Source: Taxawa tesnikishii (nom. ined.) (Eukaryota > Ascomycota > Dothideomycetes > Dothideales). From it: 64,000 bases of DNA. The notes beneath the pieces were generated by a model. That model saw only the letters and a program-made list of their open reading frames with translations. It did not search any database and was not told the DNA's origin. Position 1 is the first letter of the stretch. Every line of letters begins with the position of its first letter. The position numbers and the translations under genes were made by a program. Shown one piece after another: positions 1-64,000 of the stretch. The stretch lies in the NCBI GenBank assembly GCA_030247885.1, contig JAPDRO010000013.1:62001-126000 (forward strand), read 5' to 3'.

Positions 1-892
1 ATGCATTTCTTGCCAGGCCGTGTCTCTGTCACGTCTTGTTGGTTGCTGCTCCTCAGAACACCTGGAAGAACGCAGACATCTAAAAGGGATCTGATGGGAG
101 TACGATCACTTGCGGGCGCAGGGCATGTGATCCCCAGCATAGCATGCCAGAAGACCAACAACCCTACATGAGGTATTAGCGAGGATCTCAACGCCGGCGA
201 TAATGCACCCACTTGCAGCCCAGTAAGCAAAAGTCTTGGCGGGTTCGTCGCAACAACGCTTCCATGCCTGAGTCCAGGCGCAGATCAAATGATGGTTAGA
301 CCGGATGCAATTCGGCCCGCCGGTCCAGGATAAGTTTCGCGGTCTCGACGGTCGTATAGTGTTTGAGAGCGATCTATTCCAACCCGCGGGCTCCGTGTTA
401 CCCCAGAGCGGTTTGTTGCGCAGAAGCGCGGATTTCGGCAAGAAATTGGGGGACACAGAGAAAAGCGGAGGAAAAGAACTATAGATGAATAGAGCCTTCG
501 TGCTTAAGTGCAGTTGGATCATGACTTGACGCCAGCGAATACGGGTTGAGCTAAGTAGTTCGACCCTGATGGAGCGTGTTCACAGGTAGCGCCTGTCCGG
601 CTCGGAGAAGGAAGTCATTCGTCAGTAGAGCGTTCGCTCCAAGGTATAGGATGGCGTTAAGCAGAGGCTCTGGGTAACATTTCTGGTTAACGGACCCAGT
701 TAATCGTTCCAAACGAGTTAGTTGAAGAGACGGAAAATCGGTTTGGGGACTTGGTTCATCTTGAAGCGATTCGGTTAAACCCCGCAACAATTTACGCCCA
801 TCACCTGACCCCGCATGCTGCACGCGTAAAGCTTCAATATCTCAATCCTCGACTTCTATCCTCCAGATCTGTTCAAGACCATACAATGTAAC
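1..892. other. Left-edge intergenic region
   Basis: Two minus-strand open frames (138 and 90 codons) lie here, but neither shows a recognisable domain, a signal peptide or fungal splice structure. The last 100 bases are pyrimidine-rich and probably form the 5' leader and promoter of POP1. Otherwise I see nothing. Confidence 0.5.
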
Positions 893-3689
893 ATGCCACC
901 AAAATCCGCGCCTCCAGCGGCGCCCCCATCTAACAAGCGCAAGCAGCCGCCCACAAACTTCTCTGGAAGACCTAGCGACCGCTCAGCCTTCTACAACAAA
1001 CGCCAAAGAATTCAACGCGATGCGCGCACGCTAGCGACGCAGACCGCCTCTCGCGCTTTCTCCAATGGGGAACTTAACGTCGACAAGTTTGTCAAAGCAC
1101 GCGAGTACGAGATCCGGGCTTTGGAAGATGGGTTGATGCGAAGTAAGCTGGCGTTGACGCAGCGCGCGTTTCAGCAGGTGCCGAGGGAGCTAAGGAGGAG
1201 GACTGCGAGCCATAATGTGAAGAAGGTGCCGAAGAGGTTGAGAAAGAGGGCGGGGAGGGAGATGATCGAGGACAACACGCCCGGGAAAGGTGGGGTAGAG
1301 AAAGGAAAGAGGAAGTTGACGCGGCATATGCGGTTGAGGCTGGAGACTGTGAAGAAGCTGAGGGCGTTGGGTGCAAAGAAGAGGAAGAAGGGCGACAATG
1401 CGGACGATGAGATCTCGAAGACAGGGGGAAATGGACATGGAGTTGGAAATGCGCACAATGCACAGGCCGCTGTGGCAGACACTGGCATCAAGACAAGGCA
1501 ACCTCGTGTGAAGAAGAATATGCTGAAACCTCCTCCTCCACCTCAGAGAAAGTTCAAAAAGCGCCAGAGGGACAAAACGTGGCTGCCGACGCATCTCTTT
1601 CATGCGAAAAGAGCACACATGACCCCGCCAAAGGATCCTCTGTGGCGCTTTTCCATTCCCTTGACGCCTACGGTCAAATCCTACAGACCCACGCACAGAG
1701 CTAGCCGTGACAGAGGCGCCGTTGCTTGGGATACCAGCTACATGTCCACCATTGGTTTGGAAGGCGTGGAGAAGAGTCTCGAGGCGTTATTGCGCGCACT
1801 CGGTGCGGGATACAATACGAAGGTAGGCTCACAGGAGCGGAAGTGGAGGAATGGAACCCGGATCTGGCAGGGCTGGCTCTACGAACGTTGCGACAGCGGA
1901 CCCGCGGTTGCAATTGCTCCTGCGATAGTGGTCTGGGAGGCTCAGAACCACGCCTCAAGGGACACGGCTCCGCCTTCTGAACCAATTCTGCAGACCCACC
2001 CTCGACGGGATCAGAAGAAGCACAAGCGCAGAATTCTGGTTCGCGTCCACCCGTCTGCGTTCTTGCAGCTGTGGAAGCAAGTGGTGCGACTGGCGAAGAT
2101 CCAAAAGCCGCAGGTGGTGGCCGAAGACCTACGTTTCGAGCTTGGGAGTATTGAGATCATGGGGCCGGGGTCTACGGAGGCGCTTCTGGGGGCTCTATGC
2201 CCCGTCCCTCCTCCCTCGCCTGAAGATCAGCAAGGGTTAAAGAATCAGCAACGTGAGGGCAGCGGAAAGTGTGATGTGAGTGTGGAAGCCACGTGGACTT
2301 CTCTTGCCGGCCTCACGGATCCCGGAACCCTGCCCGCGAACGCGTTACTCGCATTCTCGATCTCGGATCCGAGGTTGCGCCATCCACCGCGCACAATTAC
2401 CGCGCTTTCCAACGGTACTGACGGGGGCAAAGCTTATTGCAGTTGCTTGTAGACTGGCCGGCAGATAAGTCGCAACAAGCGGCTGGTGTATTCGACCGCA
2501 AGATCCGGTTGGCAAGTACGCGCTCGATGCCTAGTCAAAAGGCTATCAACCGGCGCAAGTCTCTGGCTCAGCCCGGAGCCTACCCGGATCCCGACCCCAA
2601 AGATCCGTGCATACCCGTTCTACTCTATGTCTCGTCTCATTGTCCTTCAAACCTTAGCGGCCAGTCCGGCGCCAGCGCTAGACAAGCATCCTGGACCTTG
2701 ATTCTCCCCTGGCAGACCGTTCCTACTGTGTGGTACAGTGTGATGTACTACCCCTCTCGAGCGGTGAGCAAGTGCGGCTTGGAGGACTTGATCAGCAAAA
2801 ACAGGTCGCTTTCGAAGCAGGTGTTCCGTGGTTCCCTGGGGATTACGTAGGAACTCAGGCCTGCGAAGATTGGGAGTCAAGAGAAAACCGGCAGAGGAAA
2901 GTGCAATGGGAACGCAGACCAAAGGGGAAAAGGGTCGAGTGGGAAAGCGTGCCACTGGGGCTGGGAAGGAAAGGTGAGATTGGTGTGGGGTGGGCTTGCG
3001 ACTGGAAGAGGTTGGTGGATGGGCCAGCAAAAGAGGCTTTATCACCCCTCCAGAATCCCGAGACTGAACGACCCGGCGACGTTGAACTCAGGAAGCCCTG
3101 GCACTTAACCACCTCGCTCGCCGCTAAGCTACTTCGTGGCAAATTGACTGAGAGCGGCAGGGATGGAATGGGGGATCTGGTCACAGCACTTATCACGGTC
3201 AGACTTACCCTCTTGGGTCGCGGTACCCCAGAGCCCTGTGCAAGGGTCTACCGTCTTCCTCCGGCTGATCCCAAACCTTCCAACCTATCTGAACGGAAGG
3301 ATCTGAGAGCCAGGTGGCTCGCCCTCACTACATCTCCTGCAAGCACGTCTACGAAGCAGCATCGTGCAAACAACAACAAATCCAGGAGTACAAGGGAGGA
3401 GCCAGAGCATCTCATTCATCAGCGCTTAGCTGCAGATCTGCTACAGCCAGCTGGTGCTGACGAAGGGAGTGGCTACCCTGAGGTTCCAGACGAAAAGGAT
3501 CTCGTCGGCTTTGTCACCACGGGAGAGTTTTGTCTGAGCGAGGGGAAGGGCGTGGGTATTGGCAGTCTCCTTGTGTCAAGGGTGATGCCGCGTGATTCGG
3601 AGAAAGAAGAGGATGCTTGCGGGGAGAAAAGGAAGGGGATGAAACAGAGCGTCACCTCTGCATCGTCAGAAACGCAGGTGAGAGCGTAG
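893..3689 (+). CDS. POP1: Ribonuclease P/MRP protein subunit POP1
   Basis: POP1 is the largest protein of nuclear RNase P and RNase MRP, which mature tRNA 5' ends and pre-rRNA. The N-terminal half shows the POP1 domain: a basic region with motifs such as VPRELRRRTASHN and VPKRLRKRA, then KTWLPTHLFHAKRAHM and the SYRPTHRASRDRGAVAWDTSY segment. The POPLD domain follows (DWPAD, LPWQTVPTVWYSVMYYP, FEAGVPWFPGDYVGT). The C-terminus carries GFVTTGEFCLSEGKGVGIGS, typical of the family. About 930 residues are encoded without introns. The frame changes twice, at a G5 run (2423-2427) and a C4 run (2751-2754). One added base in each gives uninterrupted POP1, so I read these as assembly gaps in an essential gene. 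ATG 893 starts the longest family-like N-terminus. Identity is firm from the motifs; the assembly explanation is inferred. Confidence 0.93.
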
Positions 3690-4974
3690 GACGACTCGCG
3701 CGGTGGGAGCTTATCTAGTGATAATGCGTCCCAAGCTGGACGAACCGCAGATTTGGCTAGGAAAAGCGCTATTCGCTTGACCGGGAACAAGGCGAGAGGA
3801 CATGTTGCAAGAGGAATGGCGAGGAGGTGGAAGGTGTTGAAGTCCACCTTACATCTGCACGCCCTTTGATCATGGTCTGGCTAAGACAGAGACAAGACAA
3901 GAGTAACGAATCAGAGTGTCGCCACGGGGTAACCGAGCAACCTCATAACCAAGCGAATACATGCTTTCGATGGAGCAGTTGCAAACAGGCTTCGAACAAT
4001 CCAAACACCGGCCACAAGATAGGGTACACCAGTTCAGTTTGGGCCACAAATGCCTACAAACAAGCCCTGGTAGGAGGCCAAGTGTGCGACGGACATGCTA
4101 CTGCTCTACAGCCACAAGCTGAGGTGGTCCGTTACTTCGCTGGGTCGTTCGCGTGTTTCATATTCTGCGGCTTGCTCCCTGTATCGACATGAAATGTCCA
4201 ACGCGTGTTTCTGCTCACTTCATTGTCGAAGCATCACTCCACATAAGCGTGAATACAAACTCCTGTTTTCGCTTCTCCGTCAAGCACAGGCAAGTCGACG
4301 TTTCCTCTCCCACTCTCAGTCTTTCAGTAGTGTTTCTTCGCTTCAACTTTGCAACGGCGTTCACACAACCGTACCGTCAGCGTCTCATACCCACTGCCAT
4401 CGACGGTTATGGCGACAAGGAGCCACACTGAACGCACGCCTCGTCCTCTTCACCGAGGTCTGTCAAGCCGTTGAAGCGGCGAACGGATCCAACGACGGCT
4501 CTGCTAAGATCCCGAGGGAGTTGCGTATCCTTGCTACCAAAGAGGAAACCATTCGCGAGGACGGCAAAGGGCGATATCGATCGCATGGAAAGGTTCGCGT
4601 TGTACAAAAAGGCGAGACCCGATGCGGCCTTTTCGTCGGACTCCACTCGCAGGCAGACGGGTCTTCCTCGGTCCTAAAGGTGCGGGATAGTAGGTCTTCT
4701 TCTGCACTGAAGGACAGTTCTCGCGTAGCAGCTCTATCAAAACCATGGGGGACGGCGAGAACAGACCACGCCACTTCGAACTCTATGCATCTATACTACA
4801 TAGTCTGTTTCGCAGCGCCCGTTGCAGGGTGTGAGGCTGGCATGCATTGTCATGCCCCTCAAGTCCGGTTCTCCGCCGTAACCGGCCCAGTATCCCCATC
4901 AGCCCACCAGGTGTGGTGTCAGAGCATGGTCAGGCCAACAGAAGCCGATATACCAACAACCGCCTCCGTAGCGC
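3690..4974. other. Intergenic region between POP1 and the ALDH gene
   Basis: A 300-codon plus-strand frame (4095-4997) and smaller frames are open here, but their composition (Ser/His/Arg/Cys-rich, no domain) looks like chance. The two flanking genes converge, so this probably holds both terminators. No tRNA or repeat recognised. Confidence 0.45.
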
Positions 4975-7416
4975 CTACACACCCAGCATCCTCCTAACCC
5001 CTCTAATCCTCCTCGCCAAACTTTCCCCATACCCCACCTCCACGACCCCCTTGCCCATCTCCCAACTCCCCGCCTTCATCGGATAATCCAACCCTCCCGG
5101 AATGCTCGTGCTGATCCAACCGGGCCATCTGTCCACGCTGACGGCTTTGGTGTTGCACAGACCCCTGAGCCCCTCCTCGCCCGCGAAGCGTCCGTATCCA
5201 CTCCCCTTGATGCCGCCAAAGGGCAATTGAACCGCGTACGTGGTCGCGAAATCGTTGACCGCGACCATTCCCGCCTGGATGTCTGCGGTGACGCGGGCGA
5301 GCGCGGCGCGCGCGGCTGGAGTCGACGTGGGCCCGAAGACGCAGGAGGCGAGGGCGTAAGGGGTCGAGTTTGCGATGTCGATGGCGTGGTCGACGTCTTG
5401 GGCGCGCATGAGGAGCGCGACGGGCGCGAAGAGCTCTTCTTGTGCGATCCGCATCGACGGTGTGACGTCGGCTAGCAGCGTAGGTTGGAAGTAGTGGCCC
5501 TTTGTCCACGTGGGATGGGCGTGGCGTTTCCCGCCGCAGACAAGCGTCGCGCCCTGCGCTACTGCGTCCGCGATCAGAGACTCGAGGCGCTCGAAGCTGG
5601 CGGCGGAGATGAGGGCGCCGACGTCGACGTCTTTTTCCGCGTCGGCGAGCGCGTTGCCGACGCGCAGCGCGGCGACCTTTGGGGTGAGGAGGGCGAGGAG
5701 GCGGGAGTAGGAGTCAGGGGTGGCGATGACGCGCTCGATGCCGATGCAATTTTGGCCCGCGGACTGGAAGACGCCGCGCATGATGATGGCTGCGACGCGT
5801 TGCATCTCGGATTCGCCAGTGCGCCGGCCGCTGGGGTCATCGATCACAACAGCAGGGTCCTTGCCACCGAGCTCGACGACGACAGGGGTGAGCGCTTTCG
5901 CGGCAGAGGTGCAGACAGCGTGGGCGACGGGGCGGGAGCCGATGAAGGTGAGATGGGAGATTCGGGGTGTGAGGTCAGATAGTCGGCAGTGGGGGGCCAG
6001 CAGGTGATTGCGTGGACAAGATTCGGGGAGTGTCCGCAGGCGGAGAGGGCGCCGTGTACGATGGAGGCGAAGTAGACAGAGGACCAGGCGGTTTGTTCCG
6101 AGTTCTTGACTACGATGGCGTTGCCTGTGAACAAGGCCGAAACGATCGGGCCTAGCAAATTATGAAACTGTGTTTGCAGTCAGCAACAGCATGCAACCGT
6201 ACTTCAGCCACTGGGACGTGATGCATACCGGATAGCTGGCACACACTGTTAGCTTCCCGCCCTCCGATCGAAGCGTCAACAGTCAACCACTTACTTCCAG
6301 CTCACGCAGGCAGCAACAACACCCAAAGGTTCCCAGCGCACCTCGTTCTTCTTGTAAAACATGAGAAAATTCGACGGTCTCTTCTCCGTGCACAAGGCCC
6401 TTTCGCCGTGCTCGATCGTCCACTTGAGCTTTTCCAATGTTACAAAAATCTCACCCAAAACGGCGTCAACTCGCGTCTTGCCCGAGTCCAGACACGCTGC
6501 GGTGATGATATCGTCTTGATGATCCAGAATGTACCTGCAGAAATTCCATCGTCAGCCTCTCGTTGATCAAACAAGAGCGGATACGGAGGCGATTGGTACA
6601 GGCTGCAAGGAGGCGAGCAGAGCGAGATGGAAGTACACAGAACGCATGGACGCATCTCCAATCCTGTGGTGAGAGACCGGGCCATAACATAAGCACACAG
6701 TAACATCACGTCCACCCGGCCAATCGCGCACACACCCCCAATCATTGCACTCCGTTAGGACTTACTTCAACAGCGTCTTTAAAACCTTCCTCCTTTCCCC
6801 AAAGCTCGTCTCCTTCCACTCCCCTTGCGCCGCTTCCGCCTTCCCAATGACTCTATCAATGCCATCTGGCGTGCTGGGGTTGATCAAGCCCAGACTCTCT
6901 CCCGTAGCCGGGGCGTAGCATCGGACTGCTGTTGAGCCTGGAACCTACGTATACAGTCAGCCGGCCAGTCAGACGAGCTATACGCGAGGACGAGCATCCT
7001 GATCCTCCAACCCAAGCCCAATCGTAACAAAAGCAGTTGCAACACGACGACTGTGAACGGTTTCACCCTCCTTCCCCCTTTCCGTCCGCCATGGAGCGCA
7101 AAACGACAGTAATGCAAAATTTCCAACAAGCGGATGAGAAAGGACAGAGACACAAGATCTCGATCTTCTCACCGTCGTGACCACCCGCCTCTTTCATCCA
7201 ACATATGAAGATAGATACTACCAACCTTCACGCTCAACTCCTCCAAGACCTCCCCTTCCACCCCGATCTGCATTGCGGAGGGGCAGGAACATGAAACGCC
7301 ACAGCTCTTTCCGAATCCGGTCTTAGCAGAAGAAACAAGAGGCCCGAAACCAGAACAGCCGCAGCAGTATACACAACCGGGCCTCCAAAAGCCACTTCCA
7401 GGCTGTAGGAAGACAT
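4975..7416 (-). CDS. MSC7: Membrane-anchored aldehyde dehydrogenase, MSC7 type
   Basis: This is an NAD(P)-dependent aldehyde dehydrogenase of the fungal MSC7 branch, which has an N-terminal membrane helix (around residues 9-28, VVYTAAAVLVSGLLFLLL) before the catalytic domain. Visible ALDH hallmarks are the WNYP oxyanion asparagine motif, the general-base glutamate in VVELGGKDP, the nucleophile in SAGQNCIG, and the EELFAPV and PFGGIKGSGYGR segments. I place five exons: 7416-7226, 6944-6766, 6534-6295, a 7-nt exon 6235-6229, and 6167-4975. Introns have GT..AG ends; the first donor is an unusual GTTGGT. Two single-base gaps, at G4 5964-5967 and C4 7252-7255, break the frame and are healed by one base each (WKGEVLEE and SHPRISHLTFIGSRP appear). 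The start MSSYSL is chosen because it leads straight into the membrane helix; an in-frame start 20 codons upstream is possible. Substrate is unknown; S. cerevisiae Msc7 is only loosely tied to meiotic recombination. Confidence 0.88.
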
Positions 7417-7973
7417 GGGGGTGGCGTTGCAGAACGCAGTGTACGACGGTAAATAGAAGGAAATTGAATGAGCCAATGAACGAACGGACGGGAAGGCTAT
7501 CTATCTTTCTTTTGTCCATCACGGAACGAATTCCGAGCGATCTCACGTGTTTTTTCTTTCTTTTTCTTTCTTGTGGCGTCCCAAAATCATCTACACAGGC
7601 GTTGGCGGGAACGACAAGATCGCCATCAGGGTAGAATGTCTCTGTACGGCGAGTGCATCTCAGCACGCCAGCAACCAACCCGCTCTTGTAAGCGTGTTTT
7701 CAGGATGCATATCTACAGTACGTGCTCCGGTAACTCTTCTTGTCAGACACGGGCACAACTATCGTCCATTCGACTACAGCGCTGATAAACGCATATACAG
7801 CATGTTTGGGCCCCAGTTCGACGTAATCTCCATTGGAAGACTTTCTTGACAAGCGGATCTTCAAAGGAGAATGCGATTGCCTTTCTGTCACGGCTTGACA
7901 TGTTGCAATCGCTTCGTTCACACAGCCGAAGGTCTGCTACAATATTGGTTTACAATGCTACAAATGTCCCCAT
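7417..7973. other. Intergenic region upstream of the ALDH gene
   Basis: No gene recognised. It contains a pyrimidine-rich stretch (about 7544-7570, CTTT-type) that could belong to the ALDH promoter, and the 3' end of the fumarase transcript. Confidence 0.5.
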
Positions 7974-9988
7974 CTATTTCTTCTCCTTGGGAGCAAGCAT
8001 GAGCTCCGGTCTCACGGTCTTGTCAAACTCCTCCTCGCTCAGAGCCTTGAGCTCCATTGCACTCTCCTTAAGGGTGATGCCCTTCTTGTGAGCGTTCTTG
8101 GCGACCTTGGAGGCCATGTCGTAGCCGATGACGGGGTTCAGGCAGGTAACAAGCATGAGTCTGGGCAATTCGTCAGTGTCCATCTCTCTTCACTCACCGA
8201 TTGGATTTCCACCGGAACGAGTCTAGGAGGCAGGGATCAAACTTACGATTCGTGCAAAAGCGCCCCGATCCTCTTCTCATCCGCCTCAAGGCCGTCCATA
8301 AGGTTCTTCTCGAAGCTGCGCATGCCGTCGCCGAGCAAACGCGACGAGTGGAGCAGGTTGCGGATCATCAGAGGCTTGAAGACGTTCAGTTCGAAGTTTC
8401 CTTGCGAGCCGGCAAAGGTCACGGCGGCCTGGTTACCGAAGACCTGTGTGCAGAGCATCGTCATGGACTCGCACTGCGTGGGGTTGACCTTGCCAGGCAT
8501 GATAGAAGAACCGGGCTCGTTCTCAGGCAGCTTGAGCTCACCGAGGCCGCAGCGGGGTCCGGAACCGAGGAAGCGGATGTCTTGTGCGATCTTGAAGAGG
8601 GAGGCGGCGAGCGTGTTGAGCTGACCGTGGGCTTCGACTATGGCGTCGTGAGCCGCCAGGGCCTCGAACTTGTTGGGCGCGGTGGTGAACTCCTTGCCCG
8701 TCATGCTGCTGACCTCGGAGGCGATGTCCTCAGCGAAACCCTTGAAGGTGTTCAGACCGGTTCCGACGGCGGTACCACCCTGGGCAAGGTAGCGCAGACG
8801 GGGAGCGCCGACTCGACGCGCTGAATGCCGTATTCGAGCTGGGTGACGTAGCCGGAGAACTCCTGGCCCAGGGTGAGCGGAGTCGCGTCCTGCAGGTGAG
8901 TGCGGCCAATCTTGATAATCTTGTCGAACTGCTCGGCCTTCTTTTGCATGGCGTCGCGCAGGCTGCGGAGCGCGGGGAGGAGGTGGTCTTCAAATTCGAG
9001 GACAGCGGCAATGTGCATGACCGTCGGGAAGGTGTCGTTGGAAGAGGCGGACATGTTGACGTGGTCGTTGGGGTGGACAGGCTTCTTGGTGCCCATGGTA
9101 CCGCCAAGGATCTCAATGGCACGGTTCGAGATAACCTCGTTGGCGTTCATGTTAGATTGTGTGCCGGACCCCGTCTGCCAAACGACGAGGGGAAGTGGTC
9201 AAGGAGCTTGAGAGATGCTACCTCGGAGGCGGCTTCCTGGATTGCTTTGCCGATCTTTGGGTCTACACGTCCAGAAAATGTCAGCTTGATCGCCCCGTTG
9301 CTGTTGTATGTTGCTGCCATTGCTCTTGGTGTATGCGATTAGACTGTTCTCGGAAGTGATGTGGCTTCCGACCCTTCAAACCCTCTTCGCTATCATGGCC
9401 CTCCTCGCCCTCCAGAACCTCTAGCACACTGCCCAGCTGTGCCGACCCGGGATAAGGAAGGGTTTGTTCCACTTCTCCATACACAACAAGCTCTTACGTA
9501 CCCAGACCGAACTTCATGTTAACAGTAGCGGCGGCGCCCTTCAAGATACCAAAGGCCTTGACGACCGGCGGTGGCATGCGGTCGTGTGGCTGATTGATCC
9601 TGAAGTTCTCCAACGACCGCTCCGTCTGAGCTCCCCAGTACTTATCACTCGGCACCTGGATCTCGCCAAAGGCGTCGCTTTCCGTCCTCGTGCTCTGAGC
9701 CATTCTTGCGGTCGTTGCGAACGTCCTCGGGTAGTAGTATGGGGTATTCAATGGCTTGCTGGCGGAGAGGGAGGAAGCAGCAGGGCGGTGGATAGAGGTG
9801 ATGTAGCTTCTGCGAGCAGCTGCGGGAGAGCTCTGGCAGCGACACGCAACTCCGAGGCCGCGCTTAGTCTTGTCGAAGCCGACCGGAACATATTGCTGGA
9901 TAGGGAATTGACGGCAATGGATTGAGAAAGATGAGAGGAGATGAGCAGATGGAAGTGGACTGGAATATTCTGGCTGCGGAGAGTTCAA
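7974..9988 (-). CDS. FUM1: Fumarate hydratase, mitochondrial (class II)
   Basis: Class II fumarase interconverts fumarate and malate in the TCA cycle; fungi usually make mitochondrial and cytosolic forms from one gene. The protein shows the class II order: [72 protein letters not shown] and the superfamily signature [11 protein letters not shown], then the C-terminal domain ending in KEKK. About 100 residues precede the catalytic core, with Arg/Ser/Ala-rich presequence character ([16 protein letters not shown]). Exons are about 9988-9502, 9262-8247 and 8160-7974; the first intron is long (239 nt). Two single-base gaps, G4 8800-8803 and G4 9189-9192, break the frame; one base in each restores [16 protein letters not shown] and [20 protein letters not shown] on this strand about 100 bases upstream (10091-10096) fits the 9988 start. 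An internal ATG ([12 protein letters not shown]) could give a cytosolic form. Confidence 0.92.
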
Positions 9989-10766
9989 TGGAGCGATGCC
10001 GGAATCCCCAGGAAGCTATGATGCTTTTTTGTTTTCGTCCCGAGGAATCTTCGAAGACGATGAACTTCAATTGCCGACGCGGACGACCGGTATATACACG
10101 TAGGGAATTACCAGGGCGCAGAGAGTGGAGCGGCGCCCTTTGGCTCGCTTCAAGTCTACGCTCGCACGAGGCAACCACAGCCTGGAATGCAAGATGAACA
10201 CCATCTTGCCTCTAGTCGAGGTTAAGCGGCTCATGAAAACACGCAGGCCATACCTGTATCGTTCGCATCCCAGTAATGGAAGCGGTGAGATGTAGTGTAG
10301 GTAGGCGATTGACTACTAAACTGACGACTTATTGGGAGAGCTACTTCACCGCACAGTCCAGAAGATACGCGGATGGGATAGCTGGCAACACCCCAACCTC
10401 ACCGCCTACGTTCGTGTCGTCGTCATGTTGGTTGTATATACGTATATGTATACGTATATATATATCCTTCACCGAGCATCAAGGAAGCTTCAGGACTGCC
10501 AAATCACGCATACTCAACCTCGAAGATGGAATTGAAGTCGGTGTTCCATTCTGAGAAGTGTGAAGCGTGCAGACCATCAGCGTTTCCGTCAAATCGTATC
10601 GGTGCCCCACTGGTTCTTGAAGGCGTCTTGCTTCCTGCGGATGGCTCGAATAGCAGAGGCCTATATGGAAGACGCGCCCCACTGCACCTTCTATACTCGT
10701 CCAAGACAACCTTCTGAATGCAGCCTGCTCTCAATCGCCATCTAGCTTTCTTCTCCAAGTGAGTTT
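9989..10766. other. Intergenic region with AT-rich microsatellite
   Basis: No gene recognised. It contains the TATA-like element of fumarase near 10091 and an alternating TATA/CGTA purine-pyrimidine tract at about 10433-10466. Confidence 0.5.
10433..10466. repeat. TATA/CGTA alternating microsatellite
   Basis: A 34-bp alternating purine-pyrimidine tract of TATA and CGTA steps, nearly self-complementary. It could form a cruciform, or may simply be slippage-prone sequence. Confidence 0.7.
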
Positions 10767-11868
10767 CTATGGCGAGTCTCGTGCTTCATAATCCGCCATG
10801 TCGTGTTTCAGGACCTTTTCAACAGCACTCGCGGCACGTCCGACCTCTCCTCCCTCCTTCTTGCACGTCTGTACGCCCTTCGTAGTCGCCTCGTACATCA
10901 GCTCGCCAAAGACCTCCTTCCTTCCCTCAGCATCCTCGTACATCTCACTCTCCACGTCCCTAGGTGCGCCAAACAGATTCAGATATCCATACGGATTCGA
11001 CCTCCCGGGTATCAAATGCTGCTCCGTATGCCACATCGGAAACAGTCTGCCATCCCTCACTCCTCCATCTTCTACCGGCGAACTGAGCCCAGTCTGCAAG
11101 AACAACGCCAACGTGTTGAGTTGTTTAACGAGCAACTTACTCTCCGCACTCCCCGGTTTACCGAAACTCGTGCGCGATGCAGTCCATTTGTCCGCCCCTT
11201 CCTTCTCTTTGCGCGACCAGCCGAGCAGACTCATGAACGCCATGAGCGTCTTTACCCACCCGCCCGCAGACGCCACCAGCTCCCGCCCCGCGCTCTGCAA
11301 CAGCCAGTCCAGCACATCGAGGCTAGAGCTCCTGATCTCCACCGCCAGATGCGTGAGTCCGGCCCTGACGTACAACAACAGTTGATCCACGTGCCCTGCT
11401 ATCTCCATCTCGGGCAGTGCGCGCAGCAGTTTGAGTAAGTTCTCGCGCACGCTCTTGTTTCCGTCGAGGATCAAGGGTTGGACCTTGGGCAGGATGACGG
11501 CGACGGGCTGGGGAGGCCGGAGGTGGAGAGCCCGGTGACGGTGCTCGTGAGGTAGGAAAGCGCATCCCGGCGCTGCGAGTCGGATTTGGAAGAGACGAGG
11601 GAGAGCTGTTGCGTGAATTGGCCGGCGAGGGAGGGAGCGGTGGTGCTCAGACTCTGTTGGTTGAGGACGATGGCTGGTAGATTTCCCGTCAGCGTGACTG
11701 CACCACTCGCACCCACATCAGCTGAATGTATGCAACATGGGACTCACACTTCGCGCGGAAGCTGGTATCCGTGAGGTTGCTGGCCTTGGGCTTCGTCTTG
11801 CCGACCTTGAGTTTGGGCTTCTGGAAATCCTGTTTCTTTTCTTTCTTGCGCTTGGCGCTGGAACCCAT
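10767..11868 (-). CDS. IPI1: Pre-rRNA-processing protein IPI1 (TEX10-like)
   Basis: Ipi1 is a subunit of the Rix1 complex (Rix1-Ipi1-Ipi3), which works on pre-60S particles in ITS2 processing and export. Exon 1 (11868-11748) encodes a very basic start, MGSSAKRKKEKKQDFQKPK, then KLKVGKTKPKASNLTDTSF, the classic Ipi1 opening. A 74-nt intron (11747-11674) follows, then helical repeat sequence with SDSQRRDALSYLTS and LILDGNKSVRENLLKLLRAL. Frame is lost at G4 11510-11513; one added base gives GLPQPVAVILPKVQPLIL. Length after correction is near 340 residues, usual for filamentous ascomycetes. The start ATG is shared by the family and lies 252 bp from the divergent roadblock gene, so the two probably share a promoter region. 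Confidence 0.88.
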
Positions 11869-12120
11869 CTTCACCCACTATCCAACAGATCGAGCTCCTC
11901 CTTTAGCCTGGTATGCGCTGCGGGCATGTATTCTGACACTGTCGGGGTGTGGCAGGGCGATCTCAGTTTGAAGACAGCAAAACCAGGGAAAAAATGTTGA
12001 CGGACTTTGCGGAGCGAGGAGCAAGGCGCGGCCCGCAAAAGCGGGCGGAATTCTTTCCGCCTTGGAGTTGACTTCTCTCGGGCAACTGTCAACAAACCAA
12101 CAAAGTAGGAGACGGCGGTC
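11869..12120. promoter_or_regulatory. Shared promoter region of IPI1 and the roadblock gene
   Basis: The 252 bases between two divergent start codons must hold both promoters. I see no strong TATA box. This is inferred from position only. Confidence 0.55.
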
Positions 12121-12728
12121 ATGGACGACAATTTCGCGCACCTGACGCGATTATCGCAAAAGCCGGGCGTACAGAGTACCTTGATACTTTCCCGAGATAC
12201 TGGCGCCATTGTGCGAGCCTCGGGCCTCGAGTCCCGCAGCAACGATGCCAATCCAGACAGCACGCTACCACCCTCGAACAGTGGCAACAATGACTCAGTA
12301 CCAGCTGGCACAGAGCGAGCAACTGGGCGGATCCGTAATGCGGAAGACATTGCAGCGCTGGTCATGGGGTTCGTGAAGGCGACGGGCGGGATGGTGCAGG
12401 AATTGAACGGCGTTGAGGACGACGAATTGAAGCTGTTGAGGATACGCACCAAGAGGAATGAGATTGTTATCGTGCCCGGTATGTCTCCGCCAAACGTGTG
12501 CCCGATCGACGGATTCTGAGCCAGCCTTGTCCCTGCCCTCGTGTTGGATTTCTTGGGATGGCCCGGCGATACACCTGGGCAGAGGATTGCTACTCGGTCA
12601 TGCCAATCGCAATGAAACTGCCGCGGGAGGATTGGTGACGAGAGCACAAACTAGGTAGCCGGTTAACTGATGTGTGAACAGATGCGAAATACATTGCTGT
12701 GGTCATTCACGATACGCCGCCAGCCTGA
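12121..12728 (+). CDS. Dynein light chain, roadblock/LC7 family
   Basis: Roadblock/LC7 light chains dimerise and bind the dynein intermediate chain. Exon 1 (12121-12478) encodes MDDNFAHLTRLSQKPGVQST with LILSRDTGAIVRASG, the roadblock strand-turn-strand, and the ELKLLRIRTKRNEIVIVP strand. A 203-nt intron (12479-12681) is followed by a short exon (12682-12728) encoding DAKYIAVVIHDTPPA, the expected C-terminal strand. The 135-residue product is a little longer than animal DYNLRB because of a Ser/Asn-rich insert (about residues 40-62), as is common in filamentous fungi. A 258-codon antisense frame covers the same DNA and is a shadow. The second exon is too short to appear as an open frame; I found it by the D codon split across the intron. 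Confidence 0.88.
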
Positions 12729-13297
12729 ACGTTTACCGCTCCCGTATGAGGTCCGGGAAATCGGACAGCGGCTATGCAACAGAATTGGCACGGCTTCCCA
12801 ATTCGATCGCAGAACTCAACACTGAGTTGACACAGCCGGCACAGACGCATGAAGCTCAGAAGAGCTACGAGACACGGCCAAATAATTTGGACGAGAGGAA
12901 GATCGGGTTCAGCTGCATCAGACTTTTGAGAATGTATTGGAGAGGCACGCTTACGAGAATCGACGGCTTGTCGATAAGAAAAGAGGGATGGATCGAGTGC
13001 GCAGAGTGAGATTTTACATACAGGTAGGCATGTTGAACGTTAACAACCCTTCGAACTCCGAGGCTAACAAACTGTTCGGGCCAAGAGGCAAATTTTTATG
13101 GGGCATCGTTGTTTAAAATGCGATGAGCAATGAGTGATACCCTTTCGTACTCTCCGTAAACAATGTCCTACCGCACTCCAGCTAATCAGCGCTGAACAAC
13201 GTACTGACCAATCCATTGCCATGAAGTACACACGGCTACGCTAGTGTTCCTTTGGTACGCCCTGCCTTTCCAGCCCATGGCAAGTGACTCTTTACGA
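12729..13297. other. Intergenic region between convergent genes
   Basis: The roadblock and DUF1348 genes converge here. No gene or repeat recognised; both 3' untranslated regions and terminators probably lie here. Confidence 0.5.
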
Positions 13298-13996
13298 TCA
13301 CCAATGCGCCTCGGAAATCTCGACCGTCTCCGGATCTACACCCTCCTTGAACCACCTCCCCTCCTCACCAATCTCAACGTCGTTGCCCTGAAAGCCAGAT
13401 CAGTACCGCTCCTTATTCCAATCATATGAACACGGGTGAATTGGTGAAGGATTCTCACACTCATCTGCCTCTTCCTCATCCTCCCATCCTCCGCAAACGT
13501 CCAGTCTTCCAACCCGTAACACCGTTTCCATTTCATCCCATCGTGGGCGTCCTGGTACTCATACCAGAACTGGACGGCGATCTTGTCGTACGTGAAAGCG
13601 AAGAGCTCCTTTCTCAGCTTGTAACTCTTCTCCCTCTGCCACTTGCGCGTCAGGAAGTCGACAATCTTCTCGGTTCCGGAGAAAAATTGGTCACGGTTGC
13701 GCCAGATGCAGTCGGGTGTGTATGCCTTTGCCACTTTTTCGGGATTTCTTTTCGCTTTCTTGTCAGCACGAGGGCTGGAACGGTTAGAGTTCACGAGATG
13801 GAAGGAAAGGGATGGGGATGTTGGAGTAGGTGAGAAAGACGGGGAAACAAGGAATTGAAATGGGGGAGGGGCTGACGCATGGGCATGGATTCGGAGGACG
13901 GGGAAGGGGGTAGTGTTACTGCTCGTTCCAGAGATCCTGTGCCTTCTTGACTTTGGCTTGCGCGGTTTCGCGCGTGAACGGGGGTGCAAGGGACAT
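13298..13996 (-). CDS. DUF1348 NTF2-like (SnoaL-fold) protein
   Basis: A small cytosolic protein of the DUF1348 family, an NTF2/SnoaL-like fold of unknown activity found in bacteria and fungi. Exon 1 encodes MSLAPPFTRETAQAKVKKAQ and DLWNEQ, ending at about 13923. The next exon continues NPEKVAKAYTPDCIWRNRDQ, FFSGTEKIVDFLTRKWQREK, ELFAFTYDKIAVQFWYEYQD and KWKRCYGLEDWTFAEDGRMR. The last exon begins after a short intron near 13395 and ends VDPETVEISEAHW, the usual family tail. The frame is clean, and corrected length is near 160 residues. The first acceptor is chosen because it joins WNEQ to NPEKVA in frame; an earlier AG would insert KKAKR. Not seen: a signal peptide or any partner gene. Confidence 0.85.
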
Positions 13997-15156
13997 TGTC
14001 CTTCGCGTCATGTTAGTCGGGTTGGCTCTGGCGAAGCTGGTGCGTAGCATTGGTAGTTGACAATGGTGTATCAAACGAACCTCAGCGATCGAGACAGTTC
14101 GAGCAGGTCTTGTAGCCGTGAATGCGTGCGGTGATGATTTGTCGGAGGGCTGATTATTCTTCCGCGTATGGTTGCCGTGGTACTTTCATATGCTTGATGA
14201 TTACTCAGAGGATTCCGATCGTGGTTCCGTTCAGGGCAGAGGTATGGGAGTGGGTCAGCCCGATTCTCGTAATCGATAAGCGGCATATATAGCTATAAGG
14301 TCCCGGCCAGAAAGACTTCTTCATCAAGCGTCCCATACCGCAGCAACGGCGGACTGGATCCTGTTTGACTTCTAGGGGTCAAAAGGAAAAGGACAAGGGA
14401 GTAACGGCCACGGCAAGAGCGAAATGCTATGAGTAGAGATTAGGGAGGACTTGACTGGAGGATTGACTACCCTTTCTTGGCCTAGCTCGTAAGCGGCGGT
14501 AGACTTGCTTCGACCGGCGTTGCGACCCGTTGTGAGAACGTCTTATGGCTGCATGTTGTTCATTCTTCTGTCACCTCTATGCATATCCCACTGTGTTGAT
14601 CGAGGTCTGCGTGATTACGTGTCGAGGTTGTTGTTGTTACACAGCAGCAGCCACAGCCGTCAGGTTCGCCGCAATATCATCTAGTTTGCTCTTGCTGTGT
14701 GCATCCTTAACTCAAATTCGCAAATGCAACCACACTATCTCCTCCAGCGCAGAATTAGCTATTCAGCGGAGCACTAGCACACAGGACCACGTTGTTTTGA
14801 TTCTACAATCCCCGTAAGCACGCCTGATCAAGTTATCAACTCAGGATCTCTCTACCATCAGTCTGGTAGTGTGCTGTGCACGCACAGAGCGTCGAAATTC
14901 GCTAGTTAACAGATGTGCTATAAGCGCAGTCACATTGCAAAGTGAGGAAGAAGATGCGGCCGGCGGCTGAGGCATCAAATTACTATTGAGACTGCAGCTC
15001 AGTGGACTTCCCGTACACCACGAAATATTTCTACATCTTCACAACTTCAGTCTTTTGGTAATCTCGACGAAGGGAAGGCAGGCCACAAACCCCCATGGTT
15101 TCGGTACTATTCCTGCAGCAAGCATCACCGGGCAAAAGCTCTTCTCAGTTGCGCAC
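13997..15156. other. Gene-poor intergenic region
   Basis: About 1.1 kb upstream of the DUF1348 gene. A 90-codon plus frame at 14545 is Cys/Ser-rich without recognisable features. I see no RNA gene or transposon. Confidence 0.45.
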
Positions 15157-15800
15157 TTAAAACGTACGGTGCTGGATCGTAACAACAACCCTCGACCTAT
15201 CTTTTCTCCAAACACTCTCCATCTCCTCAACGTCCCTCGTCACGAACGGAAACACCGGTAGCTTCGCCGCCGCATCATGCAGCGCCGTCCTTTCTTTGCG
15301 CGAATCCCGCCATGATCTAAGCCACCGGGCCGGACCTTCGGATGGTAATATCCTTGCTTCTCAGTACAGCAGCCGGAAGTGGAACACCGAGACCGCCCAG
15401 CGGGCCGATTTGCACGTACTGCGTCGGCCATTGCAAGCGAAAAGTGGTGAAAGGTTATTGTGCCAGGGCGTCGTATATGGAATTAAGGACGAGCTTGATG
15501 TCGTCTAAGCTGCTGAGGTCGGCTGAGTCAATAGGGTTGATGAGTTCGTCGACGCCGTCGATTGGTCCGCGCGCGGCACCGATGACCTTGCCAGCGCCGA
15601 AATGCTTGGCGAACGTGATAGCCGCTGTGCTGGAGATGGATGTCGCACCGATGATGAGAACGGTGAATTGGGTGGGGAGGCTGACGGTGAGAGCACGCAT
15701 GGCTATCCAGCTCGCCATTGCGGGACTCCCCACTGTAGGCCATTCCCTCGCTCCTTGGAGGCCAGTGACTGGCTCCGCCTATGGAAGGTGCTTTGGGCCA
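15157..15800 (-). pseudogene. Decayed MDR-superfamily (zinc-type alcohol dehydrogenase-like) gene
   Basis: The clearest piece, TVGSPAMASWIAMRALTVS then FTVLIIGATSISSTAAI, FAKHFGAGKVIGAARG and DLSSLDDIKLVLNSIYD, is the nucleotide-binding half of a medium-chain dehydrogenase/reductase of the YogA-like class. After an in-frame stop the sequence continues TQYVQIGPLGGLGVPLPAAV and LRSKDITIRRSGP, then slips to another frame giving a C-terminus that ends at 15157. The GroES-like N-terminal catalytic half is missing, and the region after GAAR is shorter than expected. Unlike other broken frames in this window, these breaks are not short homopolymer gaps: an in-frame stop, internal losses and a missing half. 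I infer a true pseudogene. It sits just downstream of NAA50 on the same strand. Confidence 0.75.
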
Positions 15801-15964
15801 TCTTTCCAAGACAGCGAGAAACGTGCATCGGGCTCTCTTCCTTGAGCGCCACAGCGAGCTCGAAAAGAAAGCCTATCGAACACTCGCGGGCGCGAAGAGC
15901 AAACAGACAAAAAGTCGCTCGTAGTCTCACGCGGCGTCCACAACCAACAACCCCATCACCTACC

Positions 15965-16770
15965 TCACGTCCCCAGCAAATCCCCCACGCCAACCGCCCT
16001 TTTCAAGACCACCGCTCCCTGCGGATTAAGCCGTCGATAATACCCCTCCTCCTTACTTTCCTCTCTGAATCCGCGCTTCGCATACCACAACAAGCCCTCT
16101 TCATTCGCCTCCCAGACATGCGCGCCAACCTCTTTGACACCGTACTCCTTGACTGCGCGCACCAGGATAGTCTGCAGCAGGTGCGTTGCGATACCATAGC
16201 TGCGGTAGGGCGAGAGCACGCAGAGGGTCGAGATGTACAGCATTGGCGGCGAATTCCCCAAGAGGCGGCAGCGGATACCACCCACGACGCGGCCTTGCTC
16301 TGACTGAGAGCTGCTACTCTGAGAACCAAAGACGAGCGGTTTGGTTGAGGTGGTTTGATCGTTCCAGATTGCGAGCAGGGTGATTGAGTTTGCGACTTTT
16401 TCCGTCAAGATCTCATCGTAGAACTTTGATGGGTACGGAATGGGTAGCAGGATACTGTTGAGCCTTTTGAAGGACTGGACGTTCTCTTTCGTGCAAGGCC
16501 GGAGTGTGATTCTTGGATCCAATGCTGGTGGCGCACGTGACGTGGAGGGGCCGGGGATGTGGGATCCTGGTCAAATCTGGTTGGGGGAGCCGGATCCGGT
16601 GTTCTACTTTTGCATTCCTCGTCTACGATGAAAGTGTGAAACCGCGAGGCGGAAAGCTCGCGGACGGGCTGTGGGCGCGGCGGAGGCGGTGTTTTGGCGG
16701 ACAGACGGGCTGGTGGTGGCTCCGTGATGGCGGGAGGCTTGTTGAGCCATGCTGCGATTGAAGTCTGCAT
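15965..16770 (-). CDS. NAA50: N-alpha-acetyltransferase 50 (NAA50/NAT5), GNAT fold
   Basis: NAA50 is an N-terminal acetyltransferase that associates with NatA and acetylates Met-starting peptides. The GNAT core reads ITLRPCTKENVQSFKRLNSI, LLPIPYPSKFYDEIL, GGIRCRLLG, LYISTLCVLSPYRSYGIATH (acetyl-CoA loop RSYGIA), GAHVWEANEEGLLWYAKRGF and YYRRLNPQGAVVLKR. About 85 residues precede it: MQTSIAAWLNKP, a Pro-rich stretch, and SRFHTFIVDE. The frame breaks between extension and core at G4 16553-16556; one added base joins them as TSPGPSTSRAPPALDPRITL. I choose ATG 16770 because MQTSIAAWLNKP resembles the fungal NAA50 opening; ATG 16522 would give a bare GNAT domain. It is divergent from MIC19, 236 bp away. 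Confidence 0.82.
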
Positions 16771-17006
16771 CTTGCTCCGCTTCTAGTCCTCAGATGAAAA
16801 CTCCCACTCGTATACACCTTCTCAGTGGGATGCGAAGAATGGAGGAAGAAGAAGCGCGCGCACCGCGTTCGAAGTGAAGTTCCGCTCCACCCAAGCGGTC
16901 CGGCCTTGGCATCAACCGCAACGCTAGCGCTTGCATTCATCCGAACATTGACGCCAAAAGATCCAGCTACTCGTACATCGGCTATACCACACCACCCAGC
17001 CACACA
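16771..17006. promoter_or_regulatory. Shared promoter region of NAA50 and MIC19
   Basis: 236 bp separates the two divergent start codons. No TATA box is evident. The inference rests on position only. Confidence 0.5.
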
Positions 17007-17762
17007 ATGGGATCCGGCGGCTCGAAACCAGAGAGCGATCCATCGCAGCATGTCTTCTCCGCGTGCGCCCACCTCTAACCTCCTAATGGCTCATCCACCT
17101 CTCTACTTCTAGCTAACACTTTCACGCGCAGAGACAGCCCCGTCCGCTTCTCGCAGTCGGTGATCGACTCGTTGCAGAACAGTCCCGAGGTATGCCGCCC
17201 TCCTCTCATCGTCACCAACCCCCTCTCAATGGCAGAAAACCAAGAACGCTTGCTAAATCGAAATCGCGGTCAGACCGACTCAACACGCTCGCGCAACCTA
17301 GAGCTCCAAATCCAAGCCCGCGTGACCGAAGAACTGGAAAAGATTCGCGAAATCGAAACCCAGCGCCTGGACGAATTCACCTCGAAAATCGCTCCCGTCT
17401 CGGACTCCCCGACTCCCTCTTCTGAATCCTCCTCCTCCTCCTCCTCCTCCTCCTCCGCCGACTCCTCCTCATCCGATTCTCTGGCTTCTCAGGTCGCATC
17501 CGCTCTTACCCCGTCCTCCTCGTCCGGCAAGGACCGCACGCGCGACAGCGTGAGCAAAGAGATCGCCGAGCTGAAGAGCAAACTCGAGAAGCGCAGGAAG
17601 CAGGAAACTATGGACCCGTCGCTAGAGAAAGCCAAGGAATCCCTGGTCCAATGTCTGCGCATCAATGACAGACGGCCTTTGGATTGTTACGAAGAGGTGG
17701 AGAAGTTTAAGGAGGAGGTCAGCAAAATGGAGAAGAAGTTTGTCGACCGAGCTGTGAGGTGA
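17007..17762 (+). CDS. MIC19: MICOS complex subunit MIC19
   Basis: Mic19 is a peripheral inner-membrane subunit of MICOS, which shapes crista junctions. Exon 1 (17007-17062) begins MGSGGSKPESDPSQHVFSA, with Gly2 placed for myristoylation. Exon 2 (17132-17189) gives DSPVRFSQSVIDSLQNSPE, the most conserved Mic19 motif. Exon 3 (17274-17762) gives TDSTRSRNLELQIQARVTEE, a charged coiled coil, a run of serines (about residues 90-115, from TCC repeats), a second coiled coil, and the C-terminal LVQCLRINDRRPLDCYEEVE helix with two cysteines spaced like a CHCH half. Both introns have good GT..AG ends, and the second contains CTAA. Reading through the second intron meets an in-frame stop, supporting the splice. 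The frame is clean. Confidence 0.9.
17420..17475 (+). repeat. TCC trinucleotide tract encoding poly-Ser in MIC19
   Basis: About a dozen near-perfect TCC codons in a row, interrupted by GCC GAC, encode the serine run between the two coiled coils of MIC19. It is likely length-variable. Confidence 0.8.
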
Positions 17763-18339
17763 AAGAGGCTGGCTGTTGTACGACTCGCGCCCTATCGGGA
17801 TGGAGGTGAGACGATGGGGTGGTTGGCAGGGAAGGAAGACGGTGGACACGGACGCCTGAAAGCTTTGGAAGTTACGTAAGGCGGATCTGGGGCGATGGAT
17901 AGAGGTCGTGGCATACGCGTGTACAATCCTGCCTATACTGTAATCCTAGGTTCTTCAAAAGAGGACGTATTCCTCCACCCGTCGCTCTTTTACAGACGCG
18001 GCACTATGAGCCCACCACGGTGAACATATCAAGGTCGTTGGTTCATGGGTGCTTCATGGTTTTGAATGATTTCATGGGTTTTGGGCTGGGGATTTCACCT
18101 TTCTGGCATTCCGCTATGTTACACCGCTAGAAAAGGGCATGTACATTGGCTCGATCCCAGAATCCTAGCCATCCAGAACCAACTTTTGTGTCTGCCCTTT
18201 CCGACTCGAGTGAGAAACAAACCATGTGCAAGAGATGTTCAAATCGTTAGAAGGAAAGATTATCCGTCCTTTCTGGAAAGCTGTCCTCGTAACTCTCTTG
18301 AAAGGGAGTCCAATACAGCGGTGAGGCTATTGAAGCACT
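17763..18339. other. Intergenic region between MIC19 and EGD1
   Basis: The two genes converge here. A 146-codon plus frame (18066-18506) overlaps the end of EGD1 antisense and lacks domains. Nothing else seen. Confidence 0.5.
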
Positions 18340-19162
18340 CTACTCGACATCACCCTTGCTCTCGAAGTTCTCGCCCTCAACCAGGTCAGGGATATCGTCC
18401 TCATCCTCGTCCTTCTTGCCCTCGGCACCGGCCTGCTTCTGCATGTTCTGGTAGCTCTCGGCGAGCTTGCGCAGGGAGGCAAGGCTGTCGGGGCCAAGCT
18501 GGTTGAGGATACCGGGGACGAGCTCGGTGAGTTCCTTCTCCTCGCCGTTACCGTAGAGGGCGAAGGTGTTGGCCGGAGGCGCGGCGTGGACTGGTCCATG
18601 TCAGTGCTGTTCAGCTTTGCGTGCTTGTGCGCTGCGACGAGTCGTGGGGGACCTTGGTCCGGTTGTTGCGATGTGTGACCGTAGACTGATGGGTGACGGA
18701 TGATGAGAGATGCGCAGAACGTACCCTTTGGTGCAGAGAAGTGAATGACGTTGCCGTCAGACTTGAACATGTTGACCTCCTCGATGGCCTGGATGGGCTG
18801 GACGTTCATCTTCTTCAGGGTGGTCTGGAGCTTCTTGTCGTCGGCACCGGAGGACTTGTGGACCTTCTTGACCTTTCTCCGTGGGGTGCCCTTGCCTCTA
18901 TTATCAACACGTATTAGCCGGTTCCCTCATTGTTTTCTCTATTCGCCCAAGATGATGTATTGAACTGTGTTTTCGGATGCTCTGCCTCAAGGCTCGCACG
19001 AATTGGCTCGGCGGGGAATGCGGATAGCTGCTTACCCTATCTCGCGGTCAGTAACTCCTCATATACTCCCAAATTCGATCTTTGCGAGCTCTGAGACTTG
19101 CACGCGACAAACGCACCAATACGGACGGCATTTTGCATGCGCTGAAGCTTAGCTTGATCCAT
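18340..19162 (-). CDS. EGD1: Nascent polypeptide-associated complex subunit beta
   Basis: NAC beta (Egd1/BTF3) pairs with NAC alpha and binds nascent chains at the ribosome exit. Exon 1 encodes [16 protein letters not shown]; after an intron of roughly 215 nt the NAC domain follows ([57 protein letters not shown]). A further intron (donor near 18725) leads to [37 protein letters not shown] and an acidic tail ([20 protein letters not shown]) ending KGDVE. Basic ribosome-binding RRKVKK and the acidic tail are both as expected. The product is near 160 residues with a clean frame. The exact first acceptor is my choice (the one giving RIGKGTPRR); there may be another small intron in the long gap. 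Confidence 0.92.
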
Positions 19163-19611
19163 TGCTAGGGATTCGCTTTTCGATCTCGATCTCGGCGGCT
19201 TTGGCAGTGGTTCAGCAGAGGATCACTCTAGCGACGTTTTCGCAGAAGTATATGTCGGTCTAGTTTACGTGATGTCAAAAAGAGGCCGCCGTGAATGATA
19301 TGAGCGTGAAGTTCGCTGTCTCCGATGAAGACGAAGCTGGTCCGAGCTCTCACTGTGCGTTCGCTAATGGATTTCGAGCATCAAAAGTAGGAGGACTCTA
19401 TCGTCAATGCCACTGCCATATCTAACATACACACTGATGGAGAAGCCAGCTAGCTGTGGAACAAGACCGATGCGCGACAGCAGAAGGATGCATTGCAGTA
19501 TTTGTGTAGATTCGACTACGCGGGTACTATCAAATAATGTATCCTTCATCGAAACAATGCCAGAAATCCACCGCCCACACTCCTCAATCAACCAAGGGCA
19601 AGAAAGAAGCA
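19163..19611. other. Intergenic region upstream of EGD1
   Basis: About 450 bases with no recognisable gene; it should hold the EGD1 promoter and the SDR gene terminator. Confidence 0.5.
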
Positions 19612-20663
19612 TCAATATCCATTCTTCTTCAACTCCTCCTCCGTCCAGTCCCACAGCTTCTCAGCTAACGCTTGATCCTTCGCCTTCCGACTCCCGTTGC
19701 TCCGATTCCCAACCGGCGTATAGAGATACCCCTTCCTGACCTCTTCTCTCGGTCCCGTGCACGCCCACAGCGAATTCCTGGCCCCCTGTGGAATGGTAGA
19801 CAATATCCCAACACGCTTTCCCACACCCGAAAACGCCCAGAATCCCCATCGGATGACGGCCTGACTCGACTTTGTGCTCGCAAAGAGCTCCGTCTCGATG
19901 ACGCCGGGGTGGACAGACGTGCAGGTCAGCTGCGGGTACCGCTTCTGCAGCGCGCGTGCGTGCAGTATATTTGCTAGCTTGGCGGAACCATAGCGCGCCC
20001 AGGTGCCATAGGTCTCAGCGGCCGACTGGTCCCAGATTATACCGCCGGCGGGCGCCATTTGGTGGCCTGAGGATGTCAGGTTCACGATACGGACGTCGGC
20101 GTCGGCGTCGGCCTTCTCGGCCGTCCTGAGAAGGGTTGGTAGCAGGAGTTTGGTCAGGAGCGCATGACCCATGTGGTTCGTGCCGAACTGGATCTCGTAG
20201 CCTTCGGATGTCTTGCTGTAGGGCATTGCCATCACTCCAGCGTTGTTGAGTAGGATGTCTAGACGCTCGGAGCGGGAGTTGAAAGCGTTGGCGGCGTTTT
20301 CGATGGACTTGAAGCTCGCGAGATCTAGTTGGAGGAATGAGATAGAGGCGTTTGGAACGGCCTCCTTGATCTCAGCGATGGCGGCTTCGGCCTTGGCTGG
20401 TGTACGAGCTGCGAGGAAGATTTCTTTGGGATTGTGCTTCGCCAATTGCAGCAATGATTCCTTGCCTAGGCCGGTATTGCCTGGTGACTGTTAGAACGCG
20501 TTCGCAGTCATCCTTCTGGACCCCAGAAACGCAGGATAACTCCAGAACTCTAACAAGGCGTTTGAGAAGCATGACGCTTACCTCCAGTCACCAGAATGAC
20601 TTTGCCCGAGAGGTCCGGGATGTCCCTTTCAGGCTCGAATGAGACGCCGCCAAGGAAAGCCAT
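19612..20663 (-). CDS. Short-chain dehydrogenase/reductase (retinol dehydrogenase/WW-oxidoreductase-like)
   Basis: An NAD(P)-dependent SDR with a Rossmann fold. Exon 1 encodes MAFLGGVSFEPERDIPDLSG and KVILVTGG; a short intron then splits TGGNTGLGKES, the cofactor TGxxxGxG motif, across two exons. Later motifs are LDLASFKSIENAA, LLNNAGVM, the catalytic Ser in IVNLTSSGHQM, and the YGSAKLAN Tyr/Lys pair, then SVHPGVIETELF. The tail RKAKDQALAEKLWDWTEEEL resembles the fungal short-chain reductases annotated near retinol dehydrogenase and WW-domain oxidoreductases. About 315 residues; clean frame. No signal peptide or membrane segment. Substrate cannot be told from sequence. Confidence 0.88.
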
Positions 20664-21546
20664 TGCGCCTGAGCGGAGAGAAGACAAGACGTTCGAGATG
20701 TTGCGATGATAGTGCTAAAGTTGAAAACGTCTAGTCAGTAGCAGATGAGGATGCGAGTGTGTTGTCTTGCGATGAAAAGGAGAGATTGTGCCGCCGACGA
20801 CAGCCTACTTATCTCAGGACTCTACGGCCGCAAAAAGACTGTTCATCACGTACTATGGCGCTCTTGACCACGATAATTGCGCCGTGCGGCGTTGTTATAG
20901 AATCTGTACTCGAGAAAATGGCCCGCCCGTATCATAAATCTAGAAGGTCGAAATATCGAGGGGATACAGCCAAGACCTTAAGCGCGATGGGGTGCGCTGG
21001 CCCGGTTGATCGAGCCGCAAGGTGGTCAACCAATCGGATCAAGTCAACGCAACGTGCCGAACCGCACTGATGTGGGGATCCTGAACCACGTTGGTTCAAT
21101 CGATGTCCCTATCGCACAGCGCAATGCAATCCGCCAGGTCATAGCCATGTGAATGCATGCGCGCGTAAGCGTTTACGGGCGAGAAAGCGCGTGCAGGCGC
21201 GAAAGTTCCTCCGCTGTGCTTTCTCCACGACTTGCGACGCTGATCGCTAATCTCTGATCGGCAAAGGAGAACGGCGTCATAAAAGAAAAGGTGAAAACGC
21301 TGCTGAAAAGTGGCAGTCACCGCAAGACAGCAAGACAAGTAGACTTCCATTTCGACACTTGAAGCCAACACACTCGGCCGCAAGAGAAACATCATAAGAG
21401 CGGCACGGAGCCTTCAACCAAGTACTGTACTCGAGTATCACGGGAGGCATCAAATGGCGACTTGCAGTAATCAGAAACTAGACTGCGGACCATGTCTGCA
21501 TTCATTGCTAAGGAGAGGAGCGTGATTACTATCATGAATATACAGT
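20664..21546. other. Intergenic region upstream of the SDR gene
   Basis: No gene recognised. Short open frames on both strands lack domains. Confidence 0.5.
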
Positions 21547-22830
21547 TCAACCATAGTTGTGTCCAATCTCCTTCTGGCCCAAAGCCTCACGCCTGGACGT
21601 GCTATTCGGATCAAAGTACGGTCTCTCGCCCAGACCAACAGCACGGTTTCCAAAACGGTCGCCCTCCCCCGGTAGTCGAATGTCGCAGAGTGGAAGACAC
21701 TGCGGTTGTCCCAGATCGCTGCACAACAACTGTGTCAGTGTTGACTTTTGCACGGCTTCCTGATCACTTACCGATGTCGTTCTTGTTCCTCCACTTGAAC
21801 CGGACTTGCAGGTCGTGGTTCTTATAGACCAGGTCCAGGAACCAGTTCAAGAGATGCTTGCTCTCCGCCTCAGTCAGGCCGTTGATGTGCTTAACGTGGG
21901 CTCCGACGGGGAAGATGCTCTTCCAACCAGTCACAGGATTCGTACGGACGACGGGGTGGATAGCCTTGAGCTCGGAACCAATATTCTCCGGGGCACCTCT
22001 GGGCTGGTTGTACAGCTGGAAGCCACCTTTGTTTGCAATATCACTGAAGAATGGCTGCGCAAACGTCGCGGTGAGTGTCTCGAGAAACCTCTGGTACGGT
22101 TCGCTGATCCGGTCATATATCTCGTAGCCCGAGGCCCACAGAGTGTCTGCGACGGAGTCTGTCACCAAATGCTCCCACAAAACGGACCCCGAAGTATCTC
22201 AGCAACGTACCACCTCCCGTTCTGGGCAGCTGCGTCAGCCTCAGACTCGTGTAGTCGGCCGGAACGGGCTCGAACGCGATGTCACTGTGCCATTGCGCCG
22301 CGCTCTGGTTCTTGTCGCTCAGCTCGTCCGGTCTTGTACGCTTGTACAGCTTGTCGTGCTGCACGGAGCTGATCGTGCTGATCTCGGGATCGGACCCGCC
22401 GAGCTCACGGTCGGAGTTCAGAATGGGGTGAATGTGCAGGCCGGAAGTGGATGGCTTGCCGGCAAGCTCGCCAAGACGCTGGATCAGTTGCTTCTGTAGG
22501 TCGTTCGTCAGGTTGTCTTGCTTCCTGAAAAGACCACGCCGCGCTGCGAGACTGGATACAAGACTCAGTAAGGATTCTCATCGCGTCTGCTGCACTCATA
22601 CTCTTGATGGCGAGGTCTCTCAGGAGTTCGTCCGCATTCGGTGCATTGAGAAATTCAACCAGGTTTGCCTCTGGAAATTCTGTTCCAATAATCGGAGTCA
22701 CGTCTTCTGACTTGTACTGGTCGAGAGAACCGGAGTACTTCAGTGGCTCTTTGCGCGGGGATGCCTTCAGCTTCAGCTGGGAGAGGTCAGCTCTGACGTT
22801 CTCCTCGACCTGTACTGCGGATGGAGGCAT
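21547..22830 (-). CDS. TauD/TfdA-family Fe(II)/2-oxoglutarate dioxygenase (JLP1-like)
   Basis: This family cleaves sulfonates such as taurine or hydroxylates other acids. Motifs are the N-terminal KYSGSLDQYKSEDVTPIIGT, ISQRGVVFFRKQDNLT (after a 50-nt intron, 22601-22552), HIHPILNSD, the iron-binding HSDIAFEPVPADY (His and Asp), RTGGDTLWASGYE (Thr/Trp region, across a 64-nt intron 22210-22147), and in the last exon the second iron His in SVFHSATFDY and the 2-oxoglutarate Arg in NRAVGLGERPYFDP. Frame is lost at A4 22528-22531; one added base gives VVFFRKQ. I choose the start MPPSAVQVEEN at 22830 because a TATATAAG lies about 100 bases upstream; the earlier frame start at 22911 is too close to it. 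The adjacent transporter gene is divergent and might import a substrate; this is speculative. Confidence 0.88.
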
Positions 22831-22928
22831 TGCTGCAGTCTGTGAGTAGTTTGGTGTTGTTCTCTCGTATGCCGAATGACAATCGTTCTTAGGTTGCTGT
22901 TCTACGTTCAAGCAGCGTATGCGCTACT

Positions 22929-22936
22929 CTTATATA
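22929..22936 (-). promoter_or_regulatory. TATA box of the TauD-like gene
   Basis: TATATAAG on the minus strand, about 99 bases before ATG 22830, flanked by a GC-rich stretch. It places transcription start near 22900 and supports the downstream start codon. Confidence 0.55.
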
Positions 22937-24147
22937 GAGGCGCGGTGATCGAGTAACAGAAGATTAGCCGCGCGACATGTGGTCGCGCTATGTTGTTATT
23001 CATGCAACTGTTGAGCAATCCCGCCGACCCCTCCCAACACAGGCGTTATCGTCTTCAACCAGCAGGCGTTGTTCGAGTTTCTGATCTCGCAATTCGTGGG
23101 GAAGATTGCGCTTTGCACCATGGCCAAGAAATGTCCGTCCCCAGATCACCAACCTAGTCAGCATTAAATCGCGAAACACCAATTAACGAAGGTCCTGTCA
23201 CTCGCGCAAGATGGCAACATTTCAAGTTACGATTAGCCAGCAGTCCAATCTGGGCTCGCCGCAGAACACCGCTCCGGGATTCGTGGCATCTGGTCCCAAC
23301 GTGTGCTCTTACCCAGGTCCTTTATTCCTGTTGATCCAAGGTGGCACCAACCCTGCGCACCTGTAACCATATCCACTATGGGACAAGTCCCTATAATGGA
23401 AGTACGTCTTTCGCAAACGCCTTACGCTCTAACGCAACGGCTCGCGAGTGGCGGACCTGTACTTCCTCCCCTTGTTCCGCCTGACACCGCACACTACAAT
23501 GGGCAGGATCGGTGAGAGCTGCAAGATGAACACCGCGCATGTGAACATGGTATAAGACGCTACCCCTATTTCGAGAATATAAGAGTTTTACGCGCAGAAT
23601 TCAGCGATTCCAATGCATGGACTAAGAGGAAGACAACCAGCCCGCTAACTCAACGCAAATCACATGAAAAGAGAGTTGTGTCGTTTCGGTGAACCTTTCG
23701 AGCGATCTATCTCAAAGACGCACCTCGGCTAGAAGCGAGTCCGAGTCCTCGATGGGAAACCGACCCAGCCAGCGATGTCTCCTTTCTGATGCAATTCTCG
23801 CATGGCAACAAGTCATGTAGTATGGGATGTGGAAGGCCACATACTGCCCAGAATGTCGTCTTCTCGGTACTTGGCAGGTGGAAGAGACGAGCCATGCACC
23901 AGGCGGACGGTTTGGCCGGAGAGGGCCTTTCCCGGCCTGCGGTCTGATTAGGTCGAGGTCTGCTATCGAACCTGATGACCCCAAGCCATACATCTTACCA
24001 TTGCGGAGCTCAATTGCGCAAAGCTGTACCGAGCCTGGGCGTTCTTGGCCTTGAAAAATGTGACACGTCCGGCAACATACAAATGCACAGGAGACAGACG
24101 GTGTAGAAGGGCCATGTTACTGTGAATTAAGTGCTCTACATTCAAAC
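22937..24147. other. Intergenic region between divergent TauD-like and MFS genes
   Basis: About 1.2 kb with no recognisable gene. Long for a shared promoter in this window, so regulated expression of one or both genes is plausible. Confidence 0.5.
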
Positions 24148-26556
24148 ATGGCCACTATTCTTACCGGCACCGTACGTCGCGAGGCGCCTCTGTCCTCCCG
24201 CAACTCCTCATCCTCAGAAATCGATCCTGCTACCGCCCTCGAGCAGGAGAAGAAAGATCCCAAGCGTCGCTTCTCGGTAACCGCAGTCCCTGCCCATGAA
24301 GCCCCCTTGGGCATCCCGCGGTCTGAGAAACGTTTCTGGTTCCAGCGAGACAAGACATATGATCCCGATGCCATCGCAACACAGGTAGTCACCCCGTCGT
24401 CGCCTACCGCAAGCTTGGAGTACTGAGAACTGCATGTAGCCTAGCGTGTTTGATAATCCAGATACGGCAAAGGAGTACCAACCTCGCACAGACTGGGAGA
24501 ACATACGTAAGAACACTTCTTGTCACTGCACCTGGCCATCACTGACACCATTGAGACCGATTCGATCCCTCTGCCCGCTGGACATGGGGTGAGGAGCACA
24601 AGCTGATCCGCAAGATCGATGCCCGCATCATGGTCTTTGCTTGCATCATGTTCATGGCGTTGGAGCTGGATCGCTCCAATCTGTCCCAGGCGCTCACGGA
24701 CAATTTTCTGAACGAGCTCCATTTGACTACGAACGGTAAGAACAATTCTCCTCATGGATTGACGGAGTAAATACCTGACGCGTTGTCCTAGACTATAACC
24801 TCGGAAACACCGTCTTCAAACTGTCTTTCCTTTGTGCGGAACTACCCTCCCAGTTGGTCTCTAAATGGGTCGGCCCTGATCGTTGGATCCCTACACAAAT
24901 GGTTTTGTGGGCCATAGTCGCATCAGCTCAGTTTAAGCTTGAAGGACGCTCATCCTTCCTTGCTTGCAGAGCGCTTCTTGGGATCATGCAGGGTGGCTTC
25001 ATTCCAGACGTTATCCTGTACCTTTCGTACTTCTACAAGCATCATGAGCTATCCATCCGGTTGGGCTTCTTCTGGACCGCGATGAGTACTGCGGATATCT
25101 TGGCTGGATTCCTTGCTTATGGCATTCTGCACATGCGTGGTATCGACGGACATTCGGGGGTAAGTTTTCCCCGGTACCATGACGGAGAGAAAACGGACTA
25201 ACATCTTTTCAGTGGCGGTGGCTCTTCCTTATTGAGGCATGCGAACCAGGAATCGTTCAGTTGACGGGCATGAAGCTAATACTCGTACAGGGAGTGTTTA
25301 CCGGAGTGATTGGTCTATCTGCTTACCTTCTGATGCCTGCATCCCCGACGCACACGGCAAGCTGGTTCCGGGGCAAGAAAGGATGGTTTACAGAAAGGTC
25401 GGTCGTTCGTTCTGTGTCGGTCGCTACATTGCACGTCTTTGATTAACACAATGCTGCACGGTATAGGGAGGAAACCATCATGGTCAACCGCGTCATCCGC
25501 GAAGATCCAACCAAGGGCGGCATGCACAACCGTCAACCGATCACACCCAAGCTTCTTTGGCAGAGCATGAAAGACTTTGACCTATGGTAAGGACAGTTCT
25601 CTGCATCGTATTCAGCCGTCGCTGACAGAGCTTAGGCCTCTCTACATCATCGGACTTATGTTCCAGATCCCATTCACACCCGTCACTCAATATCTAACTC
25701 TCTCGTTGCGCGGTCTTGGCTTCGATACATTCCAGTCCAACCTCCTCGCAATTCCGTATACAGCTATCCATAGTAAGTTCTCGCCGACCTTGCGTTACAG
25801 GAATCACCATGCCTGACATTGTACAGTGCTCACAATGATGCTCATCACCTACCTCGGCGAGATCTACGGTGAACTATCACTCACGGCAATGTCCGGTCAG
25901 ATCTGGGGTATCCCGTTCCTAGTGTATCTGAACGTGGTGGACACCACCAAAGTCAACAGATGGATCATCTGGACCGTCACCACTCTCATGCTCAGCTATC
26001 CCAACGGTAAGCCTCGATCAACAGTACTCCGGGAAACGGTGTTGACGGGAATCGCACAGCGCATCCCATTCAAGTCGGTTGGAACTCTAGAAATTCGAAC
26101 GCAGTGCGCTCGCGCACGGTTTCGGCCGCAATGTACAATATGTTCGTCCAAGCGGGTGGAATCATCTCTTCGAACGTTTACCGCACCGGTGAGACTTTCC
26201 CCTTCACGCTTCGAACCCTTCACCGGAGGCCGTAGACTCTGACGCGGCGCAGATGACGCTCCTCGTTACAAGCGCGGAAACAGAGTTCTGCTCGCCTTGT
26301 GTTGTTCCAACATCGTCATATATTTTATCACTAAGGCCTACTATCTCTGGCGCAACAGGCAGCGTGAAAGGAAGTGGAACGCGATGACGGATGAACAGAA
26401 ACTGGAGTATCTTGCCACGACTACGGATCAAGGTATGTTGGTACAGGAAGCTGCAGCTGCGCTGACTACCGTGATTTTTTTTTTGCCCTCATCCTGACCA
26501 TACGACTGACGGTTTCACCAGGCAACAAGCGTCTCGACTTCCGCTTTGCGCATTGA
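24148..26556 (+). CDS. MFS transporter, Dal5-like anion:cation symporter family
   Basis: A 12-helix major facilitator of the fungal Dal5 (allantoate/ureidosuccinate/nicotinate-type) family. The long charged N-terminus ([14 protein letters not shown]...) leads to [40 protein letters not shown] and [20 protein letters not shown], characteristic of this family. Later come [56 protein letters not shown] (the central loop), helices through [15 protein letters not shown] and [20 protein letters not shown], and a cytosolic tail [10 protein letters not shown]. Around nine short introns split it, all with GT..AG ends and frame-consistent joins (for example [12 protein letters not shown] across the one near 26010-26060). 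No homopolymer breaks seen. Substrate cannot be told; family members carry small organic anions. Confidence 0.88.
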
Positions 26557-27352
26557 ATCATCTAAAGCCAGGACTTAGAACGTCTCGTGAGTAGCAGCGG
26601 AGATTCCTCCAAGAGGTATGGAGAAGGCATCGGTCGGACAGTGTATCGGACAAGAATGAACTCACTTCTCTTAAGAGGAGATTTTCGTACACTTCGTCTC
26701 TTGGGATGGTTCTGGGACCGGTATAGAGCGTTTTTGGCTGCTTTTGTCTACATTTCGGAACAGGTTAGAGAAATAGTTGTGGATGCATATAGAAGAGCTT
26801 TCTCCTATGGATGCATGATCTGCTCCGAACTCCTCCGGATCCGGGACTTGGATTGTTACAGCGCACTATCGACTGCACCGTTGTTCCCTTGACATTAGAC
26901 CGCGGGATTCGAGTCGCTGCCCACTCATTTGGGAGACTAACAAGGGATGCGCTTCCGTAAAGTCGAGTAACGGCTTTGACGATGGAGAATTATTGTTCCA
27001 AATCAAGGCCGCCCTGGCACCGGGTTTAGTGCACTCTGTCACCCAACTTCCGCGGAGTGATAGAGCTGCTTCCGGCATGGCTGGCAGTATACGCACATAG
27101 GTCTTTAGATTTGTGACTCGTATAGAGGTGCCCTCAAATGCTTACTGCCTTGCGATAGCAACAAATCGGCTACACGATCCGTCGCTAGAGGGCATGAGTT
27201 ATTGTCAACATTAGAGGTCTCTGTTACAGAGGGCAGTATCTCAGATTTAACTCTGGAGTCACAACAGGTGTGATGGTGTTGTGGCTCTTTTCACAGCCTT
27301 GTAATAGACCACCATCCAGTAACGAAAGTTCCGGCCTTAGTAGACTAGACGA
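26557..27352. other. Intergenic region downstream of the transporter gene
   Basis: No gene recognised; includes a T9 run near 26476 just inside the last MFS intron. Short frames only. Confidence 0.5.
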
Positions 27353-28096
27353 TCATCCACTCCTTGTCCCCATCCTCACTCTCCCCTCTACTTCTTCCTC
27401 CTCCTCAGCCGCCTTTCCCGCACCACGACAATGCTCAGATCCTCCTGTTCGAATGCGGCTGCCGAATCCCTTGCCCCCGCCCTTGATTCCCCATTTGCTG
27501 CTGTCGAGGACCTCCCGGACCTTCTTCTCGACGGCCGTCTTCTCCAGCTGGATCTCCCGCACGACCTTCATCTGCTTACGATACTGAGCCCTTTCCGCAT
27601 TGTTCCAGGTGCGCTGCTTGTGTTGATCGACGGCTCTGAGCTCGTTGCGCAGGGTCTCGTACTCGGCGGCCAGAGCGGCAACGCGGGCGACAAGCGCCTT
27701 CAAGTCTTCCGGGCCCGCTGAGGCCGATGCAGTGGATGGGAGCGAAGTCGCGGAGGATGATGTGTCGAGGGAGGGGAGGGACGCGGCGCTGGGAACGCGC
27801 TCGGCGTCGTCGAAACTGATGTCCTGCAGCTCCGCGTCGGGTTTGGCTTCGTCGGACTCTTCATCCTCCGACACGTCTCCCTCTTCGGTTGGTTTGGCGG
27901 TGAATACAATCGCAGAGCGGATGCTTCGGCCGAGTGCGGTGAGTTCTTGGTATGTGTCGTTCATCCGATCAAAGGCAGCGAGCATCGGGTAAGCGCAACG
28001 GCTGAGGTAGGCTTGCTCGTGTGGTGGGAGCGTGATAGTAATGGCGTCAAGGTTGGGAAGGGGCAGTTTGTCGTTCTTGAGCATTGGGAGAGCCAT
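27353..28096 (-). CDS. Conserved-looking coiled-coil protein, function unknown
   Basis: I do not recognise the family. The single exon starts MALPMLKNDKLPLPNLDAIT, ITLPPHEQAYLSRCAYPML, AAFDRMNDTYQELTALGRSI, which looks like real, helical protein. An acidic low-complexity middle follows (GDVSEDEESDEAKPD, SSSATSLPSTASAS). A coiled coil comes next (EDLKALVARVAALAAEYETL, RNELRAVDQHKQRTWNNAER, KQMKVVREIQLEKTAVEKKV), then a basic/Gly tail KWGIKGGGKGFGS. The last 35 residues turn Arg/Glu-rich, so the true end may differ if a base is missing there. ATG 28096 is chosen over the upstream in-frame M because MALPML begins the patterned region. A small coiled-coil subunit of a larger complex is plausible; that is a guess. 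Confidence 0.65.
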   Translation of the reverse strand: MALPMLKNDKLPLPNLDAITITLPPHEQAYLSRCAYPMLAAFDRMNDTYQELTALGRSIRSAIVFTAKPTEEGDVSEDEESDEAKPDAELQDISFDDAERVPSAASLPSLDTSSSATSLPSTASASAGPEDLKALVARVAALAAEYETLRNELRAVDQHKQRTWNNAERAQYRKQMKVVREIQLEKTAVEKKVREVLDSSKWGIKGGGKGFGSRIRTGGSEHCRGAGKAAEEEEEVEGRVRMGTRSG

Positions 28097-28846
28097 CTTG
28101 CGCAATCCGAGGTTTTCGCGCGGCAACTATGGTGCTGATATGTGGGGACAAATATGTTCGATGATGTAGAGCTGGCGAAGAACTGGCGTTGGAGACCAGA
28201 AGCCTGAGGATGCGTGTGTAAGAGATGGGTGCGGTTTCGTGAGGAGGGTAGGTCTGATGATGCCTACAGCCGCGACAGCGTTCGGGCAACTGGAGGTGGT
28301 ACTGAAAATCGAGAAAGGGGCGCGGAAGAGCGTAACTCTACCAAAGAACCGGAGCGACTACAAAAGTCTAGAGACGCGTTTGCAGGGAATGTGTATGGTG
28401 ACCGCGATGGAGAACGATGGATAAGTGTTGGAGAACGTTAGAAGGATAAGAAGGCCGGAGGGAGGTGTCGGGGAGCTATGCAGAACACGCTGCAAGTGAA
28501 AGACAACATTAGGCTTCTGCATACCTATATTTTTATTCCACGTCACGTGTTTGCTTGGACATCATCCATCAGACGGACAGCTTCGTTCACATGAAGTAAT
28601 CTGAACAGAAAAGAACAACAGAAACGCGCTCACTTGTTGCTAGTTACCACTTCCCAGTCACCACTTGCCAGTTACCGCTCGCTGCTCGTTGTCAGCACCG
28701 AGCGATACACTGTCCGTTTACAGGCCATCGGATGATGGAGAACCCCTCCTCCTCGCGGCAAGCGTTCCATGAAGCTCCTGTTCGCTCAGGAGACATAATC
28801 CGTAGGCGGTAACGGGGACCTCTCCGACGGGGCTCAACATGGCCCT
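28097..28846. other. Intergenic region
   Basis: No gene recognised. A run of similar short units (ACTTCCCAGTCACCACTTGCC, about 28640-28680) forms a weak imperfect repeat of the AGTTACCAC type. Confidence 0.45.
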
Positions 28847-30022
28847 TCAATGCGCAATCTTCATCCCCTCCAGAAACATCTCCGTGCACTCCTGACTTCT
28901 CTTCTTCAGACCATCGCTCACCTCGCCCAGTCCCTCGACCTCCTGCACGCCCTCCCTGGTCCACACAACCGCTGCTCACCCACGTCTTCCGCACGAACTT
29001 GCAGCGCCTGCCACCTTAGCTGCTTCAGGCGCCTCACAAACTCATCAATCTGATCCTCTTCGCCCTCCGCAAAGACCGCACCTGGGTAGCCTGGGCGGGA
29101 ATACCCTGCGAGAGCGAGTTCTTTGGACCAGGCAAGGATATCTCGACGCTTTGAAGTTGCGAGGAGGTGGTGCGACCAGATAACCACGCGCTTGATTCTG
29201 GGCGGGCCTCTTCCCTTCCCTTTGCCCTTCGTCTTGCCAGAGGCGGGCTTGGATGCGGTAGTGGAAGAGAGGGATTCTGCCTCGCTTTCGCTTCCTTCGG
29301 CTGTCAGTTCCGGAAGGTGCTCGACAAATGCATTGATTAAGACGTCGAGGACCTCGACTCCTGACTCGAGCTCCTCAACCTGTCGGGCTAGCGCCGCTCT
29401 TGCCACTTTACGTCGCGAGGTGGAGATATCGCCGCTGCAAGACAGATACACATTCGGCTTCATTTCAGATGGATAGCTTGATGGGAGTGAGATCTCTAGT
29501 GTATACGAGGCTGGCTTGGGGTTAGATCAGCATGGTGTGCATCGGGTAACTAATTGGGAGAAAGACTGGTGGCAGAAACAGACAGGGGTATTAGGGCACA
29601 ACAGGGGCAGGCTTCTTGATAGATGGGATAAAATAGATGCTCAACGCTCATTCCATCTAGTCCATCAGGGGACTTCGTATAACCCTGTCCAGCCCGTAGA
29701 ACAATGGACTAGACGGAACGGAAAAAGTGTCAAGTAGCTACCCTATCCATCCGATGAATAATGCCTCTTCCGTTCGTTTCATTCTATCTTGAACCAGACG
29801 GACTGGAATGGGATTCATTGCCTCTCAATGAGAAGCCTGAACAGGGAAGGAAGAGCGAGTGTTTACAAAAGCATACTTACGGTGCAGCGCTAGCGAAAAC
29901 ACCGGGTCTGGACAATCGGGCTCCTTCAAGTCGGGCTCTCGCTCGCGCCAGTTGAACTCCGACGGGTACATGCTCTGTACGAGGACGATCTCGGCCGACT
30001 GGCGGCTGCGGTTGTCGTCCAT
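28847..30022 (-). CDS. RWD-domain protein (RWDD2-like, DUF1115 C-terminus)
   Basis: The protein combines an N-terminal RWD domain with the DUF1115 C-terminal domain, as in RWDD2. Exon 1 (from 30022) encodes MDDNRSRQSAEIVLVQSMYP, SEFNWREREPDLKEPD; after an intron of roughly 360 nt the RWD domain continues ASYTLEISLPSSYPSEMKPN. Then come the DUF1115 region, GPPRIKRVVIWSHHLLATSK, RRDILAWSKELALAGYSRPG and YPGAVFAEGEEDQIDEFVRR. The end is split between frames: RWQALQVRAEDVGEQ and, one base out, VWTREGVQEVEGLGEVSDGL then ECTEMFLEGMKIAH, a usual family C-terminus. This slip near 28985 is not in a long homopolymer. RWD proteins often bind partner proteins; no catalytic role is known. Confidence 0.8.
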
Positions 30023-30204
30023 ATCAGAGAATCGGGCAGGCCGGATTTTTTCGTCTTGCTATGCCTCCGAAGCTGCGCACCAGTACCTGATTAGGTCTAA
30101 TGGAAAGGTTGTGAGGTGCTTTGGAGTAGTTTTGTCGAGGAAAAGTTGAGCCTCGGGCGGAAAGTGCAGTCAACGATGACGTAATCCAGACAGAAGGTGG
30201 TGGT

Positions 30205-30229
30205 GGAGCGGAGCGGAGCGGAGCGGAAT
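30205..30229. repeat. GGAGC pentanucleotide repeat
   Basis: Five near-perfect GGAGC units about 200 bases upstream of the RWD gene start, in its promoter region. Likely slippage-prone. Confidence 0.8.
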
Positions 30230-30702
30230 TGAGAAGTGCAACAGCCACCGACCTTGCCCTGTGCCAGCCAACGTATATGTTCGTCCGAGTCGAAATGGTC
30301 CGATCTCGTTCGTGGTCACTTTCTCATAAGAAAAGAATGATAGTGCCAAGACCCAACTGTAACCGTGCACTTCTCCCCGTACAGATGTCTACTAATTGGT
30401 ATGCCCGAAAGAGCGGGCTAGGTTGTACGTTAGGGCGAGGATGCAGCTTGGGTCGGCCAAAGCACGCAGATCAGCTGAGCCTGCTGCAGCCAAGGCACAT
30501 ACGCTTCTGTATGGCTCGAAGCTATTGCCCGCACGAGTGCTTTATCGTTCGCCTTTTTGCAGGTTGTACAGCATTTGTCATTTGTTAAGGCCACCAACAG
30601 CTTGCATCTAGACGAACCGTGAGCGACCGCCAACACGAACACTCGACGCACTCGAAGCAGGCTTCAAAGCATCCCATTGTATCGACACACGTTTGCTTGC
30701 AT

Positions 30703-30813
30703 ACAGCTGTTTTCAGGCCTCCAGCAAGTCATTGATCCGCTCTATACATCTCCCGTCTGACCAAAGGGATAAGAGCTTTCGGCCCCACTCAAACCTTGCT
30801 CGCTGGTCATGGG
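30703..30813. repeat. Dispersed 110-bp repeat, copy A
   Basis: Aligns in direct orientation with 32606-32715. Shared cores include CTCCAGCAAG/CTCCAACAAG, CCCGTCTG, GGATAAGAG and GTCATGG. Most differences are C/T or G/A transitions, as expected after repeat-induced point mutation. Parent element not recognised. Confidence 0.65.
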
Positions 30814-31159
30814 ACGCAGATGTGCCTACGTTATGCCTTGCAGGCACTGATCACTGAATGCGCCATATCTCCAAACCTGGCGATCTGGCCAATCTGTGGC
30901 TTGCGTTCAGCATTTCCGGTTCGCTAGAGGGAGCAACCTGCCAGTTCTTTACTGTCGAAACGTTCAGCCATCTCTCTGACTGCAGCGGATGGCGCGAGGC
31001 TACAGGTTCTCGATTGACTGGGTTTCCCAGCGGCTGATAGGTACCAACGGAAGAGAGGTATAGAAGAGTTCTGTATCCCCAATTTCCTTGCCATCTCGTG
31101 AAGTAGACCTCGACTCCCTTCTCTGTTGAATCCAGCTCAACCGCTATCCACAAACTACA

Positions 31160-31624
31160 ATGCGTCTCCTCAACCAAATCTCTCTTCTTGTTTCTCTCCT
31201 CTCTCCCGTCCTAGCAATAAGTCCGCCCTACTGCCCATCCAAATCCACCGGTTCGGGAGACCAGAAAAAACTTTTCCAATCCTTCGTCACCGAGCTCTAC
31301 ATCAACAAGAACGTCACCGGAGCTTTCGACACCTACGTCTCACCGACCATACTCGAGCACAACCCCATGGTCACCACACGTGCCCAAGTCATCCAACTTC
31401 TATCTGGCCTTCTGCCTAACGTCAACGTCAACATTGTGCACGAGATCTTCGACGCCAGCAGTAGCGTCGGAGTTGTACACTTCGCTTCTACAGGACCAGG
31501 AGTTAACAACATATTGACGGCGATTGCGGATTTCTATCGCTTTGACGGGAGTTGTATTGTTGAGCATTGGGATGTTGTTGAGGCGCTTCCGGCGGGAGCC
31601 ACGAATCCGAACGCTTTGTTTTGA
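31160..31624 (+). CDS. Secreted SnoaL-like (NTF2-fold) protein
   Basis: A 154-residue single-exon gene. A classic signal peptide (MRLLNQISLLVSLLSPVLA) is followed by ISPPYCPSKSTGSGDQKKLF, FVTELYINKNVTGAFDTYVS, TILEHNPMVTTRAQVIQLLS and the C-terminal strands ILTAIADFYRFDGSCIVEHW, DVVEALPAG. The HNP and DG..VEHWDV signatures match predicted SnoaL-like aldol-condensation/polyketide-cyclase proteins, which are often small, secreted and of unknown substrate in fungi. One N-glycosylation sequon (NVT). The frame is clean, and there is no biosynthetic cluster nearby. Sure of fold; function unknown. Confidence 0.85.
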   Translation: MRLLNQISLLVSLLSPVLAISPPYCPSKSTGSGDQKKLFQSFVTELYINKNVTGAFDTYVSPTILEHNPMVTTRAQVIQLLSGLLPNVNVNIVHEIFDASSSVGVVHFASTGPGVNNILTAIADFYRFDGSCIVEHWDVVEALPAGATNPNALF

Positions 31625-32255
31625 TCGGTTGTGAGGAATGTACTGGATAGAAGAAGGGCAGGTTGGCGTACTTGTCACCGGGCTTCATGAAGTGATTTTG
31701 GGTACTAGTGGAGTTGAAGTTGTGCATTGAGTGAAGGGAGCGGAAGAAGTCCAATGGTTGATCCCGCAGATACGAAGCTCTACAATGATTATTGGAGATG
31801 ACAACAAATACCATCTGCATCACTAGCTAGTCCCTGCGTCGCTCGGGTCAGGGTAAGAGCTTTTCGTCACTCAACTATCTTACTGCCTTCAGTGGCGGGA
31901 TCTTTGTAGATATCTGTTCTGCCTCCTCAGCATACACATTGTATTCATTCTACAAGTTTTTGACCAGTATCCGGTAACCATGGTACTGCACCTCATTCCG
32001 CACTGTTCTCGCTATCCTCAAGGCTCCATCGACTGCATCAGCTAGTGCTGACTAGTAGAGCGGTCCTGTTCACGGTCGATGATGGGACAAGCAAAGGAAA
32101 GCACACACTATGATTGCAATCCGACTGGGCGCAGAACAGCATGATCGTTCACTGAAACGAATGAAGGTAATGAAGATGGAGCAGCAAACTCACCATACGC
32201 GCAAACCTCCCAATAATGACTCGTGCAACATTGGCACGGAATCCAGCTGTTCGAC

Positions 32256-32607
32256 CTACAAGCACGGCCCCGAGTCATGATACTGACATCCCCGCTTGCT
32301 ATCCCGGTGCTTGCATTTTTCGAAGGAACAGTCAAATCGTTGAGCATAGGTCCGTTGTCCTTTATGTAGTTGCAGAGGTTGCTGATGAGGAGTTGCAGCC
32401 TTGCAGCTCGGGGTTTTTGTAAATGCATTTGCTGGGATTGCCCGAGTCATCGTCGTCGACGAAGTCCCGCTTCTGGACAGTTACGGGCATCACGGTGACA
32501 GTGACGGGTTCCACGGTGACAGTGACAGGTCTCACTGCTGGCCGGGTTAACAGCACCGACGCGATCGGCAAATCGGAGTCGAAGGGCACGAAGCGGCCCG
32601 TAGGCAC
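32256..32607 (-). CDS. Possible small Cys-rich secreted-type protein (uncertain model)
   Basis: One minus frame gives TVTVEPVTVTVMPVTVQKRD (a Thr/Val repeat ending in a KR Kex2-like site), then an Asp run and SKCIYKNPELQGC. A neighbouring frame downstream gives FDCSFEKCKHRDSKRGCQYH, DSGPCL with five more cysteines. Together these look like two exons of a small processed Cys-rich protein, but I cannot place a signal peptide or a certain intron. Function unknown; may be chance. Confidence 0.25.
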
Positions 32608-32715
32608 AGCCGCCCTCAGGTCTCCAACAAGAACTCAATCTGTTCCTGTATATATCCCGTCTGGCTAAAAGGATAAGAGTTCCGGCCCAACTCTAGCCCT
32701 GCTTACTAGTCATGG
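32606..32715. repeat. Dispersed 110-bp repeat, copy B
   Basis: Second copy of the repeat at 30703-30813, same orientation, 1.9 kb apart, differing mainly by transitions. The flanking sequences do not align, so the shared unit ends near CATGG. Confidence 0.65.
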
Positions 32716-32985
32716 CTCCCCATAGGTCTCTTGTCCCGTACCTATAAGCCACGCGCATCATGCTACCATTCAATGCAGCAAGGCTAGGATGATGCAGCAA
32801 GGCTGAGCAGCATGCTGTGGCATTTGTAGATCGTCTATTTTCTACGTCTGATCGCGGCAAGATTCGCTTCTGTGATAGCAAGTAGGACGAGGCAAACCTC
32901 GTGTCAGCAACGACCTTCACTCTTAGAATCGTAGCGGAGAAAGCTAACAATCTCCAGCTTCTGACGCACGAAGGAACTGCGAGAT

Positions 32986-33303
32986 ATGTTACGCCTCATC
33001 CAGCGAAAACCGGCATCCTACACCTCTGTAGCCTCGCACGACGGAGACGTCGACATCGAGTCGGTCGAAAGGTCGGCGGTCATTCAAGAACCTATCGTCC
33101 TATCGATTGATCATGACAAACCATCGGTACAGAATGCCGACGCAATCGTCAGGTGGGGCATCGACTGGAAGATGCCTGCGAAAATGATTGCTCTCTTACT
33201 CGCAGGCGGTGCAGTCGCAGTAGGCCACCACATCTTCTATGAATCCTTGGACGGAAAGCTTGTGGGCAGCGGTGACAGTACCCCGAGTCAGGGTGGGCAA
33301 TGA
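32986..33303 (+). pseudogene. Truncated N-terminus of a fungal multi-pass membrane protein
   Basis: The 105-residue frame ends WKMPAKMIALLLAGGAVAVG, HHIFYESLDGKLVGSGDS, which resembles the start and first membrane helix of large fungal integral-membrane proteins (the family with a GHHxFYxSLDG-type motif after helix one). The following helices are absent: the frame stops at 33301, and the palindromic AT-rich sequence begins there. I read it as a gene remnant whose remainder was lost or displaced. Family assignment rests on this one motif. Confidence 0.45.
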
Positions 33304-33328
33304 CTGAATATTCATTTTTATAAACCAC

Positions 33329-33387
33329 TGAATAACAACTGAATATTCAGTATATTCAGTATATTCAGTGTATTCAGTTGTTATTCA
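33329..33387. repeat. AT-rich palindrome with 9-bp tandem repeat
   Basis: Two perfect 17-bp arms (33329-33345 and 33371-33387, TGAATAACAACTGAATA and its reverse complement) flank and overlap four tandem ATATTCAGT units (33343-33378, the last with A to G). The whole can fold as a hairpin. It abuts the truncated membrane-protein ORF. Confidence 0.85.
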
Positions 33388-33969
33388 CTTCTTTACAATG
33401 TATGGATATCCGTGCATTGCCCGCCCTGTGACAGTGCTATCAAGCAGAAATGTGATTTTGTTGACCTCCTATTCTGGTGCAGATTGCAGCGGTGTCCTCT
33501 GCATAGTACGGGCGCACTCCTAACCATCCTGAGCCAGTCCACCTTGATACCAGCGGACGTTCCATTGAGTGTATCAGCTTTCACGCCCTTCTTTGATGGG
33601 GGTTGAGACACGTCTCGAACATAGCAGATGCGTTAGGGGTGGAGACCGAGAGTAAACATGTAGGATGTTGAAAAAGGGATCATGTACCCGTAATCATGCA
33701 CTCTGCAAATTCTCTTCGTTACTTCTGATGGTGGGCCATACACAAGTCCCGCTTGCTCCTTCTCTATCTCTCCCCTTCCTCGCCCTCAGCCGATGCCGAG
33801 GTACGCTGACCTTGCCGGACTGCTGCAGTACAGACCATGCTGCTGGGTATGATCTACTGAGCTTTCATGTGTTGGCTTCATGGCGCTCGATGTCCTCCGG
33901 GTTGACGGCAAGCCAAGGAACATACGCCCTTCGAGGGTTGACGCAATGCCGGACTGCATGAGACGATTC

Positions 33970-36839
<2,870 letters not shown>

Positions 36840-39504
36840 ATGGCCTTCATGACTGCAGCGGCGCCGCCCGAAGAGCCACAGACTTACTTCTACATCGGCC
36901 AACATGAGTCGGCAAGAGACACGCCTGTGTCGAGTATACTGCTCGGCCAGGCTCAAGGCGCCGGGGTAGGTGTATCTCTGGCTCTATACGCCGTCATGTC
37001 CGCTCGCTTGGGATGCTGACAGTATGGCAGTACGATATGATGACGAGTCCAATCTCTACACCTGCATATCGCGTCAAAGTCCAAGAGCTCGTCGATGACT
37101 ATCTATTGACCGTTCTCGAAGATGAAAGCGTCGATGCCGAATCTGTACCCATGCCACTGGTCCCACCGCTCACGCCAGAATACACCACCTTGACGCCCGA
37201 CGAAACTATCTCGTCTTTGTTGATGACGACAAGCCCGTGGATTGATCTCGCCTCATCGGATCCGGCCATCGCACACGTATCTCGTCAAGTCTTCAACCAG
37301 GAAGTTGCCTATGCTGCCTTTTGCGGCGTCAACAACATCATGGTTCCCGGTCCCAATTACTGGGGAGAGAAGACTGACCGCCTATGCCCGTGCCATCACA
37401 CAAGCTTTGGGTACTGGTCCATACGTCCAGCTGCAGATTGTCATGCCTATGTCTCAGGACATCAAAGAGGGCAAACCCGAGGATCCACAACACTTTGTCC
37501 ACAAGGCACGGGTTGACTATCGAGAAGACGGGGACGGTGTGAACCCCGTATCAGAGGCTTATGGCTCGTGGGACGCTTGGGATCTGATTCGTTCGACCTG
37601 TAGATATCATGGGAGGCTGTCCGTGTGTAAGTCTTTGGTCGTTCCTTCCCTTTCCCGCCATTTCCTCACTTCGCATATCTACCTTCGCTGTCATGCGTAT
37701 TCCAGGCATTACCAAACAAGCTACCTGGAGGTACACCTGCTTCAACGGATGGACGGATCGCCCACTGATGTCACTACACATAGCTGTCACAATCCCCCGC
37801 CAACTACCTCCTTTCGATGTCCAGTCGCGTTGGTTTTCTGAACCACTTCGCGCCATTATCTTTCCCGAGACTTCCTTTGTGCGCAACCAGAAGGGCTACC
37901 CAGTCCTTCCCAAATCTACCCAGGCGCTCATCACCCGATTCATGCGTTTGCGTACGCCACCTTGGATATTGCTTAGCGATGTCGGGCCGATTCCTGGTGA
38001 AGAGCAGATGCTCGCATCTCTGTCAAATTCTACATCGAACGCTGCCTTCTCTTCGGCCTCGTCAATGAGTTCGGCGAGATCCCCTTCGCCTGCACCGACC
38101 CCTGCTGAAGCCGCGCAATCTTCGCGCTTGCCGAAGAAGAAGGACCCAGCACCTCATCTGAGTTACATCAGACATCTTCAGCAGACACAATCGCCACGTT
38201 CGATGATTGAACGCTTCGCCACCGGATACCAAGACTACCTTCAATCCCCTCTTCAGCCACTGACAGACAACCTTGAGTCCATCACGTACGAAGTATTCGA
38301 AAAGATCCCATCAAGTACGAATGGTATGAGCGCGCAGTCGCCCTTGCACTCAAAGATCTATCCTCCGAGCTCAACCGACCTATTATCGTAGCAGTCGTCG
38401 GCGCCGGCCGCGGGCCCTCGTAACCCGCGTCCTACGCGCCTCCGCCAGCACCGGCGTTCCCGTCTCCGCTTGGGCCGTCGAGAAGAACCCCAACGCCTAC
38501 GTGCTCCTCCAGCACCACAACGAAACCGACCCTCTTTGGAACCGTTCTGTTCAAGTGATCAAATCCGACATGCGATTCTGGGCGGGACCTCTCACGCCCT
38601 CGGGCTCGGAAGGCAAAGTCGACATCCTCGTCTCCGAACTCCTGGGCTCCTTCGCCGATAACGAGCTCAGCCCCGAATGTCTGGACGGTGTGCAGCACGT
38701 CCTACACCCGCAGCACGGCATCAGCATTCCGACGTCGTACACCGCGCACCTAACACCCATCTCCAGCCCGCGAATTTACGCTGATATCCTCTCCCGTGGC
38801 GGCTCCGACGACCGCTGGGAGCTGCCCTACGTCGTCATGCTGCATCAGTACGACTACCTCTCCTTCGACCCCCTCGCCCCCTCTTCCATACCGGACATCC
38901 AGCAGACGTGGGAATTTACGCACCCGCTTGCCCCCGGCATACTCGCGCAATCGCAGCTGAGGCGTGGCGGCAGCGCGGCCGGCGGTGGCGGTGGCGCGGT
39001 CGGCGGAGACGGCGCCAACGAGCACAATGCGCGTTTCAGCCGGACAAGGTTCAGATGTGCAAGAAGGGGAACGTGTCACGGGCTCGCGGGGTACTTTGAA
39101 ACGGTGCTGTACGAGAGCAGAAGTGGGAGACAGGTTGAGTTGAGCACGAACCCCGTTACCATGGAAGACAAGAGTCAGGACATGATCTCTTGGTTTCCGA
39201 TTTTCTTTCCGTTGCAGGTGAGATTTAACCTTACTGTCCTGCCACCCTTTCCATTGTTCTGTACATAGCCGCAATGCCTGCGGAGATCCAAGGGGAGGGA
39301 AGAGGAAAGGCTGACGACGTGACACAGACTCCGCTCTATATTCCCGATGACGCCGAACTCGATGTCAGCATGTGGCGCCAGACAGATGACAGGAAGGTTT
39401 GGTATGAGTGGATGGTTGAGGTGTATTGCTATGTCAATGGGAAACGTATCAGGCTGGGCGCGTCGGACTTGCATTCGAGCTGGAAGAACGGGTGTTTGAT
39501 GTGA
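36840..39504 (+). CDS. PRMT5: Protein arginine N-methyltransferase 5 (Skb1/Hsl7)
   Basis: PRMT5 makes symmetric dimethylarginine on Sm proteins and histones. Exon 1 begins [20 protein letters not shown] and [12 protein letters not shown]. The TIM-barrel domain follows ([55 protein letters not shown]). An intron (about 37625-37705) precedes [36 protein letters not shown], a Ser/Pro-rich insert, [15 protein letters not shown], and the Rossmann domain with AdoMet motif VVGAGRGP and the double-E loop [19 protein letters not shown]. The beta barrel ends in a last exon after a 70-nt intron ([20 protein letters not shown]). Frame slips occur at A4 38300-38303 and C3 38415-38417 (each healed by one base), and near 37370-37382, where the shift is not a simple run contraction. 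Length near 850 residues fits fungal orthologs. Confidence 0.92.
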
Positions 39505-39781
39505 GTAACGCTTTGACTCAAACGATCCAAACAAACAGTACCCTTCACCCAATGAAGGATGTCGAGTTTCCCTGAGTCTGGTCAGTCCGCTCATAAAAGA
39601 ACAAGCTCTCCTTTAACCAAATTAAGACATAATACTTTATTATAGGAGTAATATCTATAAAGATAGAGACGACAGAAGAGTTGACGAAGATCTCGCAATA
39701 TTTCAAATCCTCGCAACGCCCGATCTAATCCTAACCCGTAGTCCTTAGAGATCTATGCATCGGTACTGCTCAATCAGGCCT

Positions 39782-40344
39782 TTATAGTGTATACCTTGAA
39801 GGTACCATTCGGTCACTAGTTGGTTTGAGGACCTGGATAGCCCCATTGTGCGGCCGGTGGGTAACCTGCTTTTTGCAGCTCGAACAATGATGGTTCGTGT
39901 CTGGGAACCAGCCTTGTATACACGGCAAGCAGGCAGCGCAAACGCAGAAAAGGCCAATGAAAACACCAACAACGCTGTGGAACACACAGTATGTGGTCAG
40001 CGAATGCTCCGTGAAGGGGAAGTAGTGGTAAGAACTCACTATGTCATGGAAGAATGCTCCTTTTTTATCTCCGTCTGCGCTCTTCGCTTGCAGTAAGGGC
40101 AGTCAATCCATTCAGGATGATCACCCAGGTCTTCAAGTGGCACAACGTAGCTCGGAGCCGGAACGTATGAAATGCGGTTCTGTTGCGTGGTAGGCTGTTC
40201 GGAGACAAGGGGTTGCTCCTTTTGAGGGTACTCGGAGCCTTGCAATGTTGTTTGGTCATCTCCGTAAGTAGGGAGATGTCGGGACAATGGCTCGATGGCG
40301 CTCATTTCGGCCGTATATTGTTTAGGCTGTTGAGAATTGGCCAT
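39782..40344 (-). CDS. LITAF-domain membrane-associated zinc-binding protein
   Basis: LITAF proteins bind endosomal/lysosomal membrane through a hydrophobic stretch that splits one zinc site. Exon 1 starts MANSQQPKQYTAEMSAIEPL and runs through a Pro/Gln-rich cytosolic tail to EWIDCPYCKRRAQTEIKKEH (first CxxC). After an intron of about 70 nt the hydrophobic half reads YVVGVFIGLFCVCAACLPCI, QGWFPDTNHHCSSCKKQVTH, supplying the HHCxxC second half. The C-tail ends MVPSRYTL. About 165 residues, clean frame. An earlier in-frame start (40542) adds an improbable Cys/Arg-rich leader, so I choose the ATG directly before the family-like tail. Confidence 0.85.
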
Positions 40345-40754
40345 GACAGATTGGAGAAGGCTTTGTATGCTAAGGAAGATGAAAGCGTTTTGTGTTGGAC
40401 AACCAGGACCGACTCGTTCATATGCCCGACCAGCTCTATATATGCCGTCCCGCGGACATGGGGCGGGTAGGCACCGCCCGCTGCAGCGATGCTTATAATA
40501 GCCTCCAAGCCTCCAGGACGCCCTCTTGGCCCCCACACACATCTAGCGTTACATGGGTCGTTCAGCTCGCACGCGCTGTGTACCCTGCAGGAAGCCCACC
40601 AATACAACATCCGGTCCAATAGCATGGCTGGATCTGAGCCTGCACATGTGGTCACAGTTTGCCTGGTGAATGACACTGCCCGCCTTGAGATAGGCGGATC
40701 ACCGTCTGTCATCTCTGACCGAACCCCGATGTGAATTTCCTGTTTCAATTTGCC
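40345..40754. other. Intergenic region between LITAF-domain and HET genes
   Basis: 410 bases between divergent starts. Nothing recognised beyond promoter space. Confidence 0.45.
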
Positions 40755-42462
40755 ATGTTTCTCTTAGAAACGGTACCTAAGGCGCCTGGAGAATATCCAC
40801 TGACATTGAAACGCTTTAATGGCATCAAGGAGCTTTCGGACAAGAATTTGCAGTATGCAATACTCTCGCACACCTGGGACGAGGATGAAGTGGTGTTCGC
40901 CGACATCTCTGCTGGGGAGGACTTCAGAAGAAGGGTTACGAGAAAGTGTACCGCACCCTAGACCAAGCATGGAGAGACGGGTACGCATACGTTTGGGTCG
41001 ACTCGTGCTGCATCGACAAGAGTAGCAGTGCCGAGCTCTCCGAGGCCATCAATTCAATGTACGCATGGTACGAAGCGGCTGCTAAGTGCTATGCTTACCT
41101 CGCCGACGTACCCCTCGAGAGTGATCCACATGCCCCAGACTCACGTTTCTGCTCATCCCGATGGTTCACACGAGGTTGGACTTTGCAAGAACTCCTTGCG
41201 CCCACCGATCTTGTCTTCTTTTCACAAGACTGGAAGCCTTTAAACGACAAGATACAGCTTCGGGAGCCGGTGTCAAGAGCGACCCGGATAGACGCCGACA
41301 TCTTGGCCAAAAAGCGGCCGCTGGAGTCAGCCAGTATCGCAGAACGAATGTCCTGGGCTGCTGGACGAGAAACAACAAGGACAGAAGATAAAGCGTACTG
41401 TTTGATGGGCATCTTCTCTGTCAATATGCCCATGCTCTACGGGGAGGGCGACAAAGCTTTCCTCAGACTGCAAGAAGAGATTATGAAACAATCCGACGAC
41501 CACTCGCTCTTCGCATGGGCGAACAGCAAGCATAAGCCCGACATGCTACATGGACTTTTGGCTGACTCCCCAGATGATTTCAACTTCCCAGAAGCTCAGT
41601 ACATCGTCCCATACAGCAGCTGGGAGAAAGAATCGCCATACGGTATGACCAACCGCGGACTGGACATTGAACTACACATGAGACCTTTGGACGCCAACAA
41701 CGCTCGCTACATCGCCGCACTGCACTGTCCTAGTCCGACCAGCCAGGGCTATTTTCTCGCGGTTGTGTTGCAGAGGCTGGGCTCTGGCGCCGACAGCGAC
41801 ACGTATGCACGGATCGAGTGTCACAAGTTGCAGACGGTGTCCGAGCGCGGCAAACGCATTCCTGTGTTTATCCCACAGACCATCGCGCCGCAAGACCGAG
41901 ACAGCGTGTATCCTCTACACATCTTTCAGCTGAGCGGTTTGCCGGTCTCATACTGCCTCACGCAAGCCATGCGCACAGCTGATTTCGATGACGACGATCG
42001 ACGTCTGATGCCCAGCTTAGACTCAAAGCGAAGCTTCAAGATTCTCAAAAAGCTGGCAAAGTCGCCGTTGTGCTCCTCCTCACCGACACTGAAACGAACA
42101 CACAGCTCGCCATCCGCCTCGGCTCTTCGCACCCTTTTAAAGTAGGTTTTGATGCGGTCAGCGATGCCAGTCCGGACTTCACGCCGCTAGAGCCCGGCTG
42201 CACCGCTGAGCTGGCCACCCATCGTGTTCGAGTAGATCTGCCCGAACGAGTGATTTTCGGAGTCAAGGTCTATCATGTATGCTTCACCATTCAAAGGAGA
42301 GGCTGGGATGGCCCGTCAGCTCGGGTGGCGAGGGCGGTAGAGGACATTGCTCAGCCGCACCTCGAGCGGGTTGAACGGATAAAGCAGCAGCGGAAACAAG
42401 GCGAGCAGAGTGCTGGACCAGATCGTAAAGGCTTTCTTAGAAACATGGGTCTTCGGCGGTAA
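40755..42462 (+). CDS. HET-domain (heterokaryon incompatibility) protein
   Basis: HET-domain proteins of filamentous ascomycetes can trigger cell death after fusion of unlike strains. The three conserved blocks are present: YAILSHTWDEDEVVFADIS, YAYVWVDSCCIDKSSSAELS with EAINSMYAWYEAAAKCYAYL, and RWFTRGWTLQELLAPTDLVF, followed by DKAYCLMGIFSVNMPMLYGE, which marks the NWD2/HET-D-like subgroup. The C-terminal half (LFAWANSKHKPDMLHGLLAD, YGMTNRGLDIELHM and a final beta-rich part ending KGFLRNMGLRR) has no NACHT or WD40 repeats. Two single-base assembly-type gaps separate otherwise continuous family-like sequence; I count the gene as probably whole. ATG 40755 opens the family-like N-terminus. Partner and allelic specificity are unknown. 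Confidence 0.85.
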
Positions 42463-43681
42463 AAGCGCACACATGCTTAATTAAGGTGGAACCATGAGTA
42501 AGTGATCATCAGCGCCTGCCTCCCTCGTGCAACAAGCGGACTAAGACCAGGGAGACGACAGATCATTTGCGAATGACATGGACTCTACATTTCTTGACTG
42601 TCGTAACCATTTCCACGTGCGCGTCCCCATATAGATGCGTCGGTGTGGTTAACGGACTATCTTGCGTCTGTTTGGCGTGTTGGTCATGCGTGGAGGGTTG
42701 ATTCCCCAATGTAGATTATTATTGCCCTAGCTCCTACTGCGGAAGATTGGTCTCACGTAGAGTCCGAAATGGCCAGACGCAGATAAAAGAGGGCTATGGG
42801 GCTGCAATAGCTGACACACTCGATGGGGCTCCCGTCGCATGGTGACTCTGCCTCTCAATACAAAACAAAGCCGCCGCGAGTGTTGCGTGCTCGGGCCGTC
42901 GTGATAAGAAGTCAGCAGGAGAATGGAGAAGAAGAGGTCGAATGTCATCTTCTCTAGCAGTACGCTAGCGGAAGCGGTGAGGAACAGGGTCTACTGCGAC
43001 ATCTATGTATCAATTCTAACACCTTTTTCTATTACCTCTACATGTCGCAGACAACTAGTGCAGTTTCGATATCGGATGGACAGGGACTACGTATCCGTAG
43101 CCGCTTTTGGTTAGGCGGATGGCTTGGCTGATCTGCGCTTCTCAATTTCCATCTTCAGCCGCCGGAGATGGCTTCCGCACTTCCACCCGAACATTCACAC
43201 TGCGCTGCTCTAGAGCTTGCATGCAGGCGAGATAAAGGCCATCGTATGGCCAATTTCACAGAACACGAGAGCGACGTCTTATCCATGATCAGCCATGAAC
43301 GTCCAATCAGTCAGCGGCTTGGGATTTCTTCCACCGCAGGACGGCTGAAGGATTACCCCTGAATTGGTGGTCTGACTAGTTTACATCGTCACACGGCAAT
43401 ACGATCTCCTCGAATCCGGGGACAGACGCGCCTGAGTCTGGAAGCAGCCAGGCAGTACAGCATGCCGCTACGTTTTGAAACTAGGCCAGCCACGATGTTT
43501 CTGCAATCCCCGAGGCATCCTGCACGGAAATGGTGGCCCCGATCGAATACCGTACTGCTGTCGGACGGCTTGCTGCACAACGGTAAATCAGGGGTCAGAG
43601 TAGGTGCCAACTCTTCGTGTTCTTTCCTTGTCTGAGAGGAACTCTTCGTCTTCAGTTGTCGTTGTTACACGCTTCTTAATC
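42463..43681. other. Intergenic region
   Basis: About 1.2 kb with short frames only; no domain, repeat or RNA gene recognised. Confidence 0.45.
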
Positions 43682-44956
43682 ATGTTCTCCAAATCACCGT
43701 TGTATAGTGTGCTTGAGACGCGCGAATCCCATTCGTTAGCAGACCTTGAGTTGCCCGCAAGACCTCGCGCATTCCCGGCGAAAAGACTGTTGCTTTGGCT
43801 TGCAGCAAGCATTTCGGTCCTCGTTGTCGCGCTTCTCTCGCTTAAGAGCTCCAGGTGAGTTTTCATCCGCAACCACATGATCCCACCGTGTCCCAGCCGA
43901 CGCTGATGTCTTTATGGACATGGCATCTCCGCACAACCATCTCTCCGCATCGTGGAAGCTCTCCGGCAAGTACCCTGGAACCCGGCAGAGTACGGACTGA
44001 AGGAATCGACTCCATATACCAGTCCTCTCCGAAATCAGATTGCAATCCTAGATGTGGACACACGGGCTTGGAATGTAACACAGAGTTTGGAGGACAAGAC
44101 GCAGCTGGCACACGGCAGGCTCAATCACTATCTTTACGGTACAACACCTCATGCACTACTCCACACGTCCCATGCTGATCATTCCAGCATCCATACACGG
44201 TTACGACTACAAGTTTGTCCAAGCTCCCGCATTCAAGGATCGCTACAACACCTGGGTCAAAGTGGAAGAGATCTACCGAACCTTGCAACAAGGGTACCGT
44301 TTCGTGATCTTTGTCGATTCAGACGTCATCTTCAACAACCTCAAAGTTCCCATGGAACCCCTAATTGACCACTGGAACATCACATCCGAAATTGCCATCG
44401 CCGCTGCCGCTGCACCGGCAGAGCCTGGAAAGTACGATATTCACGGCAGCATCAACCTCAACACGGGATTTCTCATCATACAAGATACCGCCGTGACGAT
44501 GCCGATGATGGAGGACTGGATCGCATGTCCGCAAGGTGGGTCCCTCTGCCATACCAGTCAGCATCCGCGCCTGAGTCGCAAAGTATACTCACTTTGAAAA
44601 CAGATACGCTCTACCCGAATTGCTCGCATTGGAAGAACGAGTACTACCACGAGCAGTCCGCCTTCTCCAATTTCATCCGTCATGACGACCGCTACAAAGC
44701 GCACGTCCGCGAAATCGCCTGCGACGAGGCAAACGGAGCGCCGGAGCACAAACTGAAGGGACCGGCGAGGTGCACGGGCAGGTTTGTGAGACACTATTGG
44801 GTGGACAAGCATCATATCAAAGCAGCTGCTGAGGAGGCCATTGCAAAGGTTCTGCTGCCCGGGGTGCGTGATGGGTTGTCGAGGCAGTGGAATCAGAGTT
44901 TTGTCGACCACTCGAATTTTCCGACGTTGGGGGTCGGCAGCGAAGGGCAGAGCTGA
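43682..44956 (+). CDS. Type II membrane glycosyltransferase, GMA12/MNN10 (GT34)-like
   Basis: Likely a Golgi sugar transferase. Exon 1 gives MFSKSPLYSVLETRESHSLA, then RAFPAKRLLLWLAASISVLV as a signal anchor. The catalytic part shows PWNPAEYGLKESTPYTSPLR, NQIAILDVDTRAWN, then across a 49-nt intron HYLYASIHGYDYKFVQAPAF and KDRYNTWVKVEEIYRTLQQG. The metal-binding DSD appears in FVIFVDSDVIFNNL, then LNTGFLIIQDT and, after another intron, DTLYPNCSHWKNEYYHEQSA. The C-terminus (QWNQSFVDHSNFPTLGVG) is complete. The join between exon 1 and PWNPAEY is unresolved: no AG gives a clean frame, so either a base is missing or the acceptor is unusual. Family call rests on the DxD block, LNTGxxxI and topology; donor sugar unknown. 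Confidence 0.72.
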
Positions 44957-46313
44957 GAAAATAAAACGCTCGGTCATACTTTCGAATAGATGTCTACCCA
45001 AGAGTCTTGGAGCAGCTGCACGGTAGTCAGTGTTCCCCTTTGCTGGCCAGCAAGATGCTGATACCTTTCGATGGCAGACACAGCGACAGTCTCCTGGGAC
45101 TCCGGAACATGGCTAGGTGTGCCATTGTGACATTGTGCGAAGTGAAGAAAGCCGCACGAGGATACTCTAGAGGCTTGGAGGAACCAGACGAGGTCAACGC
45201 AGGTATCTCCCTCAAAGTACACGCTACCGAGGGCGGTGAAGGGTAGCGTGACACGCTCATTAATCCCCGCGGGACTCCGAATGCCATCCCGATATCAGCA
45301 TGCGCAATCAGGTACATAATCTTCCTGATCTTCACTAGATCTGCGTGTATTCACGCACACTGGGAAGTCGCTGGCACGTAGGATTCACCGTCTATGTTAG
45401 AGTGATTTCGTGAACAACATATACTAGTCCCTCTTCTCAAAAGTCTATAGTCAAGCTATTGGTAATCGCCTTTGGACGTGGTAGCGACCTGCGAGCTTGG
45501 GACTGACCCCTAACGAAGAGTGAGGCACTCCCATCAATACACAAGGCTGTCTTGGCCAGTTGTTGGAGAGGACGGGTTTGTGGCGTTTGGTACTCTCGAG
45601 TCTTCTAAGTGTTTGAAGACTGTTTGAACGTCGGCACTTCCCTCCGATCCTGTATACTCTGGTCAATGCACACGGCCAAGCAAGTGCCAAGTGCTCGGTA
45701 GGAGCTTGTCTTGGACGCTTGTCGCCCTTCCCACTTGTCTTCAACTGTCTGTATGTGTACCACTTGCCGATAACTTTCGCTTCCGGGCCTGGCTACGGTA
45801 GGAGCTCGCGGAGGCCAGGTCTGCGAAAGCCCTTAGCGGATCTCTGAAGGCGCAGATGGCAGGCTGTGCGGATGCGGATGCGGAACAATCATGGGAGCAG
45901 CCGCTCACGCAAGCCCCTCCTGTCACAGCCCTGCTCACACGAGGAGGCCAATGAACTCTCCGCATTCTCACATGCCACATGCCACATGCCACATGCTACA
46001 TGCCACATGCGCATCCCTTAGAGGCCGACAAGATGAGCCTCTACCGTATGCCTCTGATGATGCAGACCTATCCTCATACGGCTCGTACGGACCATGTTGC
46101 GTCATCAGTGACGACCGCAGGGCTTGCGCGTCTACGGCGCAGCAAACAAGATCGAGACCAACAAATCCATATAATTGCCATTGACTGTCGTCTTCGTTGA
46201 TGCGTTGTTTAGGTCCTCTCCAATCGACCACTACTAAAACCAAGCCTACACCCTACACCCTACTCGGAACATTGAGTCTTTGCATCAACTGAACCGGCCC
46301 GTCACCCATCGCC
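44957..46313. other. Intergenic region with CACATGC tandem repeat
   Basis: About 1.35 kb without a recognised gene. Contains a short tandem repeat at 45969-46012 and a CCTACAC duplication near 46245-46262, then the promoter of the next gene. Confidence 0.45.
45969..46012. repeat. CACATGC-type tandem repeat
   Basis: Five to six units of about 7-8 bp (CCACATG/CTACATG), each containing CATG. Slippage-type repeat; could be a cluster of CACATG E-box-like motifs, but no function is shown. Confidence 0.8.
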
Positions 46314-47578
46314 ATGGACCAACACTCACACATTCCTGCGTACGCTCAAGATCCGTCGCAGTACCAGCAATACCAGCAACAGACGCAGGGCTCGTACAAC
46401 ACTCACGACGACGAAGCCCTGGCCCGGAAACTGCAGGCCGAAGAGGAGGCACAGGCACGCGGCACACAGGCCCACGGCGCATACAATCCGCAAAGCGCGC
46501 CGCCCCTGCCACCACGAAACCCATCTGCCTCATCCGACCTCTCCTCGCCAATCCACTACACTCGTAATCCGCACAAGCTCGTGGCTTATCTCGTTCCCTT
46601 CCCCAAACCACGCATACACGGCGTCCCAGCAGAGGGTATACCTCCCCGATTCCTGATCTACACTCCACCACCTCCCCTCTCAAAGCGCCTCCAGAGGGCG
46701 AGAAGGAGGACAAAGTGCGCAAGCTGCAGCGAAAATGGCAAGAAGAAGTCCGCGAGGCCAAAACCTCGACGGCCAAGACCGCGAGCTGGAAGGGCGTGAA
46801 GAGCAAGGCCACGCGCGGCATTTCCAAAGCCATGTCCTACACCAAGTCCTCCAACCTCGAATTCCTCAACCGCATCGGCGGCAGCAGCGACGACCAGTCC
46901 GACAAGCACGCCGAAGACGGCCACTCCGAGGGCGAAGAAACGCACCGCACGGTCGGGCTCGAGGAGATGGTCCTCGTTTACCCGCAGAGCATCAATCAGA
47001 GCCCCGATCAGCTGAAGCAAGAGTTCGTCGACACCATGCTGCGCAGCAAGAGCAAGGCCCAGCGCGACGCCGTTCTCGCCACGGGCCTCTTGCCCGTGTC
47101 CGCCGCCATCGACATCCTAGCCATGGTCATCTGGCCCTTCGGCGGGCTCCTCGAAATCGACTCCGTCTGGGCCTACGCCAGCATCCGCGGCGCAAAGACG
47201 AGCAGGAACGTCACAAAGCGCCTGACCTCGTCCTCGCACAGCGGCAAACACGGCGATGACGACAACACCCTCCGCCTGACCTTCACGCCCTCTCCGCGTC
47301 TGGAACTCCTGGACCAATACCTGGCATCTCGATGCCATGAGCGTGACAGTAAGCTCTTCCCTTCTGCCGGCGTGCCGCCCACCGAGACGGACGTCCTCGA
47401 GGCCATCGGGTGGAGCCCGAGCCAGAACGGGACCGGAGCGACGAACTGGGAGGACGAACAGTGGGAGATCACAGAGGTCAAGGACGATCTCAAACAAGTC
47501 ATGGCCAAGGGTGCGAGGGAGTGGGATAAGTGGTGCAAGACTTTCGAGAAGGATCCGGAGAAGGCGATGAAGAAGTAG
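46314..47578 (+). CDS. Conserved fungal protein of unknown function with UIM-like motif
   Basis: The N-terminus (MDQHSHIPAYAQDPSQYQQY) is Gln-rich and contains DDEALARKLQAEEEAQARG, which resembles a ubiquitin-interacting motif. A Pro-rich linker follows, then after a one-base gap at C4 46674-46677 the protein continues KAPPEGEKEDKVRKLQRKWQ, EEVREAKTSTAKTASWKGVK, LEEMVLVYPQSINQSPDQLK, QEFVDTMLRSKSKAQRDAVL, a hydrophobic stretch ATGLLPVSAAIDILAMVIWP, FGGLLEIDSVWAYASIRGAK, and an acidic/aromatic tail ending KTFEKDPEKAMKK. This order is familiar from filamentous ascomycete proteomes, but I know no function. The hydrophobic part is long enough for one or two membrane passes. ATG 46314 sits in a good CGCCATGG context. 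About 420 residues after correction. Confidence 0.75.
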
Positions 47579-48530
47579 AGCCGCCGGAGATGCCCTTTGA
47601 GTTGTCCTTTGCGATGAACCAGGTCTGGTCATGGCTGTTTAGATTTTTCTGGTCTACTGAACACACGCACACACACACACACACATACACACACAGAGAG
47701 AGAGAGAGAGAGACGTCGGGGACGGGTCGCCGCGCATATACACTTTATGAAACCTCTTAACGATGGCAACATTTTGCTCACCCCCAAATCGAAAGTTGCT
47801 CAGGCATACACCTGACTACCCGCGCACTGGAAAAAGTGGCTGCTGAGTTTTTCCCGTGCTCACGATTCGTGCAAGGAGGAAACGAAATGTCTTCGGAACA
47901 AAGAAATGCCCCTCTGGCAAACCCAAGTCTAGAGACGAGTAGCACGCGCGTGTGGTCGTACTGGATCGCAAGCATCGTCTGCAACTTCAATACGCGCTCC
48001 CTTTCCGTTGAACTGCCCGTTTGAGCGGATTGTTCGTCGGGATCTCGAGGACGGAGATCTTGGCTGCTGATCCATGGATAAAAATCTTGCTCAGGGTAGT
48101 TACTATAAGCTGTGTGAGGCGGTGAACGTTAGGGGGACAGTGACAAGGGATATATCAACATCTCCAACAACGGGTGTCCGAAGGATGGAAGGGATAGAGG
48201 TCCTCGAAGCGGCTGTAGAGCGAGAAGCATGCTCGTATTCCCAAGATCGAGGCTCAGGTCAGGTTTGGAATTGACGGTGACGGCGCGTGCATGGAAAATG
48301 GGGCTCGCAACAGGTCAAGGCGGCTTGCTTCAACTCGTAATATACACTTAGCTACTTGTTATACATGTCTTTGAACATCCACCAGCGGGCCGCTGCCTGC
48401 TCAATGCAGTTTCTTAAAGTACAATGTGGCTGACGGATCGCACCTGCAGCCGGTTCAACCCTTACTGCAGAGCCGGAAACGCCTGTTGACATGCAAATGG
48501 TATCGTTCGCAAATGGGGATCGAGGGGAAA
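47579..48530. other. Intergenic region with AC/AG microsatellite
   Basis: No gene recognised. Convergent 3' ends of the neighbouring genes and a dinucleotide repeat at 47664-47712. Confidence 0.5.
47664..47712. repeat. (AC)n/(AG)n compound microsatellite
   Basis: About 32 bases of AC with two interruptions run directly into about 17 bases of AG, just after the stop of the 46.3-kb gene. Confidence 0.9.
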
Positions 48531-49552
48531 TCAAGCAGTAGCCCGAAGGGTCTCAGCAGGCGTCTCTGCGAAGGGCTGGCCGAGGCCAGGAAGATCAGGC
48601 CAGGGCTTCTTGACCGCATCCTGGATCTTGACTATGCAGCCCTTTGGTCCTGCCACCGCGCCTGTTTCAAACGCCCAGTCAGTCTCACGCACTCGCCGAC
48701 ATATCATATCCCAATTCTCCCAAAAACAGAAAGAGAAGAAGACTTTTTTACTCACCATTGACGACCACGATACCGTTTTCCTTATCCACCTTCAACACCC
48801 TCAGATTCTGCACCGTAACCTGCTCGGCGCCCATACGACCCGCCATCTTCTTCCCCGGCAGCACCCTGCTCCCACTCCCCTGTGACGCACCCGCACTTCC
48901 CATCGCGCGATGCGTCAAACTGTTACCGTGACTCGCCGGCTGCCCACCAAACCCCCACCTCTTCATCCCGCCCGCAAACCCCATCCCCCTACTCCTCGCC
49001 CTCGCGTCCACAAACTGGCCCTCAGCGAACCAATCCGCCCCAATCGCCCGCCCAACCCCGAGCAGGCCGTCGGCGCTCCTGACCCTGAACTCGCCGACGT
49101 GGCGCTTGAGCGGCACGCCCTGGGCGGCGAAGTGCCCTTGTTCGGGGCGCGAGACGTTGCGCGCCTCCTTTGTGCCGGCGCCGACCTGGACGGCCCAGTA
49201 GCCGTGCTGGGCCCGCGTCTTGTGGCTGATCACCTGCACGCGGTCGAGCTGGAGCACCGTGCAGGGCGTGCGCTTGGCCGTTGCTGGGTCGTAGATTGCC
49301 GTCATGCCCTTTTTGATCGCGAGCGCGCCCGTCCGCAGCGGGAGCGTGTACTCCTTTCGTGCGAACGCGGCCGTTTTGGAGCTGCTGAGGATGGGGAGGT
49401 CCGCGCCGTGGTTGAAGCGGTCGGGTCGCGGGGGTGGATGGATTTGATGCCCCGGATCGTGGTTCGGGGGATCGTGGTTCGGGGATCGTGAGCGAGGGGA
49501 GGAGGAACGGCGGGGGTAGCGCGGTGAGCGGCGAGGCGAGTTTAGGCGGCAT
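48531..49552 (-). CDS. MRPL9: Mitochondrial large-subunit ribosomal protein uL3m (yeast MRPL9)
   Basis: uL3m is a core protein of the mitochondrial 54S/large subunit near the peptidyl transferase centre. After the presequence (MPPKLASPLTALPPPFLLPS) come HPPRPDRFNHGADLPIL, RTGALAIKKGMTAIYDP, TPCTVLQLDRVQVISHKTRA, GYWAVQVGAG, EFRVRSADGLL and the L3 signature RGMGFAGGMKRWGFGGQPAS with HGNSLTHRAMGSAG, GSRVLPGKKMAGRMGAEQVT and VLKVDKENGIVVVNG. One intron splits VVVNGAVAGPKGCIVKIQDA near 48660-48756. Two one-base gaps occur near the start, at G4 49481-49484 and G5 49430-49434; healed, they give TIRGIKSIHPPRPDRF. The first lies in one of two adjacent 15-bp repeats whose sister copy has five Gs. Confidence 0.93.
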
Positions 49553-51580
49553 TGCGGTTTGTTTTTGCGATGGCGATGCCGGATCGTGGTTATGTTGGAA
49601 GGGCGGAGATGGATCTGGACGACAAATCTTCCCTTGCAGTACATTGGCCTGCGAAAGATGGATGTTGCGAAGTCCTCTCCGGAGGCAAGTTCTTCCGTTC
49701 CAGGATGTGCCCGATGCGGCTGAACGGAACCAACCACATCCCTTGATTACTCTCCTCATCTTCTCCCTACAAAGACTACATTAGAGTGCTGTTCTATCGT
49801 GAGATGTGCCTTGTACGTGCTCGTTCGGTTATCACGGTCATGGAAACACAAACTTGCGCGAAGTGTCTTGGTACCTCAGCAGCAACTCGCAGTCATACTC
49901 GGTGCCATCCAAGACGCCGGTTTCTGCATGCCTTGGAGCATTGCGCAAGCGTTCGAGCGATCAACTCAATGTTCATCGAGTTTGCCCATATGATCCCAGG
50001 CCATGATGCATTGGTGCTTACTGAATCAAAGGAGTAGGATCATGAGTTCGAAAGAGTGTATCGCACGGATGGCTCATCTGGACGGTACCCTCCATCACCG
50101 CCCGGCGCCACTTTTCTACGCGTTAATGGCCAGAGGAACGCGGCAGCGGACATCCTCTGAGCGTTTTCTTTTTCTGTTGTTCTTCCTCCCCATGACAAAG
50201 TTACGCTATGGGGAATGTAAAATTCGGTAATCCCGTCCTGCTCATGTAGGTGATTTCCATTGGTCTTCGTTTCCATGTCTAGCTTCTCCGTTCAGCCAGC
50301 CAGGAAATACTTGGCCCTTCTTCATAGGCGTGCGATAGCGAAAATTGCGGACCGACTTCCTCCGATCATCCCCAAGTATGGGTTGGTTCTTCTGGTCGGT
50401 ACCTCTCGCTTCGATGTATATCCTGGCACTTGAATTGCTAGGCAGCCGGAGCAGCTTATGGAGACGGATACGTTGCTGTTGTGTTCGACTACAATCCTGC
50501 GATTACTGCTGGTCAGCGCTGTCAGTTCACGGCATCGAACCTCGGAGGCGCGGAGTGGAAATATGCCGTATATTAATGCGAGAGGTGCGGGAGACATGAC
50601 CTCAGCGCCGCTTACAGGGTTGTCGCTGCCCTGTGGTCCAGGAACAGTCTGTTAGGTCCGGCCCGGTTCGCGTGTTGAGCTGGGAATACATGTAGTGAGC
50701 CATATAGAAGGTGCCATGATTCGTCACTCTCGTTCAAAAAGGAGTGTTCTATCCGTTATCACTCAACCATTGCTGCGTCAGAGTCACGCCTCAAGACCTC
50801 TGTCCCCGCAAAATCCTGCGCCATCCAGTGGTTTGTTAAATTCTCCGAGAACCTGGCCATCTTGTGAACCGTGGAGAACGCATGACCGGTGCAGGCGTAG
50901 ATGTAAATATACAACACGAGCAAAACAGCGTTACCGCACATGTCTTTCAGCACAAATCCAAGCGAGGCGCGTAACAGATCCACGTAGAAGCCGCGGACTT
51001 CTCTCGTTCAGTCTTCGTCGTTTTATACTACAAGTATTGCTGCGCTGCCGACATCCTTCTTCCTCTCGCGCGTGACGCAGCCGGACTACCTGATGGCCTC
51101 GAAGAAGAACAACCACATTCCATCAAACGAGGATAAGGCGGATCAACGTTTCCACTGAGAAAACACGGACAGTCATTCTCGCATGCAGGAAATGCGTCGA
51201 ACATATCGGAGGATCTCAGATGGTCCGGGATGAACTCAGCGAGTTTCTATCCGAAACCTAGGACCTGTTGATGATACTGAGTGAGTCAATCGCTAAGCGA
51301 AGCAACACAATCCTCCTGCTCGGCTAGCAGCACACAAGAGCGGGGCTGAGCCGCTTCTGTCAAAGAGAACCTCGAATCTACGCCATACACAATGAATCAC
51401 GGACTGGCTAACCCGTTGGAAATATGGCTTGGAAGACTCACTCAGAATGAGTAGATTCTACGTTGATCTAATAATATCGGACTACATCTGATCAGGAGAT
51501 GCCAACCCTGCGCTTGGCAAGGGAGCCTGTCCACCTGCGTAGGCAGCAGTTCGATACATGTATATCTGCGGGATGCGACA
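49553..51580. other. Gene-poor intergenic region
   Basis: About 2 kb upstream of the uL3m gene and of the P450 gene. Short frames on both strands carry no domain. I recognise no transposon or RNA gene. Confidence 0.45.
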
Positions 51581-53347
51581 ATGCATTGGAGCCAGTTGAC
51601 CCCACAGTGTTTGTTGGGTGTCATCATGTTCTGGACAGCCACCGTGGGTGTCGCACTCTTTGCGATCGCTCTCACAGCCTTCCTCCCCAGCAAAGATGGC
51701 GGCACAGCCTTTCCTTCCAACGTCCCATGGGCTGGCAGGAAGAAACAAATATTCGCATCCCTACGCGCTAGGTGCCGGGAGCTTTCTGCTGGTACGAAGC
51801 CGATCAAAGAAGGCTACGAGCAGGTACAGAAGATCTCGCCTTACGAGCACACGAGCTGCACTGAAAACGCATAGTACAGCAAGAAGAACCAATTGTTCAT
51901 CCTTCCAGGCCTCACCTGGTGCGAGGTCCTGGTACCGCCCTCGCAGATTCAGTGGCTTGTGAGTCAACCAGAGTCGGTCTTGAGCGTGACCTCTACGCAA
52001 GACGATCTGCTCTGCCTGCGATACCTCGCACCGGGGCCATTTCCGGATTTCGCCATGGATTTCACCGTGATCCGGAGAGATCTGACCAGACAGCTCAACA
52101 AGATCCTGCCTGATGTTGTTGATGAACTCTGTGCTAGCCTCGACCGTGAATGGGGCCTTGACGACGAGCAGTGGGTCGAAAAGCGAATCGATAGCGTCGA
52201 GCACGCAGCGCTCAGGACCGCAAACCGTGTCTTCTTTGGCAAGGACCTGGCTCAGAATGAGCAGTTTCTGCAAGGAATCAAGCGTTATCATATCGCCTTT
52301 GCCGGTGTGGCGAGTTTAGTTCGCCTGCTGGTGCCGAGGATCTTCATGCCATTGGCCGCACGCCTGCTTGCTCTACCTGTGAAATATCTCTCTCGGCGAT
52401 TGAGTCAACGCTCCGTCTTACCTATGATGAATGACATGATGCCTGGGGTTTTGAACGGCCATCACACCCCAGATGGTGATGCGAAGCCTAACAATATTGT
52501 GCAGTGGATGATGTATGAAGCGGCCGGGAAGGGTGAGCTGACTCCCAGTCACGCCCGCGATATCGCAGCCAAAGCGATCTTCTTCAACCTGTTCGGTAAG
52601 TCCACCCTCACATCAGTCACAGAAAAGGACCTTCTCATCCGTCTTAGCGGTGCAAACGATTTCCTTTACCATGATGATTACTCTCACTAGCATCCTCACC
52701 TACGCGGACGCTGCAGAGCTCCTTGCGAAACTTCGTGCAGAGGCCGATACTATCTTGCCCAAGATTCTCAACGATCCTACAGCGCTGCGTGAGATGGTGC
52801 AGACCGACTCGGTGATCCGGGAAGCCATGCGTTTCCACCCCATGACGGTCCGCGCCCTGTCCCGAGACGTTGTTCAAGAAGGCGGCCTACGTACGCCAGA
52901 CGGTACACTGCTACCGCAAGGCACCCGAGTGGGCACCGCGGCAGGCTGCATGATGCGTGATCCCGAAATCATGGAAGGGGCCGACAGATTCGAGCCGATG
53001 CGTTTTGTCCCAGACGAGAGGAACAGCGAAGATGGTACGTCTGCGGTGATGAAGCGGCAGCAGATGGTAAACATCAATGAGCACTTCCTCTCCTTTGGAC
53101 TCGGCAAGCATGCGTGGTGAGTCTCTTTTGTTGATCTGCTGAAGCAGGCTTGCTGATGCGTTGTACGTATAGTCCCGGCCGCTTCTTCGCCGCGCAGGTC
53201 ATGAAGCTGCTGTTGGCTCTCATGGTGACACGCTACGATATCGAACCGTTGAAGGAACCTCCGAAGTTCTTTGAGATTGCGGATATCACCGGACCTCCGG
53301 GTAAGACAAAGATCAAGGTCAAGCGCAGGACGTTGGTCGAGCAATAA
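51581..53347 (+). CDS. Cytochrome P450 monooxygenase
   Basis: A membrane-anchored microsomal P450. The N-terminal helix reads LLGVIMFWTATVGVALFAIA, then a basic-Pro hinge and FPSNVPWAGRKKQIFASLRA. Exon 2 (from 51875, after a 51-nt intron) continues YSKKNQLFILPGLTWCEVLV and VSQPESVLSVTSTQDDLLC. The I helix appears as FAVQTISFTMMITLTSILTY across an intron near 52600-52650; the usual AGxxT is replaced by a VQTISFT stretch. The K-helix ExxR is in VIREAMRFHP, the PERF-like region is DRFEPMRFVPDE, and the heme loop FGLGKHACPGRFFA spans the last intron with the axial Cys in the final exon. The sequence resembles fungal P450s of terpenoid/indole-diterpene type such as ent-kaurene oxidase relatives. 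No synthase or other pathway gene lies within this window. The frame is clean. Confidence 0.9.
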
Positions 53348-53882
53348 CGAGGCATGCTGGGTCTGGGTGTATGTATTCTGAAGGCCAGCTGGCTGGCCCA
53401 GTCTGGCGGCTAGGACTCTTGATAGCTTCTCTTCTCAGCCACCGTAGCTCGAGTATCCCGACTCTTCTCTCGCAGCGACTCGTCTGTCGTAACACAACGA
53501 TAATGGCAAACAAGCATGGGAAACAAGACTTTAGCCGCCAAGACGACTTTAGGCGGGCACGTTGCGGCTTTGGCGGGGCCTCCGGATGGGGAAGTTGCGG
53601 AGTTTAGCGCGAACCTCATTTATCCAACGCGTGCAACCTCATCCGTCGCATCTTCGACCTGAGGAGGGATCGCAATGCTGAAGTATCGGAAAACCTCCTA
53701 GTGAGGGGAAGTTGTAGTGCGGCGGTCAATTGCAATCCTCGTCTGCAGGAACAATGACGATGACTTGTGCGGACATGCATGCACGATATAAAGGCGACTT
53801 TCTGCCTCGTTGTAGGTTCTTTTCCAGCCTGCGGGGTTCTGCTGGGAAAGTGTTTCTTTGGTCATTCCTTCGTTAGGGCGTC
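53348..53882. other. Intergenic region before the carboxylesterase
   Basis: No gene. A TATAAAGG (53787-53794 region, GATATAAAGGCG) about 90 bases before the next start codon is a fair TATA box for the carboxylesterase. Confidence 0.5.
53787..53794 (+). promoter_or_regulatory. TATA box of the carboxylesterase gene
   Basis: TATAAAGG lies about 92 bases upstream of ATG 53883 on the same strand, in an otherwise GC-balanced leader. Position and sequence fit a core promoter element. Confidence 0.55.
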
Positions 53883-56158
53883 ATGCCGTCCCAACTTCTA
53901 GCAGCTTGCCTTGTGCTGCTGTCCCTAGGCAAAGCCGCGCTTGCGACCCCGAGCACTAACCAGCTCGGTGATATCAGCATCTTGGCCGCCGATGATCTGA
54001 TCAGTATGTTGCTTCACTGTTCGTGTCGTCTCTCGATCAATACTGACCCGGCCATGTATAGCCACGGATAACAACAAGACGAGCGCTGCTCTTTTGTTGA
54101 GCTCTCCGGTGACCTTATCAGATGCGTTGACGGCATGCGAAGCACTGAGCGAGGATCTGTGGTCTCCTTCACCCCTTCCTTTCGATGCCGGCTTGAACAG
54201 CTCGCTCGCCTATGAAGTATACAGCGGACGTGTCGCGGGTGACCAGCTTTTCTGGGTCGGGCAAGCTCGGTCCAAACGCAGTGCCCCATGGAAAGCACCG
54301 GCTCACCCGGGATGGGGACCTCCTGCACACCCCAAGCCCCCCAAGGACCTCACCAGGCGCCATCTTGCCAAGCACTGGATGTCAACGGAAATCTTCACCA
54401 GGTGAGCTGCAGCGAAAAGCTGCCTACCCTGTGCTCCCAGACTGCTCCCGCTTCGAACATCACGTTTGCGAACACTTCCGCTCTGTATCAGGTTGCCCAG
54501 ACAGTCGGCGCTCAGACGCTCGTTGGGTACAGAGACTTCTTAACCTTCCGTTTCATGGGAGTGCGGTTTGCAGCTGAGCCCGAGAGGTTCACGTACTCTT
54601 CGGTATACGAAGGCACCGGCACCAACAATGCTCTTAGCCCGGCGCCAGAATGCCTGACCACCCCTAACAACGGCAGCACTGACTGCTTGTTTTTGAACAT
54701 CTGGACTACCAATTTGCCCGCTCCGTCCGCCAAGAAGGATCTTAAGCCTGTCATGGTATACATTTACGGAGGTGAGTCTTCCACATGGTGGAAGAGGCGT
54801 GCACTGAGCTGACGGATGTATCAGGTGGGTTCACATCAGGTTCCGCCAGCAACCCTACCAACGACGGTGGTAATCTTGCTGCCCGCGGCGACGTCGTCGT
54901 GGTCGATATCGCATACCGTCTCTCAACTCTCGGTTTCCTCGCCCTCAACGATGGCGTACATAACGGCAACTACTGGATCTCCGACCTGATCTCCGGCCTG
55001 GAATGGGTTCAGAAGAATATCGAGGCCTTTGGCGGCGACCCATCGCGCGTTACCATCTTCGGAGAATCTGCTGGTGCTGCATCCGTCAACGCTCTGATTG
55101 CTTCGCCCAAGGGCAAGGGGCTCTTCCACGGAGCCGTCATGCAATCTGATTACTACCAGCCCTACATCCCTATTGCCAAGGCGATCAATCAGTCCACTGC
55201 CCCGATTCTCAACGAGACAGGCTGTGCTACTGCTGTGGACCAGCTCGCGTGTCTGCAAGCTTACAACGCCACTGCATTGATCAACCTGAAGACCATTTTT
55301 AAGTGAGTTTGCATCTACCAGAACGATATTCCATACTGACGTGTATGCAGCTACCCCGTCATCGACGGTACGTACCTCGTGTCCTCCTTCATCGATCTCA
55401 ACAGCACGACAACCATCACCAACCGGGTCCCCATCGTGATGGGCGTCAACCGCGACGAAGGCGGCGTCCTCGGTACCGTTTTCCCGACCACCAACCTCAC
55501 AACCGGCATCCTCGACCTCGCCGCCAGCGAAGGCGCCAACGCTTCTGCGATTCTCTCCTCCGGCCTCTTCCCACTCGGCACCAGCCAGTCCAACAACGCC
55601 ACGCTCGACGTCTTCAACACGACTACACGCATCTACACCGACGAGTCCTTCCGCTGCTTCAACCAGTTCGAAGCCTACGCCGGCGTCCAAGACGGCGTGC
55701 TGCCCAACATCTGGTTCTACGAGTTCAACCGCACGTACCAGGACCCCGGGTACGATGCCAACCACGTGTGCGGCGCTCCCAAGACGCCCTCGCATCCCAA
55801 CGGCGACCCCTCGCTCGAGTACTTCAAGTGCCACGCCGGCGATCTCGCGAACACGTTCGGCAATGTCGCGCGCGTCGGGTTTCCGGATCGCGATGGCTTG
55901 GATGCGCCGTTTGGACAGTTGGTGACGGATTATTGGACCACATTTGCGAGGAACTTGAACCCGAATCCGGATATGGGGTATCTGAAGGCGAGGGGATACT
56001 GGAATACGATCAACCAGATTCAGGTTTCGGGAGCGTGGGAGAAGGTGGATGCGGGTAACCCGAGGATGATGGAGTTGCAGTGGAACTCGTTGATGGTGCC
56101 GTTCAGGGATGTGGCACAGTGTGCGGTCCTGGGGTATCCGTTGGACTTCCTTCTCTGA
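53883..56158 (+). CDS. Secreted type-B carboxylesterase/lipase with N-terminal extension
   Basis: A secreted alpha/beta-hydrolase. The signal peptide is MPSQLLAACLVLLSLGKAAL. Before the catalytic domain lies an extra region of about 160 residues (DNNKTSAALLLSSPVTLSDA, LTACEALSEDLWSPSP, then CSEKLPTLCSQTAPASN) with paired cysteines, seen in a subset of fungal type-B esterases. The catalytic part has GVRFAAEPERF, DCLFLNIWTTN, the oxyanion region VMVYIYGGGFTSGSA, nucleophile Ser in IFGESAGAASVNALIASPKG, acid Glu in GVNRDEGGVLG, and a likely His in FKCHAGDLANTFGN. Introns fall near 54004-54061, 54772-54824 and 55303-55351. Frame is lost once, at C4 54284-54287, in the extension; one base joins it. 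Many N-glycosylation sequons. Substrate unknown. Confidence 0.88.
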
Positions 56159-56498
56159 CCGTCGGTGGTATGTTGAGTCAAGAGAAAGGCACACCAAAGC
56201 TATAACCGGAGCAGTTGCTGTGTATATAGTCACTAAGCTGTACGGAATCAATCTTCCTGGATCTTCCCTTGTGCAGCCGAGGTGCCGTGCGGTCCAGGGA
56301 GCAACAATTGTGCCTGCTTCTTCTGAGCAAACTCATTCTTCGCATCAAGCTGGGCTCTCCATTCCCTGAAAGCGTCGACGTGTTGCGTAGGACATGGATA
56401 TGAATTTCGAAGACATCCTACTCCGAGATTCCGGGAGTCTGCTTGCCTGAATCAGGGGGTCTTACTAGGTTTGCAGCAGCCCAAACCTCGGGAGACAA
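56159..56498. other. Intergenic region between convergent genes
   Basis: 340 bases, 3' ends of the carboxylesterase and HET genes; nothing recognised. Confidence 0.45.
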
Positions 56499-58382
56499 TC
56501 ATATAAGGGTGAAATGCTCAACCGCAACATTGTTGTCGTGCATAAACTGACCAAGGTTTACTCCTTTGAGATCTGGAATAATCACCTCACCCACCAGCGT
56601 GTAAGTCCCTCGATTGTTTGCTGGGCGTAAGGCACAAAACAGGAGGGAGCCGAACAGATAGACGACGAGATCGTCTTTGCGAAGATCCTTTGGTCCAACA
56701 CCGACAAGATCAGTGGCTATCTTGAAGCGTTTGCACCGCCAACCCCCATCTCCTCTGGCTGCCAGGGAGCCGTAAACGTAATCATCCCAGCCCCAGATCC
56801 ACTTAAAGAAGTCCAAACAATCGTCAGAAGAGCGATCCCAACTCCGCAACATCGTGGAGTTATATACCTTGACATCGGGCGACATGCTCTCAATTGGTGA
56901 AGTCAGCCACTCATTTAACTCTTCTTGCGTGTTGCAACCCCCAGGTACTTCGTAGGTGCGACCGAACCGGAAACCAGCGCTAGTGAGTGTCATGGCACTT
57001 TTGTCGACCTTGACAGCTAGGGGCGGAGCTGTGGAACGGTTCACGTATCAGTGGCAAACGTCCATGGTGTCGACGACCCGTTGCATTTTGTAAAGGTCCG
57101 GTAACCATGAGCAACTTTGACGTTGAGAGTTACTCCGAAAAATGACATCCAAGATGCCGTATGTAGTGATGTGGTGGATGACAAAGTCTGCATAAACACC
57201 ATCAACCGATCGACCATAGTCAACGGGGAAAAGTGTGTGGCGCTCGCCCAAAAGCCCTAGCAATCCGTAGACTTTGTCACGCGGATCAGTGGCCTCGAAA
57301 CTTGCGCATTTTTCAATGAGGCACAAAACATCGATGCCGTCGAATTTGTCCCCGTACCTGGGCAGCCTGTATTGAAAGTTCCCTAGGTTTGTAAAATTTG
57401 TAAACGTCGATGTTTTCGGATTTCCTGATCTGGAACAGATCATACATGATAGAATCGAAGGGATATTTGCGAGGTCCAAGACAAACTATTGGTTTCACCC
57501 TCGCAAGACAGAATTCTTGTATAACCCACAGTCGTCGCCACCATGCTTTGGGCTGAGAAGCGAGCTGTGCCTGGCAACAGTCAGAACGTCACCCTAACCT
57601 TTAGCGTAGCTCACAAATTCATGAAGCACGGTGCTCCGTATAAGCCACCTGACGGATGACGAAACACTCCGAAGAGGCGGCCTATAAAAGACAGTTCGCC
57701 GAAAAACGTCGCTTGCTCGCTGTCGTGTAGGGTTTCAGTGATAACCTCTGGAGCAAGCAGTCGACCACCAGCCGAGCAATCGTTGGATACACCGGTATAG
57801 GAGATCGTATCATCATACATCACGTACAAAGGTCTCAATGTTCAGACCAGTAGATTTACCACAAGGGCTATAATCATTGGATACCGATGGGTCAGTCTCG
57901 CCAAGCCATATGCAGACCATCTGAGCTTGTTGGTAGATGGAACCCATGAAGTGTAATTGTCCGTTGCGCTCCTCTGTGTCTATTTGGTTGATGCAGATAG
58001 CGTCAATCCAGATAGCACATGGCCGATCTTCATAGCGTAGTCGTCTCAGAGCATTTTCGACCGTCTGGGAGACGCGGAAGCCTGCTACTCCGTTGACTTC
58101 GATGGAGTGATCCCAAGGTTGATCGGCCCATGCGTAAGACAAAGCTGAATAACAATTTTTGCATTGATTGAGAGTGTCCTTTCGCAAGGTGCAGACGACA
58201 GGGTCGTTGTAGCTCCCCATGTGAATCTCCAGTATACGTATCTCTTGCTTCTTACCATCAAGGGAATCTTCGTAGAAGTCTGTGTTGTGACGTGGAGTTG
58301 TATACAACAAACTATGGGCAGGATCTTCGGCTGTCGGTGGGCGGCAGTCGACAGTAGTGGACGTCCCAGTTCGATCGGTCAT
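56499..58382 (-). pseudogene. HET-domain gene, apparently disrupted
   Basis: The 5' part encodes a clear HET domain: EIRILEIHMGSYNDPVVCTL, YSALSYAWADQPWDHSIEVN, LRRLRYEDRPCAIWIDAICI with NQIDTEERNGQLHFMGSIYQ, and QAQMVCIWLGETDPS. Further on come KAWWRRLWVIQEFCLARVKP, FEATDPRDKVYGLLGLLGER, YADFVIHHITTYGILDVI and a C-terminal half ending HFTLI. This is the DUF-tailed HET class common in Dothideomycetes. The reading frame is interrupted about three to four times. Some interruptions may be the same base-calling gaps seen elsewhere, but at least one does not look like that, so the gene is probably broken. It belongs to the incompatibility neighbourhood at the right end of the window. Confidence 0.7.
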
Positions 58383-58801
58383 ATCGGCATTCGCAGCAGG
58401 TGGTATAGGACGGTACTGCCAGGAAATTTCTGCCAGGAAGTTAAGTGTTGATGTGTGCTCGAAGTAGTTCGTACAGTTAAGTACTCGAGTCGAAAGTCAC
58501 AAAGTGAGGGGTCCATGGGCTGAGGGCGGCTTTGAGGAGGCGCAGCACTTACCCGTGTACCAGTACCAGTCAATGAGAGGATGCATTGCGCTGCCTCGAC
58601 AATGTTCGCAGAACAAGTCAGACACGCGGATATTAATGTAGATGACCGAAATCTGTCAACTTCAATTGTGTTGTAGAGGCGTCGATGTCCTCGGTATATC
58701 AGAGAATTGCCTATGCATAAATATCCCAAACCTAACGCCAAGACATGATAGCAAGCAACCTTCTCTGCTCAACCGCGTCCTATATTCACAGCCTTACAAT
58801 G
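58383..58801. other. Intergenic region
   Basis: About 420 bases between the HET gene start and the CP-motif gene; nothing recognised. Confidence 0.45.
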
Positions 58802-59257
58802 CTACCTAGTGTCTCGGTCCATGCTGACCAGTAACAGGGCACACGGCATCCTCCGCCGCCTTCTCAACACTCGGGTGCTGGTGCACCTTCCCTTGTGATG
58901 ACCCAGCGTAGCCTTAGTAATCGGGCAGACATCGCCATCCTTGCTCTGCGCAGTGCTCGGGTGGTCCGGTGGCAGGATGGACGAAACGGGACCGACGATG
59001 GGGCATATGCCCTCGTCGAGAGCCTCGTTCTCGGGCTGGTGGATGACGTCCTTGAGTGCAGGGCAGGACTCGGCGTCGCTGAGGTTCTTGGACGAGGCGT
59101 TGGGGATGCCGGGGTGCTTGGAGAGGTTGTGGTGGTGGGCTGTGCTGGCGTTGGTGACGGGGCAGACGAGGTCCGGTGCGTTCATGTCGAAGTCGGGGTG
59201 AGAGGGTGGGAGGATGGTGTTGGTCGTGCCGACCACGGGGCAGACTTTGGAGGCCAT
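58802..59257 (-). CDS. Small duplicated protein with six Cys-Pro (heme-regulatory-like) motifs
   Basis: I know no characterised ortholog. The protein starts MASKVCPVVGTTNTILPPSH, then LVCPVTNASTAHHHNLSKHP, DAESCPALKD, then a second round: GICPIVGPVSSILPPDHP, DVCPITKATLGHHKG, and, after a one-base gap at C3 58890-58892, KVHQHPSVEKAAEDAVCPVT and QHGPRH. Each half has CP(V/I)VG, ILPPxHP, VCP(V/I)T, HH, HP and a third CP, so the gene is an internal tandem duplication of about 65 residues. CP dipeptides followed by V/I are the consensus of heme-regulatory motifs, where Cys binds heme; the HH pairs could also bind metal. No signal peptide, no membrane helix, about 145 residues. Heme or metal binding is an inference from the motifs alone. 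Confidence 0.72.
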   Translation of the reverse strand: MASKVCPVVGTTNTILPPSHPDFDMNAPDLVCPVTNASTAHHHNLSKHPGIPNASSKNLSDAESCPALKDVIHQPENEALDEGICPIVGPVSSILPPDHPSTAQSKDGDVCPITKATLGHHKGRCTSTRVLRRRRRMPCALLLVSMDRDTR

Positions 59258-59959
59258 GGTTTGGAGTCTACAAAGAGTAGCAGATGTTATGTCGCTTGAT
59301 TTTATGAGTAGAGAGTCTGATGCTCGGAACGAAGATAGATATTGTGGCTCTTATGGTTTTGTTTACCGCTCACCTTTGGCTCCCCGCACCGACATTGTAA
59401 AGTTTCAGGAGGGGTTCCAAGCAGCCAATCAGCAGGACATCGGAGGTCAGATTGGGAAGGATGCAACCCTGATGCCTTCACTTACAGTACCGACCATCTT
59501 CTCTTTCCTCAAAGAGATCTGTGTTGTTCTCTCCGAGTATGGTGTTTTTGCCGAATGTCTAGCTTCAATAATCCGAGTTACCAGTTATGCTTTGGAGCTC
59601 GGTCTGATCGTAATGATAGTGAGTTACTATTACAGGTCAAGCTTGTTCTCACGACGGCCTGAACCTGTCTAGTAAAATAGCACGCTTCCAGCTACAAATG
59701 CCCCCGATGTAACGCACAGCAAGACACTGCTATCTCTAAATCTCTGATAGGCATAGAGGCGTTGATGTATCGTCGCTGCCTTGTTATATGCAATTGTTCG
59801 GCTGAAATCCGACTTGGCGACAACGCAGCCCAGCACAGCCACACGTCCTACGAAAGCTTGTCCCACTCCCACTTCTTCCTCCAGCTGATATCTGTCTTAC
59901 TGTCTTATCACGCTACATGATACTCTCTCATCCTCATTATCGCTTTCAGAACCAACACA
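59258..59959. other. Intergenic region between CP-motif gene and HET-C
   Basis: About 700 bases between divergent starts. A 152-codon plus frame (59214-59672) has a hydrophobic end but overlaps the CP gene antisense and lacks family features; not called. Confidence 0.45.
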
Positions 59960-62292
59960 ATGGCCCGCACGAAGTTCCTACTCTTGTTATGTGTGGTAGT
60001 CCTCGTACTACTCCCGTCGCCGGCCGCTGCATTCGGCGCTGGGAACATCGCATCTATATCCAAGATCGAAGGTCAGAACTGGAGGCATGGCGACATCGAG
60101 GATATACTCAAGACGGTGGCTTTCTTGCATGGCAAAAAATGGACTAGCATGATGATTAAGGTGACATACCCGGATTCTTCTGCTAATGCTTGTCTTACTG
60201 ATGTGTCATCTGCAGCGTGTCTACTTTGGCAATTGGCTTCGAGATTACAGTCAAGCAGTCGATGTCGGAGCGCTCAAGGGCGTCCAAAAAGATACTATTC
60301 GCATTCTGGTCTGGGTGCTGGCTTTTATGAGCTTTGGGTACGCCACCGGTGAGTTCGAAGTCACGGAAGAGCGACTGGGTGTCTACAGACCAGAGGTGAG
60401 TCACCTCGGAAACCCAAGATTCCCACAGGCTTAAGGTCTTGCAGGAACACATCGATAATCCCAAGGATTACGCCGATAATCAGGATGCGCGACAATACGA
60501 TCCAAGGCTCCGCGGACCCGTAGCGCCGGTGGAGCTCGCAATCGATCCAGCTACCGGCTTGAAGAACTACATCGCCAACGAATCAGGCGGCTGGGCGACC
60601 TCACTCGGTTACGTCAAATATAGTCTTCACCGCAGCATCCATTACGGGCGCTTGTACCTGCACGGTGGCCAAAAAGGCCGCGAAGAGGATCTCTGCGAAG
60701 CGCTGCGCTGTCTAGGCCAAGGCTTGCACTGTCTTGAAGACTTTGGCGCACATACTAACTACGTGGAGCTTGCTTTGCGTGAGATGGGCTTCCACAACGT
60801 GTTTCCGCACGTCGGCGCCGCTACTCAAATCAACGTCCGTGGCAAACAGATTTTCCCGCTTGTCACGGGCACGTTTGGTGGCGTCGACTTCTTGCATTCG
60901 GTAATTGGCGAGGCAGGGGATCACGTTGCGCAGAGCGAAGTCGACGAGATGAACACGGCTCTCGGTGATGCTGCGCAGGGCAAAAAGACTGATGGCTCGG
61001 ATCCGGTGGCTGGTTTGACTTCTCTGCTATCTAAGATACCAGGTACCGGCGGCCTATGTCAGGAAGCGGCAAACCTAGCCGCAGCATCGAATCAGCAGGC
61101 CGCTGCCAACAGCGGTATGGCCAGCGGATCGCGCGGCTTTGACGGATCCTACGACGACAGCTACAACGCCTCTCGGGCTTGGAACCCTACCTCCTTCGCC
61201 GCGCCGCCAGGCAGCCAAGGTGGCCCACCGGGACCTGGTATACCCGGCCTCACAAACATGAATACGGACCCTCAAGCTATCGTCGACAAGATTTACCCCA
61301 TCCTACAATTTCGGGATAAAGTGGTTCGAGCTATCAGCTCCATGGTCTCTGCAGTCGGACTCGATGACCTCGTCGAGAAGATTACCGAGCGCGTCACTCT
61401 CTTCGTCATGTCACTGCTGGCGCCCTACATCCAGCCGCTGATTGCAGCCGCGTCGCAGAGCCTGAAGCAGGGCAGCTCGGCCGTCATTGGTAGCAGCGAG
61501 AACCACCAGCTCGAAGTCTGGACCGATCCCAACTGCAGCGATCCGACGCACAGTATCCTATCCAAAGACCACTTCGCCAACGTCTTGAACGGACCGGCCG
61601 GCCAGGTAGCGGCGAGCATCTTGCAGTACGTCGTTCCACGCGTGCTGTGGGCGTGGGATAACCCACATGCGGAGTTACAGCAAGTCTTGGATGACGTAGG
61701 CCGCGTATTCCATCATCCTGCGCTCCGCGACGAGAGGTGCGAGTTGCACAGAAACATGTTCGTAGTCGTGGAGAGGTGGGCACGCGGACGACCAGACCAC
61801 GGCGCGGGATTGAACGATGTTCTGAGCTCGGAAGCTGTGAAGGCGCGCGCAGCAGGACCTGGACACGGACACGGACACGGTGGCTCTCAAGCAACAGCGG
61901 GCGGACCGATGGCGATGTTCAATGCGCCTCAACGTGATACAACCCAGCAGCAACCGGGTCATCAATACTACCAAGACACGTACTCGCAACCGCCGCCGCC
62001 GCAGCAGCAACAGCAATGGAACCAGGGATATCAGCAGTCACACCAACAGTGGGATCAGAGCTATCAACAATCGCAGCAGCCTCAGGAGCCCGCGGGCTTC
62101 GTGCCTAATGATCCATACGCCTACCCCACCGCTTACCAGCAGGGCTACGAAATCCCCTACGATCAACAACAAGGGCAGCAACCACCACCAGGCGGTTCAG
62201 CACCCTACGGTCACCAGCAGCAGCAGGGTTACGGCGGATACAACCAGCACACGGGCAGCGGATACGGTGGCTATGGCGGAAATGGGTACTAG
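59960..62292 (+). CDS. het-c: HET-C heterokaryon incompatibility protein
   Basis: HET-C is a secreted/plasma-membrane-associated glycine-rich protein; in Neurospora, het-c alleles with pin-c determine vegetative incompatibility. A signal peptide (MARTKFLLLLCVVVLVLLPS) is followed by FGAGNIASISKIEGQNWRHG and DIEDILKTVAFLHGKKW, then across an intron RVYFGNWLRDYSQAVDVGAL and IRILVWVLAFMSFGYATGEF, and after a second intron EHIDNPKDYADNQDARQYDP, LRCLGQGLHCLEDFGAHTNY. These His/Asp-rich stretches are the conserved HET-C domain, and its LEDFxAHTNYxE motif recalls zinc-dependent phospholipase C. About 500 residues of conserved sequence lead to a Gln/Gly/Tyr-rich tail (about 150 residues, GHGHGHGG, QQQQQWNQGYQQ, GYGGYGGNGY). 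Clean frame. The polymorphic specificity segment cannot be judged from one allele. Confidence 0.93.
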
Positions 62293-63075
62293 AACGACTG
62301 TTGGTTCTGTTTCACCTCTACCGAAAACATCTTTTTGCCAGCATGCGCAACCGACCAGTTTCCGCCATCACACAGGTCAAGAAACACTGTCGTCGGTGCA
62401 ATGCCGGCTTCATCAGCCCGGACGGAAGGTGTTACTGCAGGCCTGCTGGTGAGGGTAAGAGTATGTTCGGCATGCGCTGTATGGTTTTGTGCAACGAGGA
62501 GAACGTGAGGCATCGGTGTTTTGAGCGTAGCAAGGAGAAACCTTACTGGCGTCTGCGTCATGGTATTGAGAGCGGTTCTTGAGACTACGCCTGCGGATGT
62601 CCGGTTGGTTGGGGGCAACGACGGAAGGCATTTGCTTGTGGGCAAGGGGAATGCAGGTTATGGGTCATGGAGTACTACAGTAGCATCACCGACTGTCGTT
62701 GTTACAGAGTCACGCCTTCGTTTGCTTCGGCAGCGAGGCATGAGACTTGCACGAACAATTCTCAGATGCAAGCGCTGAGGGTACAAAAATGAATCCGACT
62801 CACTTCTTGTCATCAGAATGGATCCGTTACCGTACCTTGAGTGCCACTTCACCGAGTTCTTCTAGCAGCAGCTGAAAACCTCTGATATGCCCAACACAGT
62901 TGTGTCATTCATCCGGTCTTTCTATCGTCTCGTCCTCAAACACTATGGCATTGACGGTAATCAAGGTGCTCGCGAACCCATTCAGTCTCACAACATGCGG
63001 CTGGAAAACAGTTCTGCCTTCAAGCCTTTCAACACTCCCGAAGGCCGTCATTTCGCTGCCGTTGTACAAGAACAG
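62293..63075. other. Intergenic region
   Basis: About 780 bases with short frames only; nothing recognised. Confidence 0.45.
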
Positions 63076-64000
63076 CTAGCTGAAGTGCAACCTGCCATCT
63101 CTCTGCATCGAGTTCAGCGGCTGTCCCATGTTCCTCTGTAGGCCGGTGATGCGGTTGCAGGAATTCATGATATCTTGTTTTAGATCGCCGATGAAAGGCG
63201 GTGTGTAGGTCCAGTGCTCGTCAATGGGCATGAAGCTATGGTATACACTTCTGGCATCGAACACCTCTATGGCGTAGAGAACATCGCGCAGCAAACCAAG
63301 GCTGGGCTCCCGATCAAGCGCCTCGTTGGTCAGCCACATCGACGCAACATCGGTAACCGAGCACATCGACGTCAACACGAAGACCGCTCTCGTCCCGCCG
63401 AATCTTCCAGGGTTCTCACGTACGACGACTGTAGTGACACCCTTGAGCACCATGCCATCCGCTGAGATTTCCGGGTCCGGGTCCAGATCGGCGAAGTAGT
63501 TTCTCGGATTCCAGCTCTCACAAACGACGTCCGGACATCTGGGGACTCCGGCCCAGCCGGAACCAGGGATGCTGAGCATAGGGTTCCCAGGCTCGTGGGC
63601 CGTCAGTAATATTGAATAATCACGATCCAGTATCGCCAGCGTGTTCAGTATCTTATAGACGTTTTCCATGGCTTCGTCTGGGTTCCAACCATCGGTATCC
63701 GGAAGCGTCGTCAACCTGCGCCTCGCATCTGCACGTATCAGGTTCTGAACCAGAGCGACCTTGTCGTACTCGTTGAAACACCGAAGCATACTGACATTGG
63801 CCCATGCCCATGCAAAGGTGTCTTTAGCCAGGCTGCCGGGTCGGCCAGCAAGGTTGATTCCTCTCGGTTCTCGCAGTCTCGGAGTGCTAGGATCATGGAT
63901 GCTTGCCAAAGTGACCCACCCAGCAAGCGTGGCGAAAGCGAAACAGACGGGCCGCATAGCGTCGTCGGTACGATGGACGTACACGATTGATCCGTGGCTG
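63076..64000 (-). CDS. Partial gene, probable C-terminal part of a HET-like protein
   Basis: The frame is open to the right edge, so the 5' end lies outside the window. Readable sequence includes IVYVHRTDDAMRPVCFAF, DTFAWAWANVSMLRCFNEYD, KVALVQNLIRADARRRLTTL and LAILDRDYSILLTAHEPGNP, then a C-terminus with SCNRITGLQRNMGQ. The YDKVALVQNL block and LDRDYSILLTAH resemble the post-HET-domain region of large fungal HET proteins (cf. the DKxALxxN and GDYSLLT-type motifs). The HET domain itself would lie further right. Gene reality is likely from length and codon quality; the family call is tentative. Confidence 0.4.
   Translation of the reverse strand, partial: SHGSIVYVHRTDDAMRPVCFAFATLAGWVTLASIHDPSTPRLREPRGINLAGRPGSLAKDTFAWAWANVSMLRCFNEYDKVALVQNLIRADARRRLTTLPDTDGWNPDEAMENVYKILNTLAILDRDYSILLTAHEPGNPMLSIPGSGWAGVPRCPDVVCESWNPRNYFADLDPDPEISADGMVLKGVTTVVVRENPGRFGGTRAVFVLTSMCSVTDVASMWLTNEALDREPSLGLLRDVLYAIEVFDARSVYHSFMPIDEHWTYTPPFIGDLKQDIMNSCNRITGLQRNMGQPLNSMQRDGRLHFS

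What the first reader, a model, noticed from the sequence alone, without database searches (positions are those of the whole stretch)
2423..58892. Systematic one-base contraction of homopolymers across most genes
Frames of at least 14 genes are broken by exactly one missing base, nearly always in a run of 3-6 identical bases: POP1 2423-2427 and 2751-2754, MSC7 5964-5967 and 7252-7255, FUM1 8800-8803 and 9189-9192, IPI1 11510-11513, NAA50 16553-16556, TauD 22528-22531, PRP43 34046-34048, PRMT5 38300-38303 and 38415-38417, the 46.3-kb gene 46674-46677, MRPL9 49430-49434 and 49481-49484, the esterase 54284-54287, and the CP protein 58890-58892. All shifts are losses, most turn an expected run of five into four, and all are healed by one base to give family motifs. 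Essential genes are hit. This matches long-read consensus under-calling and means frames here should not be used to call pseudogenes without correction.
Basis: partly seen in the sequence, partly recalled or inferred. Interest (0 to 1): 0.8.

Follow-up and report, generated by a model that had tools for sequence, protein, structure and literature searches.

The report
Assembly errors breaking fungal gene frames
Several fungal housekeeping genes in this window are each one base short at short runs of one repeated base, which looks like a well-known sequencing and assembly error, not biology, so the broken frames should not be read as dead genes.

Summary
The window (C5:62001-126000 of a 29.4-Mb, 34-contig eukaryotic assembly with fungal genes) does hold one-base frame breaks in housekeeping genes. 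All 7 are minus one; boundaries taken for introns in the same test have 44 or more extra bases. Seven more sites rest on frame continuity only. Three are unsupported (MSC7b, NAA50, esterase). FUM1 and PRMT5 are each broken twice and no second copy was found. The one homolog-tested break outside the window, in a CCT-family gene on C1, again lies at a run of four G. Homopolymer under-calling in a long-read assembly without accurate polishing is the best reading, with a published fungal precedent (PMC7500977). Against parts of it: the shortage of long runs is not diagnostic beside finished E. coli and T4; tested breaks outside are rarer (1 in about 28 kb, a lower bound, against 7 in 11.6 kb); and no reads were available. 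Ordinary artefact; low interest.

The parts
8800..8803 (-). FUM1 frame break a, minus one, in a run of four
   Evidence: d=-1 on fumC_II profile TIGR00979 (-4, the same modulo 3, on PF00206); best switch against fumarate hydratase chain 5d6b falls inside this run
9189..9192 (-). FUM1 frame break b, minus one, in a run of four
   Evidence: d=-1 on fumarase chain 1yfm; best switch against 6ebt falls inside this run
38300..38303 (+). PRMT5 frame break a, minus one, in a run of four
   Evidence: d=-1 on PF05185
38415..38417 (+). PRMT5 frame break b, minus one, in a run of three
   Evidence: consecutive residues 370 and 371 of 4gqb share base 38417
5964..5967 (-). MSC7-like aldehyde dehydrogenase frame break, minus one, in a run of four
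   Evidence: d=-1 on PF00171
2751..2754 (+). POP1 frame break b, minus-one class, in a run of four
   Evidence: d=+8 on PF08170, the minus-one class with three residues of alignment slack
34046..34053 (-). PRP43 frame break near the C terminus, minus one; position within this stretch not resolved
   Evidence: one switch against 6qid scores best, not exactly at the named run 34046-34048
34089..34146 (-). PRP43 likely true intron of 58 bases just upstream of that break (not an error)
   Evidence: GTGAGT donor at 34146, CTGAC, CAACAG ending at 34089
2423..2427 (+). POP1 frame break a, frame continuity only
   Evidence: upstream POP1_N frame and downstream POPLD frame differ by minus one; no intron of right phase found
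11510..11513 (-). IPI1 frame break, frame continuity only
   Evidence: three-frame view; Ipi1_N domain lies downstream
22528..22531 (-). TauD-like dioxygenase frame break, frame continuity only; a second frame change seems to lie within about 50 bases upstream
   Evidence: three-frame view, TauD domain
46674..46677 (+). 46.3-kb gene frame break, frame continuity only
   Evidence: three-frame view; no Pfam match in either piece
49430..49434 (-). MRPL9 (uL3m) frame break a, frame continuity only
   Evidence: homology to mitochondrial L3 chain 6ywe begins at this run and runs downstream; three-frame view
49481..49484 (-). MRPL9 frame break b, frame continuity only, upstream of the homology
   Evidence: three-frame view
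58890..58892 (-). CP protein frame break, frame continuity only
   Evidence: three-frame view

Best explanation
The assembly's consensus sequence is one base short in some homopolymer runs, mostly of G or C and mostly written as four, because the reads or the consensus step under-count run length and no accurate short-read or HiFi polishing corrected it. In the living fungus these genes are most likely intact. Shown: one-base losses at seven tested places, three of them localised exactly to runs. Inferred: that sequencing platform and polishing are the cause.
For: Seven of seven tested breaks are minus one: six by residue numbering and PRP43 by a weaker fit. In the same table 22 of 23 piece boundaries outside the window, and the esterase break inside, have d of 44 to 141, as introns would, so the two classes do not overlap (splice sites were read only for the esterase, TRS85 and PRP43). 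Exact localisation to runs for FUM1a, FUM1b and PRMT5b, while runs of 3 or more cover 13.5% of the window's bases and runs of 4 or more 3.8%. FUM1 and PRMT5 are each broken twice; all 3 PRMT5 pieces in the assembly are the window's. Of 8 Lyase_1 pieces 3 are the window's, the one complete match is argininosuccinate lyase, and the other 4 score 26-68 bits against 154-160 for the two main window pieces. A CCT-family gene on C1 has a minus-one break overlapping a run of four G. Precedent: in nanopore-only Drechmeria coniospora assemblies fewer than one-sixth of 305 conserved single-exon genes were predicted full length at first, mostly from homopolymer errors (PMC7500977, passages and part 1 of the Results).
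Against: No reads, coverage or platform record could be seen. The shortage of long runs is not diagnostic: the window has 0.63 of expected G/C runs of 5 and 0.09 of those of 6 or more, but E. coli K-12 has 0.32 and 0.23; A/T runs of 6 or more are at 0.38 in two AT-rich pieces here and also in T4. HSP90 is unbroken over its domain. Counts of overlapping open frames are mixed: over four settings minus-one leads outside (26 to 11 at best, p 0.01-0.17) but not in the window (4 to 8 at the same setting). In the precedent paper, errors left after long-read polishing were more often over-long runs, the opposite sign.
Confidence: 0.9

Rival explanations
1. The genes are real pseudogenes: the strain has lost them or carries intact copies elsewhere.
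For: The frames are broken as written.
Against: No second PRMT5 in the assembly and no second fumarase found. Five unrelated tested genes are hit, each break a one-base loss, with the rest of the matched domains conserved, unlike decay by mixed lesions. FUM1 and PRMT5 each carry two losses.
Confidence: 0.05
2. The breaks are introns or gene-model misreadings.
For: Some breaks in these genes do look like introns: PRP43 34146-34089, the esterase near 54776 and 55303, and TRS85 in L029.
Against: The numbered breaks have d of -1 (or +8 for POP1b), not 44 or more. No intron of the right phase was found over any of the 17 runs, four of them not properly testable by that script. Three sites (MSC7b, NAA50, esterase) could still be this.
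Confidence: 0.03
3. The breaks are real and are read through by minus-one ribosomal slippage on short runs, across many genes.
For: All tested shifts have the same sign and lie at or near short runs.
Against: Solved homologs are single chains that run through these stretches. In 21 CCT, kinesin and HSP90 loci elsewhere one such site was seen (a lower bound). No common motif beyond the run was noticed; this was not tested formally.
Confidence: 0.01

Closest known systems
Homopolymer-length errors in nanopore-only fungal assemblies (Drechmeria coniospora, PMC7500977)
   Same: Frame breaks in conserved genes, mostly at homopolymers, sometimes two in one gene; fewer correct genes where there are more runs of 4 or more (passages and part 1 of the Results seen).
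   Different: There both insertions and deletions occurred, and after long-read polishing over-long runs were commoner; here every tested shift is a loss. The platform of this assembly is not known to me.
Systematic nanopore indel errors described for Homopolish (PMC8011154)
   Same: Residual indels, mainly in homopolymers, that shift reading frames; bacterial, viral and fungal genomes treated (passages seen).
   Different: Its drafts hold both insertions and deletions; only losses were seen here.

Membership tests
Long-read consensus homopolymer error | Single-base length change relative to homologs | tested here: met
   7 of 7 tested sites minus one: 6, PRP43
Long-read consensus homopolymer error | Change lies inside a homopolymer | tested here: met
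   Exact for 3 of 4 sites fitted (FUM1a, FUM1b, PRMT5b); PRP43 not resolved
Long-read consensus homopolymer error | Spread over unrelated genes, including core genes without a second copy | tested here: met
   Five genes; no second FUM1 or PRMT5 found; a CCT-family gene on C1
Long-read consensus homopolymer error | Similar rate across the whole assembly | tested here: inconclusive
   1 break in 27.7 kb outside (lower bound) against 7 in 11.6 kb inside; G/C-run density differs and the window was chosen for its breaks
Long-read consensus homopolymer error | Long runs depleted beyond finished genomes | tested here: inconclusive
   G/C runs: E. coli K-12 comparable. A/T runs of 6 or more: window 0.55, E. 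coli 1.12, T4 0.38. A/T runs of 5: AT-rich pieces 0.57, T4 1.24. No fungal yardstick was at hand
Long-read consensus homopolymer error | Reads show longer runs than the consensus | not testable with these tools
   No reads available
Programmed minus-one frameshifting | Break conserved at the same place in the genes of relatives | not tested
   Only protein chains of homologs were seen; they run through these stretches, but their gene sequences were not seen

The most novel reading that the evidence does not exclude
The runs are correct as written and the fungus reads many housekeeping genes by routine minus-one slippage on four-base runs, an expression rule not known in any fungus (from recall).
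Probability: 0.01. Interest if true: 0.9.

Novelty: not a real feature. Interest (0 to 1): 0.1.

Why it matters
It is a caution for anyone using this assembly. Automatic annotation would probably split or truncate FUM1, PRMT5, POP1, PRP43 and others and could report gene loss that did not happen. It also shows which tests help: residue numbering on homologs separates one-base losses from introns cleanly, whereas run-length statistics alone do not settle it.

Tried and rejected
Run-length truncation as proof of under-calling: set aside after the E. coli K-12 and T4 controls; the first counts without controls looked stronger than they are. What is left of it is mixed: A/T runs of 6 or more are at 0.55 in the window and 0.62 in 17 outside pieces against 1.12 in E. 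coli, but 0.38 in T4; A/T runs of 5 are at 0.57 in the two AT-rich pieces against 1.24 in T4.

Coding-frame decoding by composition had low sensitivity (one search gave 14 minus-one against 4 plus-one in 17 outside pieces, three AT-rich pieces skipped, and 3 against 3 in the window). Overlapping-ORF counts at four settings: outside 42-29, 26-11, 18-8 and 11-6 for minus-one against plus-one; window 14-15, 4-8, 1-3 and 0-1. They are confounded by introns and by two close minus-one shifts that add up to plus-one. TRS85 in L029 looked like a minus-one pair but is probably an intron.

Aldedh and Sugar_tr genome searches scored only 11 of 48 and 9 of 323 candidates, favouring unbroken matches, so their bases were left out of the rate; three Aldedh boundaries are in the table. 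The outside base count includes some overlap and intron bases. It is a lower bound on breaks: 7 of 10 kinesin and 2 of 10 CCT-family loci begin well inside the profile with no earlier piece reported, and the suspicious overlapping frames of L028, L036 and L037 are not counted.

The PRP43 donor printed was an artefact of my script (word not found); one search read it properly.

rRNA control: the Rfam search failed by machine error four times, and a universal SSU word typed from recall had no match. Organism name: one paper search on contig number and size found no paper.
Full report
What was checked. The window is contig C5:62001-126000 of an assembly of 29,367,862 bases in 34 contigs. Pfam finds POP1 domains, an aldehyde dehydrogenase, Ipi1_N, a GNAT acetyltransferase, a DEAH-type helicase, PRMT5 domains, ribosomal protein L3, a carboxylesterase, Het-C, Lyase_1 and TauD. 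PDB hits and NCBIfam name the lyase fumarase, and PDB hits name the helicase PRP43. The labels NAA50 and MRPL9 fit PDB hits; MSC7 was not tested beyond the family. All 17 named runs are at the stated places: 12 of length 4, 2 of length 5 and 3 of length 3. The list holds 12 genes, not 14.

Are the breaks real one-base shifts? For each break I took the two open pieces apart, aligned each to a numbered homolog or profile, and computed d, the base gap minus three times the residue gap. PRMT5a, PRMT5b, FUM1a, FUM1b and MSC7a give -1; FUM1a gives -4 on PF00206, the same modulo 3. POP1b gives +8, the minus-one class with three residues of slack (built). PRP43 was fitted instead: after a likely intron at 34146-34089 the upstream frame reads IAP, seven residues, then F, the same spacing as chain 6qid, and the next frame continues that chain one base early. 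That is weaker, because the upstream stretch is short. In the table, 22 of 23 piece boundaries outside the window and the esterase break inside it have d of 44 to 141, as introns would; splice sites were read only for the esterase, TRS85 and PRP43. The fitted switch falls exactly in the named run for FUM1a, FUM1b and PRMT5b; for PRP43 it falls a few bases off. So 7 of 17 sites, in five genes, are minus one.

The other ten sites. POP1a, IPI1, TauD, the 46.3-kb gene, MRPL9a, MRPL9b and CP show a protein-like frame that continues one base early, seen by eye. A consensus scan found no intron of the right phase over any of the 17 runs, but for MSC7b, TauD, PRP43 and CP its 90-base open-frame rule was not met, so there it says nothing. 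TauD seems to have a second frame change within about 50 bases upstream. MSC7b has no open frame pair under that rule. NAA50 homology begins downstream of the named run. The esterase run lies about 260 bases upstream of the first aligned domain residue, and the two breaks inside that gene carry GTGAGT donors and look like introns. These three are unsupported.

Why artefact. Fumarase and PRMT5 each carry two losses. All three PRMT5 pieces in the assembly are the window's. Of eight Lyase_1 pieces three are the window's fumarase, the one complete match elsewhere is argininosuccinate lyase, and the other four score 26-68 bits and were not named. A fungus without working fumarase would be badly impaired (recalled). 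The one homolog-tested break outside the window, in a CCT-family gene on C1, is also minus one and overlaps a run of four G. Published nanopore-only assemblies of a fungus behave in a like way: fewer than one-sixth of 305 conserved single-exon genes were predicted full length at first, with errors mainly in homopolymers (PMC7500977, passages and part 1 of the Results). Two further papers, seen in passages only, describe homopolymer indels that shift frames in nanopore assemblies (PMC8011154; PMC9453082).

What speaks against parts of it. G/C runs of 5 and of 6 or more are at 0.63 and 0.09 of a first-order expectation in the window and at 0.56 and 0.11 in 17 outside pieces, but E. coli K-12 has 0.32 and 0.23. 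A/T runs of 6 or more are at 0.38 both in two AT-rich pieces and in phage T4. In the other direction, A/T runs of 6 or more are at 0.55 in the window against 1.12 in E. coli, and A/T runs of 5 at 0.57 in the AT-rich pieces against 1.24 in T4. So the run-length argument does not settle the matter without a fungal yardstick. HSP90 is unbroken over its domain. Window gene bodies hold about twice the G/C runs of four per kb (5.27 against 2.46), the window was picked because breaks were seen, and the outside count is a lower bound, since 7 of 10 kinesin loci begin well inside the profile and suspicious overlapping frames in L028, L036 and L037 are not counted. The difference may thus be selection, run density, missed breaks or uneven local quality. 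"Systematic across most genes" is shown for part of this window, not for the genome. In the precedent paper the errors left after long-read polishing were more often over-long runs, the opposite sign.

Verdict. It is a known kind of error, not a biological feature.

Noticed in passing
L037 2199-9999 (C3:500001-510000): Six long overlapping open frames on the minus strand, each step minus one; the fifth carries a GT4-like glycosyltransferase domain, the first four have no Pfam match, the sixth was not scanned. A likely multiply broken long gene on another contig.
   Followed up: partly
L028 3-9999 (C5:50001-60000): About 10 kb of overlapping long open frames on the minus strand (up to 1410 aa; three steps minus one, one plus one) with no Pfam match in the five pieces scanned.
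   Followed up: partly
L036 3636-8148 (C1:2000001-2010000): A NUP188 open frame with two further open frames upstream, each step minus one; the upstream pieces have no Pfam match.
   Followed up: partly
L032 and L034 (C5:500001-510000, C1:100001-110000): 10-kb pieces of 26% and 23% GC while 17 of 20 sampled pieces average 53%; they resemble RIP-type AT-rich blocks (the RIP label is recalled).
   Followed up: no
window 49460-49490: Two near-identical neighbouring copies of a short repeat in the 5' part of MRPL9, one with a run of four and one with five of the same base.
   Followed up: no
window 60400-62292: A long unbroken Het-C open frame (630 aa, profile 120-555 of 561) among broken neighbours.
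   Followed up: no
G000 whole assembly: A universal 18S word (from recall) has no exact match, so rDNA may be missing from the assembly or altered; the Rfam search that would tell failed by machine error.
   Followed up: partly
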